Assembly (NCBI RefSeq): GCF_019649015.1
Contig: NZ_BLPI01000001.1
Span: 1,587,001-1,651,000 of the forward strand
Reading direction: 5' to 3'
DNA length: 64,000 nucleotides
Source of the DNA: Agarivorans litoreus
GTDB taxonomy: Bacteria; Pseudomonadota; Gammaproteobacteria; Enterobacterales; Celerinatantimonadaceae
Shown here: positions 1 to 64,000 of the stretch, in pieces
Position numbering within the stretch: the stretch's first letter is position 1
How the letters are laid out: every line of letters starts with the position of its first letter
Made by a program: the position numbers and the translations under genes
The notes under the pieces: generated by a model
Databases searched by the model: none
What the model was told of the DNA's origin: nothing
Seen by the model: the letters and a program-made list of their open reading frames with translations, nothing else

Positions 1-2371
1 TGATTCAATTTGCTTGCTATCACCACTAGCAGATTTGCCGGTGATTTTGATAATTGCATTGTCCACTTCATCGCCAAGGGCTGCTCGGTAGGTGTCGCGT
101 AGCATGTTCACCACTTCATCTGCGTGAACATCGTTAACACAAAACACCAGAGTTTTCTCAGCTTTGCTTGGGTCGATATACTCTGGCAGCGCGTTACATA
201 CTGCGCGGTTAAATTCTGGCACCAATACTTTGCGGTTAAAGCCTGAGATATCAATATTCAGGTCTTCTGGTAGCACCCCTTCTATGATCTCGCCATCCAC
301 TAACTGTTCTACCGATGCGCCTTTATCAAATTGAACACCCTGTTGGGTGAGCTCGGTATCGATGATGATTGGCGGCTCTTGGTCGACCAATCGGCCATCT
401 AATACCGCTTGGTTAAAGCGATATTCATAGATAGGTTTACCAAAAATTTTCATGGTATTAGTGGCTGGTGTTGCGGTTAAACCAATTTTAATCGCGTCGA
501 AATAGTCGATTACTTGGCGGTATTTCGATTGATATTCCGCTTGATCTCTAAACAGCATTTCGCCTTCGGTTTGCTCGCTATCTTCGTTGTAGCCTCGGTG
601 TGCTTCGTCAACGATGATGCAGTCGTACATGCCTGGGCTAAGCGGGTTATTCTCACTTTGCAGCATAAGCGAAAGAGATTGCACCGTTGCTATTTGAATC
701 CAAGGCTTATCTCCGGCTTGGTTGGTTTTTTCACCTAACTCATACAGGTTGTAGTGATCTGCCAGCGGCATTTGGCGAATACGGTACTCTTTAAACGAGT
801 TAACCGCTTGGGTGCCTAATGAGCGTCTGTCGACCAAAAATAAGGCGTTACGGCATAAACCAGAGGTGAGCAATCGGTACATGGTTGCCCCTGCAACACG
901 GGTTTTACCGGTACCGGTTGCCATGGCTACTAGTAGATTTTCTTGCCCTGCTTCAATGGCTTCTTCTACTGCATCTACCGCTAACTCCGAGGGTTTGAAT
1001 AGGTCGAGCTCTTTTTTGTCGTGGGACTCTAGCCACTCCAACGCTTTAGCGCGATCTTTGGTTAGTTTGGCTTGTAGATCTTGCGGTGAGTGAAATGCGC
1101 TTAATACACGTTGATTCTTGCCATCGGCAGTTGCACACCAGATACCGCTTTGGCTTTTCACCTGTTGTAAATATTCACGCCCATTAGCACTGTAGAGATA
1201 TGAGATAGGCTTTAGCTTATCTTGTTCTCTTAGTTCACTATTTGCCGCTTGGTAAGTGACTTTGCTGGGTTCAGCGACTTTATTTTTGCTAAGACTTAGG
1301 GTTGCCCTATTTTTTTTAGCTTGCTCGGCTACACCAGCAACAAATACCAACCCGTTTTCTTGCGCAAAATCTTGATAATTAAACGTGTCCGCGTAATTTT
1401 TGGCTTGTGGTAAGGCATCTTGCACGCTTAAGGCTTTTTTCTTTGCTTCTACAATGGCAACAGGCTGGAGACCAATAAACAATACATAATCAGCTCGAAG
1501 TTTGTTGTCACCTATTTGCCATTCTGCAATGGCCATATTTTTACCCTTTTGAGGACGGGTTCCTTTACTGTAATTAAGAGTGTCACTATCCACTTCCCAA
1601 CCGGCTTGGCGTAGTTGGGCATCAATAATGAATCTGGTTTCAGCTTCGCTGAGCTCGAATTTGTTTTTCTTGGTTTTTTCTACAAACTCGTGAATCTTGG
1701 CTTTTTCTTGTTGCTCATTTAGGCCCTCAAACTGCTGTTTTTGCTTAGCTAGTTCAGCTTCTAAGGCCGCAATTCGTAGTTGAGATTGTTGCTCTGTTTC
1801 GCTTTGCCGACTTTCAAGCAATGTTATGTAACCTTGGAAATCAACAACTTTACTTTCTTTGTGTTTAAGTGCCTCTTCGGTATTAGCCGATTTTTTTCGT
1901 AGTTCGCTAAGCTCCTTACGTAGTACTGCTAATTCTTCTGTGGCGAGTGTGTTGTCGATTGGGGCTAGCTCTACGAAGTTGGGCTTTTGCAAGTCAAACT
2001 GCTCAGTGATTAGCTTGTAGTACCAAAAAGCGATGTGATGAGCCAACATGAGAGCTAGTTTGGCATCATTAGCATCATCATAGTTAGAGTGCGCAGCTTT
2101 ATTCCCCAGAACTCGAATTCTATGAAAAGCACTGATCAAATCAGCACTAATTTTATTGGTGAACTTTAATGCGTCTATTAAGTCGATTTGCTGCTTCGGG
2201 ATCGACATGTTCATACGTGTGGCAAGGGACTGGGCGCACATCTCACCAAACATTCTCAATTTAACTAATGTAATGTTGGGGTCACCATGAAGGTTATGCT
2301 CTGCCGATAACAATGCATTGAACATATTTGGGCTGGCAGTTCTTAAAAATTCAAAGTTCGACTTTTGCATA
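1..2371 (-). CDS. hsdR: Type I restriction enzyme R subunit (HsdR), 3' end cut by window edge
   Basis: The reading frame is open from an ATG at 2371 to the window edge, about 790 codons. The first ~130 residues resemble a DUF4145-type helical domain. A coiled-coil stretch follows (~150-235), then an HSDR_N nuclease-like domain with a D...EAKK motif (DYVLFIG...IVEAKK) and an SF2 translocase with Walker A ATGTGKT, the DEAH box VDEAHRGY and GLTATPA. In this family the R subunit translocates DNA and cleaves it in complex with HsdM and HsdS. Those partners are not visible and would lie left of the window. The ring nuclease gene upstream runs the same way, 144 bp away. Family assignment is firm; the activity of the system cannot be judged because the C-terminus and partners are missing. 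Confidence 0.9.
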
Positions 2372-2515
2372 GTTGTACCTAAATCGTTCCCTTTCCACAG
2401 TAAATATCTAATTGGCTATAGAGTGCTTTATTCATCATGAATTACCAGTAATACCATGCAAAATATTGATACTTATCAGCATTCAAAGCACTTTCAATGA
2501 TAAGCAGCCTACTGT

Positions 2516-3643
2516 TCATGCCCTGATGGTTACACCAATATCACCCAATTTAATAAAATAACGCTGATTATTTCCTTCTGGTACTGACTGAATCTCAAGC
2601 TTATCTGATACTTGTGCAGGCAAGGCGTTTTTAAGCTTACGATTTATTGTTGAACAGATGGGTTGTAAGAACTCTCGTTCCATGCCGATGAGAAAGCGAT
2701 AGTCACCTTCTCTAAAATCTTCGGGCGTGGTTCCAAACGTAGAGTAAACCCTTGGGTCTTGGGCAAGCTCACTATATATATTGAGGAATGCTTTACTGTG
2801 GGTAACATCTAGATCAAAGTCTCGATCAACTAATGTGCCCAATTCCTCTTTAGCAAGTAACCACAAGTAAAATGCTAACTCTTTTGCGGTGAGCTTTATA
2901 TCGACTCCAACCGCTGACACCAATTTGGCTTTCTTGTGTATAGCTAGGTTGAGCTCGTTATTATGACTGGCATTTAACATACCTACGGTTTGATTAAACG
3001 AGTGTTCAGCCATAGAGGATATAAGACTGGGATCGACGGACTGCCTCATTCGAACAAAGGGTATTTCTGCTAAAGTAACATTAGCTTTACTAACATCAAC
3101 TTCCCCCTGTCCATGCTTAGCGGTAACCCATTTAGTTTGTTTTGTTGGATACCAAAAATCACGAACAAACTCGTAGGCTTCGTCAACAAATACATGACTA
3201 AGGGTATCTTGCTCTCGACCAAACAGAGACATCGCATAGCCTAAATAGAAGGCCATGGTTTTGCGCCCCCCCGCTAAAGATGCGTGAATTGCTACCTTAT
3301 CGTCTTGGCTTAGCTGATGAACCTTACGAGTGATGAAATCGGCCATATAAGCCTGATCTTTAACCGATTTAGCATCGTCGATGTAATGACCTTCATCATC
3401 TTCAATAAACCAAATATGGTTTTCATCAAATGTAATAGCTGGCATGGCATACTCGTCCAACAATGCTTGAAAATGACCATCACGAAATAAGCCATTAATT
3501 AGAACGCTTTGATTACTTTTAGTGGTAATTACGTAAATCTTATCGGGGAACGGTCTACCGCTTTGATGAATAGCAAACAGCGTTTCCGTGAGTACTTGCG
3601 GACTTGCACCTGTTGTACAAAGAAGAATATTCATCATTGTCAT
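2516..3643 (-). CDS. CRISPR-associated ring nuclease / CARF protein, NE0113 (TIGR02584, Csm6-like) family
   Basis: This 375-aa protein opens with NILLCTTGASPQVLTETLFA, the CARF-type N-terminal signature of the NE0113 family. Around residue 120 it has HASLAGGRKTMAFYLGYA, the second conserved block (S-x-GGRKTM) of these proteins. The C-terminal ~170 residues look helical with a winged-helix-like region (LTAKELAFYLWLLA). Known family members bind or degrade cyclic oligoadenylates made by type III CRISPR complexes. No CRISPR array, Cas10 or Csm6-type effector is visible in the window, so it appears orphaned. It lies directly upstream of hsdR on the same strand and may be co-transcribed with it. 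The start is uncertain: ATG 3643 or in-frame ATG 3634; neither has a clear Shine-Dalgarno site. The family call is confident, the role here is open. Confidence 0.85.
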   Translation of the reverse strand: MTMMNILLCTTGASPQVLTETLFAIHQSGRPFPDKIYVITTKSNQSVLINGLFRDGHFQALLDEYAMPAITFDENHIWFIEDDEGHYIDDAKSVKDQAYMADFITRKVHQLSQDDKVAIHASLAGGRKTMAFYLGYAMSLFGREQDTLSHVFVDEAYEFVRDFWYPTKQTKWVTAKHGQGEVDVSKANVTLAEIPFVRMRQSVDPSLISSMAEHSFNQTVGMLNASHNNELNLAIHKKAKLVSAVGVDIKLTAKELAFYLWLLAKEELGTLVDRDFDLDVTHSKAFLNIYSELAQDPRVYSTFGTTPEDFREGDYRFLIGMEREFLQPICSTINRKLKNALPAQVSDKLEIQSVPEGNNQRYFIKLGDIGVTIRA

Positions 3644-3820
3644 TTATTATTACACCGTTGGGCACTTCTCATTCTTCACCTCGTAAATACACTTTGAAGC
3701 TACTTTTGGTTAGATGAAATCATAATATACTGTTTTTCTTGGTAGGCAGTTTTAATTCTATAAAGGTCTACTTCCTTTTTCTGGTGGAGTGCAACTTATT
3801 GGTGGAGTATCAATAATTAG
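3644..3820. other. Gene-free stretch upstream of the ring nuclease gene
   Basis: No ORF of credible composition is seen. The stretch is AT-rich and should contain the promoter of the leftward ring-nuclease/hsdR pair. It also holds an isolated copy of the motif CAGTTTTAATTCTA at 3747-3760, which recurs in the large direct repeat just to the right. Confidence 0.5.
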
Positions 3821-3959
3821 ATAACAGTTTTAATTCTAAACTTGGGCGATTCACCGTTATCTCGAACCTGAACACGCCAGGGCTAATCAATCATGCCCTC
3901 TTATTGAAACACTAAAAACCTCGTTTATCTCTTCCAAAAACCTACCGAAATTTCGTTAA
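3821..3959 (+). repeat. Left copy of ~138-bp direct repeat bounding a defence-gene block
   Basis: The segment begins ATAACAGTTTTAATTCTAAA and ends with CTACCGAAATTTCGTTA. A second copy in the same orientation lies at 13477-13613. The outer ~30 bp at each side match best (TAACAGTTTTAATTCT.AACTTG.GCGATTCA on the left; TCTTCCAAAAACCTACCG onward on the right). The middle is diverged. The block between the copies is ~9.5 kb. It could be an ancient attachment-site duplication or a conserved cassette border; no recombination activity is demonstrated. Confidence 0.75.
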
Positions 3960-4060
3960 CTTGACACCCGTTTGGTCTTCACAAGAGGCGAGAAAATGTC
4001 GGTTGTTAGTTAGCGGCTACTTAGTTATTAGTTATCAGCTCTCGACTAACAGTAATATGC

Positions 4061-4363
4061 TTACCAAAGCCTTGAGGCTTGTTGCTCAAGCCACTTTTGT
4101 GGGTACATGTAAACATACTCACCCCAAATCTCTCTGGCAGATTCAAATTCGATACGACACTTTTTTTCATGCCTAACGCCATCGGCCTTAGCAGCAACTA
4201 GAACATTTACATCATTCAACTTTACTTGATGAGCTTTTCCAAAAAACCAAGAAGAAACAAACAACTCACCAGTTCGAACACAACGATACTTTCCGTTTTC
4301 TATTCGCTCATACTCACTTGTTGAATAATAAACAGGCTGACTAGCGTGTCGCTGTGATGGCAT
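4061..4363 (-). CDS. Hypothetical protein, 100 aa
   Basis: An intact ORF of plausible composition with no recognised family. The sequence mixes charged and aromatic residues (GKYRCVRTGELFVSSWFFGK; REIWGEYVYMYPQKWL) and has no signal peptide or membrane segment. There is no good Shine-Dalgarno site before the ATG at 4363, which follows an A-run. It sits just inside the left direct repeat, between the repeat and the large helicase gene, on the same strand as the helicase. It could be a small accessory gene of the block or a decayed gene; I cannot assign a function. Confidence 0.45.
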   Translation of the reverse strand: MPSQRHASQPVYYSTSEYERIENGKYRCVRTGELFVSSWFFGKAHQVKLNDVNVLVAAKADGVRHEKKCRIEFESAREIWGEYVYMYPQKWLEQQASRLW

Positions 4364-4491
4364 TTTTTTATTAGGAAGACGACAATCAAAAACGCATACA
4401 CTAATTTTTCCATAGTCAACAACCAGCTCGAGGTGAAATTCAGTTGCCGAACACTACGCAACCGTCCGTCCCTAGCTCATTAACCCCTAGG

Positions 4492-4700
4492 TCACTTTCC
4501 TTTGCACTTTGTATAGAGCCATAAAACGACAGCACAAAAACCTCTCTGAAATAGCTTAACTCTTGTGGTGTTCAGCCATCCTTGAGCATCAATTAATTGT
4601 TTAGCAGCTTGCTGATAAGCACCAACCTGCTCGATATAGTGTTTGAAAGCTTTTGCACTCTTCCACGATGTGACTGACCGACTAGACTGTCGAAGCTTTA
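4492..4700 (-). pseudogene. Possible gene remnant after the helicase gene
   Basis: Reading leftward immediately past the helicase stop codon, but in another frame, there is an open stretch of about 60 codons that ends at 4492. It encodes a protein-like sequence (SWKSAKAFKHYIEQVGAYQQ, then AAKQLIDAQGWLNTTRVKLF) with no usable start codon. This looks like the 3' tail of a lost gene, or chance coding potential. The remainder of 4364-4700 shows nothing else. Confidence 0.3.
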
Positions 4701-7700
4701 AGCATGCTCTTCGATTAATTCCAATACTTGATCTAGGTACTTACCCTCTGATTTATGGGTGGCTAAGCGAAGGTATTCAGGGATACATTCGACAAACTCT
4801 GCTTTTGAGCAAGGCTGGGCATCAAGCAGGGCTTCCAGCATGGCCGGACGGAGCAGACCTTTGCTGATATCGCCCTTTGGCAGCTCTGCGCGGATTACTT
4901 GTTGGTTAAAGCCCTCAAGCACTTGGCGTAAGTCTATCCCCTCCGCTGGAGCAGAATAAGCTTGGCTAATATCTACTTGCTGTAAGTTCTTCTCTAGCAG
5001 ATCGTCTTCAGTTGTGGTGTCATCAAGATCTAATTCAACCTGCTGCTCAGGTGCGCTTGTGGCTTGGGCTTCAGTCTCAGCCGATGTTGACTGCGCGTTG
5101 TCGGAGGCTTTGCTTTCTGCCGCTTGAATAGGCGTGCTCAGCTTGGCCAACTCACTTAGTATTGGCTGCAACTGCGCTTGCGGGTTTTTAAACCAGTCTG
5201 TTGACCAGATTCGGCGAATTCGCCAGTTCAAGCCTTCGAGTACTTCTTGGCGCAAGCGGTCACGGTCTCGCACCGACTTAGCACTGTGGTAGCTGGCACC
5301 ATCACACTCAATGCCCATTAGGTAGCGCCCTGGCATACCGGGATCTTTAACCGCTATATCTAGGAAGTAACCGGTCACACCAAGCTGAGGCTCACACTCA
5401 TAACCATGCTCGGCCAGCATGTCCATTACTGCCAGCTCAAAGTCACTGTCTGCAGCTTTACCTGTGTGAGCGAAGTGCTCAAGCTGTCCGGTTTCGCAGT
5501 AAGAAAGGAAAGCTTTGAGCGCCATTACGCCACGCTTACTGTTCTCACTGGTACGGACATGGCCAGAGTCCATGGACGAGAAAATCGCCATGCGCTTTTT
5601 AGAACGGGTAAACAGTACGTTGAGGCGACGCCAGCCATCGTTAGAGTTAATTGGGCCGAAGCGCTGTGCCATTGAAGTGGCGCCTGCAGTTTGTGGGCCG
5701 TAGGTCATGGAAATAATGATGACATCGCGCTCATCACCCTGCACGTTCTCAAGGTTTTTAACGAACAGCGGATCGGCAGAGTTTAAGTTGCGCTCGTAAG
5801 CCAACTGATACTCGGGATTTTCCTTGATGAGCAACTCTAGCTGCCGCTCAATCTCATCGCTCTGCTCTGAGTTCATTGCCACGATGCCTAGAGATTCTTC
5901 AGGCGAGGTATGCATTTGCTTGGCTGCTGCGGCGGCAACCGCTTTTGCCTCTGCCACGTTGCGACGCCCTTCAAAGCGACCTTTGCTCACCTTGGTAAAG
6001 CGAATACCAAATTCGTCACTCTCGCTGTAAGGCGATGGGAATAGAACTAGGTTTGAGTCATAGAACTTGTGGTTGGAGAAGCTGATCAAGGACTCGTGAC
6101 GCGAGCGGTAGTGCCAGCGCAAGCGACGATTGGTGAACATGGGGATGGCGGTTTCTAGAATGCTTTCGGCGGCTTCTAGTGCCACGATGTCTTCATCGTC
6201 TTCGTTGTCTACCGCTTTCTGGAAGAACGAGGTGGGCGGCAACTGTTTTGGATCCCCCACCACTACGATGCTGTTGCCGCGTGCAATGGCGCCAAGCGCA
6301 TCTTCTGGGCGGATCTGAGAGGCCTCATCCATTACAACCAAATCAAAGTCAAATTGGCCGGGCTCTAGATATTGGGCGACCGACATTGGACTCATCATAA
6401 AGCAAGGTTTTAGCGCCTGAATGGCAGCGCCTGAGCGTTTGAGCAATTGGCGTACGGCAATGCGCGGACGCTGTAGGCCAAGGTTGTGTTCAATTAGGCC
6501 TAACTCGCTGTAAGAACCAACCCGACCAGATTTAACCCCTGCTGGCACTGTGGTGCGCGAGGCTTTGTAAGCGACCAATTGCTGCTGCAAGCTTTGAATT
6601 TTCTTGTCGTAGCTTCGGAAGGCCTTGCGACGCTCTTGTTGCTCCATACCGTTGAATTGAGCAATGCCACTGTGCTCGGCAAAAATCTCTTTGGCCAGCT
6701 GGTGATTGATCGCCAGCTCGACCACGTCACTGAGTTGCTCAGTGGCAATGAGCCCGCATTCGACTTGCTTAATCAATTGCGAAAGTCCGTCATTGCTTAG
6801 ACGTGCACGCAGTTGAATGTAATCAAGCCAGGTATCCAGCCATTTAGGGTTGCTTAACGCTTGCTGATTGCGCTCAGTCAGCGAGTCGATGCTGCCATCG
6901 GTGCTTTGCTGCCACTCGTCGAGATTTACCCGACCTAGTTGTTGGAAGTGCCCCTCTCGCTCACTAATCTGCTGTAATTGAGCACTCAGTGGCATTGCCA
7001 GCGCACGCAGTTGTTGATAGGTGCTGGAGCTTGGCGCTTGAGTTAACGCCGATGCCAGCGCGACAGAAGGCTTCATGGCTTCTACTATGCAATGCAATTG
7101 CTCCGCAACGGCTAGCTGTTCTGCTGAAAACTCCCCAGCTTTTAGCGACAGTGGCAAGTGTTTGTGCAGCAACTTTGGTAATGCGCTGGCATTCCATGTA
7201 TCTATGCTTATTTGTCGCTGGGCCAATGCTTTGCTTGCTTGAGACAGTTCTTCTAGCGTTACTTCTGTACTGCTTGCAAGCGGCTCTAACTGAGCTAGCG
7301 CCGTGTTGAGCTGTTGAAGATGCTGGTTGGCAGAATCTGCCAACAGTGGCGCGTTTGAATCAGCAGAGGGGCTTTGCTCACCCAAGTAATCTTGCTTGGT
7401 ATATAGATGTGCTAAGCCCAGCTTAAGCGCCTTGATGCTCTCTAAGCGTGGTGAGATTTCTTTTTCGGCATAGTCTTTAAAGCTGATGGCAAAGTTGCGC
7501 TCTAGCCCAAGCAAAGCCGAGCCCATCTCCACCCGCTTGCCAAAACCAATACCGTACTCTTTACGCACAGCTAGGTACCAACTACGCAGTGCTGTGATAC
7601 GCTCGATTGGCGTATCTACCCCGCGATATAGCTCGGCCAATTCAGGCTCTTGCTCACACAGGCTTTGCATTTTCTCCGTGGTTTGGCTGTAGCTAAGCAA

Positions 7701-10547
7701 GTCAGCAAGCAATGGCTGCAAGGACTTGAGCTTGGCCTTAGGTGAAGCTGCCAAGGCCAGTAATGCTTTCTTCGCTTGGCGCCAATCTGAAGACAAGAAA
7801 CTGAAAAAGCCGCCAGCTTCGACCGTGGCCTTTATTCGACCTAGTTCCTCAGACGAAGGAAGCCGATGCAAGCTAAACTGCTCTTCCAGTTTGTCGTGGC
7901 TTGGCTTGGCATCTTCAAGCAAGCCACTTAGCTGTTCGATACTCGGGTCTAGATCTGCATTGTCGTAGAGCTCACCTCGGTAGCGCCAAAGCTCATTTGG
8001 CAACAATTGGATGAGTTCTACCAGCTTACTCAGCTCGGCTAGACCGTTTGCATCTAGCTTGTGACAAGCTGCAAGCGAGGAAGGAAGGCCAGCACTCACC
8101 GCTTCTAAAGCTTCGTCAAGCTCGGCCAAAGTTTGCGAAAACGACTCTGTTGTGACAACGGAGGCGGATAGCTTAGCTAGCTCAGTGCTGGAGTTAACAC
8201 CAAAGTCCGAGAACTGCTTTAAGCTCTGCTCGAGTTGAGCTGTGGTATTGGTTTGATCAACGGCTTCTTCGCGAAGTGCCTGCGCAATTTGCTGATTCTG
8301 TTGATGAATACTCTGATAGCGAGTCAAGGTGTCTACCAGCGACTCATCCGCTTCAAATAAATCAGGGATGGCTTGAAGCGGCGTTGACTCTCCTAGCTCT
8401 GGCAGCTTATTGAGCATACCACTGAGCTGCTGTACTTGTTCAAGCTTGAGGACATGCTCTGGCTGCACAGCGATACCGGCAAGCTTCTCAGCTAGCATGA
8501 CCTGTAAGTCTTGCAAGGACTGATTAAATTGCTGCAATGCCTGCTTAAAGTCATCAGTCTGGAAACCTAAAAGCTCTGTGTTGTTTACCCCGTACCAGTA
8601 GTGACTATGGATGTTGCCGTCTGCAGCTTGCTCGGATACTTGGTCATAAATGCCTTTGAGCATGTTGGCGTGATCAGCAATTTCTTTCTGAAGGACAATA
8701 GAAAGCCGTTCCCCATTAATGTCAGAGATATTGACTGAATCAGGATCAATACCGAGCTTCTCGCGATAGTGGGTTGCACCCACTAGGATTTGGTGAATGC
8801 TTCGCTCAGTATTCTTCCAATGACTATTAACCAACTCAGCATGCTCAAGTAGGTGAGACTTAAGTGACTCATAGCGACTAATGTCTGCTTCTAGCTCCGC
8901 TGGTTTGGTATAGGACTGCTGACGACCTAGGCGAGTACCCAATTCGTCAAAGATCTTTAGTTTGTTGGTTTTGTGGCTATGCAGCTCGAGACAAAACTCC
9001 CCTAAGCCTACCTTATCTAGCTTATCTTTTACTACGTTAAGAGCGGCCATTTTCTCTGCGACGAAAAGCACCCGTTTACCAGAGGCAATTGCAGCGGCAA
9101 TTAAGTTGGTAATAGTTTGCGATTTGCCGGTACCCGGAGGCCCTTCAATTACCAGGTTCTTACCCTCAACCGCGTCGATAAGTGCGCTGTGTTGCGAGCT
9201 ATCCGCCTCGTAGATGATTGGAAAGTCATCATGAATTGTCGAGATTTGGTCAATGTTGTGCTCGGTGGCATAAGCTGCACCGCCGCTGCTCTCTTCCCCT
9301 GCGCTAAAAAACTGCTTAACAATGGGGTGGTCGGTAATGTTCTTGTCTTTTGGCCAATTACTTGGATCCAGATCCATATACATGGCTTGCTTGGTGAAAT
9401 TGAGTAACACCAAGCTGGCCTGACGGCGAATACGCCACTCTGGGTAGCGCTGCAGCACAGTATCTTGGATGCGCTCAAAGTACTCTTCTGGCGTGGTGTT
9501 TTCTTCAATCTCTGGTAGCGCTATACCAAAGTCATGCTGCAGCTTCTCCTTTAGGGTGAAATTGTTCAGCATGCTGTCATCTTTGATGGCTATGGTATAG
9601 GTATAGGCGCCATGGCTGTTAGGGCGGGTTGTGCGCTCTAACATCACTGGAATGGTGAACAGTGGGGCCGTTCGCACCACATCAGAATCACGACTCTCCT
9701 TCCACTCAAGAAAGCCAATGTTGAAATAGAGAATATTGGCCCCGCTCTCTTCAATCGCCGTGTGCGCTTTACTGCGCAACCCTCTCAGTCTTGGCTCTAA
9801 TTCACCGTTGTAAAGAAGCGTTTGCAGGTTGTTGTCTTGGTGGCCCGCTTGTAGTTCTTCCGCCACCTGTTTTTCTGGTAGGTCATAACTGGTGTTGATT
9901 CCCAGATACTTTGCCCACTGCACCGCAGTAGGAAAATCTTTGGTAACCATTTCACCCGTTTCGGGATCCTTCTGGATGTAGCCGGCCTTAATCAACTGTT
10001 GTTCGGTTGGCTCAGGTACAGGAAGAAGTGTGACGACTTTTTCTGACCTGAGCAGCTCGGTAACTTGGTCTGGCAGCTCATCAATAAACCTGACACAGTT
10101 CGCCTTGGGATGACGATAGTTCAATAAGGTGTTTCGGCCGCTGAGGTCGAGAAGTTTCTTGCGAACAGCTTCTAAGGAATCAAATGCAAATGAGTCATTA
10201 GCCATGGGACTATCTTCAACCTTGTCGTTGTTAGGGGGCTCTGATTTAGTACTGCGAACCACTTGAGCTGAGGGCACAACCGGTGGCGTTGGAGGAGAAA
10301 CATCCACCGTAGCTGGGGTGGAATTAGGAACGATTATAGACGAGAGCTGCCAGCGGTAGTCGCTATCGATGGTCGCTAGAGAACTGCTTTTTAGCTCATA
10401 CAGCAAGGAATTTGCTGCTGTTCTATCAACTTCATAGCCATGAAGGCAGCGAAGCTTCGATGCAATCTCTTTGGCCTTCAACCTTGGCGTTTGTTTAAGT
10501 AGCTCAACGATATCCCTTCTAAGCTCTCCTAATCTAGGCTTGCTCAT
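4698..10547 (-). CDS. DUF4011 / SF1 helicase / Vsr-like nuclease / DUF3320 defence protein (HheA-like)
   Basis: A 1949-aa protein. Order of parts: a winged-helix-like N-terminus (~1-70), a linker, a DUF4011-type region (~120-400), an SF1 helicase core with Walker A GPPGTGKSQ near residue 469, long coiled/helical insertions (~530-1350), the DEASQ box near 1404, GDPKQLPP near 1432 and a late helicase motif NVQGDERDV near 1600. A restriction-endonuclease-like (Vsr/MTES) domain follows near 1720-1790 (GIECDGASYH...RDRDRLRQ...W), and a short DUF3320-like C-terminal tail. This architecture matches the single-gene anti-phage defence type described as Hhe. ATG 10547 follows a 444-bp promoter-bearing gap. 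All key ATPase motifs and the E-x-D nuclease residues are present, so it appears functional. It lies between the two direct repeats. Confidence in the domains is high; the defence role comes from family knowledge. Confidence 0.88.
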   Translation of the reverse strand: MSKPRLGELRRDIVELLKQTPRLKAKEIASKLRCLHGYEVDRTAANSLLYELKSSSLATIDSDYRWQLSSIIVPNSTPATVDVSPPTPPVVPSAQVVRSTKSEPPNNDKVEDSPMANDSFAFDSLEAVRKKLLDLSGRNTLLNYRHPKANCVRFIDELPDQVTELLRSEKVVTLLPVPEPTEQQLIKAGYIQKDPETGEMVTKDFPTAVQWAKYLGINTSYDLPEKQVAEELQAGHQDNNLQTLLYNGELEPRLRGLRSKAHTAIEESGANILYFNIGFLEWKESRDSDVVRTAPLFTIPVMLERTTRPNSHGAYTYTIAIKDDSMLNNFTLKEKLQHDFGIALPEIEENTTPEEYFERIQDTVLQRYPEWRIRRQASLVLLNFTKQAMYMDLDPSNWPKDKNITDHPIVKQFFSAGEESSGGAAYATEHNIDQISTIHDDFPIIYEADSSQHSALIDAVEGKNLVIEGPPGTGKSQTITNLIAAAIASGKRVLFVAEKMAALNVVKDKLDKVGLGEFCLELHSHKTNKLKIFDELGTRLGRQQSYTKPAELEADISRYESLKSHLLEHAELVNSHWKNTERSIHQILVGATHYREKLGIDPDSVNISDINGERLSIVLQKEIADHANMLKGIYDQVSEQAADGNIHSHYWYGVNNTELLGFQTDDFKQALQQFNQSLQDLQVMLAEKLAGIAVQPEHVLKLEQVQQLSGMLNKLPELGESTPLQAIPDLFEADESLVDTLTRYQSIHQQNQQIAQALREEAVDQTNTTAQLEQSLKQFSDFGVNSSTELAKLSASVVTTESFSQTLAELDEALEAVSAGLPSSLAACHKLDANGLAELSKLVELIQLLPNELWRYRGELYDNADLDPSIEQLSGLLEDAKPSHDKLEEQFSLHRLPSSEELGRIKATVEAGGFFSFLSSDWRQAKKALLALAASPKAKLKSLQPLLADLLSYSQTTEKMQSLCEQEPELAELYRGVDTPIERITALRSWYLAVRKEYGIGFGKRVEMGSALLGLERNFAISFKDYAEKEISPRLESIKALKLGLAHLYTKQDYLGEQSPSADSNAPLLADSANQHLQQLNTALAQLEPLASSTEVTLEELSQASKALAQRQISIDTWNASALPKLLHKHLPLSLKAGEFSAEQLAVAEQLHCIVEAMKPSVALASALTQAPSSSTYQQLRALAMPLSAQLQQISEREGHFQQLGRVNLDEWQQSTDGSIDSLTERNQQALSNPKWLDTWLDYIQLRARLSNDGLSQLIKQVECGLIATEQLSDVVELAINHQLAKEIFAEHSGIAQFNGMEQQERRKAFRSYDKKIQSLQQQLVAYKASRTTVPAGVKSGRVGSYSELGLIEHNLGLQRPRIAVRQLLKRSGAAIQALKPCFMMSPMSVAQYLEPGQFDFDLVVMDEASQIRPEDALGAIARGNSIVVVGDPKQLPPTSFFQKAVDNEDDEDIVALEAAESILETAIPMFTNRRLRWHYRSRHESLISFSNHKFYDSNLVLFPSPYSESDEFGIRFTKVSKGRFEGRRNVAEAKAVAAAAAKQMHTSPEESLGIVAMNSEQSDEIERQLELLIKENPEYQLAYERNLNSADPLFVKNLENVQGDERDVIIISMTYGPQTAGATSMAQRFGPINSNDGWRRLNVLFTRSKKRMAIFSSMDSGHVRTSENSKRGVMALKAFLSYCETGQLEHFAHTGKAADSDFELAVMDMLAEHGYECEPQLGVTGYFLDIAVKDPGMPGRYLMGIECDGASYHSAKSVRDRDRLRQEVLEGLNWRIRRIWSTDWFKNPQAQLQPILSELAKLSTPIQAAESKASDNAQSTSAETEAQATSAPEQQVELDLDDTTTEDDLLEKNLQQVDISQAYSAPAEGIDLRQVLEGFNQQVIRAELPKGDISKGLLRPAMLEALLDAQPCSKAEFVECIPEYLRLATHKSEGKYLDQVLELIEEHA

Positions 10548-10991
10548 TTATATCTCGTCAGAGGTAATGCTGAGAACTACTTGAATCACCAGGCAGAAAA
10601 CAACACTTAATTAAGTAATACAATAAAGTGTGGTGAGTTTATCAATTATTGATGAAAAAATCGGTTTCTAGATCAGCTTTATGGTTAAAAATTAGGACTA
10701 ACACTCAAAAGGAGAGGAAAACTTTATAACTACACTTTACCCAAAGCTGGCCTTCACTATATCCAGCGACTTTTGTTATAACATTAAGTCTTTCAAACAG
10801 ATCTTGCCCATAAAGTGAGTTTTCAATAATGATCAGTAGCACGCACTGATATTTTCGATTGCATCGAGATGTTGCATAACTCTGAGAGTAAGCACAGCTA
10901 GGCGGAGATATGCCTCCGTTGGCTTATGATAAACTTAGAAATTACAACTAAAGAGCGGTCTACGAAAGGCTGGGCAATTAAAAGGTTGTCT
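10548..10991. other. Gene-free stretch upstream of the helicase gene
   Basis: A 444-bp AT-rich gap between two leftward genes. It should hold the helicase promoter. A small stem CGGAG..CTCCG lies near 10903-10918. No RNA gene, long repeat or additional ORF is evident. Confidence 0.45.
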
Positions 10992-11822
10992 TCACAGCCC
11001 GTTTCGTTTGTTATGCATAGTTCTTATTGCTTCTTCTCTTTTTCCACCTATACCATCGTTGTCCAGTTTTCTCTCAAAGCCTTTTTCTGATTCTAGTTTG
11101 CTTAAACAATGAACACACATGAACGAGGAAGGCGCTAGCTTAACGCGTTCTATGGGGATGATTTCACCGCATGCATTACAAAATCTTTTTTCCAACCGAT
11201 TACCAAACAAGCATTTAAACTCAGCATCGTAGTCAGCAACGACAACAAATAATCTCGCTCCATGAGGACGGACTTTCACCCCTGAAACACCAGAACCCCA
11301 GAGCGTTTGAGCAAACTCATACGCTTCTTGGAAACAATTAAAGTCTCTATGAAGTTGTTTGGTTGTCTTGAGTACAGTTTTTGTTGAGGAATCAAAAGCT
11401 ACTCGAATTGGATTCACATCTACCACTTTCCCCCTTACAAAGCTGAGCTCAATGAGAGTTTGATAATCATCATCTGTCGAAGTAAATGCGAACGATGATA
11501 CTTTAAGGTAGTGTTTTCTTAGTCGCAACACCCCAGTAAAAAGGCTGTAGAACCCCACATCGAGTACATAATTGTGATAGTCAGTGTGAAAGTGATTGGT
11601 ACTGGCAACATTGTGTGCAAATGAACCGACTCCGAAGAGGGAGAGAGAATCTAGAGTTAAGCGATGGTCCTGCGTAATCTTATACAGAGCGGTGAACCCT
11701 CTCCACAAAGCAGTGCAAACACCTGAAGGTTCTAGGCCTATATGCTCTTTTGTTAAGAGCTGTCGTTCAATACTGAACTCTTCGCCCATAAAAACTATTT
11801 TGTCTGGGGCTTGTAAAGTCAT
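10992..11822 (-). CDS. Unrecognised protein with C-terminal DksA/TraR-like four-cysteine zinc finger
   Basis: A 276-aa protein of unknown function. The N-terminal ~60 residues carry GLEPSGVCTALWRGFTALYK, followed by beta-rich sequence to ~190. Near residue 220 is FCNACGEIIPIERVKLAPSS...CVHC, a C-x2-C-x~17-C-x2-C finger whose spacing and G-x-I-P-x-x-R pattern recall DksA/TraR zinc fingers. The tail is basic. There is no signal peptide or membrane helix. It lies upstream of the helicase gene in the same direction but 444 bp away, so co-transcription is uncertain. It may be a regulator or an accessory subunit of the defence block. The zinc finger is visible; everything else is inference. Confidence 0.7.
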   Translation of the reverse strand: MTLQAPDKIVFMGEEFSIERQLLTKEHIGLEPSGVCTALWRGFTALYKITQDHRLTLDSLSLFGVGSFAHNVASTNHFHTDYHNYVLDVGFYSLFTGVLRLRKHYLKVSSFAFTSTDDDYQTLIELSFVRGKVVDVNPIRVAFDSSTKTVLKTTKQLHRDFNCFQEAYEFAQTLWGSGVSGVKVRPHGARLFVVVADYDAEFKCLFGNRLEKRFCNACGEIIPIERVKLAPSSFMCVHCLSKLESEKGFERKLDNDGIGGKREEAIRTMHNKRNGL

Positions 11823-12066
11823 TTACTTCTCATTGGTATTTTTGCCGAGTTGTATTGCCCAACCGACGAAATAGATTGAGCATTTACTATATTGTTGTTT
11901 TTGGGCCGTCTCAATACTAAAGCGTTATATGTCTCCGATCAAAACAAAACAGAACAAAAAAAGTATAATAAACCAAATATAATTATCATATCAGCATATA
12001 AATTCACCATGAAATAAACTTACTTATCTGATATGTGATAACTAGACTCAAAACGAGCAGTTGCGA
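11823..12066. other. Divergent AT-rich promoter region
   Basis: 244 bp between the leftward zinc-finger gene and the rightward coiled-coil gene. It is markedly AT-rich (runs such as CAAAACAGAACAAAAAAAG), consistent with two back-to-back promoters. A loose repeat ATATCAGCATAT / TATCTGATATGT occurs near 11988-12039. Confidence 0.4.
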
Positions 12067-13326
12067 ATGAAAAATTTATCTCGATGGTTTTCTCAGCACA
12101 AAGTAACCATAGAAAGACACAGTGAACGCCTCAAAAGCAGCACTAAAGATGCCTACAATAAAGCTACCGAGCTAAGTGAACAAGCAAAGCAACTCGCCGA
12201 GCAGGCCGCTAACTCAGAGCAAGTTCGTAAACAAACTGATAAGCTAATCAACATATCTGAGGATATGTCCGATAGCATCAAGAAGAATGGAGAACAGCTT
12301 CTAGAAGCCAGTAAAAGAACTGGAGAGGTCGTTTCAGGTGTATTGAGCGGTGGTGTCCGTTCAGTAACCGACCTAATTGACAATGCTCAAATTCTGTTGC
12401 TATCACCAGACACTAAAGATCTTACAGATCGGATTGAAAGCCAAGGTTCGCAATTTCGCGAACTGCATCGCGATCGTTCCCAGCTCGATGCTATTTTTTT
12501 GTGTGGAGAGTCCTTAGCCAGCCTCCTATCACAAGGCTCTATCGACAGCATTATTGAAGAAGCATATGCCGCTCAATACCCTGGATTAGCAGAGCAGATG
12601 ACGTTCTTAGACAAAGTGCGTGAATTAGAAACCGATGCACAATTACTTGGTTTTATCAGCGGCGTAAAAGGCAAGCTCTTTGAATTGAAGTACGTAGATT
12701 ATCTCAATGATGGCAATTTGCCTGACGGGTATGAAGCCCAAGTTGTCGAGCTAGCTAATCAGCCAGGATGGGACATCGAAATCATAGGGCCGAATGGAGG
12801 TGTACAAGAAATCCTTCAAGCTAAAGCGACCGATTCGATACACTATGTTCAAGCGGCGTTGGATAAGTACCCTTCCATTGATATTGTCACTACAGAAGAA
12901 GTGTACAGTCAACTGGTACTAGCCGGAGCGGGTGATGGAGTTTTGAGCAGTGGCTTTACAAACGAGGACATAACTGACGAAGTAGTCAACGCCGCTAATG
13001 CAGCAGAGCTTAATCTAGACTTTATGCCCCCTGTAATAACTATGGCTTTCATCGCCTTTACATCCTTTAAAGAAGAAAGCCTTACGCTATACCAAAAAGC
13101 TAGAACAGCTGGCGAAAGATCTGGAACCGCTTATTACTGTTATTTACTTGGCAATGGCGTTGCGGTTGCTACAAACACCTGGTGGCTAGGAGTTGTTGGC
13201 AGCGTCACGAGCCGGTATATGACAGACGTGGTCGCAAGAAAAGCCGCGGTGAAAAAGCACTTCAACAAGGTAATTGCAACAAATCAAACAATCATCGACA
13301 GGACAAAGGCAGCTTCCATAGCTTAG
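12067..13326 (+). CDS. Unrecognised protein: coiled coil, possible PD-(D/E)xK-like domain, C-terminal membrane segments
   Basis: A 419-aa protein. Residues ~5-110 are strongly heptad-like, rich in Lys, Glu, Ala and Gln (ATELSEQAKQLAEQAANSEQ). A central region near 205-260 reads GKLFELKYVDYL, then GWDIEIIGPNGG...EILQAKAT, which could be a restriction-nuclease-like core (E, D, QxK). The last ~120 residues have hydrophobic stretches (PPVITMAFIAFTSF; YYCYLLGNGVAVATNTWWLG) that could span or touch a membrane. ATG 12067 is preferred over TTG 12061, with only a weak GAG-type ribosome site. It is transcribed opposite to the other genes of the repeat-bounded block. The combination suggests a membrane-linked effector, but no family is recognised. 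Confidence 0.7.
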   Translation: MKNLSRWFSQHKVTIERHSERLKSSTKDAYNKATELSEQAKQLAEQAANSEQVRKQTDKLINISEDMSDSIKKNGEQLLEASKRTGEVVSGVLSGGVRSVTDLIDNAQILLLSPDTKDLTDRIESQGSQFRELHRDRSQLDAIFLCGESLASLLSQGSIDSIIEEAYAAQYPGLAEQMTFLDKVRELETDAQLLGFISGVKGKLFELKYVDYLNDGNLPDGYEAQVVELANQPGWDIEIIGPNGGVQEILQAKATDSIHYVQAALDKYPSIDIVTTEEVYSQLVLAGAGDGVLSSGFTNEDITDEVVNAANAAELNLDFMPPVITMAFIAFTSFKEESLTLYQKARTAGERSGTAYYCYLLGNGVAVATNTWWLGVVGSVTSRYMTDVVARKAAVKKHFNKVIATNQTIIDRTKAASIA

Positions 13327-13476
13327 CAAGAAGCTACACAAGCTAGGGAGACCGACAAGGAGCGCTTGCAGGCTCTGGCTCTGGCTGCGACTCTACTCCC
13401 ACCAGCCCGACTGAAATTGCAGGAATATAAGCCGCTATACAACGGTATAGATAACAATTTTAATTCCAAACTTGCT
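13327..13476. other. Gene-free stretch with a partial repeat unit
   Basis: No coding signal is seen. At 13451-13474 there is a partial extra copy of the repeat's left edge (ATAACAATTTTAATTCC.. ), placed in tandem immediately before the full right copy. This suggests a local duplication of the repeat end. Confidence 0.5.
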
Positions 13477-13613
13477 TAACAGTTTTAATTCTGAACTTGA
13501 GCGATTCATCTGCATTTACAACGCCGCCAAACACGAAATAGTTAAAGATAAGCACTTAATCGAGAACTAAAAACCACGTTTACCTCTTCCAAAAACCTAC
13601 CGAAATTTCGTTA
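13477..13613 (+). repeat. Right copy of ~138-bp direct repeat
   Basis: Same orientation as 3821-3959. It begins TAACAGTTTTAATTCTGAAC and ends CCTACCGAAATTTCGTTA. The final ~35 bp, containing the small palindrome CGAAATTTCG, are almost identical to the left copy; the middle is diverged. Together the two copies bound a block with the helicase and three unknown genes. The recombinase genes lie just outside this copy. Confidence 0.75.
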
Positions 13614-13694
13614 GCCTATGGTTCAAATAAAGTACTAACGACGACTATCATTACTATAAATGAAACAGGATCCCAGAAAAGGGGGGACGCAGAG

Positions 13695-14003
13695 ATGAAG
13701 ATTTTTGGGCTTAAAATGGTCGAGGTCGAGATTGACCGTCACTGTGATGTTTGTGGTGTTAGTGTTTTGGTTGACTGTAACGGTACAAAATTAGAAGAGG
13801 TCGGAGAGTTAAACGCTAATTGGGGATATGGCTCAAAAATGGATGGCGTAACTCATCACCTAGACATGTGCGAAAGCTGCTTCCAAGTGGCATTGGAAGC
13901 ATTAATAGAGCATCGACGCAGACTTAATATGTTTGATGATAATCAAGAGTTACATGATGAAAACTTTGGAATTGTTCATTCTCGGCCGTTGCCTAACATA
14001 TAA
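13695..14003 (+). CDS. Small Cys/His-rich protein, putative zinc ribbon
   Basis: A 102-aa protein beginning at ATG 13695 after a GGGGGG ribosome site. It has RHCDVCGV near the N-terminus and HHLDMCESCF near residue 60. The two C-x2-C pairs could bind zinc. It lacks a signal peptide and membrane segments. It lies just right of the right direct repeat and before the ParB-like/recombinase genes, on the same strand. Similar small zinc-ribbon proteins are common in mobile elements, but I cannot name a family or function. Confidence 0.65.
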   Translation: MKIFGLKMVEVEIDRHCDVCGVSVLVDCNGTKLEEVGELNANWGYGSKMDGVTHHLDMCESCFQVALEALIEHRRRLNMFDDNQELHDENFGIVHSRPLPNI

Positions 14004-14226
14004 TTCAAAAGTGTTAATTGGTGGGCTTACAGGCAAATTGTTGAAGCAACTAAACACGATGGTAAATAACTGTTTATTAAAGAGGTGCCTAGGCCAACTA
14101 AGCCGGCTCCCTCTTCTACACCTTTCCATGAATGTCGCACTTATTATCTGAAATCGGGCTTTTTTTTAAAATTTCCTTAAAAACTTTGGCTATAGCAATA
14201 CCGGTAAAGATATTGCGAGTTACAAC

Positions 14227-14721
14227 ATGTCAGAGTTTAAAACTGTCCAGCTAAAAGATATAGCCCTTCTACCAAGCCTAGAGAGTGCCATTGATGAACT
14301 AATTTTTCAGTTTCCTACCCTCCCAACATTGCTCCACAATGCAGAGGTAGCCCCTATTGTCGTAGAAACTACTGCTACGCATATCATAACGGGGCAAGCC
14401 GCGCTAGCTATTGCGAAAAAACGCAACATTCCAGACATTACCTGTATTCGAATAAAAAAAATCGCCCCACAGGCCCTTATAAAACGGAGTTGGGGCGCCT
14501 TGCTTGGAGATTCCCTCATTTACGCGGGGCTCGACATACCAGTACTCAATTTTATTTTTAGTCAACCCCCCAAATGGCGAATAGAAAGGGGGTTAATTCG
14601 ACCGGATGGAAAGGCTGTTAGCGTTCGGTATGCTGCCCAAAAACTGGGCTTACCCACCTCGACGCTACAGAGCCGGATCTCAAAATTTGAAAAAAAATGG
14701 AAAAAAATCACAAATCGCTGA
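14227..14721 (+). CDS. ParB-like N-terminal domain protein with C-terminal helix-turn-helix
   Basis: A 164-aa protein. Residues ~5-85 resemble a ParB/Srx-type fold: LKDIALLPSLESAIDELI, then EVAPIVVETTATHIITGQAA and AKKRNIPDITCIRI. The C-terminal ~40 residues (KAVSVRYAAQKLGLPTSTLQ) form a likely helix-turn-helix. It ends 46 bp before the first recombinase gene, on the same strand, so the three are probably one operon. A role as a DNA-binding accessory or regulator of the recombinases is inferred from position. Confidence 0.6.
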   Translation: MSEFKTVQLKDIALLPSLESAIDELIFQFPTLPTLLHNAEVAPIVVETTATHIITGQAALAIAKKRNIPDITCIRIKKIAPQALIKRSWGALLGDSLIYAGLDIPVLNFIFSQPPKWRIERGLIRPDGKAVSVRYAAQKLGLPTSTLQSRISKFEKKWKKITNR

Positions 14722-14767
14722 AAAAACTTTAACTACATGAGAAGACACAATAAACACGGAGAAAGAG

Positions 14768-16087
14768 ATGTCTTCTACTATCCATAGAAAAAATCGAGTT
14801 GCCAGCGGTAAGGCCACTCGTCAAATATTACCCAAGAATACCGTACATAAAGCGATTGCTAGGCTTTTTGGTTCTGCGCACAGACCTTATGAAAGCCTCT
14901 TATTAAGCTCAGCATTAACAGGTATTTCAGTGAAATGTTTATTCAACGCCATCACAATGGGTGAGCCGAAAGAAAGCGATGAAAACCAAGTACTCAGCTT
15001 TGTAACTTATATAAGTAATTCCTGTCCATCCATCAATATCAACATCAATCTGCCTTTTGGCAAGCGCAGCGTGCAAATAACACTACCAGAGGCTTTAGCT
15101 GAGGGGTGGTTAGCGCTCATTAACCACAAAGATGATTACAGCTCAGCACCGCTAACCCGTGTATGCAACCAGCTCGAAAAAGGACTCACTCCGACTCGAT
15201 TGCAACGACTGATGCTCGAACAAATGAGTCCGCTGCATCGTGAGCACGTTGATGTGCTCACGGTATCGAATAATCGAGCCACCTGGACGCTGTATTACCG
15301 AGCAATACTGCTGAACGATATTCAAAATTACAGTTATACATTCCAACAGCGCCTGCTCCGCGCGAGTGGCATTAACGCGACTTGGAAAAAGCCTCAAAAG
15401 GCGCAAGGTTTTACAACACCGCCAGTCGATACCCAAATGCTTCATTCAGCACTAGTTAAGACAAAGGCTGTAATAAGCAGGGCTTTCCAGAGTATTAATA
15501 ATGAGTTCGTTTTTCTAAATAGCCTTGCGGCGTTCACGTCCCTATCGTTAGAAGTTGGCTTAGGCTGTCGACCGGCCCAATGCGCAAGATGGCTTTTGCC
15601 GCGGCTATTATCTAACTCAGTAGAAGTGCTAGACAAAGGGCCTTCATCAAAGCGCCAGCTACCACTGCCCAAACGTTTACAATCCCTTATTGCTTGGTAT
15701 TACGAAAAACTAGAAGACTGGCTAACTGCACCACCTTACAAAGATAAGCCAGTTTTTGATTATATTAACGACGTTTATCATGGCCAGCGCCCGGCTTTTT
15801 TCTACATTGAGTGCCACTCAAATAGCCCTAGTGTCACTCCGATGACAGCAAATATTCGAAAAACGTTCTTATGCTCGATTGGCATAACAGAAATATCATC
15901 ACTGCCGTTAAATGCCGGACGACGTCACTTACAACAGCACGTGAGAAACGAATTTTCTTATCTGCTTGCAGATAGATGGTTTGGTTACGACACGCTCGCA
16001 AACGCTTCTCCTGCGGGAGTTTCAGGAAATCTTACAACTATTGCGAACTGGATAGATGAGCAGGATTTTTTGGGGGTGGAGTTATAA
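14768..16087 (+). CDS. Tyrosine-recombinase-like protein lacking an obvious catalytic tyrosine
   Basis: A 439-aa protein preceded by GGAGAAAGAG. Its C-terminal half is integrase-like: LSLEVGLGCRPAQCARWLLP corresponds to the first catalytic Arg block, and LNAGRRHLQQHVRNEF to the HxxR block. The position where LxGH is expected reads LADRWFGYDT, and no Tyr follows in the remaining ~30 residues. It therefore looks catalytically degenerate, or it uses an unusual arrangement. Its 3' end overlaps the next recombinase gene by 32 nt, which suggests translational coupling and a two-subunit recombinase, as in the paired recombinases of Tn554-type elements. The integrase kinship is by motif only. Confidence 0.65.
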   Translation: MSSTIHRKNRVASGKATRQILPKNTVHKAIARLFGSAHRPYESLLLSSALTGISVKCLFNAITMGEPKESDENQVLSFVTYISNSCPSINININLPFGKRSVQITLPEALAEGWLALINHKDDYSSAPLTRVCNQLEKGLTPTRLQRLMLEQMSPLHREHVDVLTVSNNRATWTLYYRAILLNDIQNYSYTFQQRLLRASGINATWKKPQKAQGFTTPPVDTQMLHSALVKTKAVISRAFQSINNEFVFLNSLAAFTSLSLEVGLGCRPAQCARWLLPRLLSNSVEVLDKGPSSKRQLPLPKRLQSLIAWYYEKLEDWLTAPPYKDKPVFDYINDVYHGQRPAFFYIECHSNSPSVTPMTANIRKTFLCSIGITEISSLPLNAGRRHLQQHVRNEFSYLLADRWFGYDTLANASPAGVSGNLTTIANWIDEQDFLGVEL

Positions 16088-18554
16088 AACTATCATAGAT
16101 AGCTTCGTGTCATTCATCGAAAATGAAAATAAAAAAGCTTGGGAAGAGGAAGATTGGGCCGATAACATCGCTTGCGCATTGGTGTTGTTGCAGGGAGAGT
16201 TTACCCATCAGCGTTTAGCAGCCATCATCCCTCGCCTCCGACATTTGGTTCGTTATGACGCACAAATATGGCTAGAGTTAAATACCGCTACTAACAATAC
16301 ATGCAGCGGCAATGTTCGAGACGAAAAAGGCGTGGCTCGATTGGAGTCGCGCTTCTATCCAGTTGGTGTTACAGCAGGCCTCATTTTCAATTACTTATCA
16401 CAGCTAAATTCACAGCTGCAGTGGGATGAGGTTAAAAGTTGGCAACGTATAAAACGAACATTGGTATCACTAGGCCTAAATCCGCTGACAACAGAAAGGC
16501 TTTTTTACAAGCAGCTCCGCGAGCATTATACGTTTAACTACTACGGACAACTATCTGCTACTCAAATAGAACAACTGCTTCAGCCGCTGCAGAGCGCCCC
16601 ACTAACACACACCAACGCCCGGTGGCTGCAACAAAATACCATTTCGATGACTGCGATTGAGGCCCCCACTCAACATCGCTCTGCCGTGTCCGGGAAATTA
16701 TTATCACAGGCCTCTCCTAAAAAAGGCGATAAACAGGCGCTTGCTGAGCTCACATTAATCCACCAACTGCGAGCTGAACATATTGGTAAACACGACGGTG
16801 TAGTCGCAGCATGTGGCTATTTGATAAATAGACGGCACAAAAAGCTCAGCAGCTTTGCTACTGATAGAAGTCATCTCAAAGAGCTTTTACATGATGATTT
16901 CATTGATTTCTCATCAACCGATATTAAGGACAAACTGAGTCGTTTAGCCAGGCGGTTATCTGAACAAAAGAAAATAACTAGCGCTAGAACATACACTTTA
17001 TGCAAACGCGCCATCGAAGACCTTACCGAACAATCAATTGATGGCGTAGCAAATCAGCGTTTAGGCAATATTATAAATGCCGGATATATTAATGATGTGC
17101 AATGGATGCACCTTTTCGAAGCCCTCACCAAAGCACAGTCTTCGCCAATGGCCGCGCTTCAAACGGGTGTATTTATTATCATCATGAACCGGCTAGGTCT
17201 GCGAACCCAAGAAGCTGTGAATTTACGTATCAAAGATGTCGCCCATCATGATGAGCTAGGTATTCAGGTGAGAGCAAGCTTTGACCACTCATTGAAAACG
17301 CAACAAGCAACTAGGGAACTTCCCACAGTTTTAATCCCTGAAGCCGAGCGGCATTGGGTAAATGCCCTGATTAATCTTCGTGTCGCGCAATATGGCGCCG
17401 ACTCACAACAACCACTCTTCGATATTTCACTGGATAGCGTGATTGATGACGCTGGTGCGCAGCTGCGCGCGCTAACTGGCAATGAGCACTGCAGTTGCTA
17501 CACATTTAGGCACTGTGCATTTTCTCGATTAGCCCTAATTCTGTTTGCATCCAACGCTCTAATAAAACGTTATACGGGAATATCTACAGACGAAATAAAA
17601 GCAATTCGTTTGGCGCTGACGGGCTCAGAAGATGCAAATGCAACTAACGCACAGCAAGTGTTTAATCGGCTCGCAGGCCACGCTGACTATCAAGTTGGCC
17701 TGCACCATTATCGCCATTTTGAGCACGAGCAAATGACAGAAAGCCTCATTAACATCCAACCACTTGTCGACATAGCAAAAATTACCGACTGCAGTGCAAT
17801 TAGCATAGGAAAAATGATTGGGGCCCATAAACGTATGCACCCTTCAGCAACATCGCAGCAAATCCAGCATGGGGTGCAGAATCGATTACTCAGCCAATAT
17901 GCAGAGCATATTAAGCGAGGGGGCCGCCCCAAAAAATTTAACCGTATTTCTAGCCCTCCCCAAATAGTGCTCACATTGGAAATGCTGCATCAGTCTTTTG
18001 GTACAGTAGCCATTTACAGCGTATGTAATAGGCTGCAACTAGCGAAAATCTCTTCTGCACATACAAGGTTGATAGCCAAGCTTACACGAAAAGGCAAGCC
18101 AGTTTTCCCGGTCAATCAGGTGGGAAAGCTAGAACCACCGGTTTTTAAAAAAGACAGAGAGATGCTGGCTCATATTTTTCGCCACATAAGCAATACACGA
18201 AGCATTGAGCAGTTAAAAACCTTTGTGCATGCAGGCTTGGCTAACACCCTATACATGACTCCAACCTCGATTCGACGGCAACTAAAAGCGTTAGCTGGGT
18301 TATTTCCATCTGGAGTCAATATCGGATTGATATTTTCACCACACAATGATGGGTTACCATTGAAATCATGGCCAAAAAAATACAAGCAACTAGGTCTAGT
18401 GACGAGCTCAGTTCAAGATGAAACTTGCAAATATGCGAGTAAAATTTCCATCACAGAAAATGGCAGGCGGTGCGTGAAAGTTATGCAGCACGTTATTTTT
18501 TTTGGCTATTTGTACCTATCGGCTATCAATGCTCTCAACAACATTAAAGTTTAG
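16056..18554 (+). CDS. Large tyrosine recombinase (832 aa) with C-terminal extension
   Basis: Catalytic-domain residues are visible: Arg383 in RLGLRTQEAVNL, Arg485 in YTFRH (Tyr replaces the usual first His of HxxR), His542 in LAGHADYQ and Tyr552 in LHHYRH. The N-terminal ~350 residues contain a core-binding-like helical region. About 280 residues follow the nucleophile, including an AT-hook-like GGRPKKF near 630, far longer than phage integrases. ATG 16056 overlaps the upstream recombinase gene by 32 nt. The pair, with the ParB-like gene, is a plausible mobility module for the adjacent accessory block. Known analogues are TnpA/TnpB-type recombinase pairs; the exact family is not identified. 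Confidence 0.78.
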   Translation: MSRIFWGWSYKTIIDSFVSFIENENKKAWEEEDWADNIACALVLLQGEFTHQRLAAIIPRLRHLVRYDAQIWLELNTATNNTCSGNVRDEKGVARLESRFYPVGVTAGLIFNYLSQLNSQLQWDEVKSWQRIKRTLVSLGLNPLTTERLFYKQLREHYTFNYYGQLSATQIEQLLQPLQSAPLTHTNARWLQQNTISMTAIEAPTQHRSAVSGKLLSQASPKKGDKQALAELTLIHQLRAEHIGKHDGVVAACGYLINRRHKKLSSFATDRSHLKELLHDDFIDFSSTDIKDKLSRLARRLSEQKKITSARTYTLCKRAIEDLTEQSIDGVANQRLGNIINAGYINDVQWMHLFEALTKAQSSPMAALQTGVFIIIMNRLGLRTQEAVNLRIKDVAHHDELGIQVRASFDHSLKTQQATRELPTVLIPEAERHWVNALINLRVAQYGADSQQPLFDISLDSVIDDAGAQLRALTGNEHCSCYTFRHCAFSRLALILFASNALIKRYTGISTDEIKAIRLALTGSEDANATNAQQVFNRLAGHADYQVGLHHYRHFEHEQMTESLINIQPLVDIAKITDCSAISIGKMIGAHKRMHPSATSQQIQHGVQNRLLSQYAEHIKRGGRPKKFNRISSPPQIVLTLEMLHQSFGTVAIYSVCNRLQLAKISSAHTRLIAKLTRKGKPVFPVNQVGKLEPPVFKKDREMLAHIFRHISNTRSIEQLKTFVHAGLANTLYMTPTSIRRQLKALAGLFPSGVNIGLIFSPHNDGLPLKSWPKKYKQLGLVTSSVQDETCKYASKISITENGRRCVKVMQHVIFFGYLYLSAINALNNIKV

Positions 18555-18585
18555 TTAGCGTAGGCTACTAACGAATGTAAAAAAT

Positions 18586-18610
18586 TAGGGCGGCAATTAG
18601 CCGCCCTACA
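18586..18610 (-). terminator. Bidirectional hairpin between recombinase and small gene
   Basis: The stem AGGGCGGC-AATTA-GCCGCCCT has a T-run on the minus-strand side (ATTTTTTAC). It suits termination of the leftward gene at 18631 and possibly of the rightward recombinase gene. Confidence 0.65.
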
Positions 18611-18630
18611 TCTTCACATAACTAAAGACA

Positions 18631-18870
18631 CTAAGGTTTGTTAAGCTCAGGGTGACGAGCTACCTCTTTTTTGACTCGCACGGCAAGTAAGGCTGCTATA
18701 AACCCGAGCAATTCAGGATCGGTATCGGTGGGTAAACCCTGTAAATATTTTGCCGGTAACCTGTAAACAATTATCAGCGGTAAAAAACTCGCAACGCTCT
18801 GCGCTCTGTGGTCGTCACCGTCAATCCAAGCGCAAACTAACCCTCGTTCGAGGTTGGTATAATCAAACAT
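18631..18870 (-). CDS. Small hypothetical protein, 79 aa
   Basis: Begins MFDYTNLERGLVCAWIDGDD at an ATG at 18870, preceded by AGGAGA with six bases of spacing. A longer reading to 18945 is possible but lacks a ribosome site. The protein has one moderately hydrophobic stretch (ASFLPLIIVYRLPAKYL) and a second (LLGFIAALLAVRV). No family is recognised. It is followed by a good terminator, so it is likely a stand-alone gene of the mobile region. Confidence 0.55.
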   Translation of the reverse strand: MFDYTNLERGLVCAWIDGDDHRAQSVASFLPLIIVYRLPAKYLQGLPTDTDPELLGFIAALLAVRVKKEVARHPELNKP

Positions 18871-18945
18871 TAGCATTCTCCTGAGGTTGTAAATGCTAGA
18901 CCATTGCATCATAGCGCTCGCGTCTGACAATTTTAGCTCGACCAA

Positions 18946-19479
18946 ACACCATTAATATTTGCCTACAAACCGAACTTTGGAAGCAAATAAAGTAATGGTG
19001 AAATACCCCAAAAAGTGTCAAATCGTATTGACGAGTTACAGTTTGCCATTTTTCGACCAAAAGTCATTGATATAAATAGATTTTCATCTTGCGAAGCTAC
19101 CCCCTAAAAACAGCGATTTTAGGGGGGCTTTCGACACATTATTCCGCCGAATTCTGATGAGTTGAAAAGCAATAATTTTGTTATAAAAATAAGGGAAAGC
19201 TTGATGAAAAAAACGTAGAGTAATAGCAATAACTCTCCATAAACTAGGCAGCAAAAATTTGCTTTTATGTGTGCTCACATCTTAGTCGTTTCAGATATTC
19301 GTTAATCAGTTCCACTGAGATTAAGCCGCCCTCAATAATCACTAGATGCTTGATTTTACTAACCTAAAAATCCATTCAGTCAAACATCTCTATGTCTGAC
19401 TGAAAATATAGAAAAAACCAATAGGTTAAATACTCGAAAGATACACACCGCAACCAGCTATGTAGATAACGAAACCTGT
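18946..19479. other. 534-bp gene-free stretch with one stable hairpin
   Basis: No convincing gene. A stable stem (CCCCCTAAAA / TTTTAGGGGG) lies near 19100-19126 and is followed by GCTTTC on the plus strand; it could be a terminator or a folded site. The stretch separates the recombinase module from the serine recombinase gene. Confidence 0.5.
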
Positions 19480-20037
19480 TTATGTTGTAGATTTTTTTAA
19501 CGCTCGCTGCACGCTCGACAAGCTTATTCTTAGCTCCTTAGCGATCTTTCTGTAACTTAAACCTGCTAGCCTCAACTCCACTACAGCGTCTTTATTAATT
19601 GTAATTTTTCGCCCTTTGTATACACCGCGCTTTTTGGCGAGAGCGATACCCTCGGCTTGCCGCTCTCGAATCATCGCGCGTTCAAACTGATAAATAGCGC
19701 CTAATAGGGTGAGTAGAAGTTGGTTCATAGGGCTGGAACTATCAGCAGTAAAGACTAAATTTTCCTGATGAAAATGTAGTGATACCCCTTTAGATAGGAA
19801 CAGCTCGACGAGGGAAAGTAAGTGTCCAGTGTTTCTGGCTAAACGTGAAATGTCATGAACGTGAACAATGTCTCCAGCTCGAATGTGTGCCAGCAAATTA
19901 TCTAAACCAGGCCGCTGTTTAACAGAGCCAGAAATATTGTCCTCAAAAACAATATCCAGCTGCAACCCGTGTAACTGCCGTGTAGTTTTCTGCTCTGCAG
20001 TGCTTACTCGTGTATATCCAATATTCTGTCCTTTCAT
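19480..20037 (-). CDS. Serine recombinase (resolvase/invertase family)
   Basis: A 185-aa protein of typical small serine recombinase length. It begins KGQNIGYTRVSTAEQ, with the catalytic Ser in YTRVS. It continues with HVHDISRLARN (the conserved S-R-L-x-R block), YQFERAMIRERQAEGI and GRKITI, and ends in a C-terminal helix-turn-helix (GLSYRKIAKELRISLSSVQR). ATG 20037 follows AGGTGGGG; an upstream in-frame start is less likely. Such enzymes resolve cointegrates or invert DNA at short paired sites. It stands alone, leftward, between the tyrosine recombinases and the AlpA-type gene. Candidate substrate sites nearby are the dyads at 20579 and 20650 (inference). Confidence 0.9.
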   Translation of the reverse strand: MKGQNIGYTRVSTAEQKTTRQLHGLQLDIVFEDNISGSVKQRPGLDNLLAHIRAGDIVHVHDISRLARNTGHLLSLVELFLSKGVSLHFHQENLVFTADSSSPMNQLLLTLLGAIYQFERAMIRERQAEGIALAKKRGVYKGRKITINKDAVVELRLAGLSYRKIAKELRISLSSVQRALKKSTT

Positions 20038-20332
20038 ATCCCCACCTATATTCAATTGGCTTTAGAGTGAATGAAACGTTTGTGTTCAAAACGTTATATC
20101 CACCCTATTGAATACGAAAGTCGACATCTGACAAATGTGGTCACATGGGTATACCCTAAATAAAGATTGCCAAACTAGTGGGTTTACAAAAGGAAGATAT
20201 TAAGTGTCATAAGTGTGCACACACTTTGTATAACCAAAAGGAATAAATGAACCATTGCATGCTTCCTTTTGTTCTAAAAATAGCCGCTAAACCACTCCTA
20301 GAAGTTAAGCTAGGACTAGGGAGACTCTAAAT
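20038..20332. promoter_or_regulatory. Divergent promoter region, serine recombinase / AlpA-type regulator
   Basis: 295 bp between divergent genes. It holds an imperfect dyad AAGTGTGCACACACTT at 20211-20226, upstream of the AlpA-type gene, which could be an operator. No ORF is seen. Confidence 0.35.
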
Positions 20333-20536
20333 ATGGAAAACGGTATGAACAATTCTCCCAGCGGAACACTACTAAATAAATCACAAGTTGCGGCAAAAAC
20401 AGGGTTAAGCGCCTCCACAATCTATCGACTATGCCAAGCAGGTAAATTCCCAAAACCTGTTCGTTTGTCAGAGCGTCGGGTAGCTTGGAAAAAAGAGGAT
20501 GTTGAAAAATGGTTCGAAGACTTAAATTACGCATAA
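20333..20536 (+). CDS. AlpA-family (MerR-like) phage/island transcriptional regulator
   Basis: A 67-aa protein, nearly all helix-turn-helix: LLNKSQVAAKTGLSASTIYR, then GKFPKPVRLSERRVAWKKED and a Trp-containing C-terminal helix (VEKWFEDL). This is the AlpA/excisionase-type pattern found in P4-like integrative elements, where it controls integrase or excision. Start ATG 20333 follows AGGGAG. It lies just outside the left attachment repeat of the uronate island, so it probably belongs to a different, older element to the left. Confidence 0.85.
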   Translation: MENGMNNSPSGTLLNKSQVAAKTGLSASTIYRLCQAGKFPKPVRLSERRVAWKKEDVEKWFEDLNYA

Positions 20537-20578
20537 TGCACGATCCTATGGCTGCGTCATTCCATTTAAACAATATCA

Positions 20579-20608
20579 TTAACAATTGACACTGGTGTCA
20601 GTTGTTAA
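20579..20608. repeat. 30-bp near-perfect dyad
   Basis: The arms TTAACAATTGACAC and GTGTCAGTTGTTAA are separated by two bases with one mismatch. There is no T-run, so an operator or recombination site is more likely than a terminator. It lies between the AlpA-type gene and the island's left attachment repeat. Confidence 0.6.
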
Positions 20609-20649
20609 CTCATTATCGAACAATTTCGAATTAGTAACTCGGATTGAAT

Positions 20650-20695
20650 CCACCTACTTCGGATAACCTGCATTTAGGTAAATCGAAGTAGATGG
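20650..20695. repeat. Inverted repeat with 12-bp arms
   Basis: CCACCTACTTCG (20650-20661) pairs with CGAAGTAGATGG (20684-20695) with one mismatch; a smaller ACCT..AGGT stem is nested in the loop. Function unknown. The rest of 20537-20879 shows no gene. Confidence 0.5.
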
Positions 20696-20879
20696 TGTCG
20701 CTATTGAGAGTATTGCTGATGCAGCTATAAGGTGTGATATTGCTTATTCATAGTGAGAATGCTTAGTGTCTTAAATTGCCTGTCCCAGTGATTAAATGAC
20801 AGTCATCCTCCCTTCAAACTAGCCTCATTTATGCTAACCCATCTAAGTTATAGCACTGATTTAACTTAATTCTTCTACT

Positions 20880-20933
20880 TTACGAGCTTTAAGAAACTTC
20901 ATGAGTTTCTATGAATAGCAGGAGCGGTGATTA
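20880..20933 (+). repeat. Left attachment repeat (attL/attR-like) of the uronate island
   Basis: The 54-bp segment containing GCTTTAAGAAACTTCATGAG matches 42172-42225 in the same orientation with four mismatches by eye. The right copy overlaps the groL stop codon. It marks the left junction of a 21,292-bp element. Confidence 0.85.
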
Positions 20934-21008
20934 AGGGTCACTGCAAATGCTAAACATCCGTCCCAATATTGACTAAGCTAAAAATCATATATTACTTCAT
21001 GAGAGCGC

Positions 21009-23024
21009 TTAGGCTCTGCACTCTTTACTAACTACTATCTCACCTTGTTCCATATCTGCCTTGATGCTTAATGTATGTTTTGGATATTCAAGCGTCAGCT
21101 CAAGAGCTTGCTCGATCCAAACAAACTGCTGAACTTGAATATTAGCTTGTTCACTCAAATCGTGGATCACCGCCACTTTAAAATGCTCATCGACAGAGCG
21201 AACAATAGAGTAAGCTAAATCTGTGGTTGCAGGATTATCAGGCGCGTAGCCGCGTACCAAGCTGGCTGGACTATTAGTTATAATATGCTGATTAAACGCC
21301 GTTTGTTCTTGTATATCGTAACTAAGCTTGTAGCTTTCATCAATTTGTTGCTGATGGCATTGCACCATTCTAGCTAATGGTCCCTGCATCGGGTTATCAC
21401 ATTTATGAGTGGCATCTAATTGTTTGTGTTTCCCTCGAACATGCCAAACTAGATCTAGCTGCCTGCCCTTTGAGTTATCAACATCGTTAAACTCAATGAG
21501 CAAGTCTCCTAACCATAACAATTGACGACGATACTTAAGGCCGCGATACGCCTCTTCATCCCATTGCACAATAGTATGGCTATCTACAACAGGCAGCTCT
21601 CCGCGCCAATCTACCTCCACATCCAACCAAGTAAATTTGTCTGTTACCAAAAATTTATTTACTTTAGGCGTGGCTGGGGGCTGATTTTTTTGCTCAACGG
21701 CCAGGGTATTATGGGTAAGCGTATTTTTGTAATATTGGTAATGCAATTCAGCCCCATAGCCGGTGGTACCAAGGTCAGGCAAAATTTCTTTCCCTTTGCG
21801 GCTTATGATCAGGCCCAGTTGGTCATAATGATCATGTTCCCCGCCATAAGGAGCATGCTTAACCAATAACATGTTATCCCGAGTGTTATCATGCATGATA
21901 GTAATACCAGATTGCTCAGCGTGAATACTGTTGCAGGCTAAAGGCTTAGCCGGAGGCAGTTCCTCAACACCATAGAGTAAAGCCTCAATATTGTGACGCT
22001 CTTCTGCTTGATAAATAGTTTGTAATGCCGAAGCAAACAGCGGGTCTCGGTACTCTCGGTAAGCAAACTCAAATATATGACTATGGGTGAGCCTCTCTTG
22101 ACCAGCAATACAGTCATTCAATCGAGGGAAGTTGCCAGTATTGATGAGAAGCTTCAGTGGAAAGGCCATCATTAGCTGGAGCTTAGGTTGATCTTTTAGA
22201 GAATACTGAGTTTTACAGGCAATTTTTTCAAAATTAAGCAAGGCTTGTAGAGCATAGTAATGATAGTGAATAGAGCCTTCAAACCACAATCCATCGCCTT
22301 TAACGCCATTTTCTAATTGGTATTTAAGGCCATAAGGTGTATTGACCGCAAACTCTACTAGCTGCTCATTATCGATGATTAAACCGATTACACCAATGGT
22401 CGCTGAAATTTTCATTTCATGATTATGCAGTTGGTCACTACGGTGCTGCATTAAAAATTCAGCGCCCTCCAACAATAAGCGTTTCTCGACATAAAGCTGT
22501 TCTTCACGATCTAAATCTTCTTTTATAAAATCGTAACCGCGAGCGAAATCGATATTACAGTTTGCCTCGCACAAGGTTTGAGCATTGGCTTTACCAGGAC
22601 CATTATAAGGGATCCCTCCATGCTCTTGGTAATCAGGGTAAAACTCGGCGTAAGCTAATAAGATCTCTCTAACCTTATGCAAATAACGTTCGTTTTTAGT
22701 AATTTGCCAAAGTAGCCCTAAATCATTGCAAGCTTTCGAATTCAATCCATTCAGCCAGCGCCACCATGCGCCATCATAGGGCTCGCCAGTTAATACTTCA
22801 CCATCAACTGGGCAAACATGCTCTGTTGGCTTATTTCTATCCCAAGTTAAGCGCACACCGTGTTTTGGGCAAAAGTAGTATAGATTCCAAGTGGCCCTAG
22901 CGTCTGGTGGAACGAGCGTTTCAGACTCTAGTACTACAGAGTTATCAGCAATAATTTGATCAATGATCTCTTGATTTGCATGCTTGCGTATAACCGCCAT
23001 TTCTTTTTCAGTAAACTGCAACAT
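21009..23024 (-). CDS. Heparinase II/III-family polysaccharide lyase, PL15-like oligo-alginate lyase
   Basis: A 671-aa protein without a signal peptide, so probably cytoplasmic and acting on imported oligosaccharides. An N-terminal alpha-toroid region (~80-340) contains WWRWLNGLNSKACNDLGLLW, HNHEMKISATIG and GLWFEGSIHYHYYALQALLN. The heparinase II/III beta-sandwich starts near 385 with GGEHDHYDQLGLIISRKGKE, LPDLGTTGYG and THNTLAVEQKNQPP. His and Tyr residues in these blocks are the expected catalytic set. PL15 exo-lyases release unsaturated monouronates. The gene is 9 bp downstream of uxaC, in one operon. Which uronate polymer it prefers (alginate, glucuronan) cannot be read from the sequence. 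PL15 is my best match; PL17 and other heparinase-type families remain possible. Confidence 0.75.
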   Translation of the reverse strand: MLQFTEKEMAVIRKHANQEIIDQIIADNSVVLESETLVPPDARATWNLYYFCPKHGVRLTWDRNKPTEHVCPVDGEVLTGEPYDGAWWRWLNGLNSKACNDLGLLWQITKNERYLHKVREILLAYAEFYPDYQEHGGIPYNGPGKANAQTLCEANCNIDFARGYDFIKEDLDREEQLYVEKRLLLEGAEFLMQHRSDQLHNHEMKISATIGVIGLIIDNEQLVEFAVNTPYGLKYQLENGVKGDGLWFEGSIHYHYYALQALLNFEKIACKTQYSLKDQPKLQLMMAFPLKLLINTGNFPRLNDCIAGQERLTHSHIFEFAYREYRDPLFASALQTIYQAEERHNIEALLYGVEELPPAKPLACNSIHAEQSGITIMHDNTRDNMLLVKHAPYGGEHDHYDQLGLIISRKGKEILPDLGTTGYGAELHYQYYKNTLTHNTLAVEQKNQPPATPKVNKFLVTDKFTWLDVEVDWRGELPVVDSHTIVQWDEEAYRGLKYRRQLLWLGDLLIEFNDVDNSKGRQLDLVWHVRGKHKQLDATHKCDNPMQGPLARMVQCHQQQIDESYKLSYDIQEQTAFNQHIITNSPASLVRGYAPDNPATTDLAYSIVRSVDEHFKVAVIHDLSEQANIQVQQFVWIEQALELTLEYPKHTLSIKADMEQGEIVVSKECRA

Positions 23025-23033
23025 AATGAATAC

Positions 23034-24458
23034 CTATACATCACCTAACCGGTGTGGAAAATTAAAATACTGCCTGGCATTTCTATAACAAATATTTTCT
23101 ACGGTTTGCTTAATTAGCGCTTGGTCGTTAGGCATATATCCTTTATCAATCCACTCGCCTAAGAGATTGCATAAAATGCGACGAAAGTAGTCATGCCGCG
23201 ACATAGATAAAACACTTCTAGAGTCTGTCAACATGCCAACAAAGCGACCAAGAGCCCCCAAGTTAGCAAGATCCTTAAGCTGCTTTTCAATTCCAGATTG
23301 ATGATCATTAAACCACCAAGCTGCGCCCAATTGGATTTTTCCTGGCTGTGCATCACTGTCTTGAAATGCACCAATAATAGAGCCTAAGACCACGTTATCT
23401 TTTGGATTTAGGCTATACAAAATCGTTTGAGGTAAACAGCGATCCTCTTCCAACAAGTTGAGTAGCTTACATAAGCTTTCAGCGATCGCATTGTCACCTA
23501 TAACACTAAAACCAGTACCCTTTCCCAACGTATTGCAACGACGCTTATTTACATTACTCAACACTCCAATATGCAACTGCATAGACCACCCATGCTGATG
23601 ACAGGCCTTTCCTAAAGCGTGAAAAATAGCAGTTTTAAATTGTGTCTCTGCCAGCTTACTTAAGTTCTCTCCGCCAATCAGTTTGGCTATCGAATCATCT
23701 AAGTCTGCATAAGAATATTCAGCAAAATCAATAACCTTTAAGCCCAAATCAGATAAGCGACAGTTATTGGCGGCAAAATAATCAATACGGGAATAAATGG
23801 CCTTGAGGTAAGAACTAAAATCACTAATCACCACTCCGCTAACTTGGCTCAATGATTCAAGCATATTAAGAAACAATTTGGGTTCCTCAATGGCTAGTAA
23901 GTCATCAGCACGAAAAGTGGGTAGCACCTGAACAGGATAGTCTGAGGCTGCAAGTTGTTGGTGATAAACCAAGTTACTAAGAGGACTGTCAGTGGTACAT
24001 AGTAGTTCTACTTTACTGTCAATAAGTAAACGCCGTACCGAATGAGAGCTAGACTGCAATAAATCATTACACCGCCGCCATATTTCATCACAATTGTCGG
24101 GGTTGAGCAGCAGGTCAATATTAAAGTACTTTTTTAGCTCATAATGACACCAATGATATAAGGGATTACCGACCAAATAAGGAATGGTTTCACACCACTT
24201 TTCAAACTTACTGTAAGCATCCGCCCCTCCAGTAATATAGAACTCATCAACGCCATTACTGCGTAATGCCCGCCATAAATAGTGATCACGACTCAACCAA
24301 GCATCTGCAATATTTTGGTACTGGTAGTCGTTCCAGATATCCTGAGCCTCTAAATGGTTATGGAAATCAATAATAGGCATTGACTCAGCGTAGCTATGGT
24401 AAAGCGTTTCAGCTGTATTCCCTTGTAACAAGAAGTTTGGATGTATAAATACCGACAT
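23034..24458 (-). CDS. uxaC: Uronate isomerase (glucuronate/galacturonate isomerase)
   Basis: A 474-aa protein of usual UxaC length. Diagnostic blocks: PIIDFHNHLEAQDIW near residue 30 (metal-binding HxH), WLSRDHYLWRALRSNGV, NPLYHWCHYELKKYF, LQLHIGVLSN and LTDSRSVLSMSRHDYFRRIL at the C-terminus. The enzyme converts D-glucuronate to D-fructuronate, or galacturonate to tagaturonate. Downstream enzymes (UxaA/B, UxuA/B) are not in the window, so its products must be handled elsewhere. It is the first gene of a two-gene operon with the PL15-like lyase. The ATG at 24458 has a weak ribosome site. A 10-bp inverted repeat upstream may be its operator. Confidence 0.92.
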   Translation of the reverse strand: MSVFIHPNFLLQGNTAETLYHSYAESMPIIDFHNHLEAQDIWNDYQYQNIADAWLSRDHYLWRALRSNGVDEFYITGGADAYSKFEKWCETIPYLVGNPLYHWCHYELKKYFNIDLLLNPDNCDEIWRRCNDLLQSSSHSVRRLLIDSKVELLCTTDSPLSNLVYHQQLAASDYPVQVLPTFRADDLLAIEEPKLFLNMLESLSQVSGVVISDFSSYLKAIYSRIDYFAANNCRLSDLGLKVIDFAEYSYADLDDSIAKLIGGENLSKLAETQFKTAIFHALGKACHQHGWSMQLHIGVLSNVNKRRCNTLGKGTGFSVIGDNAIAESLCKLLNLLEEDRCLPQTILYSLNPKDNVVLGSIIGAFQDSDAQPGKIQLGAAWWFNDHQSGIEKQLKDLANLGALGRFVGMLTDSRSVLSMSRHDYFRRILCNLLGEWIDKGYMPNDQALIKQTVENICYRNARQYFNFPHRLGDV

Positions 24459-24483
24459 AATTAAGTTTTTTAATAAGTGATTG

Positions 24484-24514
24484 GAAAATAACTAATTTAT
24501 TTAAAGTTATTTTC
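24484..24514. promoter_or_regulatory. Inverted repeat upstream of uxaC
   Basis: GAAAATAACT and AGTTATTTTC flank an 11-bp AT-rich loop, 26 bp before the uxaC start. It does not match the KdgR consensus. It is a candidate operator for another regulator. Confidence 0.4.
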
Positions 24515-24546
24515 TAAGAACTTATGGATTCAACACGAAACAAAGG

Positions 24547-24578
24547 CCTAGAGAGGTTTTAAGCTCTCTAGGCAAAAG
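24547..24578 (-). terminator. Terminator of the first symporter gene
   Basis: On the minus strand CCTAGAGAG-CTTAAAA-CCTCTCTAGG is followed by CCTTTGTTTC, directly after the symporter stop. It separates the symporter from the uxaC operon. Confidence 0.7.
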
Positions 24579-24579
24579 C

Positions 24580-26346
24580 TTATTTAGCTGTACTGAGATT
24601 TAATGCTGATTGTTCTCTAGCGCTTTTTAGTAATAAGCTACCCACCGTAACAATCACCAAGCCACAGAACACAAAGGCCATACGTCCCCAGAATGGATTT
24701 GGTATCAGTACCATCGCACTCACAAGCGCACCAAATACCAAGATTAATTTGCCCAACATCTCACGCTGTTGGCGATCCATTTCGTCTTGACCTGCACCCT
24801 CAATCACTGGGGTATCTACATCATTCCAGAAAGCCGCTAGCTCTTTGCTACGCTCTGCTTTTGGCGCTTTGTAGAATTTGGTAGTAAGACAGAAGAACCC
24901 ACCTGTAATTACCAAGTGACCCACAATACCTAAGAGTACTTTTAAGTCTTTCGCTTCACGTCCAGTAAATGGCGATTCTAGATTTAACCAGTTATTAATC
25001 ACTTCTGCCGTGAAGACAAAACTCACCAAGTAAGACACTATCATGCCCACAACCAAGGTGGCCCATGCCGCCCAATCTGGCGTTTTCTTGATAAACATAC
25101 CAAAGAATAACGGCACCAAAATTGGCATTTGTAATAAGGTACTCACGTACATCATTGCATCAAATAGGCTTAAGCCTCGTAGGGAGTTGATGAACAGTGC
25201 CACCATAATAATCAGTACACCAAATACCAGCGTCACTAGTTGGCTCACTCGCATTAACTTCTTATCATCTGCAGTTTTGTTGATGATAGGCGCATAGAAG
25301 TTACGTACAAATACGCCTGAGTTACGGTTTAAGCCTGAATCCATAGATGACATAGTGGCTGCAAAAACAGCAGACATTAGCAGCCCAACCATGCCTACTG
25401 GCATCGCTTTTTCAACAAAAACCAAGTACACCGCATCGGCCGCTTTTTTACCTAACTCTGCGGCATGCGCTGTCGCTGCATCAGGATAAATAACTGCGGT
25501 TACCCAAGGAGGTAGGAACCAAATCGCTGGACCCACTAGCATTAACACAAAGGCTAGTAAAGCGGCTTTACGCGCATTCACAGAGTCTTTAGCAGTTAAG
25601 AATCGATATGAGTCTTGCATGTTATTGATGTTTTGCAATTGCTTAACGAACATGAAGATAAACCAAGAGATAAACAGTAATGGGTAGTTCATCCCTGAGC
25701 CCATAATACTCTCTGCGGGGAATTGCTCAATTAAGTTCGATGGACCACCAATCTTCACTAATGCAGCCACCGCACACACAACCGTTACCGCCATGATAAC
25801 GACCATTTGTACAAAATCTGAAGCTACTACACCCCATGCTCCACCAATCACCGAAATAAACAGAACAATTAAGCCTGTGGCAACAATGGTGGTTTCAATA
25901 TCAATTTTAAATACTGCACTAACAAACAGCGCTAAACCATTTAACCAAATACCGGTGTAAACAATGCTTGTTGGCATGGTTGCCCAGGTAAAGACTTGTT
26001 CATTGGTTGTGCCAAAACGACGGCGTACCCCTTCGATAGGAGTCACCACCCGCATTTGGCGGAAGCGGTAAGAAAAGTACAACCAAGAAAGCAAAAAACC
26101 AAACGCATTGGCCATGAACACAACCATAATAGGGAAGCCATCCGTGAACGCTTTACCCGCTGCTCCTGTAAATGTCCAAGCACTAAACTGCGTCATAAAT
26201 GCTGTGGAACCTACCATCCACCAAAGCATTTTGCCGCCCCCACGGAAGTAGTCACTAGTAGAGCTACCAGCAAATCGTTTGAAGATGACCCCTATCGCTA
26301 TCATGAAGATAAAATAGACGCCCACTACGAGCATATCGATATTCAT
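24580..26346 (-). CDS. SLC5-family sodium:solute symporter, copy 1
   Basis: A 588-aa, roughly 13-14 TM protein. Start ATG 26346 follows AAGGAG at a good distance; a GTG at 26367 is less likely. SLC5 features include an N-terminal helix pair (DMLVVGVYFIFMIAIGVIF), SDYFRGGGKMLWWMVG, AFMTQFSAWTFTGAAGKAF and MSSMDSGLNRNSGVFVRNF. Relatives in alginate clusters (Toa transporters) import unsaturated uronate monomers such as DEH; that substrate is inferred from context. It is encoded with its own terminator and a KdgR-like operator at 26376-26397. Apart from the last ~11 residues it is identical to copy 2 at 28808, part of a 1.73-kb direct duplication flanking the beta-helix lyase gene. Confidence 0.9.
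   Translation of the reverse strand: MNIDMLVVGVYFIFMIAIGVIFKRFAGSSTSDYFRGGGKMLWWMVGSTAFMTQFSAWTFTGAAGKAFTDGFPIMVVFMANAFGFLLSWLYFSYRFRQMRVVTPIEGVRRRFGTTNEQVFTWATMPTSIVYTGIWLNGLALFVSAVFKIDIETTIVATGLIVLFISVIGGAWGVVASDFVQMVVIMAVTVVCAVAALVKIGGPSNLIEQFPAESIMGSGMNYPLLFISWFIFMFVKQLQNINNMQDSYRFLTAKDSVNARKAALLAFVLMLVGPAIWFLPPWVTAVIYPDAATAHAAELGKKAADAVYLVFVEKAMPVGMVGLLMSAVFAATMSSMDSGLNRNSGVFVRNFYAPIINKTADDKKLMRVSQLVTLVFGVLIIMVALFINSLRGLSLFDAMMYVSTLLQMPILVPLFFGMFIKKTPDWAAWATLVVGMIVSYLVSFVFTAEVINNWLNLESPFTGREAKDLKVLLGIVGHLVITGGFFCLTTKFYKAPKAERSKELAAFWNDVDTPVIEGAGQDEMDRQQREMLGKLILVFGALVSAMVLIPNPFWGRMAFVFCGLVIVTVGSLLLKSAREQSALNLSTAK
24616..26346 (-). repeat. 1731-bp direct duplication, unit 1
   Basis: Aligns with 28844-30574 at a constant offset of 4228 bp without indels. 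By eye I found about seven single-base differences, all silent where checked. The units cover almost the whole symporter gene; only the 3' ~36 bp of each gene differ. Confidence 0.9.
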
Positions 26347-26375
26347 TTGGAACTCCTTCTCACTCACAAATTATT

Positions 26376-26397
26376 TTTTGAAACGTTGTTTTATTAT
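26376..26397 (-). promoter_or_regulatory. KdgR-like operator, symporter copy 1
   Basis: On the minus strand it reads TAAAACAACGTTTCAAA, close to the KdgR palindrome (AATRAAAYRYTRTTTYATT). It lies 30-51 bp upstream of the start codon, where bound repressor would block transcription. Confidence 0.65.
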
Positions 26398-26550
26398 TGC
26401 ATTAATAGCGGTTCAATAAAGAGTTCGTATAAGAATATGTGATCCATGCTGAATATATTACTAGGTGATGGAAGCGAGAAAGTGGCATAAGAACTATCGC
26501 GAACAAAAGCGAGGAGCAATAAAATCTCAACGTTTACTGCAATACACAAA

Positions 26551-26586
26551 ATAAAAAAGCCAAGATTCTAGCTAAGAATCTTGGCT
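26551..26586 (-). terminator. Terminator of the beta-helix lyase gene
   Basis: On the minus strand AGCCAAGATTCTTAGC pairs with the following TAGAATCTTGGCT, then TTTTTATTTTG. A strong intrinsic terminator 20 bp after the stop. No gene lies in 26347-26606. Confidence 0.85.
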
Positions 26587-26606
26587 TAATATGTTTTTCT
26601 ATATAG

Positions 26607-28607
26607 CTAATAAGCTCTAAATTTTAAATAATTACAACCATTTGAACTATTAAAGCTAAGTAGGCTTCCAATAAGAGATTTAGTACTAACATAATTAGAG
26701 CTCACAACCAGTTCGGAAGTATCATCGAGTGCTCTTACCATGCCGCGAAAATCACAGCTAGAGTTAGTGTCACTATCCCACACTTGCACTGTTTTATCGC
26801 TTAAGGGACGATCTATTTGCAAACACAGACCATCGTGAATAATCAGTTCTTGCTTGCTACCCCAAGCATAACTAAGTACTTCACTACAATCAGCGTTTAC
26901 CGGAGGGTCAACCGGCTCTTCTGGCTCAGAAGGTTCGGTAACAGGTCGTTGCCAAGATCCCCCAGCGGTGTTGACACCAGAGTGAGGGATTTGAGCAAAT
27001 ACCCCTTCAGCAATCAGTTGGTTCCAAGTAGCAATAGGCGCGCCATCAACATTTAAATGTTCAAACTGACTACCATTCCATCCTAGAGCGTACTCAACGT
27101 TAGGAGTATCAAATAAGCCCCAAGTTTCTATCGGCTGACCAGCACTTTTTGCCTTTTTAAAAGTATTATTTAGCAACACGTTGTTAGGTCCAGTTGGCCC
27201 AGACCATTTACTAGCGTGATCACCTGATCCAACCCAAATAGGCTGCCATGTCGAGCCCGCTTCTGGAGCCCCATTTGACCAACTACGATGCTCAAAAGGT
27301 ACTTCAACAGTATTATTACGGATCAGGTTATTGCGCTCCCAGCCACCATGTAAGTTCAAATCTTCATTTAGATAGTTATTCTCTACAATATTACCCGTAG
27401 CCGACCACTGTAGCGCTAAATGTCGAATGTTTTTGATAGTATTGTCTTTGATCCAACTATCGTAAAGCTTTGAGCCTCTAAAATATCCATTCCCCCCGGC
27501 ACCTTTATTCCAGGATCCATTAATATTGTTATCTGATATCGTTACATCTTTTGCAAACTCAGTCACAATTGGATGCGATCCAATCATTTCAATATTTAGG
27601 TTTTTCACCCAACCATTTTGTACCCACTTCAAAATGACCCCATGGATAGCATCTTGAGAACAAACATTCTCGTAACGATACAACACGCCATTCGGGTTTT
27701 GCGGTGAGTAAGCTGCAGTGTTATAGCCCTCACAGGCACTGCCACTGGTATCCATGGTTAAATAGAAATCTTGCAATCCAAAATTTTGGATGGCAGTAAC
27801 GGGCATTGCTCTGCTGTTATAGCCAGACTCATTATTTAGCGGAAGGTTAAATTCAAGCGGACGATCAAGTGTCACTTCATCTGAGCTAATATCCACTTCC
27901 AGCACTTTAAATATCTGAGTACGCATATGACCGGTCATAATATGCGTAGCACTTCGTCGCGACGTGGGAACTTGCCCTTTATCGAGAAATGCTTTATCAC
28001 TCGCTGCACCAATATAGATGAAATCACCAACAGAAAACTCTTTAGCCTTACCGGATTCAAGCACCACACTGGTATCGCCAATACTTGCGGTTTCGGCAAA
28101 CTCAATAGAGTGCTTCCAATGAAAGTTTATACTTCCCTCATAGGCCTGTTCTTTGGCATGCATCTGGCGAGTTTCAACTCGAAACACAGCAAAACCAGGC
28201 CAATATTTTTTATCAAAATCTGGCGCATTATCACTTCCAACCCCATATGGCGACCAAGATTTAACAACGATTTTTGTGCCACTAACTGGGTCGCTACCAG
28301 CACCACGAATAACCAAGCCGGATTTATCAACATGAATTTCGTCGCTAAGGTTAATTTCCCCTGCGGGAAGCTGAATCAAGGTAAGAGCATCGGGGTTATT
28401 AGGTACCATATTATCGATAATGGCTTGCAGAGCATAGGAGTCGTCTACTCCATCGTTACTATTAACACCATGTTGGGTGGCATCAATCACTAAATCAAAT
28501 TGACTAGGTAGAGGCCCTCCTCCATTGTAGCCAGGTGCCGCTGATACCCACGAAGCCCCCACTAAGTAACTAAGCACCACTGTACCTGCCACTTTTTTCA
28601 ATTTCAT
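26607..28607 (-). CDS. Secreted parallel beta-helix polysaccharide lyase-like protein with C-terminal accessory domain
   Basis: A 666-aa protein with a clear signal peptide (MKLKKVAGTVVLSYLVGASW..SAA). The mature N-terminus (~residue 38 on) is pectate-lyase-superfamily-like: FDLVIDATQHGVNSNDGVDD, IQLPAGEINLSDEIHVDKSG, LVIRGAGSD. Helical repeats with N-x-I and NNYLN-type turns run to ~500. A Pro/Glu linker (EPSEPEEPVDPP) leads to a Cys-containing C-terminal domain (~570-666), probably for carbohydrate or cell-surface binding. The start follows AAGGAGA. Context inside a uronate locus suggests a lyase on a uronic-acid polymer, but I cannot assign a PL family or catalytic residues. It sits between the two symporter copies. 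Confidence 0.75.
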   Translation of the reverse strand: MKLKKVAGTVVLSYLVGASWVSAAPGYNGGGPLPSQFDLVIDATQHGVNSNDGVDDSYALQAIIDNMVPNNPDALTLIQLPAGEINLSDEIHVDKSGLVIRGAGSDPVSGTKIVVKSWSPYGVGSDNAPDFDKKYWPGFAVFRVETRQMHAKEQAYEGSINFHWKHSIEFAETASIGDTSVVLESGKAKEFSVGDFIYIGAASDKAFLDKGQVPTSRRSATHIMTGHMRTQIFKVLEVDISSDEVTLDRPLEFNLPLNNESGYNSRAMPVTAIQNFGLQDFYLTMDTSGSACEGYNTAAYSPQNPNGVLYRYENVCSQDAIHGVILKWVQNGWVKNLNIEMIGSHPIVTEFAKDVTISDNNINGSWNKGAGGNGYFRGSKLYDSWIKDNTIKNIRHLALQWSATGNIVENNYLNEDLNLHGGWERNNLIRNNTVEVPFEHRSWSNGAPEAGSTWQPIWVGSGDHASKWSGPTGPNNVLLNNTFKKAKSAGQPIETWGLFDTPNVEYALGWNGSQFEHLNVDGAPIATWNQLIAEGVFAQIPHSGVNTAGGSWQRPVTEPSEPEEPVDPPVNADCSEVLSYAWGSKQELIIHDGLCLQIDRPLSDKTVQVWDSDTNSSCDFRGMVRALDDTSELVVSSNYVSTKSLIGSLLSFNSSNGCNYLKFRAY

Positions 28608-28672
28608 TTGAATCTCCTTATAGAAAGAAAACAGCGTTAAAATGCCAAAAAAGACCTTGGACTCTTACTACA

Positions 28673-28693
28673 TACCACTTACCACTTACCACT
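28673..28693. repeat. Three tandem copies of TACCACT
   Basis: A perfect 7-bp unit repeated three times, upstream of the beta-helix lyase gene in its presumed promoter region. It may be a slippage-prone tract; no function is known. Confidence 0.6.
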
Positions 28694-28780
28694 AGAATCG
28701 TTAGCCACTTTGACTAATAAGAGGCGCCACTTACTTATAGCGGCCCTCATGTATTGATATCGTTTATAAAGAAAGGATGA

Positions 28781-28800
28781 GCGCATCTTCAATGATGCGC
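28781..28800 (-). terminator. Terminator of the second symporter gene
   Basis: The stem GCGCATC/GATGCGC is followed on the minus strand by TCATCCTTTCTTTAT, just after the symporter stop. Modest terminator. Confidence 0.5.
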
Positions 28801-28807
28801 GTTGAAT

Positions 28808-30574
28808 CTAGACTACTGAGCTAGTTTGTAACTTTATTGTTGATCTAGCGCTTTTTAGTAATAAGCTACCCACCGTAACAATCACCAAGCCACAGAACAC
28901 AAAGGCCATACGTCCCCAAAATGGATTTGGTATCAGTACCATCGCACTCACAAGCGCACCAAATACCAAGATTAATTTGCCCAACATCTCACGCTGTTGG
29001 CGATCCATTTCGTCTTGACCTGCACCCTCAATCACTGGGGTATCTACATCATTCCAGAAAGCCGCTAGCTCTTTGCTACGCTCTGCTTTTGGCGCTTTGT
29101 AGAATTTAGTAGTAAGACAGAAGAACCCGCCTGTAATTACCAAGTGACCCACAATACCTAAGAGTACTTTTAAGTCTTTCGCTTCACGTCCAGTAAATGG
29201 CGATTCTAGATTTAACCAGTTATTTATCACTTCTGCCGTGAAGACAAAACTCACCAAGTAAGACACTATCATGCCCACAACCAAGGTGGCCCATGCCGCC
29301 CAATCTGGCGTTTTCTTGATAAACATACCAAAGAATAACGGCACCAAAATTGGCATTTGCAATAAGGTACTCACGTACATCATTGCATCAAATAGGCTTA
29401 AGCCTCGTAGGGAGTTGATGAACAGTGCCACCATAATAATCAGTACGCCAAATACCAGCGTCACTAGTTGGCTCACTCGCATTAACTTCTTATCATCTGC
29501 AGTTTTGTTGATGATAGGCGCATAGAAGTTACGTACAAATACGCCTGAGTTACGGTTTAAGCCTGAATCCATAGATGACATAGTGGCTGCAAAAACAGCA
29601 GACATTAGCAGCCCAACCATGCCTACTGGCATCGCTTTTTCAACAAAAACCAAGTACACCGCATCGGCCGCTTTTTTACCTAACTCTGCGGCATGCGCTG
29701 TCGCTGCATCAGGATAAATAACTGCGGTTACCCAAGGAGGTAGGAACCAAATCGCTGGACCCACTAGCATTAACACAAAGGCTAGTAAAGCGGCTTTACG
29801 CGCATTCACAGAGTCTTTAGCAGTTAAGAATCGATATGAGTCTTGCATGTTATTGATGTTTTGCAATTGCTTAACGAACATGAAGATAAACCAAGAGATA
29901 AACAGTAATGGGTAGTTCATCCCTGAGCCCATAATACTCTCTGCGGGGAATTGCTCAATTAAGTTCGATGGACCACCAATCTTCACTAATGCAGCCACCG
30001 CACACACAACCGTTACCGCCATGATAACGACCATTTGTACAAAATCTGAAGCTACTACACCCCATGCTCCACCAATCACCGAAATAAACAGAACAATTAA
30101 GCCTGTGGCAACAATGGTGGTTTCAATATCAATTTTAAATACTGCACTAACAAACAGCGCTAAACCATTTAACCAAATACCGGTGTAAACAATGCTTGTT
30201 GGCATGGTTGCCCAGGTAAAGACTTGTTCATTGGTTGTGCCAAAACGACGGCGTACCCCTTCGATAGGAGTCACCACCCGCATTTGGCGGAAGCGGTAAG
30301 AAAAGTACAACCAAGAAAGCAAAAAACCAAACGCATTGGCCATGAACACAACCATAATAGGGAAGCCATCCGTGAACGCTTTACCCGCTGCTCCTGTAAA
30401 TGTCCAAGCACTAAACTGCGTCATAAATGCTGTGGAACCTACCATCCACCAAAGCATTTTGCCGCCCCCGCGGAAGTAGTCACTAGTAGAGCTACCAGCA
30501 AATCGTTTGAAGATGACCCCTATCGCTATCATGAAGATAAAATAGACGCCCACTACGAGCATATCGATATTCAT
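28808..30574 (-). CDS. SLC5-family sodium:solute symporter, copy 2
   Basis: A 588-aa paralogue of the symporter at 24580, with the same start context (AAGGAATTCAAG then ATG) and identical protein sequence except for the C-terminal tail (STIKLQTSSVV here, EQSALNLSTAK in copy 1). It has its own KdgR-like operator at 30616-30637 and a separate promoter region. The near absence of silent divergence points to a very recent duplication or ongoing gene conversion. Two expressed copies could raise uptake capacity, or one may be in transit to a new role. The substrate is presumed to be an unsaturated uronate or its keto form. Confidence 0.9.
   Translation of the reverse strand: MNIDMLVVGVYFIFMIAIGVIFKRFAGSSTSDYFRGGGKMLWWMVGSTAFMTQFSAWTFTGAAGKAFTDGFPIMVVFMANAFGFLLSWLYFSYRFRQMRVVTPIEGVRRRFGTTNEQVFTWATMPTSIVYTGIWLNGLALFVSAVFKIDIETTIVATGLIVLFISVIGGAWGVVASDFVQMVVIMAVTVVCAVAALVKIGGPSNLIEQFPAESIMGSGMNYPLLFISWFIFMFVKQLQNINNMQDSYRFLTAKDSVNARKAALLAFVLMLVGPAIWFLPPWVTAVIYPDAATAHAAELGKKAADAVYLVFVEKAMPVGMVGLLMSAVFAATMSSMDSGLNRNSGVFVRNFYAPIINKTADDKKLMRVSQLVTLVFGVLIIMVALFINSLRGLSLFDAMMYVSTLLQMPILVPLFFGMFIKKTPDWAAWATLVVGMIVSYLVSFVFTAEVINNWLNLESPFTGREAKDLKVLLGIVGHLVITGGFFCLTTKFYKAPKAERSKELAAFWNDVDTPVIEGAGQDEMDRQQREMLGKLILVFGALVSAMVLIPNPFWGRMAFVFCGLVIVTVGSLLLKSARSTIKLQTSSVV
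28844..30574 (-). repeat. 1731-bp direct duplication, unit 2
   Basis: Partner of 24616-26346, same orientation, offset 4228 bp. Recombination between the units would delete or duplicate the beta-helix lyase gene. Confidence 0.9.
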
Positions 30575-30615
30575 CTTGAATTCCTTTTCATTTTAACAAG
30601 CATTTGAATTAATTT

Positions 30616-30637
30616 TTTAAAACAATGTTTCAATAAT
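30616..30637 (-). promoter_or_regulatory. KdgR-like operator, symporter copy 2
   Basis: On the minus strand TATTGAAACATTGTTTTAAA, a good KdgR-type palindrome, 42-63 bp before the start codon. The remainder of the gap to eda (30638-30897) shows no gene or strong hairpin. Confidence 0.75.
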
Positions 30638-30897
30638 AGACAATAACTAGTCATATTAAAGGGAATTTAAGGGAATTTGTGATCTAGACGTTGCTAGTTT
30701 TTAGGAAAATAGATGTGTATCGCAGATAAAGTAGAAACACTAAATAGTCTTAAAGCATGCATTGGAATTCACAACATACTTAGTTAAAACAATAAGTTAA
30801 AACCATCTCCAAATATCATGTAAGCTAAGGAATTGCTTACTAAAAAACTATCAAGTTAATCAGTAAGCAAAGGAGGGAATTAAGGACAAAGCATTGC

Positions 30898-31521
30898 CTA
30901 AGCAATCACAGAGGCTACATTTCTAACTAAAGATGCGAGCTCATCCCAGCTTTGGTTATCAATGAGCTTGTTAGGAACCATCCATGTGCCACCACATGCT
31001 ATTACACTAGATAAGGCCAAGTACTCTTTTACATTTTGTGGGTTTACCCCACCTGTTGGCATAAATTTAATCGGGTAAACGGCACTTAAAGCTTTTAGCA
31101 TTCCAACTCCACCAGATGGTTCAGCAGGAAAAAACTTTAAGGTATCTAAGCCGAGTTCCATCGCTTGCTCTGCCAAGCTAGGGTTGTTAATGCCAGGAAT
31201 AATGGGCATACCACGCTGTTGGCAATACCTTACCGTTGTAGGATTGAAACCAGGGCTAACCACAAAATCAACACCAGCATCAATTGCTTGATTAACCTGC
31301 TTAACATTTAATACGGTTCCAGCGCCTATCAGCATCTCGGGGTAAGCCTCACGCATCGCCATTATAGCGGCAACAGCCTGTTCCGTTCTAAAGGTCACCT
31401 CTGCACACGGGAGGCCATTTTCAATGAGTACCTCTGCAAGTTTTACTGCCTTTGATGCATCGTTGATAGCAATAACAGGTACCACCTTAATCTCACTCAA
31501 GCGTTGACTAATCGTTGCCAT
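30898..31521 (-). CDS. eda: KDPG aldolase
   Basis: A 207-aa class I aldolase that splits 2-keto-3-deoxy-6-phosphogluconate into pyruvate and glyceraldehyde 3-phosphate. Motifs: VVPVIAINDASKAVKLAEVL, PCAEVTFRTEQAVAAI (the conserved Glu), LIGAGTVLNVKQV, FVVSPGFNPT, LKFFPAEPSGG (Schiff-base Lys) and FMPTGGVNPQNV. Length is normal. ATG 31521 follows AAGGAAG. It is the last gene of the leftward operon that begins with kduD, 11 bp after kdgK. Confidence 0.96.
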   Translation of the reverse strand: MATISQRLSEIKVVPVIAINDASKAVKLAEVLIENGLPCAEVTFRTEQAVAAIMAMREAYPEMLIGAGTVLNVKQVNQAIDAGVDFVVSPGFNPTTVRYCQQRGMPIIPGINNPSLAEQAMELGLDTLKFFPAEPSGGVGMLKALSAVYPIKFMPTGGVNPQNVKEYLALSSVIACGGTWMVPNKLIDNQSWDELASLVRNVASVIA

Positions 31522-31532
31522 AAAAATCTTCC

Positions 31533-32462
31533 TTAAATTGTAGGCATAGCGTCGCGAGGTATTATCGCTCCGCGAAATTGTATAACGCTGCCTGCGAGAG
31601 CATGACCCGCTTTAGCAGCCTGAATAGGATCACCACCGCTAAGTCGTTTAGCCAAATAACCAGCACTAAATGAATCACCAGCCGCGGTAGTGTCGACAAC
31701 ATTTTCTACTAAGTTGGCTGCAACAGCTTGCAGCCCTTTATCAGTTACAACTAAACAAGCCTCTGCGCCACGTTTGACGACAATCTCTGTAACCCCAAAT
31801 TGTTGGCTTCTAGCAATAGTTTGCTTTTCTGTTTCATCACCCCAGAGCATCACCTCGTCGTCGTAGGTCAACAATGCGACATCGGTAATAGTGAGAATGC
31901 GGCTATAACACTGTTGTGCTTCAGCACGATCACCCCACAATGTCGGGCGATAGTTATTATCAAACACCACTTTACTGCCTTTTTTTCTACAAATAGTTAG
32001 CGCATCAATTAGCTTTTGACGATATTCCTTAGGTAAAATGGCTAAGCTAATACCGCTCAAGTACAAGGTTTGATGTTTAGAAAGCTCGCTCGCTAACTGG
32101 CTGGGTTCTAGCCCATGCATCCAGTACTTTGCGGCAGAATCATTACGCCAATAGAAAAAACTACGCTCGCCATCATCACTGGTTTCAATGGCATAGATCC
32201 CCGGCAATTTATCCTCGGAGAGATACACCATATCAGTATTCAAGGCTTCGCCTTTCCAAGCATTAAGCATGGCTAAGCTAAACGGGTCACGCCCCAAGCC
32301 AGTGACATAAGAAGTGACAACACCGTTAGCTTTAGTTAATCGAGATAAATATACAGCCGTATTTAAAGTGTCACCGCCAAACCCTTGCTCTAAGTTACCC
32401 GACACTTTTTTAAGCTCTACCATACACTCGCCGATCACGGCTACACGACAACTTGGGGGCAT
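31533..32462 (-). CDS. kdgK: 2-keto-3-deoxygluconate kinase
   Basis: A 309-aa PfkB-family sugar kinase that phosphorylates KDG to KDPG. Seen: VIGECMVELKK, EQGFGGDTLNTAVYLSRL (N-terminal PfkB signature), VFDNNYRPTLW, TYDDEVMLWGD, VVKRGAEACLV and DTTAAGDSFSAGYLAKRLSG with the catalytic Asp in the GD motif. Start ATG 32462 follows TAGGAAA. It lies in the kduD-to-eda operon, 142 bp downstream of the isomerase gene; a weak internal promoter in that gap is possible. Confidence 0.95.
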   Translation of the reverse strand: MPPSCRVAVIGECMVELKKVSGNLEQGFGGDTLNTAVYLSRLTKANGVVTSYVTGLGRDPFSLAMLNAWKGEALNTDMVYLSEDKLPGIYAIETSDDGERSFFYWRNDSAAKYWMHGLEPSQLASELSKHQTLYLSGISLAILPKEYRQKLIDALTICRKKGSKVVFDNNYRPTLWGDRAEAQQCYSRILTITDVALLTYDDEVMLWGDETEKQTIARSQQFGVTEIVVKRGAEACLVVTDKGLQAVAANLVENVVDTTAAGDSFSAGYLAKRLSGGDPIQAAKAGHALAGSVIQFRGAIIPRDAMPTI

Positions 32463-32604
32463 TACAATTTCCTACTACCATTTAGAGAGTTAACCCAACA
32501 CTCGCTTGATTACTGTGAGTTGCAGTTAATCGCTCGCCATCTATTTACAGCGAAACACAATCGAAGTCATCAAGCGAATAACACAGCCAGCCATAATATT
32601 GGCA

Positions 32605-33246
32605 TTAATCTAAAATCGATCTGATATAGCTTTCTATTTCTGGTACCTGACAATGTTCAAAGAAGCATTGTTGAAAGCGCTCACCAGACACAGCTGTTTT
32701 AACTAAATCACGATCGATAGCTTGCAGTGCCTCTAAGTAATCATCCTTTATCACGGCAGCCTTAACTTGGTTAAGAATACCAGCATTGCGTTGCTGAGGT
32801 TCGGCGCGCTCAAGCGGGTAACCCATGCCACGCTCGCCAGTGGTGAATGCTTTCTCAAAAATATAACGAACATTGAGTTCAGCTCCCCACCCAAAACCTT
32901 TAGCAAAGGCCAACGCTAAAGCGTTCCCATTATTAATCTGGTTAAATAGAAAAGCATCTGAAGGATCCAAGCAGTAACCACAAACCACTCCAGGATGAAT
33001 ATTCAGGGACATCATGGCGCCTTGACCTGTACCACAACCGGTAACAATGAAATCAACAGCTTTTGAGTTAACTAAAATGCTCGCCATAATTCCAAGGTGA
33101 ATATAGGTAAGATGGTGGTCGTTTTCATCGCTCATGCCTACATTAAATACCGCATACTCTAAAGGCTTTACCACGGTATTAAGCTGCTCAAGTACTGTTG
33201 CATTTTTAGCGGCTTGACTATTTTCCATCATCAACGCAATTTTCAT
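32605..33246 (-). CDS. dhuI: RpiB/LacAB-family isomerase, probable 4-deoxy-5-keto-uronate isomerase (DhuI type)
   Basis: A 213-aa protein of the RpiB/LacA/LacB fold: MKIALMMENSQAAKNATVLE, DFIVTGCGTGQGAMMSLN, GVVCGYCLDPSDAFLFNQIN and NALALAFAKG. Start ATG 33246 is chosen because AGGAGA precedes it by five bases; an upstream start lacks this. Family members of this subtype isomerise 4-deoxy-L-threo-5-hexosulose uronate (DKI) to 2,5-diketo-3-deoxygluconate, replacing KduI. That role fits its place between kdgF and kdgK and the absence of a kduI gene. The precise substrate is inferred. Confidence 0.8.
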   Translation of the reverse strand: MKIALMMENSQAAKNATVLEQLNTVVKPLEYAVFNVGMSDENDHHLTYIHLGIMASILVNSKAVDFIVTGCGTGQGAMMSLNIHPGVVCGYCLDPSDAFLFNQINNGNALALAFAKGFGWGAELNVRYIFEKAFTTGERGMGYPLERAEPQQRNAGILNQVKAAVIKDDYLEALQAIDRDLVKTAVSGERFQQCFFEHCQVPEIESYIRSILD

Positions 33247-33288
33247 ATAGTTCTCCTGCACCAAACGATGCTCAAAAAGTTAAAATAA

Positions 33289-33609
33289 TTAAACGAAATC
33301 TTTACGCATAGGGGTGAAGTTATCGATAAGAATACCCGCCTCTAAACAAACACAACCGTGTTCAACATTTGGCTCTTTGTACATAGTGTCACCCGCCTTC
33401 ACCACCTTGGTTTCACCGCCAATTGTGAATTCAAACTCACCAGATAGTACGTAGGTTAACTGTTCATGAGGATGACTATGCATAGCCCCAATAGCACCTT
33501 TCTCAAAATGCACCTCTACGGCCATCATATTGTCGCTATGTGCCAAAATCTTACGTGAAACACCTTCGCCTAAGTCTTCTAATTCAATTTGATTATTGTA
33601 AACAAACAT
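33289..33609 (-). CDS. kdgF: Cupin, KdgF-type linearisation of unsaturated uronates
   Basis: A 106-aa single-domain cupin. MHSHPHEQLTYVLSGEFEFT gives the metal-binding H-x-H-x3-E pattern, and EPNVEHGCVCLEAG supplies the final His. KdgF converts 4,5-unsaturated monouronates from pectin or alginate lyases into the open 5-keto form. ATG 33609 is preferred, with TAGGTA upstream and normal KdgF length. A longer frame to 33852 would overlap the upstream membrane protein gene and is not credible. Operon position: after the YgjV-like gene, before dhuI. Confidence 0.92.
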   Translation of the reverse strand: MFVYNNQIELEDLGEGVSRKILAHSDNMMAVEVHFEKGAIGAMHSHPHEQLTYVLSGEFEFTIGGETKVVKAGDTMYKEPNVEHGCVCLEAGILIDNFTPMRKDFV

Positions 33610-33620
33610 ATTTATACCTA

Positions 33621-34136
33621 TTAATTCGCTACGATCTTGGTGTGCTGTTCTCTGTATAAGCGGCAAATTGTCACGGTATTCATCATGATCACTGACATTT
33701 CTAACAATGTACCGCCGATTGAACCAACAAGGATGTTGTTGATTAACCAGCAACAGGCTCCCAGTAAAAAACCTATTCGTAACTTGATTCCTTTGAGTAC
33801 AAACACCGAGTAAGTGCCAATAACCGTGCCAACTATTGGCCATAGCTGCCAAACATTATCAGCCAAGGCCAGCCCACTAACGACACTGATGGCAATGAAT
33901 ATAAAGGCGAACTTTTTCGATGAAAAATGTATAGCTGTTGCAGTTCTAACGGCCGAGAGCAATGCCCCTAAAGCCGAAACGATTGACCCCAACAACAAGT
34001 AATGCACAACATGATTGAGATTAAAGATGAGCATAACTACCTTCAGCCTCTTATCGTCTTTTTGATAAAAAGTAGAAAGACCTAGCACAAAACTAAGCAG
34101 GCCAAATGCTTGCGCAGTTATCTCTAAACTCATCAT
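33621..34136 (-). CDS. YgjV-family inner membrane protein
   Basis: About 171 aa with five or six predicted membrane helices (EITAQAFGLLSFVLGLSTF, LNHVVHYLLLGSIVSALGAL, FIFIAISVVSGLAL, GFLLGACCWLINNILVGSI). The family is annotated YgjV/inner membrane protein and has no proven function. Its place inside a uronate operon, 19 bp after kduD and 11 bp before kdgF, suggests a transport or membrane-adaptation role. Start ATG 34136 is likely (AGAGG upstream); GTG 34142 or ATG 34133 are alternatives. Confidence 0.8.
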   Translation of the reverse strand: MMSLEITAQAFGLLSFVLGLSTFYQKDDKRLKVVMLIFNLNHVVHYLLLGSIVSALGALLSAVRTATAIHFSSKKFAFIFIAISVVSGLALADNVWQLWPIVGTVIGTYSVFVLKGIKLRIGFLLGACCWLINNILVGSIGGTLLEMSVIMMNTVTICRLYREQHTKIVAN

Positions 34137-34155
34137 ATGCACTCTACCTCTATGA

Positions 34156-34917
34156 CTAGCGGGCTAACCAGCCGCCATCAACAGCGATGGTATAGCCATT
34201 AATATAATCAGCAGCTGCTGAAGCAAGAAAGACACATGGGCCAGCAACATCTTGAGGAGTACCCCAACGGTCGGCTGGAATGCGGTCAAGAATCGCATTG
34301 CTCCGCTCAGCGTCTTCACGTAAGGCCTGAGTATTATTGGTGGCCATGTAACCAGGAGCAATGGCATTAACATTAATGTCATACTGAGCCCACTCATTAG
34401 CCATCGCCCTAGTAATTCCCATCACTGCACTTTTAGATGCAGTATAAGAAGGTACGCGAACACCACCTTGGTAAGACAGCATTGATGCAATATTAATTAT
34501 TTTTCCACCAGTACCCTGAGAAATAAACTGCTTAGCAACGGCTTGAGACATAAAGAAAACAGTTTTTGAATTAATATTCATCACGTCCTCCCAGTCTTGC
34601 TCTGAGAACTCAATCGCATCATTTCGGCGAATAATACCGGCGTTGTTAACTAAAATATCTATTTTGCCAAATTCAGTAATTGCCTTATCAATCACTAATG
34701 GAATATCTGTTTGTTGTAGCAGGTTTGCTCGCATATCAAAAAATGTATGACCTGCTGCACGCATCATTTCAATAGTTTCTGTAGGCTCAACATAATTAAC
34801 GCCAACAACTTTACAACCCGCTTCAGCTAAACCAAGAGCCATACCTTGACCCAAGCCCGTATCACAACCGGTTACTATTGCTACTTTTCCTTGCAGATTA
34901 AATGACTCTAACACCAT
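34156..34917 (-). CDS. kduD: 2-dehydro-3-deoxy-D-gluconate 5-dehydrogenase (SDR)
   Basis: A 253-aa short-chain dehydrogenase of exact KduD length. It shows the cofactor motif TGCDTGLGQGMALGLAEAG, NNAG with IIRRNDAIEF, Ser in NIASMLSYQGG, the catalytic YTASKSA and the C-terminal DYINGYTIAVDGGWLAR typical of KduD. It reduces 2,5-diketo-3-deoxygluconate to KDG. ATG 34917 follows GAGGA. It is the first gene of a leftward operon kduD–ygjV-like–kdgF–dhuI–kdgK–eda, divergent from kdgR across a 49-bp palindrome. Confidence 0.94.
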   Translation of the reverse strand: MVLESFNLQGKVAIVTGCDTGLGQGMALGLAEAGCKVVGVNYVEPTETIEMMRAAGHTFFDMRANLLQQTDIPLVIDKAITEFGKIDILVNNAGIIRRNDAIEFSEQDWEDVMNINSKTVFFMSQAVAKQFISQGTGGKIINIASMLSYQGGVRVPSYTASKSAVMGITRAMANEWAQYDINVNAIAPGYMATNNTQALREDAERSNAILDRIPADRWGTPQDVAGPCVFLASAAADYINGYTIAVDGGWLAR

Positions 34918-34999
34918 GTTTTTATCCTCACTGTGTTTTTAAAGCGGCGAATTTTAGTTTCGCTCACTGAATATAGTCATACAATAAAAGAAAGTCAGC

Positions 35000-35048
35000 A
35001 CAGTTACAAATATTTTTGAAACATCATTTCAAAAATATTTGTAACTGT
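35000..35048. promoter_or_regulatory. 49-bp palindrome with KdgR-like operator at its centre, between kduD and kdgR
   Basis: Perfect 22-nt arms (35000-35021 and 35027-35048, starting ACAGTTACAAATATTTTTGA) surround the 5-bp centre CATCA. The core TTTGAAACATCATTTCAAA matches KdgR boxes. The symmetry extends well beyond the usual ~20 bp. No T-run follows, so it is not a terminator. It is placed to repress both divergent genes. Confidence 0.85.
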
Positions 35049-35162
35049 TGTTGTATTTGTGATTAGCCTCTTACTGTAATTCTATTTTTTTAAAAGACCT
35101 TTTCAAAATTTTTGAATTTTGCTATTCTGACTTGATAAATGAAATTTTTAGGGGAGATAGAC

Positions 35163-35948
35163 TTGGACAAATCCACTCAACCTGAGGCCGTTTCATCGGT
35201 TCTTAAGGTGTTTAATATCCTTGAGATGTTAGGTGAACAAAAAGAAATAGGTGTATCAGAATTGTCACACCGCTTGATGATGTCCAAAGCAACCACTTAT
35301 CGTTTTCTTCAAACGATGAAGATGCTTGGGTATGTCTCACAACAAGGCGAGGCAGATAAATACTCATTAACACTGAAATTATTTGAACTAGGTTCAAAGT
35401 CTCTCGAGTGGGTTGACTTAGTAAACATCGCTGAAAAAGAAATGCGTATTATATCCGACGAAACGAATGAAACGATTCACTTAGGGGCTCTTGACCAAGG
35501 CACTATCATATATGTTCACAAAATCGACTCTAGTTACGCACTAAGAATGCACTCTCGCGTTGGTCGCAGAAACCCACTCCACACCACAGCAATCGGTAAA
35601 GTTTTATTATCGAATCGCGAAGAAGACTTCATTCGTCATACATTTTCAGATGTGGAGTTTGTAAAAAGTACCCCTAACACCCTAGAAAATGTTGAGCAAC
35701 TAATCGAAGAGTTGGCCAAAGTAAAACAACAACACTTTGGGGAAGATAACGAAGAACAAGAACCTGGCCTGCGCTGTATCGCGGCACCAGTATATGACCG
35801 CTTTGGCAATATTATCGCAGGCGTATCAATTTCTTTCCCCACTATTCGCTTTGATGAAGAAAAAAAATCTCACTACATTAAGCTGTTGCACTCAGCCGGA
35901 AGGAAAATCTCGGAGCAACTAGGGTTTAAGGACTACCCCATTCAATAA
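35163..35948 (+). CDS. kdgR: IclR-family repressor of uronate catabolism
   Basis: About 261 aa, matching the 263-residue E. coli KdgR. The N-terminal winged helix reads VSSVLKVFNILEMLGEQKEI, LSHRLMMSKATTYRFLQTMK. The IclR effector domain has HLGALDQGTIIYVHKIDS, RVGRRNPLHTTAIGKVLLSN, GEDNEEQEPGLRCIAAPVYD and AGVSISFPTIRF. KdgR binds KDG and releases its operators. TTG 35163 is preferred because GGGGAG precedes it by six bases and the resulting length fits; ATG 35139 has no ribosome site. It is divergent from kduD and followed by a strong terminator. Confidence 0.93.
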   Translation: MDKSTQPEAVSSVLKVFNILEMLGEQKEIGVSELSHRLMMSKATTYRFLQTMKMLGYVSQQGEADKYSLTLKLFELGSKSLEWVDLVNIAEKEMRIISDETNETIHLGALDQGTIIYVHKIDSSYALRMHSRVGRRNPLHTTAIGKVLLSNREEDFIRHTFSDVEFVKSTPNTLENVEQLIEELAKVKQQHFGEDNEEQEPGLRCIAAPVYDRFGNIIAGVSISFPTIRFDEEKKSHYIKLLHSAGRKISEQLGFKDYPIQ

Positions 35949-35950
35949 TC

Positions 35951-35980
35951 TTAAAAGCAGCTTTAGAGCTGCTTTTTTTT
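35951..35980 (+). terminator. Terminator of kdgR
   Basis: AAAAGCAGCT-TTAG-AGCTGCTTTTTTTT directly after the kdgR stop; a classic intrinsic terminator. Confidence 0.92.
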
Positions 35981-35990
35981 GTGCTATAAG

Positions 35991-36014
35991 ATTAATGAAA
36001 CATCGTTTTATTAA
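35991..36014 (+). promoter_or_regulatory. KdgR-like operator before the DUF294 gene
   Basis: ATTAATGAAACATCGTTTTA plus TTAA, almost a consensus KdgR box, 14 bp before the ATG at 36028. It would place the DUF294/exonuclease pair in the KdgR regulon. Confidence 0.85.
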
Positions 36015-36027
36015 ATAGAATGTCCAA

Positions 36028-37896
36028 ATGATTAACACACTATCTCCTAACATAAGCGCATTCATCAGCCATATTGACCCTTTCGACAAGTTGCCCAAAC
36101 ATACTGTTGACAGTTTAGTCAATGAGGTACAGGTAAGGTACTTAGCAAAGGGGGAAAGCATTGCATTTAGTGTTTTGTGCAAACAGCGCTTTCTTTACAT
36201 AATACGTACAGGGGCAATTGAGCAACGCGCTCCCTCTGGCATACTAAAAGCGAAACTAGGTGAAGAAGACCAATTTGGCTTCACATTCTTAGAGCCACTG
36301 GCTAAAGCTGAAGATGGTTATCAAGCTAACGCCATTGAGGACTCGCTGCTGTACTTAATTCCCCATGAGCAGCTAAAACGTGTGTGTGAAGAGTATCCTG
36401 AATGCAAAGACTATTTTGCTGTACAAAGTAAAAATCGACTACTTAGTGCGATTAACTCCACGATAAAAAAAGAAGATACCGCACTGTTTTATCGCAATGT
36501 TAGTGAAGTCGCCAGCGAAAATATCACCATTGTCAGCGCAGACACCCCCATAAAAGACGTAGCTCGTCTTATGTGTGGTAAACAAGCAAGTTCATGCGCA
36601 GTAATTATGCGGGAACATGAAATTGTAGGCATGATGACAGACCGAGACATGACTAAAAATGTCATCGCGGCAGATATAGATACGAATGAAGCGATTTCTT
36701 TAGTTATGAATAAACACCCCACCTTGATTCAAAGTGATGAAAAAATCATTCATGCTATTTCCCTAATGTTGCAATACAATATTCGCTGCTTACCGGTGCT
36801 TACCGGTAAACAAGTCACTGGCTTACTGACTACCTCACACCTTGTTCATAACCATAAAACTCAATCACTTTTCCTGATCGAAAAAATTAAATATACAAGG
36901 TCTATAGAAGGGCTTGCTAGCTTGAAAGGGGAAAAACAATCCATCTTTCAAGCATTGGTTGAAAGCGGGGTGAGTGCTGAAGTTCAAGGGCATGTGATGT
37001 CTATGATTATGGATGCCTTTACTCGCCGAATAATTCAACTAACTGAAGATGTACTGGGAGCAGCCCCTTGCCCTTATGCCTGGTTGGTAGCCGGATCGCA
37101 TGCCCGTAATGAAGTTCACTTATTATCCGATCAAGACAGTGCCATTGTTATTGCTGATGAAGCAAGCGAAGAAGACCGCATTTACTTCCTGCACCTCGCA
37201 ATGAAAGTGTGTAACGGCCTACATGCCTGTGGTTATCCACTGTGTAGCGGAAAGTTTATGGCGGCGACACCTAGTTGGTGCCAAAAAATCTCATGCTGGA
37301 AAGACTACTACCGAAAGTGGGTGAAAAGCCCAGAATACAACCAACTATTGAATATCAGTGTATTTCTCGAAATTCGCTCAATTTATGGCGATCCAACACT
37401 TGTAGAGTCAATACACCAAGCTATGCACCAACACATACAAAACCACCCAGGTTTTCTAGTCGCGTTAGTCAAGGACGCGATTACCATTAATCCTCCATTA
37501 GGCATCTTTAATAGTTTGGTATTAGAAAGAGGCGGTGAACATTCAAACACCCTTAACATAAAAAAATATGCTTTAAACCTGATTATTGATTTAGCCAGAA
37601 TCTTCAGTTTAAAAGTGCAAGGTTCACTAACTGGAACCGAAGAACGCTTTCGTTATGCCGCCGAAAAAGGAAGCTTATCGCAGGATAGTTGCGATAACAT
37701 CATTCAAGCCTACCGCTTTATTTCACAAGTAAGATTTCGCCACCAGCTGAATGCACTAAAAAATGGAGGACTGCCTGACAATCACATATCTCCGTCTGAG
37801 TTTTCTAGCTTCGAACGTAAACACCTTAAAGAAGCTTTCAAAATTATCAGTCAATTGCAAGATGTCGCCAAACTAAAATTTCTAGCTGGTATCTAA
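36028..37896 (+). CDS. cNMP-binding / CBS-pair / DUF294 nucleotidyltransferase-like protein (island copy)
   Basis: A 622-aa protein. A cyclic-nucleotide-binding-like domain occupies ~1-140, two CBS motifs ~165-290 (ADTPIKDVARLM...VGMMTDRDMTKNV; KHPTLIQSDEKIIHAISLML), a DUF294 nucleotidyltransferase-like domain ~320-460 with AGSHARNEVHLLSDQDSAIV, and a DUF294_C domain to the end. The GSxAR and DQD motifs of the putative catalytic site are kept. Biochemical function is not established for the family; members accompany symporter or acetate genes. It is paralogous to the gene at 58519 and likewise followed by an exonuclease gene (6 bp). A KdgR-like box overlaps its leader. Confidence 0.88.
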   Translation: MINTLSPNISAFISHIDPFDKLPKHTVDSLVNEVQVRYLAKGESIAFSVLCKQRFLYIIRTGAIEQRAPSGILKAKLGEEDQFGFTFLEPLAKAEDGYQANAIEDSLLYLIPHEQLKRVCEEYPECKDYFAVQSKNRLLSAINSTIKKEDTALFYRNVSEVASENITIVSADTPIKDVARLMCGKQASSCAVIMREHEIVGMMTDRDMTKNVIAADIDTNEAISLVMNKHPTLIQSDEKIIHAISLMLQYNIRCLPVLTGKQVTGLLTTSHLVHNHKTQSLFLIEKIKYTRSIEGLASLKGEKQSIFQALVESGVSAEVQGHVMSMIMDAFTRRIIQLTEDVLGAAPCPYAWLVAGSHARNEVHLLSDQDSAIVIADEASEEDRIYFLHLAMKVCNGLHACGYPLCSGKFMAATPSWCQKISCWKDYYRKWVKSPEYNQLLNISVFLEIRSIYGDPTLVESIHQAMHQHIQNHPGFLVALVKDAITINPPLGIFNSLVLERGGEHSNTLNIKKYALNLIIDLARIFSLKVQGSLTGTEERFRYAAEKGSLSQDSCDNIIQAYRFISQVRFRHQLNALKNGGLPDNHISPSEFSSFERKHLKEAFKIISQLQDVAKLKFLAGI

Positions 37897-37902
37897 GAGA
37901 CA

Positions 37903-38607
37903 ATGAAGTGGTTTAAGCATTCATCTCAACCGCCAATGGAGCAACTAAGACGATCACTCACCCCCTCCGCGGTTTGGAGTAAGAGTGTTCAACAATATAT
38001 GGCAACGCCTTTGGCTGATTTATCAGTGCCAATATCTCAGTTAGAGTTTGTGGCACTGGACATCGAGACTACCGGTTTAGATTTTAGTAAGGACAAAATG
38101 CTGTCGATCGGAACAGTTAACTTCAACACAGAGTCGATTAACCTAGCAACGGCCAGTGAAACTTTCATTTGTAATCAACAGGTCGTGCAAGCCAAAACAG
38201 CAGAAGTAAACGGAATAACCTCCAATCAACTCGACAAAGGACAACCGCTAGACTTGGCAATAGACAAGCTACTTAATACCATTCGCGGTAAAGTCGTTCT
38301 TGCCCACAACGCTGTTATTGAAAAAGGCTTTCTAAAAAAATACTTTTTGGAACGCTATCAGCTATCTGAGCTTCCTTGTCATTATTTCGACACTTTAGAA
38401 ATAGAGAAAAAATATAGTTTTGCGGGGCGCACTAGGCTTCACTCTAGTTATTACCTCGGCGACTTGAGGAATCATTATAAGCTACCAGAATACTCAGCTC
38501 ACTCGGCGGCAATCGATGCCCTATCATGTGCTGAGCTATTTATAGTTCAAATAAAAAAATTAAAATTAGAACAATACGGCGCTTCTATTAAACTACTCAA
38601 AAGCTAA
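37903..38607 (+). CDS. DEDDh-type 3'-5' exonuclease (DnaQ/PolC epsilon-like), island copy
   Basis: A 234-aa protein. Exo I: VALDIETTGLDFSKDKMLSI with the D-x-E pair. Exo II region: VVLAHNAVIEKGFLKKY, where the usual Asp appears as Glu. Exo III: YSAHSAAIDALSCAELF with the His and Asp of the DEDDh set. No polymerase domain is attached. It starts 6 bp after the DUF294 gene and is surely co-transcribed. The paralogous pair at 58.5-61 kb has the same order. Its partner role with the DUF294 protein is unknown; nucleotide turnover is one possibility. Confidence 0.88.
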   Translation: MKWFKHSSQPPMEQLRRSLTPSAVWSKSVQQYMATPLADLSVPISQLEFVALDIETTGLDFSKDKMLSIGTVNFNTESINLATASETFICNQQVVQAKTAEVNGITSNQLDKGQPLDLAIDKLLNTIRGKVVLAHNAVIEKGFLKKYFLERYQLSELPCHYFDTLEIEKKYSFAGRTRLHSSYYLGDLRNHYKLPEYSAHSAAIDALSCAELFIVQIKKLKLEQYGASIKLLKS

Positions 38608-38795
38608 CAATCAATACCTCAGCGTTCTTATCAACCCCCTGAATTACACATTATTCCTAAATCTAGATGTGTGAATACATTATAAAACAGTCAAAAAACC
38701 GCTAAAAATAATACTCTGTCTTTACTGCACCACTTTGTCACCCTCTATTTCAACCCTTCTTCATATATGAATTTTCGATATCGTTTACTAGATCA

Positions 38796-38818
38796 CTTTT
38801 TTGAAACACCTTTTCATT
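38796..38818 (+). promoter_or_regulatory. KdgR-like operator before the lyase–porin operon
   Basis: CTTTTTTGAAACACCTTTTC plus AT, a recognisable KdgR-type half-symmetric box, 34 bp upstream of the lyase start. Confidence 0.6.
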
Positions 38819-38851
38819 ATAATCAGTACAACAGTTCATAAGGAGAAAGGC

Positions 38852-40036
38852 ATGAAAAAAACATTAATGTTAATCACTATGCTTAGTGCACTAAATGTTT
38901 CTCAAGGATTTGCAGAGAACACGAAATTCATCACTTACGACAGCGCAGCTCTCGAGTACAACAAAGACAACCTCAACAATAAAGCTGAGGCTTTGTCCAC
39001 ATTAATAGCTAAAGCAGATAAAGCGCTTAAAGCCGACATAGACCCTGTTACCAACAAAACTCTTCTTCCCGCTAGTGGAGACCCACACGATTATTTTAGC
39101 TTTGGACCATACTGGTGGCCGAATCCGGATACAAAAGATGGGCTGCCCTACATTCGCCGTGATGGCGAGTACAACATGGCTACAAAAACAGCGGCCACCG
39201 ACAAACAGCGATTTATTCGCTTCACAAAAGATGTAACTAACCTTGGTTTGGCATATTACTTCACTGGCAAAAACGACTATGCCAGCAAAGCGATTGATCA
39301 GCTAAAAGCATGGTTTATTGATCAAGAAACTCGCATGAATCCAAACTTGAATCATGCTCAGGCGATTCCTGGAATTGTAGACGGGCGCGGCATTGGGATC
39401 ATTGATAGCCGACTGCTAATTGGCGTGGTAGATAGTGTAGAGATACTAAAAGCACAGTTAACAAGCGAACAATACACTGCAATTAATAACTGGTTTAAAG
39501 AATTCAACACTTGGTTAATCACCAGCAATAACGGCTTTGAAGAGGATAACTGGCATAACAATCACGGTACCTGGTACGACGCTCAAGTTGTCGCTTTTGC
39601 GATATTTACCGGTGACTTAGATACTGCTAAGAAGCGACTTAGAGTCACACAAATGCGAAGAATTGGAACTCAATTCAACATGCACGGCCAACAACACGCA
39701 GAATTAGAGCGCACCAAGCCTTGGCACTATTCAAACTTCAATTTGCAAGCCTATAGCTTGTTGGGCCATTACGGCGATGTAGTTGGTATAGATGTTTGGA
39801 ATTATGAAGTAGACAAACACTCACTTAAAAAAGGTTATCAGTACGTAGCTAAATACACCATAGCCCCTGAGGAGTGGGACTATAAAGAGCTAAAAGGATT
39901 TCAAGCCTCCAAAGCCTACACCAATATGCTTTATGCAAATAAAGCCTATAACGACCCTATTTTTTCAGACGCTATTAGCGAACTGAAAAAAGACAAAGCC
40001 AATCAGAAAAACATCCAAAATTTATTATTTAAATAA
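38852..40036 (+). CDS. Alginate-lyase-superfamily secreted lyase, PL38-like
   Basis: 394 aa with signal peptide MKKTLMLITMLSALNVSQGF. The alpha-toroid alginate-lyase domain shows GDPHDYFSFGPYWWPNPDTK, LPYIRRDGEYN, GLAYYFTGKNDYASKAIDQL, NLNHAQAIPGIVDGRG, NNHGTWYDAQVVAFAIFTGD (likely catalytic His/Tyr region) and KPWHYSNFNLQAY. The pattern matches PF05426 proteins of the PL38 type, which act on alginate or glucuronan. ATG 38852 follows AGGAGAAAGG; a TTG at 38801 lies within the operator and is rejected. It is followed after 34 bp by kdgM, and the two form an export/uptake operon. Substrate choice is inferred. Confidence 0.82.
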   Translation: MKKTLMLITMLSALNVSQGFAENTKFITYDSAALEYNKDNLNNKAEALSTLIAKADKALKADIDPVTNKTLLPASGDPHDYFSFGPYWWPNPDTKDGLPYIRRDGEYNMATKTAATDKQRFIRFTKDVTNLGLAYYFTGKNDYASKAIDQLKAWFIDQETRMNPNLNHAQAIPGIVDGRGIGIIDSRLLIGVVDSVEILKAQLTSEQYTAINNWFKEFNTWLITSNNGFEEDNWHNNHGTWYDAQVVAFAIFTGDLDTAKKRLRVTQMRRIGTQFNMHGQQHAELERTKPWHYSNFNLQAYSLLGHYGDVVGIDVWNYEVDKHSLKKGYQYVAKYTIAPEEWDYKELKGFQASKAYTNMLYANKAYNDPIFSDAISELKKDKANQKNIQNLLFK

Positions 40037-40070
40037 CCAATAAATATAAATCGTACAAGGAAAGCACAGT

Positions 40071-40745
40071 ATGAAAATCAAACAAATAGCACTAATCACT
40101 ACCCTATTATTATCGGCAGGTTCCGTGTCTGCAGCTTCATTAGACTTTCGTCAGGAATATAAACACGATACTGAAAAATACGCTAGTCGTATTAAGTTAG
40201 GTGCTGGTGTAGGTAATTATTATTTTGGGGTAGAGGCCATGCAACATGGCCATATTTTTTCTGACTGGGAGTCAAAGGGGAATGAATTTGACTTTGGCTA
40301 TAAATACAAAATAGATGAGAAATGGATGCTAATCCCAGGCATGCCAATTACCTTTTTCCCAGGTCACGTAACGTTTAAACCTCAGCTTCGTGTTCAATAC
40401 AAATTTGATTCTGGTTTAACAGCAAAATTACGTTACCGCCATGAGTTTCGCCGCTTTACGGATGAGAAGGACAAAAGCGGAGAACAAAAAAGTAAAATTA
40501 CCGCAAACCTAAACTATAACTACAACTACTTCCAATTTGGCTTGGAAGGTAACTTTGAAAAGGGCCTAGATGACCAAGTACTTTTTGACAACGATGATAC
40601 GAATTGGGATCTACTTTTCCAAATTGGCTATAAAGGCAAAGATTGGAATCTTCGCCCATACGCAGAATTTGGTAATGTTTCAGTATCATCAAAAAGCAGC
40701 GACCGTCAACTAAGAAGCCGTGTAGGCATCACCTACAGCTTCTAA
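40071..40745 (+). CDS. kdgM: KdgM-family oligogalacturonate-type outer-membrane porin
   Basis: 224 aa with signal peptide MKIKQIALITTLLLSAGSVS. The mature protein is composed of alternating amphipathic strands ending in Phe (SRVGITYSF), with LDFRQEYKHD at its start, the typical KdgM opening. These small barrels carry uronate oligomers across the outer membrane. It is preceded by AAGGAAAG and follows the PL38-like gene in one operon. It ends before a 12-bp-arm hairpin shared with the convergent integrase gene. Confidence 0.9.
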   Translation: MKIKQIALITTLLLSAGSVSAASLDFRQEYKHDTEKYASRIKLGAGVGNYYFGVEAMQHGHIFSDWESKGNEFDFGYKYKIDEKWMLIPGMPITFFPGHVTFKPQLRVQYKFDSGLTAKLRYRHEFRRFTDEKDKSGEQKSKITANLNYNYNYFQFGLEGNFEKGLDDQVLFDNDDTNWDLLFQIGYKGKDWNLRPYAEFGNVSVSSKSSDRQLRSRVGITYSF

Positions 40746-40763
40746 GCAACAACTCCCCTCGTT

Positions 40764-40791
40764 ACTAACCAGTACGATTGTACTGGTTAGT
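40764..40791. terminator. Bidirectional hairpin between kdgM and int
   Basis: ACTAACCAGTAC-GATT-GTACTGGTTAGT, perfect 12-bp arms between convergent genes. T-runs are weak on both sides. Confidence 0.65.
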
Positions 40792-40805
40792 TCCCAAACA
40801 TCGAT

Positions 40806-41996
40806 TTATTTGAGTGAATCTAAGTAATCCGCCCATTTCTGCATCATTTTTTTTCGCTTCTTCAAATACAATGCACGGTTATAAGCTCTGGAAGTAGCCG
40901 AGCCGATTAGATGAGCAAGTTGCACTTCAACAACGTCATGTTTCCACCCCTGCTCGTGCAGTAATGTTGATGCTGTACTTCTAAAACCATGCGCAGAGAT
41001 AACATCGGCTGAGTAACCTAAAGACCGAAGCCTATTTGTCATTACGTTTTTACTCATTGGCTTATTGCCATCCCTCTCACTAGGAAACACAAATTCAGAG
41101 TATCCAGTGACAAGCCTTATACTCTTAAGTTGCTCAACCACTTGCGTGGCTAATGGCACCAAATGCTCTCTCCCTCGCTTCATATTTTCAGCCGGGATCC
41201 GGATAATTTTGTTTTCAAAATCTATATACGACCACTTTAAATGTCGAATTTCCTTTGGCCTTAAAAATAACCTTGGAATCAGACGTAATGCTTCTATCGT
41301 GCAATAACCGCTAGAACGATCGCTGTCGATATCCCTGATGAGAGCACCTAGTTCATTCTCGTTTGTTATAGCGGCTTGATGTTTGACTTTGGGTAAAGGT
41401 GCGATGATATCTCTTAGTGATAACCCCTGAGCAGGATTACTTCGAATCAAACGATGAGCTAAAGCGTGAGCGAATACTCGATTAACTACAGATAAAATGG
41501 TCGGAGCTTTCTTTGGAGCTCCTGAGGCTTCAATCGAAAGCATCAATTCGGTGATGTGCCCAGCATCAACTTCTTCTATGGCTAATTGGCATATCTCTTT
41601 TGCATCTCGGGTTAGCCAACGCTTTATTCTATTAGCATGCTCTTCGGACCATGCTTCTCTTTGTTTTTCCCACCATTGTAAAGCAACCCACTCAAACGTT
41701 TTTTCGGGTGAGCTATGCTTCTTTTTCGCTTTACGTCTTTCGTCCATGGGGTTAATACCCTGAGCGAGCATTAGGTGAGCATCTTTAGCTAAGCTCCTTG
41801 CTTCAACTAAACTGACATTGGGGTACTTTCCCAAAGCCATTTCTTGGTGTTTGTTAGCGAATTTGAAACGCAAGCGCCAAAGCTTAGAACCACTAGACTT
41901 AACCAACAAAAACAATCCATTAGCATCATATTTTTTAGAGCTAGACTTACCTTCTGGGCAAGATATTGACTTAATTTCTAAAGCAGTTAAGGCCAT
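40806..41996 (-). CDS. int: P4-type tyrosine integrase
   Basis: A 396-aa protein. The N-terminal DUF4102-like domain is visible (ALEIKSISCPEGKSSSKKYD, LFLLVKSSGSKLWRLRFKF). It is followed by a core-binding region and the catalytic domain: RLFLRPKEIRHLKW (Arg), SAHGFRSTASTLL (HxxR), LAHLIGSATSRAYNRALYL (His and Tyr). Such integrases insert islands at tRNA or other conserved gene ends. It lies at the groL-proximal end of the island, reading inward, 181 bp from the right attachment repeat. All catalytic residues are present, so it may be active. Repeated GGGGTA motifs upstream are probable arm-binding or autoregulatory sites. Confidence 0.95.
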   Translation of the reverse strand: MALTALEIKSISCPEGKSSSKKYDANGLFLLVKSSGSKLWRLRFKFANKHQEMALGKYPNVSLVEARSLAKDAHLMLAQGINPMDERRKAKKKHSSPEKTFEWVALQWWEKQREAWSEEHANRIKRWLTRDAKEICQLAIEEVDAGHITELMLSIEASGAPKKAPTILSVVNRVFAHALAHRLIRSNPAQGLSLRDIIAPLPKVKHQAAITNENELGALIRDIDSDRSSGYCTIEALRLIPRLFLRPKEIRHLKWSYIDFENKIIRIPAENMKRGREHLVPLATQVVEQLKSIRLVTGYSEFVFPSERDGNKPMSKNVMTNRLRSLGYSADVISAHGFRSTASTLLHEQGWKHDVVEVQLAHLIGSATSRAYNRALYLKKRKKMMQKWADYLDSLK

Positions 41997-41998
41997 AA

Positions 41999-42095
41999 GG
42001 TGGGGTACTTTTGGGGTATAAAGTGGGGTATTTACAAAAATATAGCAAATAAATTGAAGTCCTACTATAGACGATACCCCACTTTGTACCCCACC
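41999..42095. promoter_or_regulatory. Iterated GTGGGGTA motifs upstream of int
   Basis: Three copies in direct orientation (GGTGGGGTAC 41999, TTGGGGTATA 42011, AGTGGGGTAT 42022) and two inverted copies (ATACCCCACT 42074, GTACCCCACC 42086). They lie between the integrase start and the attachment repeat, as expected for integrase arm sites or operator repeats. Confidence 0.7.
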
Positions 42096-42148
42096 AATTT
42101 TGACGCTTTATGAAATAGTATGATACTAACTGAATATCTAAAGGAATA

Positions 42149-42183
42149 AAAAAAGCCCGTAAAGCAATACCTTACGGGCTTTA
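42149..42183 (-). terminator. Intrinsic terminator of groSL
   Basis: On the minus strand AAGCCCGTAAGGTATTGCTT, then ACGGGCTTTTTTTATTCC: a strong GC stem with a T-run, 40 bp past the groL stop. The stem lies on the island side of the junction; its upstream arm overlaps the attachment repeat. Confidence 0.9.
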
Positions 42184-42222
42184 AGAAACTTTATGAGTTT
42201 CTATGAATAGCTGGAGCGATGA

Positions 42223-42225
<3 letters not shown>
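42172..42225 (+). repeat. Right attachment repeat, overlapping the groL stop codon
   Basis: Matches 20880-20933 with four mismatches in 54 bp, same orientation. Its right end contains the groL stop (42223-42225), so the integration site appears to be the 3' end of groL. Confidence 0.85.
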
Positions 42226-43893
<1,668 letters not shown>

Positions 43894-43925
43894 TCAGCTT
43901 TTTCTTAACCAGAAAAAAAGGGAGA

Positions 43926-44216
43926 TTATTCTACAATTGCTAGAATGTCTGACTCAGACATGATCAGCACTTCTTCGCCGTCAACTTTTTCAGTTTTAAC
44001 GCCGTAGCCTTCGTTGAATACAACAGTGTCACCAACTTTTACGTCTAAGGCTTGGATTTCACCATTGTCAAGCATACGACCTTTGCCTACAGCAAGTACT
44101 TCACCACGAGTCGACTTTTCAGCCGCAGAGCCAGTAAGCACGATGCCACCAGCTGATTTACTCTCTTGGTCTTTACGTTTGATGATAACGCGGTCATGCA
44201 ACGGACGGATGTTCAT
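43926..44216 (-). CDS. groS: Co-chaperonin GroES
   Basis: 96 aa, the full Gro[42 protein letters not shown] (mobile loop), [20 protein letters not shown] and the C-terminal [14 protein letters not shown]. It caps GroEL. First gene of the groSL operon, with AAGGAGA before the ATG at 44216. Confidence 0.99.
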
Positions 44217-44296
44217 TGCTATCTCTCCTTAAATAAAACAATCGTGTTTTGTCTATGAAAATGCAGCCAAGGGCTACAAAGCTTTAATGTTGAATT

Positions 44297-44328
44297 TAAG
44301 ATGGGGGCGTAAACGCTGCATACAAGGG
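44297..44328 (-). promoter_or_regulatory. Sigma-32-type heat-shock promoter of groSL
   Basis: On the minus strand CCCTTGTAT, a spacer of about 12-14 bp, then CCCCATCTTA, close to the sigma-32 consensus (CTTGAAA / CCCCAT). It lies 80-112 bp upstream of groS. The rest of 44217-44548 shows no gene. Confidence 0.8.
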
Positions 44329-44548
44329 TTGCTAGCAATTTTTTTTTGGTTTTTTGTCTTAAAAACTTGGCCAATATCAAAATGAAAACATTTTCAGTAA
44401 CAAATTTTACAAAAAACACTTGAACCCAGATAAAAATTTGAGCAGGATCACAACGACTGGTCGTACTAGACAGTTATACCAACAATTGGATAACAAACAG
44501 ATAACAAGTTGTTGGTTTTATTTGGTGTAACAGCGGGAGCACTTGATT

Positions 44549-44731
44549 ATGCAGCAAATCTACATTGCATTTGAGCGTTTAAGTGGTTTTCTAAGCAAAG
44601 AGAAAACTGTTTACTTACCTTTTCAAGGTAGCGTTAAAGAAGCCGAAGAGCATCTACGTTCCGACGAGTTTGATTCGTTTTTGTCTACCAGCAAAGGCTT
44701 GAATCCTCGAGTGGTAACACAAAGGCACTAA
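44549..44731 (+). CDS. Small hypothetical protein, 60 aa
   Basis: Reads MQQIYIAFERLSGFLSKEKT and continues with FQGSVKEAEEHLRSDEFDSF. ATG 44549 has GGGAG nine bases upstream; a TTG at 44543 would be too close to it. It is acidic, helical and soluble, divergent from groS and followed by a strong terminator. No family is recognised. The good start context and terminator support a real gene. Confidence 0.6.
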   Translation: MQQIYIAFERLSGFLSKEKTVYLPFQGSVKEAEEHLRSDEFDSFLSTSKGLNPRVVTQRH

Positions 44732-44758
44732 TTGCCATAGCAACAATTATCGATAAAA

Positions 44759-44788
44759 AAAGAAGGGCTATTGCCCTTCTTTTTTTAT
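44759..44788. terminator. Bidirectional terminator
   Basis: AAAGAAGGGC-TATT-GCCCTTCTTT with A-run and T-run on the two sides. It serves the small gene (+) and fxsA (-). Confidence 0.92.
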
Positions 44789-44800
44789 AACCGTATTTTG

Positions 44801-45307
44801 CTATTGGTCATCTTTTCTTTCGAACTCACCCTCAATGGTGCTGCCTGGCTTATTATCAACCTTGCCGCTAGGTGGATTGGCGTCTTTCACATTGCCCTCC
44901 CCAGGAGTTTGAAAACGCATAGACTGCATTTTTAAGGCCTGAGATTTTAACACTCGAGCAGCCAATAGGGCTCGTAGTGGCGGTAGTAAAATAAGCAAAC
45001 CGAAGAAATCAGTAATAAAGCCTGGCATCACTAACATTGCACCTGCAATGATTAGCATTAGACCTTCAATCATTTGTTGAGCAGGGGTTTCTCCTCGCTC
45101 CATTGCCGAACGCGCCTGAAAAGCGGTTTGTAATCCTTGGCTACGAACTAGAGATGCACCAACCAATGCAGTAAGAATGGTTAAGGCAATTGCGCTTAAC
45201 GCGCCCATCTGGCTGCCCACCTGAATTAACACATAAATCTCTGCGTAAGACAGGCCAGCAAACAATAAAAATACATATAAAAACAAGGCGTAGTTCCTCA
45301 AAGTCAT
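44801..45307 (-). CDS. fxsA: FxsA-family membrane protein
   Basis: About 168 aa from ATG 45307. The FxsA core is visible: LLFAGLSYAEIYVLIQVGSQ, IALTILTALVGASLVRSQGL, ERGETPAQQMIEGLMLIIAG and LVMPGFITDFFGLLILLPPL, with three to four membrane helices and a hydrophilic C-terminus. In E. coli FxsA modulates F-exclusion of phage T7; its normal role is unclear. The start is uncertain: GTG or TTG codons up to 45364 are in frame but lie before the family's usual N-terminus. It is next to groSL and cutA–dsbD as in many gammaproteobacteria. Confidence 0.9.
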   Translation of the reverse strand: MTLRNYALFLYVFLLFAGLSYAEIYVLIQVGSQMGALSAIALTILTALVGASLVRSQGLQTAFQARSAMERGETPAQQMIEGLMLIIAGAMLVMPGFITDFFGLLILLPPLRALLAARVLKSQALKMQSMRFQTPGEGNVKDANPPSGKVDNKPGSTIEGEFERKDDQ

Positions 45308-45479
45308 GGAGAAGCTGAAAATCTGCTTCACCTTAAGGGTAAAATATGAGGGCAGTTGGAGCAAATTTAAAGGCTTATGCTCAATAAACCAGCAAACAAC
45401 AGCACATTTCGCTTATTTAATGGCGCTTCAATAGCTACTTTCTACACTCAAAGTGACATCTGCTTACCAGAGGCTCAAT

Positions 45480-45800
45480 ATGGAAACCGCTTGCTATTTA
45501 GTTCTCACCACTTTTGATAATGTAGATGCTGCTCAGCACTTTGCGCAGCAGCTTGTAGAAAAAAAATTGGCGGCTTGTGTTAATATTTTGCCGCAAGTCA
45601 GGTCTATTTATCGCTGGCAAGACAATATTGAATCCAGTAGTGAGGTACAGCTGCAAATTAAAACCAATTTGCGCTGCTTACATTCCTTACAGTGTTATTT
45701 TAAACAGCATCATCCCTATGATTGCCCAGAATTTATTGCGCTACCCATTGAACAAGGAGCGAGTGACTACCTGAAATGGCTAAACGATTCTTTACAATAG
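45480..45800 (+). CDS. cutA: CutA divalent-ion tolerance protein
   Basis: 106 aa: YLVLTTFDNVDAAQHFAQQL, KKLAACVNILPQVRSIYRWQ, SSEVQLQIKTN and HPYDCPEFIALPIEQGASDY, the standard CutA1 fold and length. It forms trimers; it has been linked to metal tolerance and membrane-protein assembly. ATG 45480 follows AGAGG; an upstream start at 45453 is less likely. Its 3' end overlaps dsbD by 25 nt, a conserved cutA–dsbD coupling. Confidence 0.95.
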   Translation: METACYLVLTTFDNVDAAQHFAQQLVEKKLAACVNILPQVRSIYRWQDNIESSSEVQLQIKTNLRCLHSLQCYFKQHHPYDCPEFIALPIEQGASDYLKWLNDSLQ

Positions 45801-47569
45801 TATTTTTGCTCTGCTTGAGCTTACCGAGTATTGCCGACAACCTACTCGACCAACTGCCCGGCCTAAAGGCCTCTCCTAGTTCTAATGCAAATGAATTCTT
45901 ACCTGTAGATAGCGCTTTTGCCTTCAACTTTATTGAGCAAGACGGAGCGCTGCACCTTAGTTGGCAAGTTGCCGAGCAATACTATCTTTACCAAGCTCAG
46001 TTTAAAGTTGTTGCAGACGGCCAGTCGATTGATCTAAGCAAGCTACTGCCACAAGGCAAGCTATATAACGATGCTTACTTTGGTGAAGTGTTTATTTACC
46101 CGCAAGATGTCTCTTTCTCTGTGCCGCTTAGTGAGTTAAATCAAGCCAACAATATTCAGGTCACTTATCAAGGCTGTGCCGAAGCCGGTTTATGCTATCC
46201 GCCAGAAACCAAGCAAGCTTTTCTTTCACAATCTTCAGCTGCTAATGCTGCAACAGAAGAGCTCAGTGCAAAAACAACAGCACCAATTGTAAACAACGAA
46301 GGCTCGGTGCCCATTAGCCAACAATGGGTGCTAGCCGATCGCCTCACCAACAACAATATTTGGCTAAATGTATTGCTGTTTTTTGTATTAGGCATTGGAC
46401 TCGCTTTTACGCCTTGTGTATTTCCCATGTATCCCATTCTTACCGGCATTATTGCCGGTGCAGGTAAACAGCTAAGCACTAAGCGCGCTTTTAGTTTATC
46501 GATGGCCTACGTGCAAGGTATGGCGGCTACCTTTACCGCCTTAGGCTTAGTGGTGGCCAGTGCAGGACTACAGTTTCAAGCTGCGCTGCAACACCCAATC
46601 ATATTAGGCGGCTTAGCCGTGCTCTTTGTGGTGCTAGCGCTGTCGATGTTTGGCTTATTTAACCTACAACTGCCCAGCAGCCTGCAGCAAAAGCTAAATA
46701 GTTTAAGTAACCAGCAGCAGGCTGGTTCGTTATCTGGTGCTGCCATTATGGGCATGATATCTGGCCTAGTCGCCTCGCCTTGCACCGCCGCCCCACTCTC
46801 TGGAGTACTTATTTACGTAGCGCAAAGTGGCGATCTCGCCTTAGGCGCGATTACCCTATACAGCTTGAGTTTAGGTATGGGCTTACCCTTGTTACTGTTA
46901 GGCGCGAGCAGCGGTCGTTTACTGCCAAAAGCCGGTGCGTGGATGAACCACGTAAAAACCTTCTTCGGGGTAATGCTGCTTGCGGTTGCCATTTTAATGC
47001 TAGAGCGTTTTTTGTCTGGCGAAGCGATTCGCATGCTGTGGGCTGCCTTAGTTATTGGCGCCAGTGGTTATTACTATCATCAAAACCGCTTAGCCCTATT
47101 AAGTGGCTGGCAAACCTTTAGACAGCTATTGCTACTAGCTGTAATGGCAATCAGCTTATTGTGGGCCGCCCAACCATGGTTTGCACCAGCGCCAGCCCAG
47201 CAGCAGGGAGAGTTTATTCAGGTCGCCAACTTAGAGGAAATGCAGCAACAATTGCAATTGGCCGCCAAGCAAGGCAAACCTGCTTTGGTGGATTTTTATG
47301 CAGACTGGTGCACCGCCTGTAAAGATTTTGAGAACAAGACTTTTCACGCTCCGCAAGTTTCAGCCAAGCTGGATAAGATGGTGTTAATCCAAGCTGATGT
47401 TACTCAAACTAATGCCACTGCGATTAAGCTGCTCAATCATTATGAAGTGCTAGGTTTGCCCACCATCTTATTATTTGACCAACAGGGTGAAGAGTTAAAA
47501 CAAGCCCGAGTCACTGGGTTCATGAACGCCGAAGCCTTTAGTGCTCACCTTATTTTGAACGGACTATAA
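45776..47569 (+). CDS. dsbD: Thiol:disulfide interchange protein DsbD
   Basis: A 597-aa protein. After a signal peptide (AKRFFTIVFLLCLSLPSIAD), the periplasmic alpha domain carries CAEAGLCYPPE. Eight membrane helices begin near 195 with the redox Cys pair in LAFTPCVFPMYPIL and VASPCTAAPLSGVL. The C-terminal gamma thioredoxin domain has DFYADWCTACKDFE. It moves electrons from cytoplasmic thioredoxin to periplasmic DsbC/DsbG and cytochrome maturation. All six cysteines are present. Translation is coupled to cutA by overlap. Confidence 0.97.
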   Translation: MAKRFFTIVFLLCLSLPSIADNLLDQLPGLKASPSSNANEFLPVDSAFAFNFIEQDGALHLSWQVAEQYYLYQAQFKVVADGQSIDLSKLLPQGKLYNDAYFGEVFIYPQDVSFSVPLSELNQANNIQVTYQGCAEAGLCYPPETKQAFLSQSSAANAATEELSAKTTAPIVNNEGSVPISQQWVLADRLTNNNIWLNVLLFFVLGIGLAFTPCVFPMYPILTGIIAGAGKQLSTKRAFSLSMAYVQGMAATFTALGLVVASAGLQFQAALQHPIILGGLAVLFVVLALSMFGLFNLQLPSSLQQKLNSLSNQQQAGSLSGAAIMGMISGLVASPCTAAPLSGVLIYVAQSGDLALGAITLYSLSLGMGLPLLLLGASSGRLLPKAGAWMNHVKTFFGVMLLAVAILMLERFLSGEAIRMLWAALVIGASGYYYHQNRLALLSGWQTFRQLLLLAVMAISLLWAAQPWFAPAPAQQQGEFIQVANLEEMQQQLQLAAKQGKPALVDFYADWCTACKDFENKTFHAPQVSAKLDKMVLIQADVTQTNATAIKLLNHYEVLGLPTILLFDQQGEELKQARVTGFMNAEAFSAHLILNGL

Positions 47570-47573
47570 GTCA

Positions 47574-47600
47574 TAAAAAAGCCACCTTCGGGTGGCTTTC
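47574..47600 (+). terminator. Terminator of cutA–dsbD
   Basis: AAAAAAGCCACC-TTC-GGGTGGCTTTCTGTT immediately after dsbD. Confidence 0.9.
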
Positions 47601-47605
47601 TGTTA

Positions 47606-47867
47606 GGGTCTGTTGATCTTTGGTGTTGAAATTTTGTTCAAGATAAGCGGGCTTTAATCGCGGCGAGCACTTAGAAGCCTAGTGGGCTAAGCAAGAAGTG
47701 CTTAACAAAGAGTAAAGTTCGCTTATCCGAACCCTTCAGGCAGCATTTCTTAGCCATTTATTCAGCGTTAGCGAGTGATTATTAAGACCACTTAACTGCA
47801 CACTCACTGCCTTGCCTAAATGGCTAATAAATTGCTGCAAAATCCATCAGCAAAGATCAACAGACCC
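47606..47867. mobile_element. 262-bp MITE-like element with 17-bp terminal inverted repeats and TA target duplication
   Basis: Both ends are GGGTCTGTTGATCTTTG in inverted orientation (47606-47622 and 47851-47867), each flanked by TA. There is no ORF of note. Internal pairs such as TTAGCCATTTA/TAAATGGCTAA and GCGAGTG/CACTCACT allow extensive folding. The TA duplication suggests mobilisation by an IS630/Tc1-type transposase elsewhere in the genome. Confidence 0.85.
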
Positions 47868-47889
47868 TAGTCATTAGTGCGAGTGAAGC

Positions 47890-49908
47890 TTAGGCAAATT
47901 TAAAACCTTGCACTAAGTCTACCTGCTCTTTAGCTACCGATTCCAACTCATCACTCAAGCGATTTAGCTCTGTCACCACCGTGAGGTTTTGCTGAGCAGC
48001 GCTAGAGATGGTTTCCATACTGCAAGACACATCAACACTGGTGGTTTGCTGTTGGTTAGTCGCCACACTAATCTCTTCGTTAAGCAGCGATAAATGCTCA
48101 ATGTGGCTGGCAATATCACCAATTTTTTGGTTAATCGCATTCACGTTACTCGCATTTAGCTCCATGCTCTTATTACACTGTTCTATTTCTTTTACGGCTA
48201 GTTCAGTGTCTTGCTGCAAGCCACCGATCATAGTTTGAATTTCAGTGGTTGATGAAGCAGTGCGTTGTGCTAATTGACGAACTTCATCAGCCACTACCGC
48301 AAAACCGCGGCCTTGCTCCCCCGCACGCGCTGCTTCAATGGCAGCGTTTAGTGCTAATAAGTTGGTTTGTTGGGTGATACCTTCAATTACTTCTAAAATC
48401 CCGAAGATGGCGTTACTGCTTTCACTGACATGTTTAACTCTATCGGTTGAACTAGCAATATTAGCTGCCAAAGCTTGGTTATTTTCTAAAGCTTCTTCTG
48501 TAAGGCGCACGCCATCTTGAGTGCTATCGCTAATCTCGCGCATCCCTTGAGCAGCAGACTCTGCACGCCGCGCTACATCTTGAATAGCTTGCTCCATTTC
48601 AGTCATGGCTGCCGAAACCGTAATACATTGGCTACGCTGCTCATCTAGCTGTTTCATTATATCGCTACCGTGCTGACGATTTACCGTAGACGCTTGCCCT
48701 AGTGCTTCACTCTTGTCACGCAAGCCCGTTACCGTGTCACGTTGCTGGTCAATCACTTGGTTTAGTTGCTTGCTTAACATGCCAAACTCGTTACCACTTT
48801 GGTACTGGCAACGTTGGCTTAAATCACCATCAGCTAAGTGTTTAAGAGTATTAATCAATTGTTTTAACGGTGTTCTAATCAGCTGCTGGATAATTAGACC
48901 CATAGCGATACAGAATAGAATTGTAAGCGGTATGACTACAGCCCCGCTATTAATTAACGTGGAAATACTACCGGATGCTTCTTCAATTTGCTGCTCGGTG
49001 GCACTTCGACTCTCTGCTGTAAGCGCACTTAGGTTACTATTCACATCTTGCAATTGTTGAGTAATTGAAGCCTTGAGCTTCATTAGTTTGTTTTGTTTAA
49101 TCAGATATTGCTGATATTGACCCAATAGGCCACCAAACGCGGTTACTTCATCAAGTAGCCAAGGAATCTGCGTTACCAGCTCATGCTCACCTTGAACGCC
49201 TTTCAGCTCTTTATCCACCACTAGGTCACCAAAGTCTTCTTCCACATAAGTTTTGGTTTCAGTATTACTGGTGATCACTTGTCCAACTTCTCGCGGGTCA
49301 GTGGAATTGAGTACATTAATGGTAGCCAACTGCATTGCCGATAGATCAGCGCTCACTGAATCAAGTAATACTTTAAGCATATTAGGGTCCGCTTCATCAA
49401 ACAGCTGCCCTAATAACAAATTAATACGTAAGGAAATGCCTTGGAAAGTAGCAGTCCGTTCAGACAAAGATGTACCGCTCGAAATAACATCTTGGTGCAA
49501 CTCAATGAGATATTCGGCGTCTTCAAATAACAGTTCATTTTGTTGCTGAACGAGGCTAAAGCTTTCACTTTCTACGCCATTCTCCGCCAACCAATTGACT
49601 AATACTTGCTCCGCAACTTTGTAGTCAGCAACCCGCTGATGGTATTGCTCAATAAGTTGATTCACCTGTTGTGCGTTGCGCTCTTGAATAGTGTTATTTA
49701 ACACGCGTTCTACCGCAGTTAAACTACGATCAAGCTGGTTCGTATGCCCCATTAAAGGGAAAGCTTGAGTGGTAACTTCACCCATTGTGTTTTCGGCTTG
49801 TTGCATTTGTTTCCACGCAACTACACCCAGCACCAGCAATACGATACATAGCATTGAAAATGTCGCCAGAATTAACTGAGTAATGGACAATTTTTTATGT
49901 ACTAGCAT
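47890..49908 (-). CDS. Methyl-accepting chemotaxis protein
   Basis: A 672-aa protein. A membrane anchor spans ~8-30 ([20 protein letters not shown]) and a periplasmic helical sensor domain ~35-320. A second TM follows ([20 protein letters not shown]), then HAMP ([20 protein letters not shown]) and the cytoplasmic hairpin with [20 protein letters not shown] and [15 protein letters not shown]. It signals through CheA/CheW to the flagella. The ligand is unknown. A palindrome matching LacI-type operators lies 35-50 bp upstream. Confidence 0.95.
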
Positions 49909-49942
49909 CTTTATCTCACTTCTTTTATTAGTTCACTTCCGT

Positions 49943-49958
49943 ATGTAAGCGCTTACAT
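49943..49958. promoter_or_regulatory. Perfect 16-bp palindrome ATGTAAGCGCTTACAT upstream of the chemoreceptor gene
   Basis: It resembles operators of LacI-family sugar regulators (central CG, TGTAAGCGCTTACA core). It is 35-50 bp before the chemoreceptor start. A 14-of-16 copy lies at 51124-51137. The rest of 49909-50224 has no gene and presumably holds the divergent promoters. Confidence 0.55.
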
Positions 49959-50224
49959 GATAACCGTGCGACTAACAGCCAAAGATTATGTTTTCATGAT
50001 ATTTAGTTACGAAAACACGTTTTCGAGAGCTGTTCGATCTTTATGTTAAGGTTAATAATATGTTACTGATTAAAAGGGTGATTTGGCTCATAAAAGCAAA
50101 GCCGACAAGGCCTGAGTCGTGGCATAATGCACATTCTAGTTATGAAATAAAATTAGTTTTGGCTTGCTATACAGAATCGCCGTAGCCGAGTAAGCTAAAC
50201 ACTTAGCGTAACAACGAGCTCAGT

Positions 50225-51121
50225 ATGCAACTTGGAAAAATTAACTTAAACTTACTCAGTGCATTGTATTATTTACTGCAAGAGCAGAGTGTTACTCGAG
50301 CTGCAGAAAAAATGCACTTGAGCCAATCGGCCATGAGTAAACATTTGGCTAAATTACGCGAAATATTTGGCGATCCTTTGTTGGTAAGAGTGAAAGGGCA
50401 ATTACAAGCCACCCCTAAAGGAATTGAGCTAAAAGCCCAAGTTGCGCCATTGTTAGATTCTGTAGAAAACCTGCTTCATCAACAAGCTTTTGAACCTAGC
50501 TTGTGTCAGCGCACCTTTACCATTGCCACCTCTGATTACGTAAGTGAACACTTACTGCCAAAAGTTCTCGGTGACATCTACCAGCAAGCGCCTCAGCTAA
50601 ATATTGAGCTTTGTAACTGGGATCATACCACCAATAGGCTATTACACAGTGGCGAAGTAGACCTAGGCATGACACTGCCCCCCCGGGATAGCACCGAGCT
50701 ACACGCTACAACCTTAGGCACCGATCACTTAGTGTGTTTAATGCACCAGCAACACCCTTATTTAACGATAGCGCACCCCAGCATGAGCGACTACTGCCGC
50801 TATCCGCACGCCATCATTACTACCGGTGCAGACAAAAACAGCCATATTGATCGCCACCTTAGCCAGCAAGGTTTACAGCGCCAAATTCAATTTCGCGCCT
50901 CTTCCTACCCTGCCACGGTACAAATTCTCAGTGAGACAAGATTCATTCTTACCTTGCCCGCAAAAATCGCCAAACAACTGCTTAAACAGCGCCCTTTAGC
51001 AATGGTTGCTTTGCCCTTTGAGGTAAGCCCTTTTGAATACTCGTTGATTTGGCATCACCGTAACCACCATGACCCCGCTCATGCCTGGTTTAGGCAGCAA
51101 ATCCACCGAGCGATGACTTAA
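50225..51121 (+). CDS. LysR-family transcriptional regulator
   Basis: A 298-aa protein. The N-terminal winged helix (LNLLSALYYLLQEQSVTRAA, EKMHLSQSAMSKHLAKLREI) is of NodD/LeuO-like LysR type, followed by the substrate-binding domain from ~90 (FTIATSDYVSEHLLPKVLGD). The target is not deducible; the divergent chemoreceptor gene is one candidate. Normal length, no odd features. Confidence 0.93.
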   Translation: MQLGKINLNLLSALYYLLQEQSVTRAAEKMHLSQSAMSKHLAKLREIFGDPLLVRVKGQLQATPKGIELKAQVAPLLDSVENLLHQQAFEPSLCQRTFTIATSDYVSEHLLPKVLGDIYQQAPQLNIELCNWDHTTNRLLHSGEVDLGMTLPPRDSTELHATTLGTDHLVCLMHQQHPYLTIAHPSMSDYCRYPHAIITTGADKNSHIDRHLSQQGLQRQIQFRASSYPATVQILSETRFILTLPAKIAKQLLKQRPLAMVALPFEVSPFEYSLIWHHRNHHDPAHAWFRQQIHRAMT

Positions 51122-51440
51122 GCATGTAAGCGCTTACTAGAGCTGCTAGCTTTTTTTCCAACAGCCAAAATTACTCTAGCTAAGCAGTGAACAGGCACTA
51201 GGCTTCGCTTCAACGCATTGCTGTTTGCCGCTTAAAAAACTAACTAGTGGAGAAATAAACAGGGTAATCCAAGCAGCAAACAGAAGGGCTAGACCACTTT
51301 AGCTTATTAAAAACTGCCCATGTTATTGCCGAGACGGTAAGTTTTATTGGAAATCAAAGCCACTAAGTGCAAACTCACATAGGAAGCAAAGGCTAAATAC
51401 TTTATGCTCGAGTTAAAAGTATTAACCAAGAAACCTGCTC
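51122..51440. other. Gene-free stretch with LacI-type site copy
   Basis: It contains ATGTAAGCGCTTAC at 51124-51137, matching the palindrome upstream of the chemoreceptor, then a weak terminator-like CTAGAGCTGCTAGCTTTTTT. No gene is seen in the rest. Confidence 0.45.
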
Positions 51441-51851
51441 GTGGCACAACTAGTCCCTTCAAATTGCCCTGGCTGCGGAGCCTCAGTCGGCTGCACAGCT
51501 AATGAACAATGTTGGTGTATGAACATGCCAGCTATTTTGCCAGTAAGCGCAGATCTCAATGAGCGGGCATGTCTTTGTCAAACATGCTTATCCAAAAAAC
51601 TGGCCGAGCAATTAACGCTGTTGATAGCCAATACGCCTCATCATGAACTATTAGAATTAGCTGCGCGCTACCGAACACCAGCTAACCAGCGAGCAGCCTT
51701 GCAAGAACATCTAGACTTCAGCATGGAAGATGGCTTGATGGTTTTTAGCGCTTGGTATCACTTAAAGCGAGGCAACTGCTGCGGTAATGGCTGCCGACAT
51801 TGCCCTTACCCGGCAAACACTCAAACCAGCCCAGCAGCAAACAGCTCTTAA
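51441..51851 (+). CDS. Cysteine-rich CWC-like / DUF5522-like protein
   Basis: 136 aa. The N-terminal half has NCPGCGASVGCTANEQCWCM and ACLCQTCLSKKLAEQL, a cysteine-rich CWC-type metal-binding module. The C-terminal part (YHLKRGNCCGNGCRHCPY) is DUF5522-like. These two modules usually occur together or as separate small proteins. Start GTG 51441 is chosen because no ATG fits. Function unknown; zinc or Fe-S binding is likely. It ends overlapping the next, opposite-strand gene by 4 bp. Confidence 0.75.
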   Translation: MAQLVPSNCPGCGASVGCTANEQCWCMNMPAILPVSADLNERACLCQTCLSKKLAEQLTLLIANTPHHELLELAARYRTPANQRAALQEHLDFSMEDGLMVFSAWYHLKRGNCCGNGCRHCPYPANTQTSPAANSS

Positions 51852-52333
51852 GCCAAGGTGTTTACTTGCTTAGTAAAGGCTTTATTAGCAAAGCCATAGG
51901 CTAAGCGAGTTAGCCCCCAGAAGATGAGCAATACAACGGCAATAATTGCATAAAGTGCGTGCAGGTCAATCGACAGTTCAAACAATAAAGCCGCTAGCTC
52001 GGCTTGCACATCGAGCCAGGCGATAACGCCATAAATCTCGTAAAACGAATAGGCAAATACCGCTAATAGCTCTGCTACGGAGATAAACACCGACGCAAGC
52101 CACGACCAGAAGCTCAAGTAGCGTAGCTCAGCACGCATAAGTGCCCGTTGATGGTCCTTCACAAACAACTGCACCGCAATTGAGGCCGACAACATAAGGA
52201 CAATGATGCCCAAAAAACTATTAGACTCTAAATCCAACCACGACACTACGGTGCCAAAAACTAAGGAACTGGCTAAATAAACCAGTGCGAACCACATTAG
52301 GTACTTGTTAAGTGATACTTCAGCCGTTTGCAT
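51848..52333 (-). CDS. Membrane protein of unknown function
   Basis: 161 aa with four predicted membrane helices (LMWFALVYLASSLVFGTVVS, SFLGIIVLMLSASIAVQLFV, LASVFISVAELLAVFAYSFY, ALYAIIAVVLLIFWGLTRL). The start follows AAGGAAGAG. It is convergent with the CWC-like gene. No family is recognised. Confidence 0.75.
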   Translation of the reverse strand: MQTAEVSLNKYLMWFALVYLASSLVFGTVVSWLDLESNSFLGIIVLMLSASIAVQLFVKDHQRALMRAELRYLSFWSWLASVFISVAELLAVFAYSFYEIYGVIAWLDVQAELAALLFELSIDLHALYAIIAVVLLIFWGLTRLAYGFANKAFTKQVNTLA

Positions 52334-52597
52334 GCTCTTCCTTTAACCTTACTGCCTAAACTACCCGCGCATATTAACACTAAGACGACAAAATTTAGCA
52401 TTAGCCCAAACACTTCTACTTACGCAATATCAATTTAATCTGCGCTGAGAGATTCCAGCTCACAGTTTTAAATGATTGGCCAACACTGCATTCCACAATG
52501 GAATATACAACATATCTAAAATTCTATATTTATAGTCAGTAGTACCTTCTACACTAGCCGCAGTTTTTAAATCTCATTACTTTTCAGGGATGAACGC

Positions 52598-53206
52598 GTG
52601 TTAGAAGCATTAAGCGCACTTTTATTAATCAATTTGTTGGGTATGTTAAGCCCGGGCCCAGACATGGTAATGGTGTTGCGCCATGCCAGCAGCGGAAAAC
52701 GCCAAGCTGCATTGTGTGTAGTGGGCGTATTGCTAGGCTTTAGTATCCATATCGCGCTAGCCATTGGCGGCTTATCTATCATCATTAAACAATCTCCTTT
52801 ATTGTTTGAAATCCTGCGTTGGGGCGGTGCAGGCTTTTTGGTATTCCTAGGCCTAAGAACCTTGTTTAGTCGCTCCGAGCTGATTGAACTCGCCAGCCAA
52901 GGCAAACCTAAGCGCGCAAAAAAAGTGGTGCTAAGCGGCATTGCATGTAACTTACTCAACCCAAAAATTTTAGTTTTTGTAGTAAGTGTATTTAGTCAGT
53001 TTATTGGTAGCGAAACACTACTTAGCGAAAAGCTGATACTCGGGGCAGCCTTGTTACTAGAAACCGCATTACTGTGGTACTTATTAGTGCGCATTTTGTC
53101 GCATCATAAAGTGCAAATTCAGCTACAGCGCTACCAACAATGGGTGAATAGATTTAGCGGCACAACCCTACTTGGAATGGGAACTTTGCTCGGCCTTCAC
53201 AGTTAA
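52598..53206 (+). CDS. LysE/RhtB-family amino-acid exporter
   Basis: A 202-aa translocator. LLINLLGMLSPGPDMVMVLR is the family's N-terminal signature with the conserved SPGPD, and the six-helix pattern continues (VVGVLLGFSIHIALAIGGLS, WGGAGFLVFLGLRTLF, GIACNLLNPKILVFVVSVFS). It probably exports amino acids or homoserine lactone-like compounds; the substrate is unknown. Start is GTG 52598, with AGGGA seven bases upstream. Confidence 0.9.
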   Translation: MLEALSALLLINLLGMLSPGPDMVMVLRHASSGKRQAALCVVGVLLGFSIHIALAIGGLSIIIKQSPLLFEILRWGGAGFLVFLGLRTLFSRSELIELASQGKPKRAKKVVLSGIACNLLNPKILVFVVSVFSQFIGSETLLSEKLILGAALLLETALLWYLLVRILSHHKVQIQLQRYQQWVNRFSGTTLLGMGTLLGLHS

Positions 53207-53268
53207 GCCCTCTGCAAATTGAAACCCGCAAGGCTTGGTGCTATGGTCAAAAAAAAGGCAGATGAATC

Positions 53269-53934
53269 ATGGTTATGGAAGATACCTACAAGATCATTAT
53301 CGCTGATGACCACCCCTTGTTTCGTAGTGCTCTTCAGCAGGCAGTACAAACTGCCGTTCCCGATGCTCAGTTATTAGAAGCTGAGAATGTTAACGACCTA
53401 CTTAAACTGCTCGAACTAGAGCGCGAACCCGACCTACTATTATTAGATTTGAAAATGCCCGGCGCTAATGGCTTCTCGGCGTTTACCCACTTACATGGTC
53501 AATACCCTGAATTGCCAATTGTGGTGATTTCGGCCAGCGAAGAAGTAAGCGTAGTGCAAAAAGCCAAGCAGCTTGGCGCAACCGGCTTTATTCCCAAATC
53601 TACCCCACTACAACAATTGGTTGCCGCCATTCAACACATTATTGAAGGCGACGACTGGTTCCCAGAAGGCATAAGCTTTAGCGCTCAAGCTGAGGAAGAC
53701 CCTCTAGCCGAACGCTTAGCCAGCCTTACCCCACAGCAATACAAAGTATTGGTAATGCTTAACGAAGGCCTGCTTAATAAACAAATTGCCTACGAGCTAA
53801 ACGTATCGGAGGCTACCATTAAGGCCCACGTTACCGCCATTTTCCGCAAACTCAACGTGAAAAATCGCACCCAAGCAGTAATAGCCTTGCAGCAATTAGA
53901 GCTAGAGCCAAGCCCAGAAGATAACGAGATTTAA
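53269..53934 (+). CDS. crbR: LuxR/NarL-type response regulator, probable CrbR of the acetate switch
   Basis: A 221-aa protein. The receiver domain has YKIIIADDHPLFRSALQQAV (acidic pocket), LLLLDLKMPGANG (phospho-Asp) and GFIPKSTPLQQL (Lys). The C-terminal LuxR helix-turn-helix is ASLTPQQYKVLVMLNEGLLN, KQIAYELNVSEATIKAHVTA. In Vibrio and Pseudomonas the matching regulator CrbR activates acs when phosphorylated by CrbS. The CrbS-type kinase is encoded close by, so the assignment is reasonable but based on context and motif. Confidence 0.85.
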   Translation: MVMEDTYKIIIADDHPLFRSALQQAVQTAVPDAQLLEAENVNDLLKLLELEREPDLLLLDLKMPGANGFSAFTHLHGQYPELPIVVISASEEVSVVQKAKQLGATGFIPKSTPLQQLVAAIQHIIEGDDWFPEGISFSAQAEEDPLAERLASLTPQQYKVLVMLNEGLLNKQIAYELNVSEATIKAHVTAIFRKLNVKNRTQAVIALQQLELEPSPEDNEI

Positions 53935-53960
53935 CATAGTCTAATTAAAGATTGAGTTAA

Positions 53961-54001
53961 GCCCCACTAAACTAACGCCAATAGCGTTAGTTTAGTGGGG
54001 C
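53961..54001. terminator. Bidirectional terminator with 18-bp stem
   Basis: GCCCCACTAAACTAACGC pairs with GCGTTAGTTTAGTGGGGC around a short loop, between crbR (+) and a leftward gene. Followed by CTTTG. Very stable. Confidence 0.85.
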
Positions 54002-54011
54002 TTTGAAGAAT

Positions 54012-54635
54012 TCAATCAAAATTATCCCCCCCCTTAGTCACATGCTCTGCGGCCGGAGGAATAAATTTGCTGGTACGATAATAACGCTCTCCATCAAACG
54101 ACAACCACCCGAGCTTAGTAAGAGCACGTAGATCACGGCTCACTAGTGGCTTAGCAAATGCTAGTTCGAGCTGCTCACATCGCCATTCAGCTATATGTGA
54201 GCTGGTTTTACTGTGATAAGCCAGCTCTTCTGGATACTGATCCAGCGCTTGCAACCACCAGAGTTGATGAACATTAATTCCTAATTGGCGCGCTCGTTTT
54301 ACTTCTTGGGGATTACTCTCTGCCTCTAATACTAGCTTCTGGACTTCTTGGCGGAGCATCGTTTGCACAAAACCTTTACTATATTCAGCCATCAATGGGA
54401 TGAGCTCTGCCCAACTAACTAGCAACTCTCGAGTAACCAAAGACAAATACAAGGTTCTTTCAGCTGTTTCAAAAATGTGCCAACTGCCAGTTGGAGATAG
54501 CTTACAAGTTGGAGCGGGTAAGGTTTTAGGTTTAGCCACAATAAAACAATCGAATACCTGCCAGGCACTGCCATTCCAATTGGCCATCAGCCGCATATTG
54601 GTGCTAAGAAAACTATCTACTCCCCACCTAATCAA
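54012..54635 (-). CDS. Hypothetical protein, possible winged-helix C-terminus
   Basis: 207 aa starting at TTG 54635, preceded by GGGAGGGG. No recognised family. The C-terminal half (RQLGINVHQLWWLQALDQYP, ..., DLRALTKLGWLSFDGERYYR) reads like a winged helix. It separates crbR from crbS, converging on crbR. Possibly a regulator; function unknown. Confidence 0.65.
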   Translation of the reverse strand: MIRWGVDSFLSTNMRLMANWNGSAWQVFDCFIVAKPKTLPAPTCKLSPTGSWHIFETAERTLYLSLVTRELLVSWAELIPLMAEYSKGFVQTMLRQEVQKLVLEAESNPQEVKRARQLGINVHQLWWLQALDQYPEELAYHSKTSSHIAEWRCEQLELAFAKPLVSRDLRALTKLGWLSFDGERYYRTSKFIPPAAEHVTKGGDNFD

Positions 54636-54728
54636 GCTACCCCTCCCGTTTATAGAAATGAAAAATTAGCGACATCGTAAGGCTGTTGTTATTCTAGTAT
54701 GCATAAAAACATCAACCATTTTATTTAC

Positions 54729-57700
54729 TTAAGAGCTAGGCTTTAGCCAATCATTAGCGCCTTTTTGGCTGTTGAGCAGCTGCTGGCAGAGTTTTTTCAA
54801 ACGTAATGGACGCAGTGGTTTACTTAAGTAGGCAAAGCCTTGAGCGCGTACGCGGTCGATTAGATCAGTTTGCCTATCAGCGCTAATAACAATGCCATGA
54901 CAAGAGAGTTGCCCTTGATGAATTAAGCGCTGCAACGCTTCTAATCCGGTTTTGTCATAGTCGAGATGGTAGTCACTCAAAATCAGTTCTGGCACCCAAC
55001 CACCCTCTATAACTTCTGCAGCGGTATCGGCATCTTCACAGCAAATCACTTCGTAGCCCCAACGGCTTAACAGGCTTTCCATGCCTGAAAGAATGTCGGG
55101 CTCATTATCAATACAAAGCACTTTAGCACCTTGGGTGGTGCTAATGGGCGCACCTTCCAGTTGCTTAGTTTTATATATGTTTGTTGCTTCAACCACAGGA
55201 ACAGTAACGTAAAATACCGAACCTTTGCCAAGTACCGACTCAACACCAATGGGAATTTCCAGTAGTTCGGCAAAACCTTGGGCAATCGCTAAACCTAAAC
55301 CTAAGCCTTCTTCTCTAGCCCGACCAGACATTTGTAGCTGTTGAAACTCTTCAAAAATTTGCTGCTGCTTACTTTGCTCAATACCAGGACCATTATCCCA
55401 TACCTCTATACGTAAGCTATTACCTTTGCGACGCGCCCCCAGTAGAACCTTACCTTTAGGGTTGTAACGCAATGCATTGGTAAGAAAGTTCTGCAAAATA
55501 CGGCGTAATAATTTGCTATCGCTGCTTACGGTAAGCTTGCTGGTATGTAACTTAAGCTCTACACCTTGTTGCTGGGCTAAGGGGATAAATTCGGCATGAA
55601 TATGGTCAAGCAAGTGGCCTATTTCAAATTGCTCTTTACTCACCACCACGCGGCCAGACTCAAGGCGTGAAATATCCAGCAAATCACTAATAATTTCCTC
55701 GGCAGAATATAGTGACTTATCGATGCTTGCAGCCAAAAACTTGGTGTCTTTTTCTAAATCGGCTTCTAGCAAAGAGCCGGTGAATAGCTTAGCGGCATTT
55801 AACGGCTGCATTAGATCGTGGCTTACCGCCGCTAAAAAGCGGGTTTTAGATTGATTTGCTTGCTCAGCAGCATGGGTAGCATGCACTAACTGTTGGTTAA
55901 TTGATGATAGCTGTTGAGTACGCTGAGCAACGCGCGCCTCAAGAATTTCGTTAGCTTGTTTAAGCATGTCTTCTGCTTGGCGAAAGGTAGTAATGTCACT
56001 AAAGGTCATTACATAGCCACCATTGGGCATCGGGTTGCCTTGCACTTGAATAACCCGACCATCACGTCTGATCCGCGAAGATGTGTGGCTATTGCCACGA
56101 CGTAAATGCTCCACTCTACGCTCTACGTGTTCTTCAATATCACCCGGACCACACAAACCATTAATCGCATTGTGGCGAATAAGATCTTCAATCGGTCGAC
56201 CTACCGCAATCATGCCATTGGGAAAATCAAAAAGCTCGGTATAACGGCGGTTCCACGACACCAATTTTAACTCTTTATCGACAATAGCGATGCCCTGATC
56301 AATATGCTCAATAGCGCCTTGTAACAGGTGTTTATTGAATTGCAGAAGCTCCGAGGCTTCTTCGGCAATCGAAGCAAACTCTTCAAGTTGAACTTGCTTA
56401 CCTTGCAGGGCAGACCCCAGTACTAAACGCGCCGACGATGACCCAAATACTCCACCTAACATGCGTTCCGTTTCGGCAATCAGCTCCACTGGTGCTTGTT
56501 GATTAGGGCTAAGGTCCAGATCTCGAGAGCTCGCATATTTACCAAATGCCTCGCTTATGCGTTGAGTCCCCAAAAAGCGCGATGCCAACATGTGAAGCTC
56601 TTCTACACTCACCTTTGATTGGTATAGAGCGCCGGCATCATCACTTTTACCGGTTTGACCAACAAAGTTACTGGCTTGCAACCATTCAGAAACGGCTGGG
56701 CTAGATAACTTAGAAACCAATAAATACGCCAACAAGTTACCCAATAAACTAAGCACAATGCCCCAATTTTCATTGGAGATCAGCGGACGACCAGCAAATT
56801 GCGGCGCAGTAAGCCTGTCGGCAATCCATTGATTGAAAATTAACAAGTTAAGGCTATCGGTCATATTGAATAGATTGAGTAGCCATAAGCTCATACCCAC
56901 TAACAAACCAGCATAAACACCAGTTCGATTGCCTTCTCGCCAATACAAACCAAAGATAAGCGGAATCGCTAATTGGGCAATTGCTGCAAAAGATAGGAAA
57001 CCAATATCGGCAAGGTTTGTTAGCTCACCCAACATCAAGAAGGTGCCCCAAGCTAGCAACAAAATCACCAAAATAGTGGTGCGACGAACATTAAGCAGTA
57101 GTTCGCTAAATTGAGCAAAATTACGACGGCTCAAGCCACCTTGTTTTAGCAGCAGCGGTAACACTAGATCGTTGCTCACCATAATGGCTAAAGCAATGGT
57201 CGACACCACCACCATGCCACTGGCAGCAGAGGTTCCGCCTAAAAATGCTACCATGCCTAACCAATCATGCCCTGCCGCAAGCGGTAAACTAATCACATAG
57301 TTATCGGCAGGCGTATTTGCTGGCAATAAAACATCACCCGCAAAGGCGATGGGTAATACAAAAATAGCCAGCAACAGCAAATAGGCAGGAAATAGCCAAC
57401 GCGCGGTTTTTAAATCATTAACTTGGTTGTTTTCTACCACGGTTACATGAAATTGGCGGGGTAAACAAATAACTGCCGACATTGCTAACAGTGTGGCAAT
57501 TACCAAATCGGTCACATCGGCAACACTAATTTCTTGCCATTTAAAGCTAAACGACTCACTTACCGCTTGCTGAGCGCTAAGCGGTAAATCCCACAGTATC
57601 GATACCGCTAGCAAACCCACACAAACAAAAGCCACCAGCTTAACCAGCGACTCAAAAGCAATCGCTACAATCACCCCACGGTGATGCTCGGTGGCATCAA

Positions 57701-58250
57701 TATGGCGAGTGCCAAATAACATGGTGAATATCGCCAAGGCGATACTCACAAACAAAGCGATTTGCGAGCTACTGCCCTTGCCCACGGCTTCACGCATTGC
57801 ATCGCCGCCAAACAAGTCTAAACCCATCACAATGGCGCGTAATTGCAGTGCGATATACGGCAATACACCAATGATACAAATAAGCGAAATAACTACCGCT
57901 AAGGTTTGTGACTTGCCATAACGTGCTGCGATAAAGTCGGCAATGGTTGTGATGTGTTCGCGTTTAGCGATTAACACCACTCTAGCGAGTAGTTTCCAAC
58001 CAAACAGAAATAGCAATACCGGACCAAGGTAAATGGGAATAAAAGATAAGAAGTTCTCGCTGGCTTGACCCACCGTGCCGTAGAAGGTCCAAGAGGTACA
58101 ATAAACAGCGATAGAGAAACTATAAAAAGCCGGTTGCCAGCGCAAACGGGCACTGGCATTTTGATCGGTAAAATAGGCGATCACAAATAGCAGCCCTAGG
58201 TAGGCCAACGACAGCGGAATAACTAACCAACCTTCACTTACTATTTGCAT
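54729..58250 (-). CDS. crbS: Hybrid sensor kinase with SLC5 transporter domain, CrbS type
   Basis: A 1173-aa protein. The N-terminal ~500 residues are a 12-13-helix sodium:solute symporter-like domain (AFYSFSIAVYCTSWTFYGTV, FIAARYGKSQTLAVV). A PAS region follows near 645 (IDQGIAIVDKELKLVSWNRR), then HisKA (FLAAVSHDLMQPLNAAKLFT, His near 795), HATPase (FLTNALRYNPKGKVLLGARR, WDNGPGI) and a C-terminal receiver (KVLCIDNEPDILSGMES, DYHLDYDKTG). This architecture is that of CrbS, which senses a carbon signal, phosphorylates CrbR and induces acs. It is divergent from the DUF294–exonuclease pair. Confidence 0.93.
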   Translation of the reverse strand: MQIVSEGWLVIPLSLAYLGLLFVIAYFTDQNASARLRWQPAFYSFSIAVYCTSWTFYGTVGQASENFLSFIPIYLGPVLLFLFGWKLLARVVLIAKREHITTIADFIAARYGKSQTLAVVISLICIIGVLPYIALQLRAIVMGLDLFGGDAMREAVGKGSSSQIALFVSIALAIFTMLFGTRHIDATEHHRGVIVAIAFESLVKLVAFVCVGLLAVSILWDLPLSAQQAVSESFSFKWQEISVADVTDLVIATLLAMSAVICLPRQFHVTVVENNQVNDLKTARWLFPAYLLLLAIFVLPIAFAGDVLLPANTPADNYVISLPLAAGHDWLGMVAFLGGTSAASGMVVVSTIALAIMVSNDLVLPLLLKQGGLSRRNFAQFSELLLNVRRTTILVILLLAWGTFLMLGELTNLADIGFLSFAAIAQLAIPLIFGLYWREGNRTGVYAGLLVGMSLWLLNLFNMTDSLNLLIFNQWIADRLTAPQFAGRPLISNENWGIVLSLLGNLLAYLLVSKLSSPAVSEWLQASNFVGQTGKSDDAGALYQSKVSVEELHMLASRFLGTQRISEAFGKYASSRDLDLSPNQQAPVELIAETERMLGGVFGSSSARLVLGSALQGKQVQLEEFASIAEEASELLQFNKHLLQGAIEHIDQGIAIVDKELKLVSWNRRYTELFDFPNGMIAVGRPIEDLIRHNAINGLCGPGDIEEHVERRVEHLRRGNSHTSSRIRRDGRVIQVQGNPMPNGGYVMTFSDITTFRQAEDMLKQANEILEARVAQRTQQLSSINQQLVHATHAAEQANQSKTRFLAAVSHDLMQPLNAAKLFTGSLLEADLEKDTKFLAASIDKSLYSAEEIISDLLDISRLESGRVVVSKEQFEIGHLLDHIHAEFIPLAQQQGVELKLHTSKLTVSSDSKLLRRILQNFLTNALRYNPKGKVLLGARRKGNSLRIEVWDNGPGIEQSKQQQIFEEFQQLQMSGRAREEGLGLGLAIAQGFAELLEIPIGVESVLGKGSVFYVTVPVVEATNIYKTKQLEGAPISTTQGAKVLCIDNEPDILSGMESLLSRWGYEVICCEDADTAAEVIEGGWVPELILSDYHLDYDKTGLEALQRLIHQGQLSCHGIVISADRQTDLIDRVRAQGFAYLSKPLRPLRLKKLCQQLLNSQKGANDWLKPSS

Positions 58251-58518
58251 TTACAATCAATTCCCTTGAAACAGTTCATACCCAGCGCGATGAAGTATTT
58301 ACGCTAGCAAAAAAGATCGGTGATAACTGTGATTAATACAAAGGCTTACCAAACTATTGCAGAAAAACTGTAGTCATGGACTTAACAAAAACCATTATTT
58401 GTTGCTGCTAAAACCCGCCTCAAAGCGCGTTTAGACTAAAGTCGTCTAGGTTGGCAAGGTAAAAAAGACCATGCTAAATACCGAAAAATACCTGTGTTAA
58501 ACACGACTAGGTGAGGCA

Positions 58519-60318
58519 ATGAGTACCGACTTTAATTTTCAGCACCCGCCCTTTGATCAGCTTGAGCCCAAGCAGCGTGAACTGGTGTCTAGCAATCTAG
58601 ACATTCACTACTTTCAAAGTCAGCAAAAAATAGTTACAGCGGGCGCACAAGCCTCCAGTTTGTTCATTATTATTAAAGGCCAAGTTGAAGAGCGCGCCGA
58701 CAATAATGATGAGGTATTTGCCCACTACACGCTAGAAGACTGGTTTGATGTACGCTCGCAATTTGGCGGCTATGCCAAGCATGACTACATCGCCTTAGAA
58801 GAAACCTTATGTTACGCCCTGCCTAGCCAAATCTTCCGCCGTTTAGTGAGTGAAAACAGCGATTTTGGCGACTATTTTCAGCGCGACTTAGCCACCCGTC
58901 ACCAACTGGTAGAGTCTCGCGAAGGCAATAAGAACTTGGCAGAATTCATCCTCACCACCATTGATGAACGCAACGTACAACCCGCAGTGGTCATTGAAGG
59001 AGAGACCTCGCTGCAGCAAGCCACCCTAATTATGCGCGAGCAAAAGCTGGAGTCATTACTGGTTAATCACGATGGCTGCTTTGGCATGCTAACAGGTACC
59101 GATTTACTCCATGCTGCGGTACTGGTTCAGCAATCCCTCGATACTCCGGTTTGCCAGCTAGCCAACTTCAACTTAATCAGTGTGAATAAAGGCGATTTTT
59201 TGTTTAACGCCATGCTGTTAATGACGCGCAACAGCATCGAGCGGGTGGTGGTAAAAGACCAGCAAAAGATCATTGGCATACTGGAGATGGCGCATCTGCT
59301 TAGCTTGTTCTCGACCCACTCCCATGTATTGGCTTTACGCATTGCTCGGGCCTCTAGTATTGAAGAACTCAGCGAAGCTGCTCACACCCTCAATAAACTG
59401 GTAGAAAACCTCTGTAATAACGGCATTCGCACCTTATTTATTATGAAGTTGCTAGCCACCATGAATGAGCAAATCATTAGCCGGGTGTTTGAACTGAGCA
59501 TCCCTCACCAACATCACAATCATATATGTTTAATGGTGATGGGCAGTGAAGGCCGCGGCGAGCAAATCGTTAAAACCGACCAAGATAACGGCTTAGTCAT
59601 CGAAGATGGTTACGATTGGCCAGAGCGACAACAGCAGCTAAATCAGTTTAGCGAATACCTGCTCGAGTTAGGTTATCCGCCTTGCCCCGGCAACATTATG
59701 GTTAACAACCCAGAATGGGTGCAGCAACAAAGCCAATGGAGTAAAACCATTGCCAATTGGATAGAAACCGGCCACGGCGATGCCATGATGAACCTCGCCA
59801 TAGTATTAGATGCCCACGCCATTGCGGGCAATAAAAGCCTACTGCGCAGATTACGCAAAGATCTGATGGCACAAATGGCCAACCGCAGCGTTACCTTGGC
59901 ATTTTTTGCCCAGCCAGCCTTAAAGTTTCATACCCCACTCACCCTGTTTGGCAATATTAAATCCAAACAAGCAGGCTTAGACATTAAGAAAGGGGGGATT
60001 TTTCCTATTGTGCATGGGGTGCGCGCCCTAGCCCTAGAACATGCAATTAGCGCGACCAATACCCTAGAGCGCATAGAACAACTCGCCTCATTAAAAGTGA
60101 TAGACGAAGACAGTGCTGCTAACCTTAAAGAAGCTCTATTGCTGTTTTTTAAACTGCGCATTCAACAGCTATTCCCGGCTGAAGAGGGCCAAGACTATCA
60201 CGTGCTTAAGCTAGACAAGCTTAATCACAGTCAGCGAGATTTATTACGCCATGGCTTACACGTAGTGAAAAAGTTTAAGCAGCTATTAGCGCTACACTTC
60301 AATATTCGCGATTACTAG
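58519..60318 (+). CDS. cNMP-binding / CBS-pair / DUF294 nucleotidyltransferase-like protein (backbone copy)
   Basis: A 599-aa protein. A cNMP-binding-like domain spans ~15-135, a CBS pair ~150-270 (GETSLQQATLIMREQKLESL; VNKGDFLFNAMLLMTRNSIE), the DUF294 domain ~300-440 with MGSEGRGEQIVKTDQDNG, and DUF294_C to the end. It keeps the canonical GSEGRGEQ..TDQDN motif, unlike the island copy. It is followed by an exonuclease gene after 8 bp and is divergent from crbS. It is linked by neighbourhood to acetate/SLC5 signalling; its molecular activity is unknown. Confidence 0.92.
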   Translation: MSTDFNFQHPPFDQLEPKQRELVSSNLDIHYFQSQQKIVTAGAQASSLFIIIKGQVEERADNNDEVFAHYTLEDWFDVRSQFGGYAKHDYIALEETLCYALPSQIFRRLVSENSDFGDYFQRDLATRHQLVESREGNKNLAEFILTTIDERNVQPAVVIEGETSLQQATLIMREQKLESLLVNHDGCFGMLTGTDLLHAAVLVQQSLDTPVCQLANFNLISVNKGDFLFNAMLLMTRNSIERVVVKDQQKIIGILEMAHLLSLFSTHSHVLALRIARASSIEELSEAAHTLNKLVENLCNNGIRTLFIMKLLATMNEQIISRVFELSIPHQHHNHICLMVMGSEGRGEQIVKTDQDNGLVIEDGYDWPERQQQLNQFSEYLLELGYPPCPGNIMVNNPEWVQQQSQWSKTIANWIETGHGDAMMNLAIVLDAHAIAGNKSLLRRLRKDLMAQMANRSVTLAFFAQPALKFHTPLTLFGNIKSKQAGLDIKKGGIFPIVHGVRALALEHAISATNTLERIEQLASLKVIDEDSAANLKEALLLFFKLRIQQLFPAEEGQDYHVLKLDKLNHSQRDLLRHGLHVVKKFKQLLALHFNIRDY

Positions 60319-60326
60319 GCGGCTAG

Positions 60327-60959
60327 ATGTTGCAGCGTTTGCTTTATCAACGAAAATATAAAGACAGCGAGTTCGCCACGTTGTTTGCGCCTTATCGCGG
60401 TAATGAATACGTAGCATTAGATCTAGAAACCACCAGCTTAGACACCAAACTGGCCGACATTGTCTCAATGGGTGCGGTCATCATCAGTGAAAATCGTATT
60501 TTGGCCAGCCAGTGTTTTGATATAAAAATTCGCGCTACCGATAAACTTGCTGGCGACTCAATCAAAGTACATCGCCTTCGCCACAGTGATTTAGCCCAAG
60601 CCTGCAGCATTGAAGAGGCGTTGCCGAAACTGCTGCAGTTTATTGGTGCTCGGCCAATCGTGGGTTACAACATTGGCTACGACCAACGAATTTTAAATCG
60701 GCACTGCAAACAACGTTATGGCTTTAAGCTGGTAAACCCGCTAGTTGATGTAGGCCGTATGTTTGCTGACAAAGTTCATGTAGACCACGTAGGCATTAGT
60801 CCCAATCAAGATCTTGTACATATTTGCCAAAGCTTAGGCATTCCCCTATCGGGTCGTCACCAAGCCATTGATGATGCCATCACCGCCGCCATGATTTACC
60901 TGCGTTTACAACTGGGCCCAAGGCCAACCAGCGCAATTCCTCAAGCTATAAGTGCTTAA
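60327..60959 (+). CDS. DEDDh-type 3'-5' exonuclease (backbone copy)
   Basis: A 210-aa protein: YVALDLETTSLDTKLADIVS (Exo I D/E), VGYNIGYDQRILNRHC (Exo II Asp) and GRHQAIDDAITAAMIY (Exo III His, Asp). All catalytic residues of the DnaQ-like DEDDh class are present. It is paired with the DUF294 gene just upstream, as in the island. It may degrade nucleic-acid or nucleotide signals; the pair's function is not known. Confidence 0.92.
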   Translation: MLQRLLYQRKYKDSEFATLFAPYRGNEYVALDLETTSLDTKLADIVSMGAVIISENRILASQCFDIKIRATDKLAGDSIKVHRLRHSDLAQACSIEEALPKLLQFIGARPIVGYNIGYDQRILNRHCKQRYGFKLVNPLVDVGRMFADKVHVDHVGISPNQDLVHICQSLGIPLSGRHQAIDDAITAAMIYLRLQLGPRPTSAIPQAISA

Positions 60960-61118
60960 TATTATTGATGAAGATAACGCTAATGTGAATCGAGTTTCAT
61001 CATTAATCTGGCCAATTGGCGCTTAATCACAGCCCCAGAGTTTACCTCCCAAATCTTCTAGAACCAGCAAATGTTTAAGGCTACATTAGGCGCAGTTTTC
61101 TCCCAATTGGAAGGTCTA

Positions 61119-61931
61119 ATGAAAAAGCTTAGCTTGTTAATGCTGCTCTCTAGCGCTCTGTCTTACTCGGCCATTGCTGAGCCCGTAAACCAAGATACCT
61201 TGGCCCAAACCGGTGCGCTAAACAGCAGTAAAACGCCGCTATTTGGCGCCGAAGTTTACAGCAACGACAAAGTGCTATACGGCAAATTTGTGGTTCGCAT
61301 GAAGTTAGTATCCGAGCCCGGTGTAGTTTCGTCGTTTTTCACTTACGATAATGAATCTTGGCAAGGCAATGGCATTCCGTGGAGCGAAATAGACTTTGAA
61401 GCCATTGGTAAAACGCCTCATCAGCTACAAACCAACCTCATCACTGGCCAAGCCAATAAGCGCAAACACAGCGAAAAGAAACACAAAGTTCCACAGCTAG
61501 AAGAGTTTGTTGAATACGCCATTACCTGGACACCAAACGAGATTATTTGGGATGTAGATGGCGAAACAATCCGTCACGACACCGCCGAAAATTCAAAGCA
61601 AGTTATCGCCATGCGCGACATTCCACAAAGCTACCGCATGAACATTTGGATTTCGGAAGCCATTGGCTGGGTAGGTCGCTTTAAAGCCAGTAGCTTGCCA
61701 CTTCACCAAGTTATAGATTGGATTGAGTATCACGAATACCAAGATAACGGAGAGTTTGCCTTAACTTGGCGTGACGATTTTGACAACTTTGACCAAAAGC
61801 GCTGGGGCAAGGGCGATTGGGGCTTTGAATCAAACTTAGTCACCTTCTCACCGAACAATGCCAACATTGTTAACGGTAAGCTAGTACTTAGCCTAAGCGA
61901 AGAAGGCATGAAGCTTAACTACAGCGAATAA
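61119..61931 (+). CDS. Secreted GH16 lichenase-like glucanase, circularly permuted
   Basis: 270 aa with signal peptide KKLSLLMLLSSALSYSAIAE. The mature protein opens with FGAEVYSNDKVLYGKFVVRM and has catalytic PWSEIDFEAIG (Glu90 nucleophile, Asp92, Glu94 acid/base). It ends with the part that begins normal GH16 enzymes: TWRDDFDNFDQKRWGKGDWG and VNGKLVLSLSEEG. Order and motifs match the naturally permuted Fibrobacter succinogenes 1,3-1,4-beta-glucanase. It should hydrolyse mixed-linkage beta-glucan or laminarin-type glucan. ATG 61119 follows GGAAGG. Isolated between the exonuclease gene and acs, so possibly inserted into an ancestral cluster. Confidence 0.9.
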   Translation: MKKLSLLMLLSSALSYSAIAEPVNQDTLAQTGALNSSKTPLFGAEVYSNDKVLYGKFVVRMKLVSEPGVVSSFFTYDNESWQGNGIPWSEIDFEAIGKTPHQLQTNLITGQANKRKHSEKKHKVPQLEEFVEYAITWTPNEIIWDVDGETIRHDTAENSKQVIAMRDIPQSYRMNIWISEAIGWVGRFKASSLPLHQVIDWIEYHEYQDNGEFALTWRDDFDNFDQKRWGKGDWGFESNLVTFSPNNANIVNGKLVLSLSEEGMKLNYSE

Positions 61932-62291
61932 GTTCATGTGCAATCCCAGCAGCGTTGTTGGGGTTGCAGCTATCTTCATTGGCGCGTTTTTCGTTCAGAT
62001 TCACCAACCTAATAAGCGCTAAGCCAGCTGACAAAATGTAGTATCAACAAATCACTGACTACCCAGCCTTGCTACAGTTCACAAATTAATCCAACACAGG
62101 CCGTGAGCCGCCTCTCAGTTTCAACTCGCAACATAAAAAATCACTTTGATTAATAAAGCATTTTACTATTCTTCACAAATAATTAACCAAAAGTCTAATT
62201 GTCGACAACCGGTGTCGGTGCGAGTCTAGATTCATATCCGAGACGTCAATGACGATATCCCGCCTCACATCGAGGAAGCAAGGAGAGGAAG
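61932..62291. promoter_or_regulatory. 360-bp acs upstream region
   Basis: It contains a hairpin GCAATCCCA..TGGGGTTGC (61938-61966) after the GH16 gene, without a T-run, and probably the acs promoter and regulator sites. I could not locate a certain CrbR box. A GGAGAGGAAG ribosome site precedes acs. Confidence 0.5.
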
Positions 62292-64000
62292 ATGAGTGAA
62301 CAAAAGCTGTACCCCGTTAAAGCAAACATTGCAGACAACTGCTTACTAAACGATCAGCAATATCTAGATATGTATCAAGAATCTATCACCCAGCCTGATC
62401 AGTTTTGGGGGAAGCACGGTAGCGAGTTACTCGATTGGATCCAGCCTTTTACAAAAGTAAAAAACACCTCATACGACCCTGGTCATGTAAGCATCAAATG
62501 GTTTGAAGATGGCCTGCTAAACGTAAGCGCCAACTGTATTGACCGCCATCTACAAGAGCGTGGTGAAGAGGTAGCGATTATTTGGGAAGGCGACAACCCA
62601 GAAGAAGACAGCAAACTCACTTACAACGAACTGTACCAACAAGTTTGTAAGTTCTCTAACGCGCTTAAACAGCAAGGCGTTAAAAAAGGTGAAGTAGTGT
62701 GTTTGTATATGCCTATGGTGCCAGAAGCGGCTGTGGCCATGTTGGCTTGTACCCGTATTGGCGCGGTGCACTCGATTGTATTTGGCGGCTTCTCTCCAGA
62801 AGCACTAGCCGGTCGCATTATTGATTCAAATTCTAAATACGTGATTACTGCCGACGAAGGTGTTCGCGGCGGGCGTGGCGTACCACTTAAAGCCAACGTA
62901 GACCAAGCCTTAGAAAACCCAGACTGTGAGTTTGTTAAAAGTGTTGTGGTACTAAAACGTACCGGCGGTGAAGTAAACTGGAATGCCAACCGCGATGTAT
63001 GGTGGCACGACATTACCGAAAACCAAGCTGCCGATTGTCCACCAGAACCAATGAATGCCGAAGACCCGCTGTTCATCCTGTATACCTCTGGCTCAACTGG
63101 CAAACCTAAAGGTGTATTGCATACCACTGGCGGCTATCTCTTATACGCCACCATGACTTTTAAATACGTATTTGACTATCACCCAGGCGATATTTACTGG
63201 TGTACCGCCGATGTGGGTTGGATTACTGGCCACAGTTACTTGGTATACGGCCCATTAGCCAATGGCGCAACCACCATTTTGTTTGAAGGTGTGCCCAACT
63301 ACCCCACTTCTGCGCGCATGAGCGAAGTATGTGACAAACACCAAGTGACCATTTTATACACTGCTCCAACTGCTATTCGCGCCTTAATGGCGCAAGGTGA
63401 TGCCGCCGTGCAAGGCACCAATCGCAGCAGTCTGCGGATTATGGGCTCGGTAGGTGAACCGATTAACCCGGAAGCGTGGGAATGGTATTACCGCACCATA
63501 GGTGACGAGCGTTGCCCAATTGTCGACACTTGGTGGCAAACCGAAACCGGCGGTATTCTAATTACTCCACTACCAGGAGCAACCGCACTTAAACCTGGCT
63601 CGGCAACTCGTCCCTTCTTTGGCGTGCAGCCAGCCTTAGTAGATAACGAAGGTAATGAGCTAGAAGGCGCTGCCGAAGGTAATCTTATTATTAAAGACAG
63701 CTGGCCAGGACAAATGCGCACTGTTTATGGTGATCATGAGCGTTTTGAGCAAACCTACTTTTCAACCTTTCCTGGAACCTACACCACCGGAGACGGTGCA
63801 CGCCGCGATGAAGATGGCTACTTCTGGATTACTGGTCGCGTAGATGACGTACTAAATGTAAGTGGCCACCGCATGGGTACAGCCGAAATTGAAAGTGCAC
63901 TGGTTGCCCACCCTAAAATTTCAGAGGCTGCCGTGGTAGGTGTTCCTCATGAAATTAAAGGCCAAGGCATATATGCTTACATCACCCTTAATGCCGGTGA
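62292..64000 (+). CDS. acs: Acetyl-CoA synthetase, 3' end cut by window edge
   Basis: About 569 codons are seen of a usual ~650. AMP-forming ligase motifs: [20 protein letters not shown] (P-loop A3), [11 protein letters not shown] (A5), [20 protein letters not shown] (A7) and [18 protein letters not shown] (A8). N-terminal features of Acs ([20 protein letters not shown]) are present. It activates acetate with ATP and CoA. ATG 62292 follows GGAGAGGAAG. As the expected target of CrbS/CrbR it is in a fitting neighbourhood. Confidence 0.97.

Follow-up and report, generated by a model that had tools for sequence, protein, structure and literature searches.

A 53-kb genomic island carrying a uronate-polysaccharide locus is proposed at the 3' end of groL in Agarivorans

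The 64-kb stretch of DNA analysed here (the window, from genome G000) appears to hold a large part of a genomic island, about 53 kb long and integrated site-specifically, in which a P4-type integrase would act on an 18-bp core in groL. Judged from the sequence, we give this reading a probability of about 0.85. The 21-kb block that an earlier note had described as the island is the right-hand part of this larger element. P4-type islands carry an integrase with an Arm-DNA-bind_3 domain next to the attachment site, an AlpA excisionase, arm and core sites and variable cargo, and they restore the end of their target, which is habitually a tRNA (or tmRNA) gene. The attachment and mobility features in the window were:

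42223..43872, minus strand: groL, the integration target (ORF and domain annotation)
42223..42240, minus strand: attachment core ATGGGCGGCATGATGTAA, the five final codons of groL plus its stop (junction and core comparisons)
42149..42222, minus strand: groL tail on the island side, with terminator hairpin (sequence comparison)
42001..42093, no strand: proximal arm-type motifs, TGGGGTA at 42001, 42012 and 42024 and TACCCCA at 42075 and 42087 (motif positions)
40806..41996, minus strand: P4-type tyrosine integrase of a groL-associated clade (Arm-DNA-bind_3, Phage_int_M and catalytic domains; relatives)
20876..20933, minus strand: internal 58-bp copy of the groL 3' tail, TAA plus 55 nt (no core, arm motifs or terminator hairpin)
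20333..20536, plus strand: AlpA-type excisionase/regulator (Pfam Phage_AlpA, 2e-15; PHROG excisionase; 67% relative in the groL island of G003)

The groL end has an exact distal copy at G000:C1:1576200-1576217, 10.8 kb left of the window. Since this copy pairs with the core in groL, the element measures about 53 kb. The distal core lies 21 bp from a chromosomal block on the efp side, and the same block is found 1.4-2.8 kb behind groL in the island-free genomes G002 and G006; in G003 it follows the island. In G005, the DNA past the distal core differs from this usual flank. The groL site is occupied in five of the seven Agarivorans genomes compared, by inserts of 17-108 kb with four kinds of cargo, and is empty in G002 and G006. 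Comparison with relatives lacking the locus, which the note had proposed, yielded empty sites with the efp-side block near groL; even these two genomes are unalike next to groL, with 1.4 and 2.8 kb that they do not share. The paired cores and the empty sites bear out groL, at its 3' end, as the integration site. A tRNA target was rejected, as ARAGORN found no tRNA gene in the 64-kb window.

The exact 15-mer core is present twice in G000, G003 and G005 and once in G002, G006, G001 and G004; the distal core of G001 has three mismatches and the groL copy of G004 has one. In all ten genomes compared, 15-18 bp at the groL end are common to the proximal and distal junctions. Before the core, only 6-14 of 52 positions match between the two junctions (10/10 genomes), and behind it six of the ten pairs of tails are no more similar than shuffles. 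The tails are alike in three genomes (G003, G005 and Endobugula), and therefore the core alone is not singled out there. Second cores lie on other contigs in several genomes outside Agarivorans (P. rubra, Endobugula, G062, G479 and G620).

Two arm motifs were found at 73/61 or 75/63 bp in 7 of 11 distal cores, from five genera, counting motifs of the form GGGGT[AG] only; two such motifs at 60-100 bp occur at 9 of 20000 random window positions. One motif is present in two distal cores (G003 and G005) and none in another two (G007 and G479). G479, with no standard arm motif, has a CGGTTCA pair at exactly 73/61. The second core of G062 (one mismatch) belongs to the ten-genome junction comparison and stands outside the 11 distal ends; no arm motifs were seen there by eye. 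That of G620 starts at base 2 of its contig, too near the edge for arms. The 53-kb island has the core at both ends, one copy in groL with the gene end restored, and arm-type sites at both ends as judged by motif and position alone.

The P4-type integrase reported beside groL was confirmed by its Arm-DNA-bind_3, Phage_int_M and Phage_integrase domains. Its frame is intact and conserved, and R246, K273, H336, R339, H362 and Y372, which we take to be the likely catalytic residues, are invariant in the seven integrases aligned. A search for groL-adjacent insertions among integrase homologues, also suggested earlier, placed 10 of 80 relatives within about 0.5 kb behind groL. This clustering, like the paired cores, the arm motifs, the empty sites and the differences in cargo, is seen in the sequences themselves. 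The integrase tree has 81 rows, L079 and L152 having been dropped for reading frames shorter than 300 aa; L079 does sit behind groL.

The class sample comprised 369 genomes, four with this integrase and 365 without it. Two exact cores were found in 4/4 carriers and in 1/365 others (p = 7e-9, Fisher test), and in 3/3 carriers when G000 was left out (p = 4.9e-7). The single exception, G654, was counted as a two-core genome without integrase; its cores start at base 4 of two contigs that continue identically, a contig-edge duplicate. The 18-mer pattern is common, in 189 of the 369 genomes, as would be expected if two cores were a chance repeat of the conserved groL 3' end. However, two copies occur in only five genomes among the rows listed and coincide with the integrase, and a reversed control pattern gave none among those rows. 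We rejected chance, the least probable explanation, on these class-wide counts and on the specificity of the repeat against shuffles. Within the same family, G004 and G007 have a second core and no trace of the integrase.

Direct repeats of about 54 bp with four mismatches had been taken as the ends of the 21-kb block. The repeat is real, although we measured it as 58 nt, 91% identical with five mismatches, at 20876-20933 and 42168-42225. A 46-nt pattern allowing up to three mismatches matched these two sites alone in the 64-kb window, with 0.00 expected from shuffles. As previously noted, the stop codon of groL (42223-42225) falls within the right copy. An island with these repeats as its ends would explain why they bracket the integrase and cargo, and the block is nearly whole in G001 too. 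However, the left copy begins exactly at the TAA. The GGCGGCATGATG core is missing from it, as are the arm motifs of the integrase and the second arm of the terminator, and with neither core nor arm sites it is unlikely to be an attachment site. The exact partner of the groL core is 53.0 kb away, and the homology between G000 and G001 extends to 20148, through AlpA. We therefore rejected the 58-bp repeat as the attachment site and consider a 21-kb unit very improbable. The internal copy is best read as the scar of a groL insertion, most likely what trimming has left of the tail of an earlier one. Two groL islands would have stood in tandem, and their junction would then have been deleted; this history, drawn from a single arrangement common to G000 and G001, is the most likely one.

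The cargo next to the integrase was annotated as follows:

21009..23024, minus strand: PL17-like lyase, Alginate_lyase and Hepar_II_III_C (Pfam; distant PL17 matches in PDB); no signal peptide by eye
23034..24458, minus strand: UxaC, glucuronate isomerase (profile matches)
24580..26367, minus strand: SSF symporter copy 1 (Pfam; 99.5% identical to copy 2 over 1739 nt)
26607..28607, minus strand: probably secreted beta-helix protein, candidate lyase (signal peptide by eye; weak Pfam matches of relatives)
28808..30574, minus strand: SSF symporter copy 2 (Pfam; comparison with copy 1)
30898..31521, minus strand: KDPG aldolase, Eda (Pfam)
31533..32462, minus strand: PfkB kinase, KDG kinase by context (Pfam and context)
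32605..33264, minus strand: RpiB-family isomerase, DhuI-like (PDB 3ono 'Ribose/Galactose Isomerase', 1.5e-109, then 4u8e gbs1892, 2e-71)
33289..33627, minus strand: KdgF-type cupin, start assumed within the listed ORF 33289-33852 (5fpx 'pectin degradation protein', 9e-27; 5fq0 'KDGF', 4e-20)
33621..34142, minus strand: YgjV-family inner membrane protein (Pfam)
34156..34917, minus strand: KduD (NF006528, 486 bits against a cut-off of 430)
35139..35948, plus strand: KdgR, IclR-family regulator (NF011671, 438 bits against a cut-off of 275)
36028..38607, plus strand: CBS/DUF294 protein with RNase T-type exonuclease (Pfam; adjoins KdgR in G114 too)
38801..40036, plus strand: PL38-type lyase, probable signal peptide by eye (Alginate_lyase 1e-81; 3nfv 7e-66, 8bdq 1e-54)
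40071..40745, plus strand: KdgM-family outer-membrane porin (Pfam)

The cargo had been described as lyases, a porin, symporters, the full KDG pathway and a repressor. This mostly holds, as lyases, the KdgM porin, two SSF symporters, PfkB kinase, KDPG aldolase, KduD, a KdgF-type cupin and KdgR were all found, but the KDG pathway is full for the unsaturated-uronate branch only: the UxuA family (PF03786) had no match in the whole genome at E <= 0.001, although UxaC is present. Presumably 4u8e is DhuI, and the 3nfv and 8bdq relatives of the lyase at 38801..40036 belong to family PL38. For the candidate lyase at 26607..28607, no PDB match was obtained up to E = 1 with the single sequence or a five-row profile, and its single-sequence structure model was unusable (mean pLDDT 33.6). 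An alginate utilisation locus has alginate-active lyases and a DEH reductase as its entry step. Here PL38- and PL17-like lyases are present, and the entry steps look like KdgF, the DhuI-like isomerase and KduD, together with UxaC. The substrate is more likely a GlcA-containing polymer, e.g., glucuronan, than alginate. The suggestion that one integration could transfer a whole nutritional trait fits what appears to be a nearly self-contained uronate locus exchanged between species.

Further in from the integrase, outside the 21-kb block, lies a restriction/defence (anti-phage) half (domain scans, no strand assigned):

1..20875: left part of the 53-kb island, extending 10.8 kb past the window to G000:C1:1576200 (also core positions)
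1-2370: part of hsdR
2516-3643: CARF protein
4698-10547: Hhe-type helicase
14227-18554: three genes, the last weakly integrase-like
19480-20055: resolvase

Between the two species represented by G000 and G001, the cargo is 99.05% and the integrase region 99.15% identical, compared with 94.9% for groL, 95.0% for the right flank and 86-87% for the native flank. The match ends at 20148, away from any attachment site, and the shared cargo may therefore have come by homologous recombination. Hence it is quite possible, though not our favoured view, that the cassette reached one Agarivorans species by exchange over groL and the backbone, with the integrase responsible for older insertions only. The differing content left of 20148 and a groL-side identity that ranges from 89 to 99% per kb are in line with such an exchange, but it leaves unexplained the integrase, the arm motifs and the paired end cores, as well as the different cargo that these cores enclose in other genomes. 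Somewhat less probable is that the 53-kb region is an immobile fossil composite of several groL islands. It contains an internal scar without a core, several recombinases and defence genes, its distal tail does not resemble the Agarivorans groL tails in the comparison, and Pfam found no relaxase in the island ORFs scanned (mostly at least 150 aa). The intact, conserved integrase frame and the intact terminal cores and distal arm pair speak against such a fossil. No primase or terminase domains were found in the ORFs scanned with Pfam; the groL island of G005 has a TrwC relaxase and a TrwB/TraD coupling protein.

For the site-specific island that we favour, the integrase would recombine the 18-bp core, and the incoming element would restore the groL end and bring its own terminator, so that groL would stay intact. 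Two putative arm-type sites lie about 73 and 61 bp before the distal core. AlpA is probably the excisionase or directionality factor. The uronate-polysaccharide locus adjoins the integrase, and the restriction/defence block lies further in. Excision and integration in the cell are inferred from the comparison of genomes.

The island resembles P4-type/AlpA islands in its integrase by the attachment site, AlpA, arm and core sites, variable cargo and restored gene end, but differs in that the Agarivorans target is the groL 3' end rather than a tRNA or tmRNA gene. That groL is unusual for P4-type integrases agrees with a limited literature search, in which no groL-adjacent islands in Gammaproteobacteria were among the matches listed from open-licence PMC literature, weak evidence of absence. 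However, the groEL 3' end is a known staphylococcal site (PMC4651549, PMC8125051). Staphylococcal PICIs and fusB resistance islands (SeCISE48, ScRIfusB) have attB at this same gene end, as do S. aureus islands between ktrB and groL (PMC4651549, PMC8125051, PMC11217367). They are Gram-positive phage satellites with other cargo (ScRIfusB is 16.9 kb), and the likeness drawn here is in target site. The dusA islands (PMC4482086) and SGI1 (PMC2297512) likewise pair a site-specific recombinase with a conserved gene; the target genes differ, and dusA is used at its 5' end. PL38 and PL17 uronate enzymes are described in PMC9029943 (Aly38A and Oal17A of Agarivorans sp. B2Z047; the glucuronan lyases CUL-I and TpPL38A). 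The lyases here are likewise of PL38 and PL17 type and would yield unsaturated uronates, but they are island-borne and accompanied by UxaC, a DhuI-type isomerase and KduD.

It seems likely that an unnamed clade of P4-type integrases is dedicated to the final five codons and the stop codon of groL and uses them as a socket across Gammaproteobacteria; each insertion would restore the gene end and provide a new terminator. In Agarivorans it would swap nutritional loci (uronate, mannan, glycerol/dihydroxyacetone) and defence systems. The same end serves satellites of staphylococci and a separate group of deltaproteobacterial integrases. Other cargo occupies this landing site in relatives, and the conserved chaperone gene end may offer a route for swapping polysaccharide diets between marine species. 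Such islands, including some that have lost the integrase, can be searched for simply by their core and arm signature. The case also cautions that an obvious long repeat beside an integrase may be a scar instead of an element end.

The groL tail with its hairpin and terminator is common across Agarivorans, including the empty G002 and G006. Since G008, from another genus, has a similar-looking groL hairpin with no close integrase, we do not claim an island origin for this common tail. The tail of the P. rubra island is similar to it.

The earlier note had proposed a 21-kb unit (20880-42225) that carries a uronate locus and is bounded by direct repeats. A direct repeat pair of 58 nt with 91% identity was found; the window has no third copy, and chance would produce none. 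The right copy, which the note had described as overlapping the groL stop codon, starts at that codon and extends through the groL 3' tail; a P4-type integrase lies beside it, as noted. No tRNA genes were found in the window. The features are listed below.

20333-20536: AlpA, left of the 58-bp copy
20876-20933: left copy of the 58-nt repeat
26607-28607: beta-helix protein, probably secreted
40806-41996: P4-type integrase
42168-42225: right copy of the 58-nt repeat
42223-42240: core (last five codons and stop codon of groL)

The 15-mer GGCGGCATGATGTAA of the core occurs twice in the 4.34-Mb genome of the window (G000:C1:1587001-1651000), at 1576200 and 1629223 with a spacing of 53,023 bp. Among the other Agarivorans genomes, it is present twice in G003 (30.6 kb apart) and G005 (16.8 kb apart), and once, at groL, in G001, G002 and G006. 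The single exact copy in G004 is 28.2 kb from a one-mismatch copy at groL, and G001 has a distal core with three mismatches 107.6 kb away. The groL downstream regions were compared among these sister genomes, as the earlier note had suggested; G002 and G006 were taken as empty sites, since neither a distal core copy nor a close integrase relative was found in them, and the others have paired cores. The chromosomal block behind groL is 2.8 kb away in G002 and 1.4 kb away in G006; in G000 the same block begins just 21 bp beyond the distal core. It is close outside the distal core in G001 and G003, 6 kb off in G004, and on another contig (C14) in G005, where other genes lie beyond the distal core. 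That DNA (G005:C10 beyond 121160) resembles the pilQ/aroK/aroB region, with ORFs read by eye.

Direct comparison of the proximal (groL side) and distal (far end) junctions in 10 genomes showed agreement at just 6-14 of 52 positions before the core. Behind the core, the tails of six of the ten pairs matched no better than shuffles (G000, G004, P. rubra, Colwellia, G062 and G746), those of G479 were marginal (21 of 500 shuffles equally good), and those of G003, G005 and Endobugula were alike. Since the junctions differ before the core everywhere and behind it in six pairs, the core is what all ten have in common, and judged from sequence the shared junction element is the groL-end core, not the 58-bp repeat.

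The 58-bp repeat is probably not an element end, judging from this comparison, its missing arm motifs and a missing hairpin arm. The copy at 20876 begins exactly at TAA, and is without GGGGT[AG] motifs, the presumed arm-type sites of the integrase, and without the second terminator-hairpin arm; its predicted hairpin energy is -11.0 vs -24.5 to -29.9 in seven proximal tails (G000, G001, G003, G004, G005, P. rubra and G746). With the core partner far off and AlpA outside the block as well, the 21-kb unit was not upheld. A GGGGT[AG] pair was observed 73/61 bp (or 75/63 bp) before the distal core in 7 of 11 ends, a single motif in two and none in two, against a background of 9 in 20000 random window positions for two such motifs. 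GGGGTA motifs are also clustered beside the integrase (42001-42093). The G479 integrase is more distant (52% identity), and there a pair of CGGTTCA, a motif picked after inspecting the sequence, is located at exactly 73 and 61 bp before the core.

A search for groL-adjacent insertions of integrase homologues, also proposed in the note, found 10 directly behind groL (within ~0.5 kb) among the best 80 of at least 297 confirmed relatives, many of them on short contigs, so that groL neighbours may be missed. Six are close relatives (62-69% identity; Agarivorans, Endobugula, Pseudoalteromonas rubra, Colwellia, a Pseudomonadales MAG and a Proteobacteria MAG), and four are deltaproteobacterial (L080, L084, L085 and L096; 38-41%). 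In a search of 60 relatives, 4 of the 12 best loci were at groL, all from Agarivorans and including that of the window. In an 81-row tree (L079 and L152 excluded), the eight close groL integrases group as a single clade (SH-aLRT 100); the four deltaproteobacterial ones are intermixed with relatives not seen at groL. On this tree the groL label changes 5 times at least, with 3 changes forced by well-supported branches, vs 11.4 in shuffles, and groL targeting therefore was probably gained or lost more than once. The Colwellia contig has a second exact core 48.9 kb away.

Among 369 genomes of the class, the clade profile (E <= 1e-100) matched four, G000 and three new ones, and all three new integrases are directly behind groL. 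Two copies of the 18-mer core pattern were found in 4/4 integrase carriers vs 1/365 others (Fisher's test, 6.6e-9; 4.9e-7 without G000). The exception, G654, is an assembly effect: its two cores each sit at base 4 of a contig, and the sequence behind them is the same on both contigs. In G746 the distal end is 7.6 kb off on the same contig, with its arm motifs paired at 73/61. G004 and G007, the latter of another genus in the same family, have second cores, yet no close integrase was found in either, and these cores are read as putative remnants. The three exact cores in tandem in G007 (C17:307999, 312562 and 315223), where no integrase matched, were likely left behind as scars by earlier islands.

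Staphylococcal satellites and resistance islands are known to use the groEL 3' end as their site (PMC8125051, PMC4651549 and PMC11217367). No report of gammaproteobacterial groL islands was among the matches listed in open-licence literature. The groL target is notable, and the comparative support for the island is strong.

The cargo is largely as the note had described, except that no UxuA-family gene (PF03786) was matched in the whole G000 genome, though the island has UxaC. Judging localisation from apparent signal peptides, the beta-helix protein and a lyase, which we take to be PL38, would act outside or in the periplasm, followed by a KdgM porin and SSF symporters. A PL17-like lyase, KdgF, an isomerase (presumably of DhuI type) and KduD would follow in the cytosol, then PfkB (KDG) kinase and KDPG aldolase, with KdgR as the regulator. 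UxaC suggests release of saturated glucuronate as well. PMC9029943 describes glucuronan lyase activity for PL38 enzymes and alginate degradation for one PL38 enzyme of Agarivorans. A glucuronate polymer is predicted as the substrate with modest confidence.

The beta-helix protein had no Pfam match at E 0.001 and no PDB match; near full-length relatives outside the genus were found in G009, G114 and G265 (394 genomes searched), and its final ~110 residues recur on other proteins. The symporter genes on its two sides (24580-26367 and 28808-30574) are direct repeats with 99.5% identity over 1739 nt, so recombination could delete the beta-helix gene. G114, from another family, has 14 of 16 cargo genes in similar order, including CBS-DUF294 and the exonuclease, with aldolase and kinase missing and neither groL nor this integrase within 35 kb; G009 has six genes of the lyase/transport part. 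These sets indicate that the uronate locus exists outside groL islands too.

Cargo identity between G000 and G001 is 99.05% (188 of 19,796 aligned positions differ) and that of the integrase region 99.15%, vs 94.9% for groL, 95.0% beyond groL and 86-87% for the native flank. The shared stretch stops at 20148, where there is no att site, which makes homologous exchange a serious rival to element transfer for this event. Other Agarivorans groL islands carry other cargo. That of G004 (L041/L042, C9:62920-91112; 10 ORFs scanned), with no close integrase found, is a mannan-type utilisation locus with GH26, LamB, ABC transporter parts and phosphomannomutase. G003 has a glycerol/dihydroxyacetone set, and G005 a TrwC relaxase, a TrwB/TraD coupling protein and a TIR/SLOG protein (L037:10296-14652, L038:3021-5030; 10 ORFs scanned across both islands). 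No relaxase was found among the scanned ORFs of the G000 island; the relaxase and coupling protein suggest that some members are mobilisable by conjugation, the G005 island being a likely one.

AlpA is a likely excisionase, which the 21-kb block omits because the gene lies left of the 58-bp copy. The G003 island has AlpA (67%) together with a 550-bp match across the resolvase (91%). By this pairing, the uronate locus is flanked by the integrase on one side and by an AlpA/resolvase backbone on the other, and the putative 58-bp scar marks its left edge. An island with the integrase and uronate locus may have integrated at groL beside an older island, and a later deletion would account for the loss of the junction core and of the older island's integrase. 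The remainder of the ~53-kb island reaches 10.8 kb past the window, and its defence block (L066:8683-18973 and window 1-10547) contains type I restriction-modification (hsdR-hsdM-hsdS), McrBC, a CARF protein and an Hhe-type helicase. Three neighbouring genes at 14227-18554 (164, 439 and 832 aa) had no Pfam match; the last weakly resembles an integrase (PHROG, 1e-4), and the trio is possibly a further mobile element within the island.
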